Positions 1-24,107 of a stretch of 24,107 nucleotides of DNA are shown piece by piece. How positions within the stretch are numbered: the stretch's first letter is position 1; each line of letters starts with the position of its first letter. The notes beneath the pieces are model-generated. The model was not told the DNA's origin. It saw only the letters and a program-made list of their open reading frames with translations, and made no database searches. A program made the translations under genes and the position numbers. The DNA comes from a virus. The stretch lies in IMG/VR virus record IMGVR_UViG_3300044301_002174, positions 1-24,107 of that record. One strand, given 5' to 3'.

Positions 1-99
1 ATCTGTATCAAATGCCAGACTATGTGCTGTCTGTAATCTTTTTAATTCTTGTATTCCGTAATAAACAGAATATTCTTGTTTAGTAATTGTTGAGGTCAT
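1..99 (-). CDS. Probable DNA polymerase (family A, 3'-5' exonuclease N-terminus), partial
   Basis: An open frame runs from an ATG at 97-99 off the left edge, giving 33 residues. It ends in LKRLQTAHSLAFDTD, which resembles the first strand of the DnaQ-like exonuclease domain at the start of many phage family A polymerases, where motif Exo I reads xxFDTET. The catalytic Glu lies beyond the window edge, so the motif is only half visible. The position, last in a leftward operon beside a primase-helicase, SSB-like protein and nuclease, agrees with a replication polymerase. It could instead be a stand-alone exonuclease. The identification is an inference from about 20 residues. Confidence 0.42.
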   Translation of the reverse strand, partial: MTSTITKQEYSVYYGIQELKRLQTAHSLAFDTD

Positions 100-141
100 G
101 GAAGAACCTATAAATATGCTTTGTTACTGTAGCACAATAGT

Positions 142-393
142 TTAATTAATCCAACTATTTAACTTTTTTTGAAGCACTCTTATGTTTTCTTGTGTGCAAA
201 TTGCAACATCTAGTCCATAACCAACAGCTTCTAACACCTGACAATGAAAATACTCTTTTTCCCAATAGTCAACTTCGTTAACTTTTACTGCTCTACCGTG
301 TCCATCATATTCTGTAAATCGCACGGTAGCTAATGGGCTATCTTCAAATTTCGGAACTTGATAAATAACCACATCTATTCTTTTTCTACTCAT
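142..393 (-). CDS. Hypothetical protein, 83 aa
   Basis: I do not recognise this protein. It is a small soluble protein of mixed charge with a predicted beta-rich N-terminal half (VVIYQV, ATVRFTEYDG) and a helical C-terminus (TQENIRVLQKKL). It has no membrane segment and no obvious metal-binding pattern; its two cysteines are far apart. Its ATG (391-393) lies within the last codons of the ribbon-helix-helix gene upstream, an 8-nt overlap that suggests translational coupling. It probably belongs to the leftward operon driven by the promoter at 971-998, and the probable DNA polymerase start follows 42 nt further on. Confidence 0.7.
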   Translation of the reverse strand: MSRKRIDVVIYQVPKFEDSPLATVRFTEYDGHGRAVKVNEVDYWEKEYFHCQVLEAVGYGLDVAICTQENIRVLQKKLNSWIN

Positions 394-523
394 TAACCTC
401 TTGTTTTATTTTTTCATCAATCAATAATCTAATTATGTCAGACATAGATGTAAAGCGTTTTTTCTTACTTTTTAACCAATCACGCTGATAATCAGGAATC
501 AGTAAGTTTATTCTATTGGGCAT
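386..523 (-). CDS. Small ribbon-helix-helix (CopG/Arc-like) protein, 45 aa
   Basis: This short frame starts at ATG 521-523 and stops at TAG 386-388. The protein begins MPNRINLLIPDYQRDWLKSK and continues with a second helix containing TSMSDIIRLLIDEKIKQ. The pattern of a short N-terminal beta strand (RINLLIP), a first helix, a Ser/Met turn and a second amphipathic helix is that of ribbon-helix-helix dimers, which bind operators with the strand in the major groove. Its 45 residues match the Arc-class minimum. It overlaps the upstream gene by 11 nt and the downstream gene by 8 nt, so it is embedded in the operon. A role as an autoregulator of the replication operon is an inference. Confidence 0.6.
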   Translation of the reverse strand: MPNRINLLIPDYQRDWLKSKKKRFTSMSDIIRLLIDEKIKQEVNE

Positions 524-950
524 ATAGTATTTCCTCTGGTACAGATATACCTTCACTTTCTAAAAATATGCGAATAATATATGGATCGTAACCCCATACA
601 GATCCCCAATTTGAATCTTTTATAGGTATTCTTGTTCTTCCATATTTTGTACAAAGCTTACCGAGTTTTTTACTAATTTCACTTTTCTCATCATTACCGT
701 TCCACAAGTTACCCACTAGGTTATCTATCTTTTTTACTGTATAATAACCCTCCTCACCTTCTAACTTTTGTACTCTTTTAATAGCTTGTTCTGCTATTTT
801 TTTACCGTATGTTGCTATACCTTTATTCTCCTCTATTTGTAATTGATGCATTTGCTGTCTAGCAAGCATCTTTTTCTGTACTTGACTTATAGCCATGAAA
901 TCAGAATCATAGTTATTTAAGTCAGAATTAAACTTTCCTAAATCGGACAT
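513..950 (-). CDS. Hypothetical protein, 145 aa, possible antirepressor-like C-terminus
   Basis: First gene of the leftward operon, with its ATG about 14 nt after the expected start site of the promoter at 971-998. Residues 1-65 are helical and Gln/Lys-rich, probably coiled coil. Residues 70-145 carry YYTVKKIDNLVG and later SKKLGKLCTKYGRTRIPI...GSVWGYDPYIIRIFLE. That layout recalls the C-terminal domain of phage antirepressor and Rha-type proteins (GKKLSKLCKE...YGxVNxYPxEVL), which sit in regulatory or replication modules. The resemblance is from memory and weak; no catalytic motif is visible. Its last 11 nt overlap the ribbon-helix-helix gene. Treat the function as unknown. Confidence 0.72.
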   Translation of the reverse strand: MSDLGKFNSDLNNYDSDFMAISQVQKKMLARQQMHQLQIEENKGIATYGKKIAEQAIKRVQKLEGEEGYYTVKKIDNLVGNLWNGNDEKSEISKKLGKLCTKYGRTRIPIKDSNWGSVWGYDPYIIRIFLESEGISVPEEILYAQ

Positions 951-970
951 AATACGTATAAATTACATAT

Positions 971-998
971 ATTATACATAAAATTTAGTCAATATCAA
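971..998 (-). promoter_or_regulatory. Strong sigma70-type promoter, leftward
   Basis: Reading leftward there is TTGATA (998-993), a 16-bp spacer, and a perfect TATAAT (976-971). Transcription should start near 964, about 14 nt before the ATG of the 145 aa gene. The -35 box lies inside the last codons of the primase-helicase gene, so this promoter can drive the four leftward genes independently of the primase transcript. Confidence 0.62.
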
Positions 999-3519
999 TA
1001 ATCTTTTGGTCCTCATCTACACATGATTCATAAATCATTTTCGCTGAATCTAAAGTAGATATTGTTTCTAACTCAGTTTCAGTGTCCCAAAATTTATCAT
1101 CCTCATCTTCCTTATACACGGAAGATTGTGTGTCAAAACCCTCTTTCGTTCCAAGGGAAGGAGTTTCATTGACAATTTGTTTTGGCAAAACCTCCTTTGT
1201 GTCAAAACTATCCTCCTTATAGGTTTTGACAATTTCGGGGTTTTGACAATTTTTTTTGTCAATCGAATCCATTGATATAACTTTATTATTAGGTTTTAAC
1301 ACACTATTTCCACGCTTCGTGTATGGAACGATAGTTTTACCAACTACAGGAGCAATGTAATAAACAGCAGGTCTACCACCTTTAGAACTAACATTTACAG
1401 GAATATCTACTCTTTGAATAAGCTTATTCTTCTCTAATAATTGAAATATATATCTAAGGGTTCTCTTTCGTATAGAAGAACTTAAACCCAAGCCTATTGG
1501 ATCGTCTATTAAATCTTTAACACAGACAGGTTTATCACTTTTTCTAATAAAATTTAAAACGTCTACTTTTTTCTTTTCATGTGGATTGTCAGTCAACATA
1601 TCTTCTATGTAATGTTTTATCTCGTATGTGAAATCCTGCTTAAGAACAAATATCATTTTTGTACCCTCTCTACCCTCTCTAGACTTTTCAACATTAATTA
1701 ATCTTGAGTTAGCAGTTAAAGATTTTTCTAGTAGTTCAGCAGATGGAATCCTCGTCATATTCCAAGTCTCATCTACGGCTGCTCTAATACTAGAACTACC
1801 TCTAAAACTTCCTGTTTTTGTATTGTGATGTATCACAACTATGCAACAGGCTTCAAACCCAACTTTCTTGTCTGAAATACCATTATTTTTTACAAACTCT
1901 TTTAACGGCTTACTAAATTCCCTTCTATTTTCATCTACAGGATTACTTACACTACATCCGTCCAAGCTATCTATCACAACTAAATCATACTTCTCAGCAT
2001 TTTGAGTATCTTTAAACCATGAATACCATCCAAGATCAAAAGAGTTTTTGATACTTAAGTTTGGATCATCAGGATTAATCCCCATAAGCTCAAACTGATT
2101 TTTTATAATTGCTTCGTTCTGATCTCCATTTAACCAAAGAATCTTTTTTCTTTTTACAGGAACTTTTTCTCCATAAACATCAATAGGTTTTTCTTCCAAT
2201 ATATGTTTAATTACTGTCTGACACAGTGCAGTCTTACCTGTTCCACCATCTGCGTGAACTAAATAAGTAAGAGGTTTAGCCAGTATTCCTGGAATAATAT
2301 ACTCAATATTCTCTGTTTTAAGTTTACTTAGTGTAACGGGCTTACCTTCACCATCTCGTACAAAAGCATTATGAGAATCAGACATTCTTATAACGTCCTG
2401 TAGTCCACAACCACTTTCCTTAGATATTCTTCTAAGCTCTTGCTCTAAAAATGCAGGGTTTTTGTATATTTCCTTTGCTTCATCAACCTGCTCTACCAAA
2501 GATGAACCATTTAATATATTTGGACTAAGTTTTAAAGGTATAGAGTTTACATCTTCAATAATTTTATCTAAACCAGTATTCTTAAATCTTTTTCTCTCTG
2601 GATCGACCTCATCTGCTAACTCAATAAGATGTGCCATATTGTATCTCGCACCATCATTTCTCCATGTTCCATACCATCTTCTTTCACATGGATCTTCACT
2701 ACCATCCCAACAGTGTTCATAATCAGGATCTTTCTTAGACCACTCTCTCCATAAATCTAATCCTTCAATTCCAGGCAATTCATTGTTTATCATTGCCCCT
2801 ATTTCCCACCAATAGTCCTCACTATTTGGTCCTTTATATCCAATAACACTCAAGCAACCTTTTACAATGGCTACCCTCTCTTCCTTGGTACGTTTACTCC
2901 ATCTGTTATCTACATATTTAGTATCAACATCTTGATTGTTCTTTTTATATTGATCCTTCATCCTAGATAACAGCCACTCAGGAGCAGCAGGTACGTCAAA
3001 TAGATCGCCTTTTAGCTTATATGCACCCTTTCCTATACCTTCCTTGTAATATTCCCCTGCTATGACCCCTTGGCCTCCCCAGAGAACTTCCCAACCTTCA
3101 TGTCCAGCAGCAGTCTGACTTATAGACGCAACTTCACCTACTAGATCATCTGGTACTTTAAACAAAAACTTAGCAGCATTTTTTCTAAGAGAAGTAACCT
3201 TTGGAGCGTTTTTAAGATCCTTTCCCCACTTCTTTTCGATAGCACCCAAGTTCTTATCTACGTCAAATATCACAAGACCATCTGATTTTTGTCCTGTAAA
3301 AATGCCAATCGCCTTAAATTTATCTGGCTCTCTTTCAATCATCAAAGCTGAATCGTTAGCAGTTAATGATTGTTTCCATGCTTTACCGTAAGGAACTTTA
3401 CCGTCTGACACTCTATCTGGGCTTGATTCATTACGTTTTGGAAGTAGAACCCCCTGTGCGTATATAGGACAAGTTACCCAGTTAAGAGGGATTTCAGGAA
3501 TAAAATTTTTGCCATTCAT
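985..3519 (-). CDS. Bifunctional primase-helicase (PrimPol-like N-terminus, RecA/RepA-type ATPase)
   Basis: This 844 aa replication protein probably both primes and unwinds DNA. Residues 1-190 look like a PrimPol-type primase domain: GIFTGQ (72-77) leads into a strand with the metal-binding pair D86-V-D88 (FDVDKN). Residues 205-305 resemble a primase C-terminal linker domain rich in Trp (SEDYWWEIGAMI, RRWYGTWRNDG). Residues 400-620 form a RecA-fold ATPase with Walker A GGTGKT (425-430), Walker B LVVIDS (513-518) and a VVIHHN motif (561-566) like RepA/DnaB-type helicases. Residues 635-725 look like a winged helix, followed by a low-complexity acidic tail to 844 that may contact partners such as the SSB-like protein. 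It lies opposite that gene across divergent promoters. Its start ATG is at 3517-3519. Confidence 0.88.
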   Translation of the reverse strand: MNGKNFIPEIPLNWVTCPIYAQGVLLPKRNESSPDRVSDGKVPYGKAWKQSLTANDSALMIEREPDKFKAIGIFTGQKSDGLVIFDVDKNLGAIEKKWGKDLKNAPKVTSLRKNAAKFLFKVPDDLVGEVASISQTAAGHEGWEVLWGGQGVIAGEYYKEGIGKGAYKLKGDLFDVPAAPEWLLSRMKDQYKKNNQDVDTKYVDNRWSKRTKEERVAIVKGCLSVIGYKGPNSEDYWWEIGAMINNELPGIEGLDLWREWSKKDPDYEHCWDGSEDPCERRWYGTWRNDGARYNMAHLIELADEVDPERKRFKNTGLDKIIEDVNSIPLKLSPNILNGSSLVEQVDEAKEIYKNPAFLEQELRRISKESGCGLQDVIRMSDSHNAFVRDGEGKPVTLSKLKTENIEYIIPGILAKPLTYLVHADGGTGKTALCQTVIKHILEEKPIDVYGEKVPVKRKKILWLNGDQNEAIIKNQFELMGINPDDPNLSIKNSFDLGWYSWFKDTQNAEKYDLVVIDSLDGCSVSNPVDENRREFSKPLKEFVKNNGISDKKVGFEACCIVVIHHNTKTGSFRGSSSIRAAVDETWNMTRIPSAELLEKSLTANSRLINVEKSREGREGTKMIFVLKQDFTYEIKHYIEDMLTDNPHEKKKVDVLNFIRKSDKPVCVKDLIDDPIGLGLSSSIRKRTLRYIFQLLEKNKLIQRVDIPVNVSSKGGRPAVYYIAPVVGKTIVPYTKRGNSVLKPNNKVISMDSIDKKNCQNPEIVKTYKEDSFDTKEVLPKQIVNETPSLGTKEGFDTQSSVYKEDEDDKFWDTETELETISTLDSAKMIYESCVDEDQKIIDID

Positions 3520-3551
3520 GTGTTACAATACCTACTGTAGACTATATGTTG

Positions 3552-3585
3552 AAACCCTGAAGGAACTCCACCCTTTAGGGTTTTT
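3552..3585 (+). terminator. 12-bp hairpin plus T-tract between divergent promoters
   Basis: Positions 3552-3563 (AAACCCTGAAGG) pair with 3572-3583 (CCTTTAGGGTTT) over 12 bp including one G-U, with an 8-nt loop, followed by five Ts at 3581-3585. On the + strand this is a textbook intrinsic terminator, yet no + gene ends here. On the - strand it would form, with one A-C mismatch, the extreme 5' end of the primase-helicase mRNA if that starts near 3581. It may therefore block rightward antisense transcripts, cap the leftward mRNA, or both. Confidence 0.6.
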
Positions 3586-3587
3586 CT

Positions 3588-3616
3588 ATTATATACCATT
3601 GACATTGATTTGTCTA
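3588..3616 (-). promoter_or_regulatory. Sigma70-type promoter for the primase-helicase
   Basis: Reading leftward there is TAGACA (3616-3611), a 17-bp spacer and a perfect TATAAT (3593-3588). The expected start near 3581 gives a leader of about 60 nt to the ATG at 3519, beginning with the hairpin at 3552-3583. The promoter interdigitates with the rightward promoter at 3599-3627, the -35 box of each lying in the spacer of the other. Confidence 0.6.
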
Positions 3617-3627
3617 TGTACTACAAT
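3599..3627 (+). promoter_or_regulatory. Consensus sigma70-type promoter for the SSB-like gene
   Basis: A perfect TTGACA (3599-3604), a 17-bp spacer and TACAAT (3622-3627, within TACTACAATAG). The expected start near 3634 leaves about 30 nt to the ATG at 3665. The same TACTACAATAG block recurs at the promoter at 8984-9012. Confidence 0.7.
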
Positions 3628-3664
3628 AGTAATGCAACTCAGGCTTCTATAGCCAACACGCATT

Positions 3665-4267
3665 ATGCCTTTCATCTCAACTAAAGCGAGAGAAGACGCT
3701 ACTTCAGTAGGTAGCACAAAAGACAATTACTTGAATCCATCAAGTGTCAAAAGCGGACAAAAAGTACGTTTTACATTATTAGCAGAAGAGCCATTCATGT
3801 TCTACGAACTATGGGGCAATGATGTTAACGATCCCCAAAAACGTAAACCATTCCGTTTTTTAGAAGATCCAACACCAGAAGACATTGCAGTTAAACTCGG
3901 TGATGATTTTGTTAGATCTCTTACACGAGATGGCAAAGGTCCAGAAGCTTGCAAAATAGCTCATGCTGTTCCTGTTTATAACTACGACATGGAACGTGTA
4001 CAGGTATTTTCATGGACCCAAAAAACAGTTACTCAAGCACTGGATAACATAAGCCAATTAGAGGATTATGAAGATTCAATGACTGAATGTGATTTTTACT
4101 TATCTCGTGATGGAGAAGGTACAGACACTAGATACACTGTGCAAGCTGCCCCAAAGAAAAAGGCTATGGCTAAAACTGTAGACGAATCATGGGATGCAGC
4201 CCAAGATGAAGGATTTGATCTATCTCGTCTGATAGATGGCGGTGATCCTTTCAAAGAAGCTGAATAA
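3665..4267 (+). CDS. Probable single-stranded DNA-binding protein
   Basis: A 200 aa protein with the look of a phage OB-fold SSB. The middle is beta-rich with conserved-looking aromatics (KVRFTLLAEEPFMFYELW, KPFRF, PVYNYDMERVQVFSWTQKTV, CDFYLSRDGEG), as expected for stacking on DNA bases. The C-terminus is an acidic tail ending in DGGDPFKEAE, the kind of tail through which T7 gp2.5 and bacterial SSB recruit polymerase and helicase. It is transcribed from the consensus promoter at 3599 and faces the primase-helicase divergently, a usual partner. It is followed by a structured element and then by the nuclease gene. The fold assignment comes from pattern and context, not from an unmistakable motif. 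Confidence 0.58.
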   Translation: MPFISTKAREDATSVGSTKDNYLNPSSVKSGQKVRFTLLAEEPFMFYELWGNDVNDPQKRKPFRFLEDPTPEDIAVKLGDDFVRSLTRDGKGPEACKIAHAVPVYNYDMERVQVFSWTQKTVTQALDNISQLEDYEDSMTECDFYLSRDGEGTDTRYTVQAAPKKKAMAKTVDESWDAAQDEGFDLSRLIDGGDPFKEAE

Positions 4268-4278
4268 TCGCCATTCAT

Positions 4279-4375
4279 AAGAGTCAAACTATTCGGGCAT
4301 CATACTTTTTTCCCTACCTCGGGGTTTTAAGTTGAGGTATGTGTAAGTCCCGTTAGCTATTGACTCTTTTTTATT
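4279..4375 (+). ncRNA. Structured RNA element ending in an intrinsic terminator
   Basis: A perfect 9-bp stem pairs AAGAGTCAA (4279-4287) with TTGACTCTT (4360-4368), enclosing about 70 nt and followed by a T-rich run to 4375. Inside, CGGG (4294-4297) can pair with CCCG (4349-4352), then CATAC (4301-4305) with GTATG (4337-4341). An alternative inner hairpin is TACCTC (4315-4320) with GAGGTA (4334-4339), mutually exclusive with the CATAC pairing. Such a branched domain closed by the terminator stem suggests a 3'-UTR-derived small RNA or a switching element between the SSB-like and nuclease genes. It has no tRNA signature. Pairings are by eye; no folding energy was computed. Confidence 0.45.
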
Positions 4376-4387
4376 TTGCTATATAGT
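4360..4387 (+). promoter_or_regulatory. Possible promoter for the nuclease gene
   Basis: TTGACT (4360-4365), a 16-bp spacer and TATAGT (4382-4387), each box one base from consensus. The -35 box is the 3' arm of the terminator stem of the preceding element. A start near 4394 would make the mRNA leaderless for the ATG at 4392, or would force use of the second ATG at 4419. Confidence 0.42.
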
Positions 4388-4391
4388 AATT

Positions 4392-5234
4392 ATGGGAACG
4401 TGTATTTATTATCCACTTATGGGAACGCTAGACAAACAAAACGCACTAGCCTCTCTACGAAAGTGGAACTTAATTCAAGATAATAGTGGACCGTACAGAG
4501 TCTACCGTGATGGTGACGATAATATATATCACTCAGTTACACACATACTAAAAGAAACCGCAGAACCCCATACAAAAGATGCTCTCGAAAAATGGTTACA
4601 AAGACCTGACTCCCCTATGGAACGTGATATTGCCTGTGAAAGAGGAAGGCTGGCTCACGCTAATGCAGAATTTATCCTCAAACTGGCAGCCAAATTCTCC
4701 AGGCAAAACGCAAATAAGCGAGGTATATGGAGAACAGGTGATGATGGATTGGAACGCTGCCCGAAAAAAGTTACGCAATGGGCTCTCCAGAAAGCAGCCG
4801 AATCCGCACCTCGTGTTAACTGGAGTGCGTCAGGCTACGCAAGAGGTCTACGATCATTCATACTGGAACGTGTAACCGCCATTCATGCAGTTGAATTTAG
4901 TGTTTACAAAGCAGGATATGGATTTGCTGGTACAGCAGACGCTCTATTGGACATAGATGGAAAAGGGCCATTCATAGTAGATTGGAAAACAGCAAAAGAA
5001 GCTAGGTCAGATGACATGATAAACCAATTCTGTCATCAGCTTGGAGCGTACAGTCTGGGTCTCAAGAGTCTCACAGGAATACAAGCGAAAAAAGGTGCAG
5101 TTGTGGTAGCTCGCAGAAGTGGAAAACCACAAATAAAACTCCTCTCAGAAATAGAACTAAGAGGAGCAGAATGTGTATTTTTAGATAGAGTGGATCGTTA
5201 CCACAAACAACTTAAAGAGTTAGCGGTTGTTTAA
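4392..5234 (+). CDS. PD-(D/E)XK nuclease, RecB/Cas4-type exonuclease
   Basis: A 280 aa protein with the ordered motifs of the RecB-like nuclease fold. ERGRLAHANAE (83-93) supplies the first-helix histidine, FAGTADALLDIDG (178-190) the first catalytic Asp (D183), IVDWKT (195-200) the D197-x-K199 metal-binding pair, and QLGAYSLGL (216-224) the downstream QxxxY helix. Phage members of this family act as 5' or recombination exonucleases working with an SSB or annealing protein, which fits the SSB-like gene upstream. There are two candidate starts, ATG 4392 and ATG 4419, each within a TATGGGAACG repeat. The domain begins well after both, and a promoter-like sequence overlaps the first. The gene abuts the convergent leftward cluster at 5234/5235 with no spacer or terminator. 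Confidence 0.82.
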   Translation: MGTCIYYPLMGTLDKQNALASLRKWNLIQDNSGPYRVYRDGDDNIYHSVTHILKETAEPHTKDALEKWLQRPDSPMERDIACERGRLAHANAEFILKLAAKFSRQNANKRGIWRTGDDGLERCPKKVTQWALQKAAESAPRVNWSASGYARGLRSFILERVTAIHAVEFSVYKAGYGFAGTADALLDIDGKGPFIVDWKTAKEARSDDMINQFCHQLGAYSLGLKSLTGIQAKKGAVVVARRSGKPQIKLLSEIELRGAECVFLDRVDRYHKQLKELAVV

Positions 5235-5456
5235 TTAAGGATAATAGAGATCCTCGATTCTTTTTTCAGTACGTTTTGAATGTTCTACATAATCAGATAA
5301 ATGCGAGGTGCATATCTCTTCTACAGGATCAGTAAAGAATCCGTCATCTAACACATTTAGAACAACATTTTCAGATAGTGGATCGCCTGTCGGACAAATT
5401 TCTTCATCTTCAGTGTCCACTGTAACTAAAAGAGTTACTAAAACTTTTTTAATCAA
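5235..5456 (-). CDS. Hypothetical acidic protein, 73 aa (TTG start)
   Basis: Unrecognised and acidic, with motifs such as VTVDTEDEEICPTGDPL. I place the start at TTG 5454-5456 rather than at an upstream in-frame ATG at 5492. A strong GGAGGTGA lies about 8 nt before the TTG on the - strand, and this start overlaps the previous gene's stop by 8 nt, as elsewhere in the train. The frame from TTG reads IKKVLVTLLVTVDTED after the initiator. Last gene of the leftward train, it meets the nuclease gene end-to-end with no intervening terminator, so antisense read-through between the two is likely. Confidence 0.65.
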   Translation of the reverse strand: MIKKVLVTLLVTVDTEDEEICPTGDPLSENVVLNVLDDGFFTDPVEEICTSHLSDYVEHSKRTEKRIEDLYYP

Positions 5457-5673
5457 GTGGTTCACCTCCAATTTTTTCATAACAAATTTCACATAAACAA
5501 CTATTACCTTTTAAGTAATAATCAGAATCCCAAAATAACTCATAAGTACTATCAATCATTTGACATTCGTTGCAAGTGTTTAATTCATATTTTTCAGAAT
5601 TAAGAGTATAGAATCTTTTTTCTTGTGGTTCGAGATCACAGTAGCTCCTATACATAATTTGTTTAATTTTCAT
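5449..5673 (-). CDS. Small putative zinc-ribbon protein, 74 aa
   Basis: Contains CNEC near residues 34-37 and CLCEIC near 59-64, spaced about 22 residues apart, which is compatible with a four-cysteine zinc knuckle. The remainder is aromatic and charged, with no membrane segment. Such small zinc ribbons are common among early phage proteins that touch host transcription or restriction functions, but nothing specific is recognisable. The start ATG at 5671-5673 overlaps the upstream stop, and the gene overlaps the downstream TTG start by 8 nt. Confidence 0.68.
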   Translation of the reverse strand: MKIKQIMYRSYCDLEPQEKRFYTLNSEKYELNTCNECQMIDSTYELFWDSDYYLKGNSCLCEICYEKIGGEPLD

Positions 5674-5912
5674 AATCCGTCATGCCATTTTGTACCGAAG
5701 CTCGACTTAACTTCGTCATCTGTTGGTTCGTAATCGTAGAAAGCATCTTCCCACTCTTTTTTATCGTCATCAGGTATGCTATCCCACTTGAGAGAATCTT
5801 CATTAAATTCTTCAATCTGTTCAATAACTTCAGCGTGACTAAAGTTACGATTAATAGCATCATGCCCAAAAGCAAGTTCATAAATTACTTCAATAAATTC
5901 TTTATCCGTCAT
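5670..5912 (-). CDS. Hypothetical acidic protein, 80 aa
   Basis: Unrecognised. It begins MTDKEFIEVIYELAFG and is helical and strongly acidic (IEEFNEDSLKWDSIPDDDKKEWEDAF), reminiscent of DNA-mimic-like early phage proteins, though only in composition. I chose the ATG at 5910-5912 over an upstream in-frame ATG at 5996 because a GGAGA sequence sits just before it and the upstream stretch belongs to the 47 aa gene in another frame. It overlaps that gene by 11 nt and the next start by 4 nt. Confidence 0.66.
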   Translation of the reverse strand: MTDKEFIEVIYELAFGHDAINRNFSHAEVIEQIEEFNEDSLKWDSIPDDDKKEWEDAFYDYEPTDDEVKSSFGTKWHDGL

Positions 5913-6045
5913 AATCTGTCTCCATAGGATAATGTTTGTCATCTGGATCGGGATATATACCCGAATCCTGCAAATCTTTGATTGCATCATCTTCACGTTG
6001 GCTATCTAACGCAGATTGATGGTTGTGTAAGAAAGAATTAGACAT
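5902..6045 (-). CDS. Hypothetical micro-protein, 47 aa
   Basis: A short frame from ATG 6043-6045 to TAA 5902-5904, beginning MSNSFLHNHQSALDSQREDD and ending YPMETDYDG. It is acidic, probably disordered, and unlike anything I know. Support comes from its fit: it overlaps the upstream stop by 8 nt and the downstream start by 11 nt, filling what would otherwise be a gap of over 120 bases in an otherwise gapless train. Confidence 0.55.
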   Translation of the reverse strand: MSNSFLHNHQSALDSQREDDAIKDLQDSGIYPDPDDKHYPMETDYDG

Positions 6046-6277
6046 TTTTAAAATCCCCTTTTTTTGGATAAGTTTCTTCAATGATGTGAGTAGCTAAAGA
6101 GTCTATATATGATGCTATTTTGTAGCCATCATGATGACTAATAGGTTCCCAAGCATATTGTTCTAGATGTTCATGTTGATCTTCTTCTGATAATTCAAAG
6201 AAATCATCATCTAAAGGTTCATAGAGAAACTGCATAGATGCCCATTGAAAACATTTTTGTTGGTACGTTAAATTCAT
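6038..6277 (-). CDS. Hypothetical acidic protein, 79 aa
   Basis: Unrecognised. Acidic and aromatic, with LYEPLDDDFFELSEEDQHEHLEQY and a following SHHDGYKIASYIDSLATHIIEE helix. The ATG at 6275-6277 overlaps the stop of the HTH gene upstream by 4 nt, so it is almost certainly co-translated. The clustered His residues do not form a known metal motif. Confidence 0.68.
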   Translation of the reverse strand: MNLTYQQKCFQWASMQFLYEPLDDDFFELSEEDQHEHLEQYAWEPISHHDGYKIASYIDSLATHIIEETYPKKGDFKNV

Positions 6278-6621
6278 ACTTTTTTAAACCTCGTAAGTAA
6301 TTTTGAATATAGTTCGATACCTTTAAAATATGAGATAGAATCTCCGTCAGCCAGTGCAGCTTCCGCAGTATCTAACACATTATCTAAAATGGTATCTTTA
6401 TTGTCTTTAATCTTTTTATCTGGATCGGGTTTAGCCTGTTCCCATTTATATAGATTAAAGGAGTCTTTGTAATATCTATATGCCGTTGACTTAGGAATCT
6501 CAAAATCAGTATGCAGTATATCGCATATATCCAAACGGGTTAATTTTTCTTTTGGATCTTTTTTGGATTCGTTATCTACCAGACATTTATAGATGAAATT
6601 TTCAGCTTCCTCTTTAGTCAC
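6274..6621 (-). CDS. Helix-turn-helix protein resembling a small terminase or phage regulator, 115 aa
   Basis: Residues about 25-50 (KLTRLDICDILHTDFEIPKSTAYRYYKDSF) read as a helix-turn-helix with the turn at the EIPKSTAYRYY recognition helix. A charged linker (KPDPDKKIKDNKD) follows, then an amphipathic helix pair (DNVLDTAEAALADGDSISYFKGIELYSKLLTR). A DNA-binding HTH followed by an oligomerising helical hairpin is the layout of small terminase subunits. The more convincing TerS lies at 10343-10795, so this one may be a paralogue turned regulator or an origin-binding protein. It overlaps neighbours by 4 and 8 nt. Confidence 0.65.
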   Translation of the reverse strand: MTKEEAENFIYKCLVDNESKKDPKEKLTRLDICDILHTDFEIPKSTAYRYYKDSFNLYKWEQAKPDPDKKIKDNKDTILDNVLDTAEAALADGDSISYFKGIELYSKLLTRFKKV

Positions 6622-6859
6622 CGATTTTTTCCTTTAATTCTTTTATCTGGTTCGTTTGAACAGAGATAAGATCTATTATCTGACCTATGACCTTCTTATC
6701 ATCTAAGTTAATCTCATGCTGATAAGTTATGTCCTTTTTATTTTCTTCGAGCAGATGTTTAATCTGTTCTCTTACATATAAGTTGAGTTCAATAATTTGA
6801 CTCTCAAGAGATTTGATGGATTCGAGTACTTTTTTAAAGTCTCTTTCATTTTCGTTCAT
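6614..6859 (-). CDS. Hypothetical coiled-coil protein, 81 aa
   Basis: Heptad-like spacing of Leu/Ile runs through most of the protein (KVLESIKSLESQIIELNLYVREQIKHLL and VIGQIIDLISVQTNQIKELKEKI), predicting two long helices and probably an oligomer. No enzyme motif is present. It is the first gene of the leftward train, immediately beside the repeat-rich region 6897-7050, so its promoter must lie in or next to those repeats. The start at 6857-6859 is the only sensible ATG. Confidence 0.66.
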   Translation of the reverse strand: MNENERDFKKVLESIKSLESQIIELNLYVREQIKHLLEENKKDITYQHEINLDDKKVIGQIIDLISVQTNQIKELKEKIGD

Positions 6860-6886
6860 TGTGGGTGAATGATATAGAACACTACA

Positions 6887-6915
6887 ATATTACATCAATC
6901 GCCATTCATAAGCAA
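6887..6915 (-). promoter_or_regulatory. Possible promoter for the leftward small-gene train
   Basis: Reading leftward there is TTGCTT (6915-6910), a 17-bp spacer and TAATAT (6892-6887), giving a leader of about 20 nt to the ATG at 6859. An alternative is TTGATG (6898-6893), 16 bp, TATATC (6876-6871), which would make the mRNA almost leaderless. Both overlap the first CATTCAT repeat region. Confidence 0.35.
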
Positions 6916-7050
6916 CCTAAAAATTCTCATTCATTAATTCTCAGTAAGAATTCTCAGAATTTTCATTCATTATTGACATTCATAACTGACTAGGTAATGT
7001 TGGATCGCTCATTCATTATTTTTCATTCATCATGCGAACTCACATTCATA
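6897..7050 (+). repeat. Direct-repeat array: seven CATTCAT and three AATTCTCA copies
   Basis: CATTCAT occurs at 6903, 6928, 6964, 6977, 7010, 7024 and 7043, all in the same orientation; several continue as CATTCATT. AATTCTCA occurs at 6922, 6936 and 6949, spaced 14 and 13 bp. The region is AT-rich, lies where leftward and rightward early genes diverge, and also contains a TGGATCG (7001-7007) and a TTGACA-type promoter. Iterated short same-strand words in an AT-rich intergenic region are typical of iteron origins or multi-site operators. Which of these it is cannot be told from sequence alone. Confidence 0.6.
6973..7000 (+). promoter_or_regulatory. Rightward promoter embedded in the repeat array
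   Basis: A perfect TTGACA (6973-6978), a 16-bp spacer and TAATGT (6995-7000). A CATTCAT copy begins on the last two bases of the -35 box and fills the start of the spacer, and TGGATCG begins one base after the -10 box. A protein binding CATTCAT would therefore occlude this promoter. Confidence 0.42.
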
Positions 7051-7220
7051 AATTTTTTAAGTATAGTCATGTATCTATACCCATTCAAGATTTATTTTTT
7101 ATTTTAATAGTTCTACAAAAAATTTCAAATAATTATAATGAACAGTTTTCAGACAATCTATGTTATAGAGCAGACAAATTAATAGATAAAATTTTAATAC
7201 AAATAGAATTGAATAAATAG
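7032..7220 (+). CDS. Doubtful small ORF, 62 aa
   Basis: This frame begins within the repeat array (ATG 7032) and encodes a hydrophobic, Ile/Asn/Lys-rich peptide (IPIQDLFFILIVLQKISNNYNEQ). No ribosome-binding site precedes it. It lies about 25 nt after the expected start of the promoter at 6973, so it could be expressed as a short-leader message. Composition is close to what random AT-rich DNA would give, so it may equally be leader sequence for the DUF932 gene. Confidence 0.32.
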   Translation: MRTHIHKFFKYSHVSIPIQDLFFILIVLQKISNNYNEQFSDNLCYRADKLIDKILIQIELNK

Positions 7221-7221
7221 G

Positions 7222-7250
7222 TTGCTATCTCATACATATTAATGTAGTAT
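7222..7250 (+). promoter_or_regulatory. Possible promoter for the DUF932 gene
   Basis: TTGCTA (7222-7227), a 17-bp spacer and TAGTAT (7245-7250), about 24 nt before the expected leader end at ATG 7281. The block TTAATGTAGTATT (7239-7251) is repeated exactly at 9401-9413, in another intergenic region. Confidence 0.36.
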
Positions 7251-7280
7251 TTTAAATGTAATCTAATTTTTACACCACAA

Positions 7281-8342
7281 ATGAAAAATTCAAACAAAAT
7301 TGATTCTCTTGTTTCATTTACAGAAACAGATTTAAGAGTGGATCGACCCTATCAATCAGAAAACTTTACTAGAACAAATCTAGGTTATCAACGTCAGGGA
7401 AATGAAAATCTAATTTCTACACCATTTAATAGGACTGATGATCTAGAAACAATTTTATTTAAGACTAATGTTTTAAATGAGCCTGAAGTATTACCTACAT
7501 TTACAAATTTCAATGACACTTCTTATGAATGTCCAAACAGTAAAGCTATTTTCAGTAAGAAAATTGGTAAGGTAATTTCTACAGTATCTAACACATATGA
7601 GTTAGTAAAGCATGATGTAATACTTGATGCTATACAACCTAACTTAAATTTCTTAGAAGTAGAGCACATTATCCCTATGAATAATACAGCTAGGGTTTTC
7701 ATTATATGTGCTATTAAAAATAGTGATATGGAAGTCTCAAACGGTGACGCTATCCGTAGAAGAATGATTTTTGTTAACTCAATGGACGGAAGTTATAGCT
7801 TCAAAGTGATTCAATCGGACGTGCGATTATGGTGTTTCAATCAGATGGGTTCGATACAAAATTCTAAAAATAAGATGGTTTTCAAACATTCAAAAGGGGT
7901 TAACGGATACTTACAGAATTTACCCGCGTGGTTAAAATTTCAACGTGATGATCTAGCTAATTCAATCGAAGAATTTAAAGCCATGCGTAATACATCATGT
8001 TCATCTGATATGCTTAAAAATTTATTCTTGCATAGCTTCCAAGATAAGTTAATAGGTCAGATAACAGATAAAGATACTAAGGAAAAAAGAAATAAAGAAT
8101 TTAAGGATATTAATAAAGAATGGATCGATGTAAAAAGAAACTTTCAAATTGAAGCTAATGGTAATCAACCTAATTTGTTTAACGCATTTAACGCTATAAC
8201 CGAATATGAAACACACTCTGAATCTAGTAGGGTTGATTCAACAGAGTCAGCACGCATAAGGTTTGAGAGCCTTATACGAGGTCGTTGTGCGGATCGTATT
8301 CAAAAGGCTAGACGTGAATGTTTAAGACTAACTACTGTATAG
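7281..8342 (+). CDS. DUF932 family phage/plasmid protein, 353 aa
   Basis: Resembles the DUF932 (phage/plasmid-like TIGR03299) family. Recognisable stretches are STVSNTYELVKHDVILDAI (about 101-119), the block around GDAIRRRMIFVNSMDGSYSF and RLWCFNQM near the middle, a following FKHSKG, and a C-terminal NLFNAFNAITEYETH helix. The family is widespread in phages and conjugative elements, usually in early or accessory regions; its biochemical activity is not established, though some annotations link it to recombination or DNA repair. It follows a possible promoter at 7222 and leads a rightward group of three genes ending at the terminator at 8855. TGGATCG occurs twice within it. Confidence 0.8.
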   Translation: MKNSNKIDSLVSFTETDLRVDRPYQSENFTRTNLGYQRQGNENLISTPFNRTDDLETILFKTNVLNEPEVLPTFTNFNDTSYECPNSKAIFSKKIGKVISTVSNTYELVKHDVILDAIQPNLNFLEVEHIIPMNNTARVFIICAIKNSDMEVSNGDAIRRRMIFVNSMDGSYSFKVIQSDVRLWCFNQMGSIQNSKNKMVFKHSKGVNGYLQNLPAWLKFQRDDLANSIEEFKAMRNTSCSSDMLKNLFLHSFQDKLIGQITDKDTKEKRNKEFKDINKEWIDVKRNFQIEANGNQPNLFNAFNAITEYETHSESSRVDSTESARIRFESLIRGRCADRIQKARRECLRLTTV

Positions 8343-8355
8343 AGGATTATTAAAA

Positions 8356-8643
8356 ATGATAGAAACATTCAAAACACTTAAAAATAACGATTTAATAAGG
8401 GTATCTATGACAGATGCCCTAATCGGTAAACGTGAAAAATTACTTTCAGTTGGTCGTAGATCCCATTCAAAAAAATATAATGTTGAGAAATTGACATTAT
8501 ACCAAACAAATAAAGATGGATCGGTATGCAAACATTCATGTAAGTATTATTTTTATTATCGGCCTGAATCTAATTTTCTTTCATTAGCAATATCTAATAT
8601 GGCCTGCTCATTTACCAGTATTGAAAAATTAGAGACTGTCTAA
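8356..8643 (+). CDS. Hypothetical protein, 95 aa
   Basis: Unrecognised. A basic, beta-leaning protein (MIETFKTLKNNDLIRVSMTD at the start, then KLTLYQTNKDG and KYYFYYRPES) with three Cys that do not form a standard zinc motif. The start follows the DUF932 stop by 13 nt with an AGAGGA sequence about 8 nt upstream of the ATG, so it is co-transcribed with DUF932. No membrane segment is evident. Confidence 0.62.
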   Translation: MIETFKTLKNNDLIRVSMTDALIGKREKLLSVGRRSHSKKYNVEKLTLYQTNKDGSVCKHSCKYYFYYRPESNFLSLAISNMACSFTSIEKLETV

Positions 8644-8649
8644 CACATT

Positions 8650-8844
8650 ATGTATTTTATCAACAAAATTTCATTCAAAAATTCTAACTTTGGATTGTTT
8701 GATATTGGTTCTAATTGGAGAGCTAAAAATCATTCACACTTAATTAGTAAAATTGAATCATTCATTAATTGTAAAATCACTTTTATTGAATATCAAAAAA
8801 CCATTCAAAATGAAATAACTTGTATTGATACTTTCAACTATTAA
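8650..8844 (+). CDS. Hypothetical protein, 64 aa
   Basis: Unrecognised, Ile/Asn/Ser-rich and weakly basic (MYFINKISFKNSNFGLFDIG at the start). Placed 6 nt after the previous stop and directly before an intrinsic terminator, a position that supports a real terminal gene of the DUF932 operon. There is no clear ribosome-binding site, and composition alone would not distinguish it from chance coding. Confidence 0.48.
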   Translation: MYFINKISFKNSNFGLFDIGSNWRAKNHSHLISKIESFINCKITFIEYQKTIQNEITCIDTFNY

Positions 8845-8854
8845 TACTTTTATT

Positions 8855-8885
8855 AATCCTGATGCTAAAAACGTCAGGATTTTTT
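8855..8885 (+). terminator. Intrinsic terminator after the DUF932 operon
   Basis: A 10-bp stem pairs 8855-8864 (AATCCTGATG) with 8872-8881 (CGTCAGGATT) around a 7-nt loop, followed by Ts at 8881-8885. Rightward only. Confidence 0.82.
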
Positions 8886-8983
8886 ATTGAGTCTCAATGA
8901 GTCCAAGTGAGATTGTAATAATTTAATGATCCTTTAGGTATGTTTATACCTTTTAAAAATGTAGTTATATCAATATATAAACC

Positions 8984-9012
8984 TTTACATATATTCTGTT
9001 AGATACTACAAT
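8984..9012 (+). promoter_or_regulatory. Strong sigma70-type promoter
   Basis: TTTACA (8984-8989), a 17-bp spacer and TACAAT (9007-9012, within ATACTACAATAG). The expected start near 9019 leaves about 22 nt to the ATG at 9041. It shares the TACTACAATAG block with the promoter at 3599 and drives a single gene bounded by the terminator at 9339. Confidence 0.66.
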
Positions 9013-9040
9013 AGAAAAGTAGTTAACCATCTTTATTAAC

Positions 9041-9307
9041 ATGACTATTTCAAAAAACATTCAACTTGAACTTCCATTAAATGCTAAGTATAAAGTTACT
9101 CACTTTATGGATTGTGGTGCATGGATCGATCCAAACCCTACAGTAGAATATTTTGAGTTTCACCATGAAATGGAAGATTATGTTACAGAGGAAACTCAAA
9201 GAAGAATAGATTATACAGTTCAACATAGTCCATTCACTATTAGTGAAAATGAGCTTAAAGAAATTGAAGAATATGAGTACTCAATGGTCAAAATTGAGGA
9301 ACTTTAA
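9041..9307 (+). CDS. Hypothetical acidic protein, 88 aa
   Basis: Unrecognised. N-terminal NIQLELPLNAKYKVTHFMDCG looks beta-rich; the C-terminal half is strongly acidic (EFHHEMEDYVTEETQRR and ENELKEIEEYEYS). It is a stand-alone unit with its own promoter and terminator, which among phage accessory genes often marks a host-takeover or morон-like function; that last point is inference from layout only. The 12-bp palindrome TGGATCGATCCA lies at 9122-9133. Confidence 0.66.
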   Translation: MTISKNIQLELPLNAKYKVTHFMDCGAWIDPNPTVEYFEFHHEMEDYVTEETQRRIDYTVQHSPFTISENELKEIEEYEYSMVKIEEL

Positions 9308-9338
9308 AAAATTCATTCACTTATTACTAAAAATTTAT

Positions 9339-9370
9339 AGCTAGATTCTTATTTGAGTCTAGCTTTTTTA
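9339..9370 (+). terminator. Intrinsic terminator
   Basis: A 10-bp stem pairs 9339-9348 (AGCTAGATTC) with 9355-9364 (GAGTCTAGCT, one G-U) around a 6-nt loop, followed by six Ts. It ends the single-gene unit that begins at 8984. Confidence 0.85.
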
Positions 9371-9611
9371 TTGTTTAATAATTGAATGATTTTAAAGTTG
9401 TTAATGTAGTATTGCACGTTTAAATTTTAAAATTATAGGATTCTTACTTTGCGACTAGTCAAAAATAAAAGATAGTCATATCAATAGATTTGAGTTATCT
9501 AACATATAAATTTATTGTCTTAAAACTGTCTTATTCTTTAAATTTTGAGAATTGATAGGTTTTTTACTGGTTATTATTGTATTAATTTAGTCTTGTTATC
9601 TGGTATAAAAA
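9371..9611. other. Non-coding stretch with a possible promoter
   Basis: Together with the terminator this is a gap of about 300 bases with no convincing gene. It is very AT-rich. TTAATGTAGTATT at 9401-9413 repeats a block from the DUF932 promoter region. A candidate promoter for the next gene is TTGATA (9552-9557), 17 bp, TATTGT (9575-9580), with a start near 9587, 25 nt before the ATG at 9612. TTTAAATTTT recurs near both ends of the stretch. No attachment-site-like or tRNA-like sequence was seen. Confidence 0.4.
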
Positions 9612-9938
9612 ATGTTAAAATTAAAGAGTAAATCACCCAAATTTAAAACTATGCCTATTGCATCAAAAAATTTCGCAGAGTTCGAATTAAAAAGAACTAA
9701 TCAAACTTTAGGAACTAATTTAGTTCTAGGTAAAAATGGAAATGGTTACACACTCTATACAGACGAAACCAGAACCAGCGAAATAAATTGTTGTATGACT
9801 TTTAACCAAGTAACAACAGTATTAGCAACTATGAGAAGAATGTTTGAATACAAAGAATTAAAAAATTTAATTTCTATCAAACTTAAAAAAGAAGAATACA
9901 GCAGTTTTTATAAACCTAGTAAATTACAAATAAATTAA
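9612..9938 (+). CDS. Hypothetical basic protein, 108 aa
   Basis: Unrecognised. Lys-rich, opening MLKLKSKSPKFKTMPIASKN, then a beta-like core (TLGTNLVLGKNGNGYTLY) and a Lys-rich helical end. No catalytic motif or membrane segment. It has a likely promoter in the preceding gap and lies 33 nt before the small membrane-protein gene, so the two probably form one unit closed by the terminator at 10208. Confidence 0.6.
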   Translation: MLKLKSKSPKFKTMPIASKNFAEFELKRTNQTLGTNLVLGKNGNGYTLYTDETRTSEINCCMTFNQVTTVLATMRRMFEYKELKNLISIKLKKEEYSSFYKPSKLQIN

Positions 9939-9971
9939 TTCTGTTTTTATTCTCTTTCCGTATCATTCCCC

Positions 9972-10178
9972 ATGACCTACCCAAACAATCCAAACCGTAT
10001 TAAAGTTTACTCATCTGCTACCCACCAGAGAAACCGCATCTGGAGAAATGCAACCGTTTTATTTTTAACTACTGCTTCTTTCTTGCTGGCTTGCTATCTC
10101 ACAGATAAAGGATTTAAAAATTGCTTGCAATCTGGCAAGTATTCCACAATCGAATGTGAGAAGTTACATCTTGGCTAA
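9972..10178 (+). CDS. Small single-pass membrane protein, 68 aa
   Basis: Residues about 27-46 (NATVLFLTTASFLLACYLTD) form one hydrophobic segment preceded by Arg residues and followed by a short tail with two Cys. The positive-inside rule would put the N-terminus in the cytoplasm. Small one-pass proteins next to terminase genes can be holin or spanin parts, but there is no endolysin beside it here, and the single segment plus Cys-containing tail is not diagnostic. A strong terminator follows. Confidence 0.58.
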   Translation: MTYPNNPNRIKVYSSATHQRNRIWRNATVLFLTTASFLLACYLTDKGFKNCLQSGKYSTIECEKLHLG

Positions 10179-10207
10179 CTTTCCCCAGACTCACAACTTT
10201 TTAACTT

Positions 10208-10236
10208 CCATTCCCCATTTTGGGGGGTGGATTTTT
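10208..10236 (+). terminator. Intrinsic terminator with GC-rich stem
   Basis: A 9-bp stem pairs 10208-10216 (CCATTCCCC) with 10222-10230 (GGGGGGTGG, two G-U) around ATTTT, followed by ATTTTT. It closes the early/accessory region before the terminase genes. Confidence 0.7.
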
Positions 10237-10299
10237 AAAAAATTTCGATTATTTAAATGACCCAGGGAACTTACTGATAAACCATAGAATAAGTTATAA

Positions 10300-10328
10300 A
10301 ATACTACAATATAATAATACTACAATAT
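10300..10328 (+). repeat. Tandem AATACTACAATAT pair, period 16 bp
   Basis: Exact copies at 10300-10312 and 10316-10328. The 13-mer CTACAATATTACA (10320-10332) recurs at 6882-6894. Unlike the promoters at 3599 and 8984, neither TACAAT here has a recognisable -35 box 16-18 bp upstream. The pair sits just past the stop of the leftward small terminase gene and may be a protein-binding site or weak activator-dependent promoters pointing antisense through that gene toward the large terminase gene. Confidence 0.45.
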
Positions 10329-10342
10329 TACACTAATGTCAA

Positions 10343-10795
10343 CTACTTTTTCTTATCTTCAACGCTAATAGATAGCTGTGGAGCGTTAATGTTGATATTC
10401 TCTACACTCTCCCCTAGTACTCTACCAAGTGAATCCAGCACTTGAGCAGCAGTTTGAAGCTGTCCTTTCTTCATAGCCTGGTTAAATAGCTTCATTCTCA
10501 TACCCTGCAACCTACCAATCATTTTCTCTCTATCCTTTTCCCAATCCTCATCGTTCCAGGATTTTACCTTTCTCCAATCAGTCCAGGCTGTCTCGATGCC
10601 TATTCCCTCTGTAGCAGCGTGTTCCAGTACTAATTGTCTGGTAGTTTTACCTTCCAACTGTCTTTTATAAAGTTTTTGCCTTCTTGCTTCAATTACTACA
10701 TCAGGTTGTCTCTTGCCACACACCCTGCCATCCTGCTTATTAGCTCGCTCGGATGTAAATTGACCATTTGGATTACGAAGAATAGAATCAGCCAC
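10343..10795 (-). CDS. Terminase small subunit (probable)
   Basis: A 150 aa protein with the layout of phage small terminases, which recognise the packaging site and hand DNA to the large subunit. The N-terminus is basic and flexible. An HTH-like segment spans about 49-80 (TTRQLVLEHAATEGIGIETAWTDWRKVKSW in two helices). The oligomerisation helices follow at 90-130 (REKMIGRLQGMRMKLFNQAMKKGQLQTAAQVLDSLGRVLG), and the C-terminal strand ININAPQLSISVEDKK is the type that contacts the portal or large subunit. It is the only morphogenesis gene on the - strand, divergent from the large terminase with a 99-nt gap. The gap contains an inverted GACTAAA (10797-10803) and TTTAGTC (10842-10848). Confidence 0.72.
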   Translation of the reverse strand: MADSILRNPNGQFTSERANKQDGRVCGKRQPDVVIEARRQKLYKRQLEGKTTRQLVLEHAATEGIGIETAWTDWRKVKSWNDEDWEKDREKMIGRLQGMRMKLFNQAMKKGQLQTAAQVLDSLGRVLGESVENININAPQLSISVEDKKK

Positions 10796-10894
10796 AGACT
10801 AAAATGCTACTTATATCTGAATAATAACCCTAAAAACACAATTTAGTCGAGTAAAACACAGAAATTTGTTCATATTTAAGCTAATCTTTACTAC

Positions 10895-12151
10895 ATGAGC
10901 ACAAAAACAGCCGAAAAACTATCACTTAGATGGGCACAGGGGGAGGTGTTTAACGCAGAACAAAGATTCAGAGTCCTCGTAGCTGGCAGAAGATTCGGAA
11001 AATCCTACTTATCCTGCATCGAGCTACTAAAAGCAGCAATAAACCGCCCAGGCGAAACATATTTCTACTGTGCCCCAACCTATCGCATGGCAAAAGACAT
11101 AGCCTGGAAAGAAATCAAAAAACTAATCCCACCCCAATGGATAGCCTCCAAAAATGAAACCGACCTAAAAATAGAACTAATTAATGGATCGCTAATCGAA
11201 CTCAAAGGAACAGAAAATGCCATGACCCTGCGTGGTAGAAGCCTCGCTGGAGTAGTACTTGACGAAGCAGCCTTCATGGATTCCGATGTCTGGTTTCAGG
11301 TAATCAGACCAGCCCTCGCAGACAAACAAGGTTGGGCACTTTTTATATCCACACCCGATGGAACTGCAAGCTGGTTCTACGATTTATGGTGTTACGTTCC
11401 AGAGGACACATCAGGAGATTGGAAACGCTGGAGCTTTACCACCATAGATGGAGGCAACGTACCAGAAGAAGAAGTCGAAGCAGCAAGATCCCAACTGGAC
11501 ATAAGAACATTCAAGCAGGAGTTCGAGGCAAGTTTCGAGAATCTTACTGGTCTCGTTGCAGTCTCCTTTTCAGATTCCAACATTTCTAGCGAAGCGGAGG
11601 ACATAAACATCGCCCCACTACTTCTGGGAGTTGACTTTAACGTAGACCCACTCTGCGGAATCTGTGCAGTCCGCTACCGAGAATACCTCTATGTCTTCGA
11701 TGAAATAATTATGACGGGTGGTGCAACAACCTGGGATTTTGCAGAAGAAGTAACCAACCGATATGGTGTGGAACGCAGAGTAATAGCTTGCCCCGACCCC
11801 ACGGGTGCTGCCAGAAAAACATCAGGAGTAGGTTCAACGGACCACACTATCCTACGCAGAAGTGGATTTACTGTGTCATCTCCCAGAGCCCCCTGGAAAA
11901 TACGAGATAAAGTAACATCCGTAAACACAGCACTATATGACGCAGCAGGAGAAAGACGAACTTTAATCCACCCACGCTGTAAAGAATTAATAAAATCCCT
12001 CCGAACCCTCACATACGCTCCAAACACAGGTATGCCAAACAAAAACCTTGGAGTTGACCACGCATTTGACGCTTTCGGCTACCTCTGCCTCCAACAATTT
12101 AACCTTGCAAAACCAGAGACACTAGGTCAAACTTCGTTTAGACTATATTAA
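10895..12151 (+). CDS. terL: Terminase large subunit (DNA-packaging ATPase and nuclease)
   Basis: A 418 aa large terminase, full length for the family. The ATPase half has the Walker A-like loop VAGRRFGKSYLS (29-40), Walker B VVLDEAAF (120-127) with D123-E124, and the coupling motif ISTPDGT (151-157). The RNase H-like nuclease half shows LLGVDFNVDP (243-252) with D247, ACPDPTG (298-304) with D301, and VDHAFDAFGY (387-396) with D389, the three metal-binding positions. It packages DNA through the portal in concert with the small subunit. Only 99 nt separate it from the divergent small-subunit gene, and no strong rightward -35/-10 pair was found there. Confidence 0.95.
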   Translation: MSTKTAEKLSLRWAQGEVFNAEQRFRVLVAGRRFGKSYLSCIELLKAAINRPGETYFYCAPTYRMAKDIAWKEIKKLIPPQWIASKNETDLKIELINGSLIELKGTENAMTLRGRSLAGVVLDEAAFMDSDVWFQVIRPALADKQGWALFISTPDGTASWFYDLWCYVPEDTSGDWKRWSFTTIDGGNVPEEEVEAARSQLDIRTFKQEFEASFENLTGLVAVSFSDSNISSEAEDINIAPLLLGVDFNVDPLCGICAVRYREYLYVFDEIIMTGGATTWDFAEEVTNRYGVERRVIACPDPTGAARKTSGVGSTDHTILRRSGFTVSSPRAPWKIRDKVTSVNTALYDAAGERRTLIHPRCKELIKSLRTLTYAPNTGMPNKNLGVDHAFDAFGYLCLQQFNLAKPETLGQTSFRLY

Positions 12152-12168
12152 GATACCTAATTCTTACT

Positions 12169-12243
12169 ATGTACCATACAACTAAGAAAAAGAAGAAGAA
12201 AAAGAAGGGAGGTAAGAAACGTGGCGAATGTTCCTGTAAATAA
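12169..12243 (+). CDS. Lysine-rich micro-protein, 24 aa
   Basis: ATG 12169 to TAA 12241: MYHT, then a run of lysines broken by two Gly, ending RGECSCK. Similar poly-Lys micro-proteins follow the terminase in some marine phages (from memory). The AAG/GGAGGT codons (12204-12213) double as the ribosome-binding site for the next gene, so the ORF may be kept partly for that purpose or may simply couple translation. The peptide could bind DNA or RNA by charge. Confidence 0.45.
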   Translation: MYHTTKKKKKKKKGGKKRGECSCK

Positions 12244-12385
12244 AACTTTATATTCAAGAGTAAAATCAGAAGCTAAACGTAAGTTTGCTGTTTATCCTTC
12301 TGCTTATGCTAATGCGTGGCTTGTACGAGAGTACAAAAAGCGTGGTGGTACTTACCGAGTGGAGAAAAAACGTGGCAAGAAGTAG
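12221..12385 (+). CDS. Small basic protein, 54 aa (GTG start)
   Basis: Starts at GTG 12221, 7 nt after GGGAGGT (12207-12213), an unusually strong ribosome-binding site for this window. The protein reads ANVPVNKTLYSRVKSEAKRK after the initiator, then KFAVYPSAYANAWLVREY and KKRGGTYRVEKKRGKK. The SxxSAYAxxWLVxEYKxRGGTYR-type segment looks like a real conserved family: a positively charged small helical domain common in phages near structural genes, function unknown. It overlaps the lysine-rich micro-gene by 23 nt and the following gene by 14 nt, so it is coupled on both sides. Confidence 0.7.
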   Translation: MANVPVNKTLYSRVKSEAKRKFAVYPSAYANAWLVREYKKRGGTYRVEKKRGKK

Positions 12386-12635
12386 TGGCGGTTTAACCCG
12401 TTGGTTTAAAGAAAACTGGGTTGATGTCAAAACTGGTAAACCTTGTGGTCGATCTAAAGGAGAAAATAGAGCTTATCCAGCCTGTAGACCAAAGAAGCGT
12501 GTCTCAAGTAAGACACCTAAGACTGTAGGAGAAATGACAAAAAGTGAGAAAGAAAGGTTTAAACGTGAAAAAACTGGTAAAAAGAAGATAACCTATCAAC
12601 ATAGGCGAAAAACTACTACTAAAAAGAAAAAATGA
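12372..12635 (+). CDS. DUF5872-like basic protein, 87 aa (GTG start)
   Basis: Recognised by the SGGLTRWFKENWVDVKTGKPCGRS segment and ENRAYPACRPKKRV, which match the DUF5872 family as I remember it. A highly basic tail (RFKREKTGKKKITYQHRRK and a terminal KKKK) follows. Two conserved-looking Cys (in KPCGRS and YPACRP) could bind metal. I place the start at GTG 12372, preceded by GGAG at 12361-12364; the upstream extension of the frame to ATG 12285 is hydrophobic nonsense overlapping the previous gene. It overlaps that gene by 14 nt. Function unknown; it is often found next to the previous 54 aa gene. Confidence 0.75.
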   Translation: MARSSGGLTRWFKENWVDVKTGKPCGRSKGENRAYPACRPKKRVSSKTPKTVGEMTKSEKERFKREKTGKKKITYQHRRKTTTKKKK

Positions 12636-12772
12636 CAGAAATCACTGAAGAGATGCTAGACATCATCGAAGCAGTCAAAGGAAAGCGAAATCCTGCTCTG
12701 TGGGACCCCAGATGTGAACAATATCAAAGAAAACTGACAGAAGGTACTGTAAAAAAGTCAACAACAAGTTAA
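12632..12772 (+). CDS. Hypothetical micro-protein, 46 aa
   Basis: ATG 12632 overlaps the previous TGA (ATGA), indicating translational coupling. It reads MTEITEEMLDIIEAVKGKRN, then ALWDPRCEQYQRKLTEG. It is acidic at the start and basic at the end, probably two helices. I do not recognise it. It is the last member of the small-gene cluster between the large terminase and the tail tube. Confidence 0.6.
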   Translation: MTEITEEMLDIIEAVKGKRNPALWDPRCEQYQRKLTEGTVKKSTTS

Positions 12773-12804
12773 ACTATTTATAAATACTCTTTTTTCTTTG
12801 AATC

Positions 12805-13221
12805 ATGGCATTTTTTCGTGGAGAGGAAGGTTCTGTTAAATTTAAGAACTCTTCTGGTACTACTGAGGCAGTAGTTTCAACTACAGCCTGGAGTTTAGAT
12901 ATAGCTAAAGAAACACTAGATGTGACTGCACACGGTAACACCACAAGAAACTTTGTAGGTGGATTAATTTCTGGTACAGGCTCTATAGACTTTCTATACA
13001 CAGCAGCAAGCGGTAACGAAACTGCAAACTTATTAGCTGATGTTTTAACAACAGAAGATGCTGGTGATGCACAGTTTGAGCTATTCACAGATACTTCTGG
13101 CAGTAAGAAAGTAAGTTTTTCTGGCATTGTCACAGGAACAACTCTAGCTGCTTCAACAGGCGACCTTGAAACTGTAAGTGTAAGTTTTCAAACAAACGGT
13201 GCTATAACCAACGCTGCATAG
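12805..13221 (+). CDS. Major tail (tube) protein, probable
   Basis: A 138 aa beta-rich protein. It opens MAFFRGEEGSVKFKNSSG and contains TTAWSLDIAKETLDVTAHG, GGLISGTGSIDFLYT and a C-terminal GDLETVSVSFQTNGAI strand pair. The pattern (N-terminal sandwich, SxDxxxExxDVT, GSGSIDxxY, final VSVSFQTNG) matches tail tube proteins of siphoviruses in the gpV/TTP class, where the subunit forms hexameric rings around the tape measure. Its position ahead of the portal is unusual; most siphoviruses place it between tail terminator and tail chaperone. There is an AT-rich stretch but no clear promoter upstream. Confidence 0.7.
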   Translation: MAFFRGEEGSVKFKNSSGTTEAVVSTTAWSLDIAKETLDVTAHGNTTRNFVGGLISGTGSIDFLYTAASGNETANLLADVLTTEDAGDAQFELFTDTSGSKKVSFSGIVTGTTLAASTGDLETVSVSFQTNGAITNAA

Positions 13222-13370
13222 TGAAACTAACCACCCGTCAAAAAAGTAAACTCAAAGAACATTCTGTGCATCATACTGATAAGCACATGGATCTTATGAA
13301 GAGACTGATGAGACAGGGTGTTTCATTCACTGTTGCTCACAAACGAGCACAGGCAAAGGTAGGAAAATAA
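13221..13370 (+). CDS. Small basic protein, 49 aa (GTG start)
   Basis: GTG 13221 overlaps the tail tube stop (TAGTG). The protein reads KLTTRQKSKLKEHSVHHTDK after the initiator, then HMDLMKRLMRQGVSFTVAHKRAQAKVGK. It is Lys/His/Met-rich and helical. The HSxHHTxKHMxxMxxLMRxGxSFxxAHxxA arrangement looks like a true conserved phage family, without a known function. It overlaps the DUF6321-like gene by one base (TAATG). Since no ribosome-binding site precedes it, expression probably depends on the tail tube ribosomes. Confidence 0.7.
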   Translation: MKLTTRQKSKLKEHSVHHTDKHMDLMKRLMRQGVSFTVAHKRAQAKVGK

Positions 13371-13636
13371 TGGCTAAACGTAAAGGAGTAAGTTTATCAG
13401 TAGGCAGAGGCGAAAAATCCAAAAGGGGTGGACTGACAGCAAAAGGTCGTGCGAAATATAACAGAGCAACAGGCAGCAACTTACAAGCACCTGTTACTGA
13501 AAAGAACCCCACAGGAAAAAGAGCAGCTAGACGAAAATCATTCTGTGCCCGTATGAAAGGTATGCCTGGTCCACTAAAAGACAAAAAAGGCAGACCAACC
13601 AGAAAAGCATTAGCATTAAAAAGATGGAGGTGTTAA
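13370..13636 (+). CDS. DUF6321-like basic protein, 88 aa
   Basis: Opens MAKRKGVSLSVGRGEKSKRG, then GGLTAKGRAKYNRATGSNLQ, KRAARRKSFCARMKGMPGP and KKGRPTRKALALKRWRC. The GGLTAKGRAKYNxATGSNL, SFCARMxG and KALALxxWxC blocks are the signature I associate with DUF6321, a small basic phage protein of unknown role found near portal genes. Two Cys (CARM, WRC) are in conserved-looking positions. It is coupled to the gene before it and ends with the GGAGGT that serves the portal gene. Confidence 0.75.
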   Translation: MAKRKGVSLSVGRGEKSKRGGLTAKGRAKYNRATGSNLQAPVTEKNPTGKRAARRKSFCARMKGMPGPLKDKKGRPTRKALALKRWRC

Positions 13637-13639
13637 TTG

Positions 13640-15082
13640 ATGACTTATTCAATTCCTGGAGACATTAGAACAAAAATACAGACCTCTACATCCGTTGGTG
13701 GTATAGATAGTCCTTTTACTAAAACCAGAGCAATCCTAGATATGATGAAAGGGTGGGAAGTAATGAAAGCTGTTAGTGAAGGTACTGAATATTTAAGAGA
13801 AAATAGTGAGGCTTTTTTACCATTAGAGCCGAGAGAAGATTACACAGCTTATATGGCAAGAGTGAATCGTGCTGTTTTTAGTCCTTTTACACAAAGATTG
13901 ATAAGAGCAGCTACAGGTTTAGTTCTTAGAAAACCTATCGCTTTAACTGGAGATCCTTATTGGACTGAAATGTTCAAAATGGATGTTGATGGTTGTAAAT
14001 CAGATTTAGATGAATATGCAAGAAGAATATTGATGTGTTCTCTTACTTATGGTCAAAGTCATATTCTTGTTGATTATCCTGCTCCATCTGGTGCATTAAG
14101 TCTTGCAGAAGAAAGACAACAAAATCGTAGACCTTATTGGATAGAAGTAGATCCTAATAATTTATTTGGTTATAGATTAGATAGAGAATCTAATTACGGA
14201 AACTTAGTACAGGTAAGAATTGGAGAAAAAGCTGTATTACCTGATGGCGATTTTGGAGAAAAAGTATATGACCAAGTAAGAGTTATAGAACCTGGCAGAT
14301 ATAGAGTATTTCGTAAAAAAGATCAAGTTGATGCAATGTACGATGTCGATGATAATTCTTATGCAGGAGAATTTGAAACTGGAACTACAGGAGAAGAATT
14401 TAAACTAGCTGAATCTGGTAGTTTTTCTCTTGGAGAAATACCTCTTGTTACTATTTATTCTGGTAAAACAGATAATTTAACAAGCAAACCACCTTTACTT
14501 GATATTGCATATTTAAATCTTGCACATTTTCAAAGACAAGCTGATTTAATTCATAGTTTGCACGTTGCATCTCAACCAATGCTTGTAATGGAAGGATATG
14601 ATGACCAGACAAAAGACTTAGCTATTTCTGTTAATTATGCAATGGCTACCCAACCTGGTAACAAAGTTTACTATGTCGAACCAGCTTCCAGTGCATTTGA
14701 AGCTCAGTCAGCAGAAATAAGAGAATTACAGATGCAAATGGCAACATTGGGAATCAGTACATTATCACAACAGAAGTTTGTAGCAGAATCAGCAGATGCT
14801 CGTAGGTTAGATCGTGTAGACACCAATTCTATGCTTGCGATGGTATCAATGGAACTTGAGCAAAAGCTACAAAAAGCCTTCAATCTCTCTGCTGAATATG
14901 TTGGAATTGAGCCACCTGAAGTAAAAATAAGCAGAGACTTCGACATCGAAAGACTAATCGGACAAGATATTACAGCCTTAACATCTCTATTCGATCAGCA
15001 AGTCATTGATAGAGATGAATTTAGAGATATTTTGGTACAAGGTGAAGTATTACCTTCAGCAAATGAGGCCAAACCCGAATAG
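13640..15082 (+). CDS. Portal protein (DUF4055 family)
   Basis: A 480 aa portal of the DUF4055 type. Portal dodecamers form the DNA-entry channel at one capsid vertex and dock both terminase and connector. The N-terminal part has YLRENSEAFLPLEPREDYTAY, LPLEPxExxxxYxxRxxxxVFxxFTxR being typical of this family. A GxALxGDPYWTEM region and YGQSHILVDYP follow, and the later LNLAHFQRQADLIHSLHVASQPMLV helix corresponds to the stem/crown approach. I use ATG 13640, 8 nt after GGAGGT (13626-13631), not the TTG at 13637. A DUF6321-like gene lies directly upstream. Confidence 0.9.
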   Translation: MTYSIPGDIRTKIQTSTSVGGIDSPFTKTRAILDMMKGWEVMKAVSEGTEYLRENSEAFLPLEPREDYTAYMARVNRAVFSPFTQRLIRAATGLVLRKPIALTGDPYWTEMFKMDVDGCKSDLDEYARRILMCSLTYGQSHILVDYPAPSGALSLAEERQQNRRPYWIEVDPNNLFGYRLDRESNYGNLVQVRIGEKAVLPDGDFGEKVYDQVRVIEPGRYRVFRKKDQVDAMYDVDDNSYAGEFETGTTGEEFKLAESGSFSLGEIPLVTIYSGKTDNLTSKPPLLDIAYLNLAHFQRQADLIHSLHVASQPMLVMEGYDDQTKDLAISVNYAMATQPGNKVYYVEPASSAFEAQSAEIRELQMQMATLGISTLSQQKFVAESADARRLDRVDTNSMLAMVSMELEQKLQKAFNLSAEYVGIEPPEVKISRDFDIERLIGQDITALTSLFDQQVIDRDEFRDILVQGEVLPSANEAKPE

Positions 15083-15116
15083 TTTGATACAATAGTAGGT
15101 AAGTACATACATTATT

Positions 15117-15425
15117 ATGGCTAAATCGCTAGATAAGGTATTACAAGCTGATGGTACTTACAAGTGGGAACTTGTAGAACCAAGCCTATCTGAAAGGATG
15201 GGTAATGGTGTTGAAGCCCCTGCTGTTTGTCCTGCTCCAGAACCAGTTGTAGAACCTGTAAAGAAAGAAGCACTTCCTGTTCAAAAGGAAACTACTGCTG
15301 ATTTTGAAAAAATGACTAAATCTCAACTTGAAACTTATGGTCGTACCATTGGTCTTGAGTTAGATAAAAGACATAACAAGGCACAATTAATTGCCAAAAT
15401 CCAAAAATTTACTTCACCTGAATAA
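15117..15425 (+). CDS. Phage protein with C-terminal HeH/SAP-like domain, 102 aa
   Basis: Residues 1-30 form a small folded start (SLDKVLQADGTYKWELVEPS). A Pro/Glu/Val-rich linker follows (about 32-60), then a helix-extended-helix segment (FEKMTKSQLETYGRTIGLEL, then DKRHNKAQLIAKIQKF), similar to the HeH/LEM/SAP domains that phages often carry near structural genes. These small domains bind DNA or act as adaptors. It sits between portal and scaffold, ends TAA directly before the scaffold ATG, and may be a head-associated accessory protein. The domain call is by pattern. Confidence 0.68.
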   Translation: MAKSLDKVLQADGTYKWELVEPSLSERMGNGVEAPAVCPAPEPVVEPVKKEALPVQKETTADFEKMTKSQLETYGRTIGLELDKRHNKAQLIAKIQKFTSPE

Positions 15426-16145
15426 ATGATCGAAGAAAAAGTAATTCAGCCTGATTCTGTGACTCCTGCTGAACAGCCCGTGGCTGACACTCCTTCTCAA
15501 CCACAAGCACCTGATCTTAGTACTGTAAAAGCAGAATACGAAGCAAAACTAGCTGCTGCTCATAAAGAAGCTGCTGAAGCACAAGAAAAATTTAAGGGCA
15601 TCAAGGGAAAACTAGATGATGTCTATAAACAAAAAGAAGAAAAACGTACCAAAGATTTAGAAGAACAGGGTCAATGGAAAACTCTTTGGGAAGAAGCTAA
15701 TAAGACAGCACAAGAAAAAGAACAAAAAATAAACACATTAGCTCAACAGTTAGAAGAAATGAAAACTACTAATGAAGTAGCTTCTACAAGAACTACAGCA
15801 CTTGCAGCTATCAGTAATATTGGAGCGATAAACGCAGAGCAAACTCTGTCATTGTTACAAGGAAAGTTACAAAAGAACGCTAACGGAGAAGTTGTTGTTC
15901 TTAATGGTGGAGTGGAGCAAAATTTAGGTACTTTTCTCACAGGTCTCAAAAACCCTGGTAGTGGCTGGGAGCATCATTTTAAACCTAGTTCTGCTGCTGG
16001 AATGGGGGCAAAACCAAGTCCTGTAGCAAACGCTGGAACAGGTCAGGCAAATCCCTGGAAAACGGGCAATGTGACTCAACAAATGCTAATATCAGAACAA
16101 GATCCTCAAATGGCAGCAGTGCTGAAACAAGAGGCTCAAACTTAA
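15426..16145 (+). CDS. Capsid scaffolding protein
   Basis: A 239 aa protein with a Pro/Gln-rich, disordered start, a long charged coiled coil (about 35-120, rich in Glu/Lys/Ala with EAKLAAAHKEAAEAQEKFKG) and a C-terminal Gly/Ala/Pro-rich tail (KPSPVANAGTGQANPW) containing a short helix. Scaffold proteins of this layout guide coat assembly and leave or are cleaved before packaging. Position between portal and major capsid is the standard one. The ATG follows the previous stop without a gap. No serine-protease motif was seen in this or neighbouring proteins, so the scaffold probably exits intact or is cut by an unseen enzyme. Confidence 0.82.
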   Translation: MIEEKVIQPDSVTPAEQPVADTPSQPQAPDLSTVKAEYEAKLAAAHKEAAEAQEKFKGIKGKLDDVYKQKEEKRTKDLEEQGQWKTLWEEANKTAQEKEQKINTLAQQLEEMKTTNEVASTRTTALAAISNIGAINAEQTLSLLQGKLQKNANGEVVVLNGGVEQNLGTFLTGLKNPGSGWEHHFKPSSAAGMGAKPSPVANAGTGQANPWKTGNVTQQMLISEQDPQMAAVLKQEAQT

Positions 16146-16150
16146 ATCGT

Positions 16151-16190
16151 TAATTTCTGTGAAATTAGCCCCCCTTATCTGTGATTAGGG
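16151..16190 (+). promoter_or_regulatory. Twin hairpins in the leader of the capsid gene
   Basis: Two adjacent stems share a TGT loop. TAATTTC/GAAATTA spans 16151-16167 (7 bp, perfect) and CCCTTATC/GATTAGGG spans 16172-16190 (7 of 8 pairs). No T-run follows the second, so this is not a normal terminator. Between scaffold stop and capsid start, the pair could be an RNA processing or stabilising element raising capsid expression. Confidence 0.4.
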
Positions 16191-16219
16191 TATCGCAAAA
16201 CTTAAAAAGGTAAATCTGA

Positions 16220-17302
16220 ATGGCTGCTCCGTTTCAGAATTATACTGGCGGTGTCCTACTAGCGGACATTGTCAAAAGAAATAATTTTAGCAACTACGTT
16301 TCTCAAGCTATTAAAGAACGTAGTCTATTTATACAGTCTGGTGCTGTAGTTCGTAATGCTTTACTTGACGCAAGTTCAGGTGGAACAAGAATACAAGTTC
16401 CAGAATTTAACCCAATCGCACCAACTGAGGAAATCTTAGATGGTACAGGTACTTGGGGAACAAGTGGTGCTGGTTATCTAACACCTCAAAAGATCGGTAC
16501 AGATACGCAGATTGCAACTATCTGTCATAGAGGTTTTGCTTACGCTGTTGATGATGTAGCTATTTTAGCTGCTGGTGAAGATCCAATGGGTCACATCAGA
16601 AATCAGCTTGCAGATGCTATCAATAAATTGAACTCTGTTCGTTTATTTGAAACACTAACTGGTCTATTCCATACTGCTCTTAATTCCCATCGTCTTGAGA
16701 AGCAATTAGCTGGTTCTGGTTCAACTGCCGAAGCAAACTATCTTTCTGCTGCTACTGTTGCAGAAGCTCGCTCTGTTTTAGGAGAAAGAGGAGAAGAACT
16801 TGATCTTCTTATCGTTCATCCTTCTGTTGCTTACTACTTATATCAAGTAGGTCTACTAACATTCTCAACATCTGCTCTATCAACTGGTGGTGCAGTAACT
16901 TGGGGTGGTGGCGGTGTCGGTGTTAACGAAAGAAGCATCGGTGAATTTGCTGGTTGCAGAGTTGTCATTGATTCTCAGGTAAACACTAACGATCCTACAA
17001 CTACCGGTAATCGTCAGGAGTTCCGTTGCTACTTAATGAAGTCAGGAACAATTCTTGAAGGTGTTCAGTCTGAGCTAGGTATTGAAGCAGAAAGAAACAT
17101 CTTATCTAAGCAAGATGTTATGTCTGTTGATTACCACAGTGCTTATCACGTTATGGGAACTAAGTGGACTAACGCTGCTGATAACCCTGCTAACTCAGCA
17201 CTAAGAACTGGTTCTAACTGGTCTGCTACATACGATATTGATCAAATTCCAATGGTTGAAATCTTTGTAAACACACCATTAGACAATGGTCTAAAGTCTT
17301 AA
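16220..17302 (+). CDS. Major capsid protein (HK97-fold)
   Basis: A 360 aa coat protein with features of the HK97 fold. The N-arm opens MAAPFQNYTGGVLLADIVKR. The E-loop region holds SSGGTRIQVPEFNPIAPTEE. The spine/P-domain helix contains HIRNQLADAINKLNSVRLFETL, and the A-domain has LDLLIVHPSVAYYLYQVGLL, followed by the loop GGGGVGVNERSIGEFAGCRVVIDSQV. Length and gene order (portal, scaffold, coat) agree. It has its own separate scaffold and no delta-domain extension. It is preceded by twin hairpins and followed by a clear terminator, as is usual for the most highly expressed gene. Confidence 0.92.
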   Translation: MAAPFQNYTGGVLLADIVKRNNFSNYVSQAIKERSLFIQSGAVVRNALLDASSGGTRIQVPEFNPIAPTEEILDGTGTWGTSGAGYLTPQKIGTDTQIATICHRGFAYAVDDVAILAAGEDPMGHIRNQLADAINKLNSVRLFETLTGLFHTALNSHRLEKQLAGSGSTAEANYLSAATVAEARSVLGERGEELDLLIVHPSVAYYLYQVGLLTFSTSALSTGGAVTWGGGGVGVNERSIGEFAGCRVVIDSQVNTNDPTTTGNRQEFRCYLMKSGTILEGVQSELGIEAERNILSKQDVMSVDYHSAYHVMGTKWTNAADNPANSALRTGSNWSATYDIDQIPMVEIFVNTPLDNGLKS

Positions 17303-17330
17303 TTTATATTAAGATTAAATTAGTGGTCAG

Positions 17331-17360
17331 AAACCTCATCAATTATTGGTGGGGTTTTTT
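17331..17360 (+). terminator. Intrinsic terminator after the capsid gene
   Basis: An 11-bp stem pairs 17332-17342 (AACCTCATCAA) with 17346-17356 (TTGGTGGGGTT, two G-U) around a TTA loop, followed by four Ts and CTTT. It would cut off most transcription after the coat gene and lower the level of tail genes. Confidence 0.88.
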
Positions 17361-17374
17361 CTTTACGCTACAAT
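17346..17374 (+). promoter_or_regulatory. Possible promoter overlapping the terminator
   Basis: TTGGTG (17346-17351), a 17-bp spacer and TACAAT (17369-17374). The -35 box is the 3' arm of the terminator stem, the same arrangement as at 4360-4387. An expected start near 17381 leaves 16 nt to the GTG at 17397. Confidence 0.4.
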
Positions 17375-17396
17375 AAAACTAAATTACCTATTAATC

Positions 17397-17927
17397 GTGG
17401 CAGCTACCATAATTGCAACTATAAAAAGTGAAACTGCTAATAGCTATGTCACTTTATCTGAATCTAACGATTACTTTGATACTTCTCCAGACTCTTCAAC
17501 CTGGACGAACAAAACTGATGACCAAAAGAAAAGAGCACTAATATCTGCTACAAGATGGATCGAAACTTTAGTATTTTATGGCGATAGATGTGATGAGAGT
17601 CAGGCACTTAAATTTCCTAGAACTAATTATCAGGTAGATGGAGTTGAATTAGCTTGTACAACCATTCCGAATAGTATTAAATATGCACAATATGAATTAG
17701 CTAGAGCATTGGCAAATGATACTGATGCAATTACTGGTACTACTGGTAAAGATGGAAACTTTTCTGAAGTAAAGTTAGGAGATATACAGGTTAAATATAA
17801 TACTGATAGTCAGGGAACTGGTTCTGTTAATAATATTTTAGATGTTTACCCTTGGTTACAAAGTTACCTTGGAGCCTATATGCTAGGTGGAGCAGGAAGT
17901 TTTCAAATGAGGGTAGTTAGAGGATAA
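17397..17927 (+). CDS. Head-tail connector (adaptor) protein, 176 aa
   Basis: Reads AATIIATIKSETANSYVTLS after a GTG initiator at 17397. The ETANSYVTLSESNDYFDT block, a helix around KKRALISATRWIET, the KFPRTNYQVDG segment and IKYAQYELARALAN match the gp6-type connector family (also annotated as DnaT-like in phages), which forms a ring below the portal. I reject the in-frame ATG at 17346 because it lies in the terminator stem, upstream of the expected start of transcription. It overlaps the next gene by one base (TAATG). Confidence 0.78.
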   Translation: MAATIIATIKSETANSYVTLSESNDYFDTSPDSSTWTNKTDDQKKRALISATRWIETLVFYGDRCDESQALKFPRTNYQVDGVELACTTIPNSIKYAQYELARALANDTDAITGTTGKDGNFSEVKLGDIQVKYNTDSQGTGSVNNILDVYPWLQSYLGAYMLGGAGSFQMRVVRG

Positions 17928-18310
17928 TGGCAGGTCAACTAGATTCACTATTAAAAAGCGTAGCCAAACAAGTGGTGTCTCAACTGGGAGACTCGTTAGA
18001 TACAACAATTATTTATACCAGAAAGCTATCTACGTCATATAACACATCTACTGGTGCAGTAACTACCAGTGATACAAGCTACACAATAAAAGTACCCGTA
18101 GAATTTGTACAATCAACTGAAGAGTCTGGTTATCAGGAAAATATAGCTCGTATTTTTATAACACCTGATCTTATAGGAGATAGTCAACCGCTATTATCAG
18201 ATGAGATTACTCTTACATTTTCTGGATCGACCAGAGTTGCAAAGATTACAGATGTAAGAACTTTGCGTGGTGGTCAGGAGTATTTATTCAGAGTTGACGT
18301 TATTTTCTAA
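17927..18310 (+). CDS. Head closure / head-tail joining protein, 127 aa
   Basis: Small beta-barrel-type protein. The N-terminal helix (LDSLLKSVAKQVVSQLGDSL) is followed by strands DTTIIYTRKLSTSY, YTIKVPVEFVQST, ARIFITPDLIG and EITLTFSGSTRVAKITDVRTL, ending YLFRVDVIF. The strand order and the final RGGQEYLFRVDV resemble SPP1 gp16/HK97 gp7-type stoppers, which close the capsid after packaging. Position directly after the connector fits. It overlaps the next gene by one base (TAATG). The exact neck component is not certain from sequence alone. Confidence 0.66.
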   Translation: MAGQLDSLLKSVAKQVVSQLGDSLDTTIIYTRKLSTSYNTSTGAVTTSDTSYTIKVPVEFVQSTEESGYQENIARIFITPDLIGDSQPLLSDEITLTFSGSTRVAKITDVRTLRGGQEYLFRVDVIF

Positions 18311-18738
18311 TGACTTTAGTAAACGCAAGAGCAGCATTTGAAACCGCAATTAAAAATGCAGTAACAACTGCTGACAACACAGTTACAGTTATATTCGACA
18401 ATATGCCATTTTCTGCTCCAGGTAAAACTAAAAAATATGTAATGGTTAATTTAGATTTTACACAATCCACTACTCAACCACAGGGAGCAGCAATAGACTA
18501 CTATGCAGGAACAATAAGATGTGCAATTATGACACCATCTAACAAAGGAAGTGCGGTAGCTGCTGCAATAGCGGAATCAGTAATTGATGGAATGACATCA
18601 GTAAACGCTTCAGCTTACTCAGATACTTTTTCAGTAACCCCAAGAGTTAGTCAGATAAGCGGTCCAACATCTGTTGTGACTGACAATCAAAGTCACTTTA
18701 TGAGTGTTGTAAACTGCAACTTTACTGCCAATGCTTAA
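18310..18738 (+). CDS. Tail terminator-like protein, 142 aa
   Basis: Contains an N-terminal helix (NARAAFETAIKNAVTTADN), a strand with FDNMPFSAPGKTKKYVMVNLDF, an A-rich central helix (GSAVAAAIAESVIDGM) and a C-terminal strand FMSVVNCNFTANA. The pattern of FDNxPF, YVxVxLDFxQ and the A-rich helix is that of gpU/DUF4128-type tail terminators, which cap the tail tube and join it to the head. Its stop lies 8 nt inside the next gene. Family assignment from memory. Confidence 0.66.
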   Translation: MTLVNARAAFETAIKNAVTTADNTVTVIFDNMPFSAPGKTKKYVMVNLDFTQSTTQPQGAAIDYYAGTIRCAIMTPSNKGSAVAAAIAESVIDGMTSVNASAYSDTFSVTPRVSQISGPTSVVTDNQSHFMSVVNCNFTANA

Positions 18739-19276
18739 GGATATAAAGCATCTAACAAAAGATATTGAAAACATGGTGCTACAAGGTAAAGCAAAAGCAG
18801 CATCAAAAATACAATTCTCTTTACAGTATCGAAGTCCTTATTGGACAGGAACATTCAATGCTGCCTGGAAAGTACAAAAAAGTACACCCGTAGATCCAGT
18901 AAAACCAAGAAAAGAAAATCAGGGATATAGAAGCGGTGTCCGAGCACCAAAAGCAGGACCAATTATAAAAACATCTTTAACTGAGGCTTTATATGTAGGT
19001 AACGAAACAGAATACGCTGGATTTGTAATAAATAGAATGAGAAGTTTGGAAACAGCAGGATTAACCAGCGATCAAATATTTGGCAATGATTCACAGGGAA
19101 ATCCTCGTGGTCTATCTCCGATTGAATTTTATGAGGATTTATTTGATATAAACGCAGATACAAGTCCGATACCTAATAGTCCTGAGTGGTATTTCTATTA
19201 CATAGCAACCGAAGAACTTACACAGGATATAGACCAAGCATTTGCTGGTATAACTTTAGGACAATCTACTTATTAG
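18731..19276 (+). CDS. Tail completion / HK97 gp10-like protein, 181 aa
   Basis: Residues 20-50 (AKAASKIQFSLQYRSPYWTGTFNAAWKVQ in two parts) carry the pattern of HK97 gp10/neck proteins, SPxxTGxxxxxW following an amphipathic helix. A Pro/Lys-rich loop follows, then EALYVGNETEYAGFVINR and a C-terminal helix (EWYFYYIATEELTQDIDQAF). Such proteins sit at the head-tail junction or finish tail assembly. The gene overlaps the tail terminator by 8 nt and lies 50 nt before the chaperone gene. No catalytic motif was seen. Confidence 0.66.
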   Translation: MLKDIKHLTKDIENMVLQGKAKAASKIQFSLQYRSPYWTGTFNAAWKVQKSTPVDPVKPRKENQGYRSGVRAPKAGPIIKTSLTEALYVGNETEYAGFVINRMRSLETAGLTSDQIFGNDSQGNPRGLSPIEFYEDLFDINADTSPIPNSPEWYFYYIATEELTQDIDQAFAGITLGQSTY

Positions 19277-19326
19277 AGACACAATCAACAGTTTAAGTTA
19301 TACTACAAGAGTAACTACAATTTTTT

Positions 19327-19692
19327 ATGCCTACAGAAAGAGCAATAGACAAACTAAAGAAAGCCTTTAGTGTCGAAGAACGCAGTAGCTACTCCATGTT
19401 TAAGGGAGAAGAACTAATTTTAAAAATCTTTTGGTCGCCTCTTACAATTTCCGATAGAGACACCATAAACAGTACACTAATAGCTATGAACAGAGGTCAG
19501 GAAGAAGGAAGTCTTGACTTTGCATTACAAGTTATTGTTACAAAAGCGGAAGATGAATCAGGTGCAAAAATGTTCACAGCAGCAGATTTACCTTCATTAA
19601 GAAGAGAAATACCAATGTCAATATTGATTGATCTTATGACCAAGATGCAAAGTATGGGCGAGGAGGAAAGCCCCGATGCCGTAAAAAGCTAA
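19327..19692 (+). CDS. Tail assembly chaperone, gpG-like, 121 aa
   Basis: A small acidic protein placed just before the tape measure, as lambda gpG is. It contains MFKGEELILKIFWSPLTISDRDTI and LDFALQVIVTKAEDESGAKMF, then a helix near the end. Chaperones of this type coat the tape measure before tail tube polymerisation. The stop is TAA 19690-19692. A second frame carrying a T-like domain continues directly past this stop (19685-19888), so part of the protein is expected to be made as a longer G-T fusion by programmed frameshifting. A run of five As at 19683-19687 immediately precedes the stop. Confidence 0.82.
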   Translation: MPTERAIDKLKKAFSVEERSSYSMFKGEELILKIFWSPLTISDRDTINSTLIAMNRGQEEGSLDFALQVIVTKAEDESGAKMFTAADLPSLRREIPMSILIDLMTKMQSMGEEESPDAVKS

Positions 19693-19888
19693 ATTAAAAA
19701 AAGATAATTTCATATATTTACAATTTTTTATAGCAGAACAGTTAGGTTACACCCATAGAGAAGTACGAGAAAAAATGTCAGTCCAAGAATTGTATGCTTG
19801 GAACGCTTACTTTGAAATAAAATCTGAAAGAGAAGAAGAAGCCTACGAAAAAGCAAAGAGGCAAGCCCAAACACGCAAAGTACGCTAA
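19685..19888 (+). CDS. gpT-like frameshift extension of the tail chaperone
   Basis: This frame has no usable start codon at its beginning (AAA GCT AAA) and an upstream stop at 19682-19684, yet it encodes a well-formed domain: DNFIYLQFFIAEQLGYTHRE, then VREKMSVQELYAWNAYFEIKSE and a Glu/Lys-rich helix ending QAQTRKVR. The LGYTxxEVxxxMSxxELxxWxAYFEI-type segment resembles T domains of lambda-like G-T chaperones. It is in the +1 (equivalently -2) frame relative to the G-like gene, and the switch must occur within 19685-19692. The fusion would be 186 or 187 aa. Lambda uses -1, so the direction here differs. Confidence 0.72.
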   Translation, partial: KAKLKKDNFIYLQFFIAEQLGYTHREVREKMSVQELYAWNAYFEIKSEREEEAYEKAKRQAQTRKVR

Positions 19889-19920
19889 ACTTTTAATATC
19901 CGTGTATTCTGCAAAAATCA

Positions 19921-22515
19921 GTGGCATCTGAATATAGCGTAAATATAAGACTGAATACAGCACAGGTAAGAAAAGACCTTAAAGATATAAAAACCGATAT
20001 AGATAAACTCGGCAAAGTAAATTTAGGAACTAATAGAAGAACACAAAGAACAGAAGCAACCATAACAAAAAGCAAAGAAGCTCAAAAAGCTGCGATGGTT
20101 GAGACTAGACGTATAGGCGATCTAGTACAAAAGGCTTCAGACCAAGGATTAAAGATAGATAAAGCTAGAAGAGCAATAAATAGAGCAGCATTAGCAGATG
20201 GCAGAGGAGAGTTTAAGGTAGCAAAAGCTCAACAAAAGGTAGCTCTCGAAGAGCTTAAAATTCAACGAGCTATAACAAAAGAAAAAGCACAGCAAGCAAG
20301 ACTAACTGGTAAGTCTATGGCTGGTGGACCATTTGTTAGCACAGGCATAGCATCTTCAAGATTCGGAAGTGTTGGACAGGTAGGATCTCCGAGATTTATT
20401 GCAAGCAGAGCAGGAATGATGCAAGGTCCAGCCGATCCACCTTATGCACCAGGAATGTATGGTTCATCGCCTATAGGTGGATCAAGATTTATGTTTGGTT
20501 CTCCAGCCCAAGTAGCTTTTGCTGGAAGCGGAATGGGTCGTTCGCCTGTAGGCGGTAGATCAGATTTAGTAGGTTCTCCAGCAAATTTACTAAGCATAGG
20601 TAAGCAAAACACAATGCCTGTAAAGGGTTTTGAGTCTTTAGTCGGATCTCCTGCATACTACGAAGCACAGAATAAAGAGATGTTAAGGGTAGCTAAACAA
20701 AATGCGGTTCCTGTAAAAGGCTTTAAACATTTAGTAGGTTCTCCCGAATACTACAAGAATCAAACAAAAGAAGTTAAAAAACTTTTAAGAGGAGCACCTA
20801 CAGGATTTACAGCAGCACAATTTGGGCCTCAAGCACCTCCAATGAATATAGGGGCTAGGGAAGATTTAAACTACCGAGGTAAAACATTACTAAAAGGTCC
20901 AGCAGGATCATCTATGTTTAGAAGAGGTAATTTAGGTAGATTATTACAAGCAAACAGAGGACCAGCATTACAGAGTGCTGCAATAAGTGGTGCGTTTCCT
21001 CTGTTATTTGGTCAAGGTCCATTAGCTGCTGCTGGTGGTGCACTTGGCGGTGGACTTGGTGGTGCATTTGGCGGTCAGATGGGAGGTTTTGCAGGAGGTT
21101 TAATCGGAACGGCTGTAGTATCTGGCATAACGAGTTTCGCTAACTCAATTACAGAATTAGGAAAATCAATAGAAACATTAGATGGTCAATTTAACCTATT
21201 AACTCAAAAATCTTTATTTAGCAGTAAAGAAGCGGAAAACAGAGCAAAAGTATTACAAGCATTAGGAGAAAGAGAAAAACTAGCCACTTTATTATCTAAA
21301 GAATTAACAACAGTTTTAGGAGAAGGAGGAGCTAAAAAATTAAGAGAAGCAGGAGAAGCTGCTAAAGAATTAGATAAAACATTTGCAGAACTAACAATAA
21401 ATCTACAGTTACTATTAGTTGGACCACTTACTAAGTTTTTAAAAATAGTAAATGATACTTTAGATCCAGGAATGAAGGTATCTTTGGGAGAAGGTAAGGG
21501 AGATGTAATATTTGGAGGTAAAGAAGAACAATTTATTAAAGATTTTAAAGGGGTGCTTGAACTATTTAGTCAAGGTCAACTAGATAGAATATTTAAAGCT
21601 GCTGCTGATTTACAAATAAATCCTGCTGATATGAAGGCTAGGTCAGTTCTCCAAGCCGAAGGTCTTGGTGGTTTATCAGATCCAGAGTTACAAGCAATAC
21701 GAAAATTTAGTCTTGGAAAACAAGTAAATCCTCAGTCAAAATTCTTTGGTGGTGATGGTTTAAATCCTGATCCAGCAAACAACATAGTTGAAATAGATAT
21801 TAAAAGAGTTACTGCTGCTCAGAAAAAAGTAAAAGCTATGGAAAAAGAAATAGAATTTGCAAAGTTAGTAACTGAAGAAGGCTTAAAAGAAGCAGATATA
21901 CAAAGACAAATACAATCCATAACTGAAAACTTAAACGAGGAAGAACTAAAACTTCTCGATACACAAGGATTAAGTGTAAGAGCTTTAGTAGAAAAGAACA
22001 ATCAGGCTAAACAGTTAGTAGAAAATGCAAGAATGATTGAACAATCATTTAAGAGTTTGACTCAAAATATAAGTACAGATTTAGCACAGGGAATACAGGG
22101 ATTAATCCGTGGAACGTCAACTCTAAATGATGTACTCAATAATGTATTGAACAAAATGATAGACGCTGCATTTAACATGGCTTTCTTCGGTAACGCAGGA
22201 GGAACTTTAACCAAGGGATTAGGTTTATTTGGTGATTTGTTTGGTGGGTTACTTGCTAGTGGCGGTCCAGCAAAAGCAGGAAAATCTTACATTGTTGGAG
22301 AAAAAGGCCCAGAACTATTTACTCCAGGTGTAAGTGGAATGGTATCTCCTAATAGTGCACTCGGAGGATCAACAAACGTAGTTGTAAACGTAGATGCTTC
22401 TGGTTCTTCTGTTGAAGGAGATGAAGAGAATGGCAGAGAACTTGGTCGTATGATTTCAGTTGCTATACAATCAGAATTAATTAAGCAGAAAAGACCAGGA
22501 GGATTATTAACATAA
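19921..22515 (+). CDS. Tape measure protein, 864 aa (GTG start)
   Basis: Tape measures set siphovirus tail length and are ejected ahead of DNA. Residues 1-110 form a helical coiled coil (VNIRLNTAQVRKDLKDIKTD). Residues 130-300 are a Gly/Pro/Ser-rich linker with repeated (V/F)GSP motifs, including two close copies 31 residues apart (KQNTMPVKGFESLVGSPAYY and KQNAVPVKGFKHLVGSPEYY). Residues 355-410 are hydrophobic and Gly-rich, suited to membrane insertion. A helical middle and a C-terminal SYIVGEKGPELFTPG motif, typical of lambda-type tape measures, complete it. At roughly 0.15 nm per residue it would imply a tail near 130 nm. Start is GTG 19921, following the chaperone extension by 32 nt. Confidence 0.92.
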   Translation: MASEYSVNIRLNTAQVRKDLKDIKTDIDKLGKVNLGTNRRTQRTEATITKSKEAQKAAMVETRRIGDLVQKASDQGLKIDKARRAINRAALADGRGEFKVAKAQQKVALEELKIQRAITKEKAQQARLTGKSMAGGPFVSTGIASSRFGSVGQVGSPRFIASRAGMMQGPADPPYAPGMYGSSPIGGSRFMFGSPAQVAFAGSGMGRSPVGGRSDLVGSPANLLSIGKQNTMPVKGFESLVGSPAYYEAQNKEMLRVAKQNAVPVKGFKHLVGSPEYYKNQTKEVKKLLRGAPTGFTAAQFGPQAPPMNIGAREDLNYRGKTLLKGPAGSSMFRRGNLGRLLQANRGPALQSAAISGAFPLLFGQGPLAAAGGALGGGLGGAFGGQMGGFAGGLIGTAVVSGITSFANSITELGKSIETLDGQFNLLTQKSLFSSKEAENRAKVLQALGEREKLATLLSKELTTVLGEGGAKKLREAGEAAKELDKTFAELTINLQLLLVGPLTKFLKIVNDTLDPGMKVSLGEGKGDVIFGGKEEQFIKDFKGVLELFSQGQLDRIFKAAADLQINPADMKARSVLQAEGLGGLSDPELQAIRKFSLGKQVNPQSKFFGGDGLNPDPANNIVEIDIKRVTAAQKKVKAMEKEIEFAKLVTEEGLKEADIQRQIQSITENLNEEELKLLDTQGLSVRALVEKNNQAKQLVENARMIEQSFKSLTQNISTDLAQGIQGLIRGTSTLNDVLNNVLNKMIDAAFNMAFFGNAGGTLTKGLGLFGDLFGGLLASGGPAKAGKSYIVGEKGPELFTPGVSGMVSPNSALGGSTNVVVNVDASGSSVEGDEENGRELGRMISVAIQSELIKQKRPGGLLT

Positions 22516-22862
22516 TGGCTACATTTCCTTCAATAAAACCTACATACGGACAACAAAAAAGATCCGCACCTAATACTCGTACCATTTCTTTCGCTGATGG
22601 TTTTGAACACAGAATATTATTTGGGTTGGCTGAACATCAGAATCCAAAAGTTTATAATTTTACTTTTAACGTATCAGAAACAGACGCAGATACTATAGAA
22701 ACCTTCCTCGATGCCCGTGCAAATGATAGTGCCAGCTTTGATTTTGAAGCACCTGGACAAACTGCTGCACAAAAATTTGTTTGCCAAACTTGGAATAAAT
22801 CTATACCTTATAACAATAGAGCTACAATACAGGCAACATTTAGAGAAGTATTTGAACCATGA
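22515..22862 (+). CDS. Minor tail protein, lambda gpM-like, 115 aa
   Basis: Resembles the phage minor tail protein M family. It opens MATFPSIKPTYGQQKRSAPN, followed by TRTISFADGFEHRILFGL and a region with ETFLDARANDSASFDFEAPG; the sequence ends TFREVFEP. The pattern PSYGxxxxxxPxxRxxxFGDGYxQR...F..R.G..SFxW..P matches the family. gpM joins the tail tip complex to the distal tube. It overlaps the tape measure stop by one base (TAATG) and the next gene by 4 nt (ATGA), as expected for tail tip genes M-L-K. Confidence 0.84.
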   Translation: MATFPSIKPTYGQQKRSAPNTRTISFADGFEHRILFGLAEHQNPKVYNFTFNVSETDADTIETFLDARANDSASFDFEAPGQTAAQKFVCQTWNKSIPYNNRATIQATFREVFEP

Positions 22863-23437
22863 GTACTGCTCCTATTATTACTGATCTACAAAAGATCAAT
22901 CCTTCAGCAATAATTGAATTATTTACATTAACAACCGATGCAACCTTGCATGGCTCTGCTCAGACTTATAGATTCCATAACGGAACAAATTTAAATGCTA
23001 ACGGAGATATTATTTGGGCTGGTAATCAATATTTAAAGATGCCAATACAGGCAGAAGGTTTTGCTTTTCAAAAAGGACAACTTCCCAGACCTACTTTGAC
23101 TATTAGTAATGCTCTTGGAACTATTACAGCTATCTTGTTAAATGTTAATCAGGTAACAACAGGAAATGATTTAACGGGAGCTACTGTTACAAGAATAAGA
23201 ACACTAGCAAGATATATTGACGCTGTTAATTTTCCAGGTAGTACAAATCCACTTGGAACACCAGATCCTACAGCAGAGTTTCCACAGGAAATATATAAGA
23301 TTGATAGAAAATCATCAGAAAATAGAGAGGTAGTTCAATTTGAATTAGCAGCAGTATTTGATCTTGCTGGTATTCGTGCTCCTAAAAGACAATGTACCAG
23401 AACTGAATTTCCTTCGATTGGTACGTTTATAGCATGA
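22859..23437 (+). CDS. Minor tail protein, lambda gpL-like, 192 aa
   Basis: The LQKINPSAIIELFTLTTD opening, RFHNGTN, IIWAGNQYLKMPIQAEGFAF, GQLPRPTLTISNALGTIT and GATVTRIRTLARYID match the gpL tail tip family. In lambda gpL, a C-terminal domain of about 50 residues carries four Cys that bind an iron-sulfur cluster. This protein stops shortly after APKRQC, keeping a single Cys, so it appears to lack the cluster domain. The short reading is not due to an early stop within a visible extension: the next gene starts at the stop (ATGA overlap). It is the middle gene of the M-L-K set. Confidence 0.84.
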   Translation: MSTAPIITDLQKINPSAIIELFTLTTDATLHGSAQTYRFHNGTNLNANGDIIWAGNQYLKMPIQAEGFAFQKGQLPRPTLTISNALGTITAILLNVNQVTTGNDLTGATVTRIRTLARYIDAVNFPGSTNPLGTPDPTAEFPQEIYKIDRKSSENREVVQFELAAVFDLAGIRAPKRQCTRTEFPSIGTFIA

Positions 23438-24107
23438 ATTGGAAAGAAGAGGCACTTGTTCATGCGAAAGACCAAGATCCTAAAGAATGTGTTGGGCTTT
23501 TATTAAATATTAGAGGAAAAGAAAGATATTTTCCTTGTCATAATTTATCAATGACTGCACATCAATGCTTTATTTTAGATCCAGAAGATTATGTAAAGGG
23601 TAGTAATTTAGGAGAAATTACAGCTATTATTCATAGTCATCCTTCTACACCTCCAACCGCTAGTCAAGCAGATCAGATTAGTTGTGAACAAAGTAATCTT
23701 CCGTGGCATATTGTTAATCCAAAAACAGAACAATGGGGATATTGCGAACCTTGTGGATATAATCCACCTTTACTTGGTAGACCCTGGGTTTGGGGTGTTA
23801 CTGATTGTTGGAGTTTAGCAAGAGATTGGTATAAAGAAGAAAAGGGGATTGAACTTAAAGATTGGGATAGACCTATAACACCAGAAGAGTTTGTTGATAA
23901 TCCATTATTTGAAAGTTGTGCTTGGAGAACTGGATTTAGACAGTTAAGACCAGAAGAAAAATTAATGAATGGAGATGCTTTATTAATGTCTATTGGATCT
24001 ACTGGTTTAAATCATGTAGCTATTTTTTTAGATGGAGATGTTTTACATCATTTAACCGATAGACTATCTTGTAGAGAGCCTTATTCTCAATGGTTGTTAA
24101 AATGTAC
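23434..24107 (+). CDS. Tail tip peptidase, lambda gpK-like (JAB/MPN + NlpC/P60), partial
   Basis: Runs off the right edge with 224 codons visible. Residues 1-100 hold a JAB1/MPN metalloprotease motif: ECVGLL supplies the early Glu and IIHSHPSTPPTASQAD gives HxH, ten residues, then D. Residues 110-224 hold an NlpC/P60 domain with the catalytic Cys in GVTDCWSLARDWY and the His in GLNHVAIFLDG, followed by LHH. Lambda gpK has the same two-domain order and is thought to cut peptidoglycan cross-links during DNA entry or tail tip assembly. The start ATG 23434 overlaps the gpL stop (ATGA). All expected catalytic residues present in the visible part are intact. Confidence 0.9.
   Translation, partial: MNWKEEALVHAKDQDPKECVGLLLNIRGKERYFPCHNLSMTAHQCFILDPEDYVKGSNLGEITAIIHSHPSTPPTASQADQISCEQSNLPWHIVNPKTEQWGYCEPCGYNPPLLGRPWVWGVTDCWSLARDWYKEEKGIELKDWDRPITPEEFVDNPLFESCAWRTGFRQLRPEEKLMNGDALLMSIGSTGLNHVAIFLDGDVLHHLTDRLSCREPYSQWLLKC

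Follow-up and report, generated by a model that had tools for sequence, protein, structure and literature searches.

Why would a short DNA word accumulate on one strand of a phage genome, irrespective of the direction of the genes that carry it? This question is raised by an IMG/VR genome fragment of 24,107 bases from a marine tailed phage (the window below, i.e., the whole stretch of DNA analysed), in which the preliminary description had counted, by eye, 15 copies of TGGATCG on the plus strand and two on the minus strand. All 15 plus copies are present, with one position corrected from 8518 to 8517, and the minus copies at 9127 and 20433 are the only ones (Table 1). The earlier estimate of about one copy per strand by chance agrees with an order-2 Markov model, which expects 0.93 copies on the plus and 0.63 on the minus strand and in which TGGATCG ranks first among all 7-mers of the window for over-representation. 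A higher-order model able to predict the count had been named as a possible refutation. The order-5 model does give 12 copies; this is no refutation, because the hexamers TGGATC and GGATCG themselves consist of these copies.

Table 1. Genes, words and repeats located in the window
Feature	Position	Strand	Remark
PrimPol-type primase with RecA-like ATPase/helicase domain	985..3519	-	phrog_906, phrog_1156, AAA_25, PriCT_2
Single-strand DNA-binding protein (SSB)	3665..4267	+	weak match, phrog_1607, 2.7e-5
PD-(D/E)XK exonuclease, RecB/MGME1/RecE family	4392..5234	+	presence tracks island
Probable small terminase	10343..10795	-	inferred from position and sequence appearance; no family match
Large terminase (terL)	10895..12151	+	phrog_2, 1.6e-43; reference point for position profiles
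Polar island, dense same-orientation TGGNNCG	2886..9128	+	19 plus, 0 minus between 2900 and 8900
CATTCA(T) direct-repeat array	6903..7088	+	8 in 186 bp; intergenic gap between divergent genes
TGGATCG	582..588	+	
TGGATCG	1498..1504	+	
TGGATCG	2599..2605	+	
TGGATCG	5191..5197	+	exonuclease gene end
TGGATCG	5379..5385	+	leftward gene
TGGATCG	5944..5950	+	leftward gene
TGGATCG	6421..6427	+	leftward gene
TGGATCG	7001..7007	+	within intergenic CATTCAT array
TGGATCG	7339..7345	+	DUF932 gene
TGGATCG	8121..8127	+	DUF932 gene
TGGATCG	8517..8523	+	earlier given as 8518
TGGATCG	9122..9128	+	within palindrome TGGATCGATCCA; other half is the minus copy at 9127
TGGATCG	11185..11191	+	terL +290; found in most relatives
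TGGATCG	17556..17562	+	late genes
TGGATCG	18223..18229	+	late genes
TGGATCG	20433..20439	-	
TGGAGCG	3202..3208	+	island
TGGAACG	3990..3996	+	island
TGGACCG	4487..4493	+	island
TGGAACG	4618..4624	+	island
TGGAACG	4750..4756	+	island
TGGAACG	4864..4870	+	island; CATTCAT on either side, 4855 and 4880
TGGAGCG	5042..5048	+	island
TGGTTCG	5626..5632	+	island
TGGTTCG	5724..5730	+	island
TGGTACG	6261..6267	+	island
TGGTTCG	6648..6654	+	island

A gapped word independent of gene direction and protein

Synonymous-codon shuffling of the window genes, with the proteins and codon usage kept (n = 500), yields 1.7 ± 1.3 copies of TGGATCG and never more than 6, against 14 observed. The plus copies are divided among rightward genes (8), leftward genes (6) and an intergenic gap (1). 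Since the count exceeds all 500 shuffles and the copies are split in this manner, both protein sequence and gene direction are discarded as the cause, as had been proposed. Another word, TGGCGGT, is over-represented on the plus strand as well (7 vs. 1; 21045-21069, 16909, 4237); it is probably a codon effect, because several copies lie in glycine-rich stretches of structural genes.

For comparison, 40 IMG/VR relatives were collected via the large terminase, primase and exonuclease and oriented to the window, giving 41 contigs of 870 kb in all; relatives by terL were the best 80 per query out of more than 600 in IMG/VR. These contigs hold 496 plus and 85 minus copies of TGGATCG, the expectation being 37 and 29. 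The heptamer is therefore real, but it was under-defined: the motif is TGGNNCG, with TGGATCG as its commonest form. Variants of the two middle bases mostly stay enriched (plus/minus, 41 contigs: TGGAACG 346/42, TGGAGCG 169/17, TGGTTCG 143/31, TGGGTCG 62/11), and changes in the outer bases generally abolish the enrichment (0-1.8 times the expectation in the same contigs). A fixed heptamer is thus ruled out, with the outer five bases fixed and the middle two free. TGGNNCG came first in an unbiased scan of gapped words (634 vs. 124), and contigs with little TGGATCG hold other members of the set. A longer motif was considered and rejected, the flanks being weakly informative and drifting between clades. 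TGGNNCG is independently the top gapped word (173 vs. 28.5) in a clade with an exonuclease of only 47% identity.

Synonymous shuffles of 16 contigs gave 158 ± 12 plus and 153 ± 11 minus sites, compared with 737 and 371 observed (z = 21-50), which together with the shuffles of the window rules out a protein or codon effect. Relative to the gene strand, the same contigs carry 567 sense and 541 antisense sites; these counts are even, and the polarity therefore follows the genome strand and not the gene. A signal at the RNA level is unlikely, as the same genomic strand carries the word in genes of both directions. It might still be supposed that the word is a side effect of mutational bias, codon usage or common descent, and some sites within terL are indeed simply orthologous copies. 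The requirement for the outer five bases with free middle ones, the failure of the codon shuffles and the independent recurrence in the clade with the divergent exonuclease make this explanation highly improbable.

The phage group likely comprises marine cyanobacterial viruses with picocyanobacteria as hosts. This assignment is based on one protein of a TGGNNCG-bearing relative, G029, with 436 phage matches, all to cyanophages or marine/uncultured viruses, and on related structural genes found in a Prochlorococcus single cell. SAR202, Sphingobacteriales and Verrucomicrobiota MAGs (L272, L274 and L275, respectively) also include contigs of the cyanophage-like group, which are probably mis-binned. 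G029 (IMGVR_UViG_3300046171_000070) encodes, at oriented positions 15586-19434, a large tail protein with a stretch near its N-terminus that appears by eye to be Hint/intein-like (CFTGDTPVSIPGG...TIRVHNAG). Among isolated phages, no clear TGGNNCG enrichment was found in MED4-117, S-2L, S-CBS4 and a pelagiphage; cyanophage KBS-S-2A shows a slight one (77 vs. 47).

The polar island left of terL

The whole window contains 36 plus and 18 minus TGGNNCG sites, and the polarity is most pronounced in an island situated between the replication genes and the terminase. In 25 contigs, the window included, the 6 kb upstream of terL that correspond to window positions 2900-8900 hold 16-45 plus sites (median 19) and 0-6 minus sites. 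When each orthologous site is counted once, the island zone contains 226 plus and 32 minus sites (p = 4e-37). The ratio of plus to minus sites is 135:11 in rightward genes, 119:14 in leftward genes and 30:3 in gaps. Between -7 and -3.5 kb from the terL start, plus density climbs to about 5 sites per kb, with minus sites nearly absent; within the 2 kb nearest terL, TGGNNCG density is low. The island sites point 5'->3' towards terL. Both the window and dozens of relatives thus lend strong support to the proposal that the word is a genuine DNA signal whose strand polarity does not depend on the direction of the genes.

The persistence of copies, another point raised earlier, was confirmed for their density, which stays constant, and not for their positions, which turn over, many being private to a few genomes. 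The spacing of TGGNNCG is as random, with no regularity detected. A clean flip of polarity, for which a check had been suggested, was not found: right of terL, 51 vs. 37 sites remain after de-duplication (p = 0.17). A reversal just upstream of terL, at first taken for Chi geometry around a cut, was withdrawn as it amounts to about five orthologous terL sites, and no flip is claimed because the terL sites are mostly orthologous copies.

The orientation of the island towards the terminase genes brings to mind a packaging, segregation or chromosome-handling site, at which a phage DNA-binding protein would recognise a KOPS-like or packaging-zone signal. A candidate is encoded in the island itself (6274-6621, minus strand), namely a conserved protein predicted to be helix-turn-helix-like. 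This reading is quite improbable: neither fold nor family searches gave a significant match for the protein, which is undetected in some island-bearing contigs, and there are relatives with the same terminase and structural genes that lack the island. The roughly 19 copies dispersed over 6 kb differ from the single localised genome-end site expected of cos or pac. The protein in question is all-helical, has 115 residues and an invariant TAYRYY motif, and is conserved in many island-bearing relatives.

Strong conservation is seen in the gap (10796-10894) that separates the divergent terminase genes, with the elements GACTAAA, ATAACCC, TTTAGTCGA and ACTACATGAG; GACTAAA and TTTAGTC make up an inverted repeat, and the gap is a candidate promoter and/or packaging site. 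Many IMG/VR contigs end no further than about 150 bases from the terL start (window 10839-11001), apparently due to an assembly break at a conserved stretch. No sharp terminus is seen at the contig ends. A cos end deduced from the contig breaks was rejected, as the breaks clustering near the terL start do not coincide at a single position and have the appearance of assembly breaks.

Association with the primase-SSB-exonuclease module

The sequence of the phage exonuclease matches MGME1. Its predicted model (pLDDT 87) is closest to MGME1, followed by the RecE, Cas4, AdnAB and AddAB nucleases. A complete-looking relative also encodes a family-A DNA polymerase. Profile searches detected no annealase in the island phages.

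A relative of 41,291 bases (L273 / QCMG01000013.1), with terL 81% and portal 89% identical, is present in the single-cell genome of Prochlorococcus sp. AG-418-M08. In this phage, an O-like initiator, an Erf annealase, a nuclease and RusA replace the PrimPol, SSB and MGME1-like exonuclease, the lambda-like module being swapped in cleanly behind the conserved structural genes. It has no polar island, its TGGNNCG sites being 2.6 times the expectation for both strands together and without polarity (16 vs. 20). A similar-looking short protein with ATAYRWY, comparable to the TAYRYY protein described above, is encoded there.

Sister-clade viruses were chosen by a terL like that of this relative, and their terL genes are 91-99% identical. 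All seven exonuclease-positive contigs (L401, L422, L426, L431, L434, L441 and L451) bear the island, with 11-17 plus and 0-4 minus sites upstream of terL, and they have SSB and primase too where the contig reaches. None of the 18 contigs without detectable exonuclease has the island (0-2 plus sites); eight of the 18, as well as the single-cell phage, extend far enough to have shown the gene. L447 has 10 sites and is too short to show presence or absence of the exonuclease. In the relatives, the island thus comes and goes with the primase-SSB-exonuclease module.

Polarity is also seen in another word, CATTCAT (often CCATTCAT), which is found 326 times on the plus and 64 times on the minus strand of the 41 contigs. 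It is confined to the island zone and nearly absent from late genes. Arrays of three to eight CATTCA direct repeats precede the DUF932 gene in many relatives, with no reverse clusters. Clustered direct repeats in an intergenic gap are the arrangement of an iteron array, and the CATTCAT array looks like a candidate iteron array or origin. CATTCAT is separate from the TGGNNCG signal, because it occurs in relatives both with and without the island.

These findings bear on the main rival to the reading preferred below, according to which the phage PrimPol-helicase would load or prime at one-strand TGGNNCG during strand-asymmetric replication from the CATTCAT-array origin. The island accompanies the replication module and is missing where the O-like initiator takes its place, and the density peak, at -6.5 to -4 kb, adjoins the CATTCA array. 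This explanation is nonetheless rather unlikely. A single polarity is maintained on both sides of the candidate origin, which priming leaves unexplained, and CATTCAT also occurs without the island. The copies are gathered in a 6 kb island and not spread over the replicon, with a strand switch, as lagging-strand priming requires. TGGNNCG, with its two-base gap and five fixed positions, exceeds the known primase sites (about 3 nt) in length. GC skew at four-fold sites gave no clear origin.

Of the roles listed in the preliminary description, a Chi-like one fits best, since place and polarity resemble those of lambdoid Chi; a clean flip and host enrichment were not found. TGGNNCG is tentatively read as a polar, Chi-like signal in the processing of DNA ends or in recombination, which may act via the phage's own replication-recombination module, and the chance that this is correct is put at a little less than even. 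The word is short, non-palindromic and over-represented (737 vs. 158), biased in orientation and located between replication genes and terminase. An excess of Chi is seen in those lambdoid coliphages that do not inhibit RecBCD; its sites gather between replication genes and terminase, most strongly near the origin where the phage lacks a recombinase (PMC3784561). RecBCD reads Chi on entry from its 3' side (PMC5959072), so that plus sites left of the terminase would suit an enzyme arriving from the side of the terminase. For an exonuclease that reads a short strand-specific word there is a precedent in lambda Exo, whose pausing at GGCGA, a sequence in cosNL, is strand-specific (PMC7496540).

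In this Chi-like mechanism, TGGNNCG would be an orientation-dependent signal that alters a helicase/nuclease coming from the terminase side. The enzyme would enter a DNA end near the terminase or packaging site, move left and meet 5'-TGGNNCG-3' in the active orientation, where it might switch from destroying that end to preserving or recombining it. Preserved ends could let a phage in which no annealase is detected make or rescue concatemers. Besides the host counts given below, several observations speak against the Chi-like reading: the contig ends give no sharp terminus; density is low next to terL, and its peak lies around the candidate origin, 3.5-7 kb from terL; the terL side has no reversed island after removal of duplicates (the 51 vs. 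37 above); and the module is also the replication module, so that its association with the island equally fits a replication signal.

The earlier question of whether the word is common to the host genome was answered in the negative: it is neither enriched nor polar in the picocyanobacterial genomes tested. In Prochlorococcus AG-418-M08 (438 kb), TGGNNCG occurs 76/56 times against 82/53 in codon shuffles, with no polarity. Strand counts in its contigs are 54:42 and 27:23, showing no KOPS-like polarity of chromosome arms. In 17 samples of 20 kb (16 of them Cyanobiaceae or cyanobacterial), observed/expected ratios are 0.3-1.6, and in 61 Cyanobiaceae genomes TGGAACG does not consistently outnumber its reversed-word control.

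These data reduce the probability that TGGNNCG is the Chi of picocyanobacterial RecBCD, kept by phages lacking an annealase. Marine Prochlorococcus and Synechococcus do carry recBCD (PMC5101192), the RecBCD-type Chi words GCTGGTGG and GCTGGCGC share a TGG core (PMC5959072), and the island-free relatives carry Erf. In the AG-418-M08 genome, the word stays at the codon-shuffle expectation, and the ratios of the 20-kb samples and the TGGAACG counts of the 61 genomes likewise leave a host Chi improbable. Chi is not necessarily skewed in every species. The word is said to work like Chi and is not filed as a member of Chi, because host over-representation is lacking.

A product of the phage module, i.e., the RecB/MGME1-like exonuclease together with the PrimPol-helicase, would be a more likely reader than host RecBCD, given that TGGNNCG is not enriched in the host genomes. 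The stronger proposal is doubtful: a private phage-encoded Chi-like system, in which the exonuclease (with the PrimPol-helicase) would read TGGNNCG one way, independently of host RecBCD-Chi, and the polar code would be retained by lineages that share only about 45% identity in their exonucleases.

Resemblance to known polar words

Chi-like control is known so far as a code of the host, copied or evaded by its phages. TGGNNCG is a polar code that tracks a phage module over dozens of marine viruses, with hundreds more in the collection, and is not enriched in picocyanobacterial genomes. If confirmed, it would be either a phage-encoded code for the processing of ends or a sequence-defined signal in the origin zone of PrimPol phages, and the island could mark the replication module and genome end in uncultured viruses.

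HIP1 (GCGATCGC; PMC4390886) is over-represented in cyanobacteria and contains GATCG. Unlike the phage motif, of which TGGAACG and TGGAGCG are equally part, it is palindromic and genome-wide; the phage word is not this palindrome, and TCGATCG has 0 occurrences. KOPS (FtsK-orienting polar sequences) are likewise asymmetric one-orientation words pointing to a locus, but they are host-wide and lead to dif, whereas TGGNNCG shows no polarity in the host genomes tested. The GGCGA of lambda Exo (PMC7496540) is also a short strand-specific word, slowing a phage PD-(D/E)XK exonuclease near the packaging end. A single strong site is reported there, compared with an island of about 19 copies, and lambda Exo is set against an MGME1-like exonuclease.

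The closest likeness is to lambdoid Chi (GCTGGTGG; Bobay, Touchon and Rocha 2013, PMC3784561), which is short, non-palindromic, over-represented and located between replication genes and terminase, and whose presence depends on the recombination genes of the phage. TGGNNCG differs in being a gapped, degenerate and different word, not enriched in the tested hosts, and in its 3-5 sites per kb compared with about 0.2. The other Chi words, GCTGGCGC of P. syringae, AGCGG of B. subtilis and GAAGCGG of S. aureus, are short, species-specific and orientation-dependent (PMC5959072, PMC5101192). The TGG core is common to TGGNNCG and the words of RecBCD type. E. coli Chi is enriched and polarised in the genome of its host, unlike TGGNNCG in the hosts tested. 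Bacterial Chi sequences are features of host genomes read by host enzymes, whereas TGGNNCG is specific to a phage lineage.
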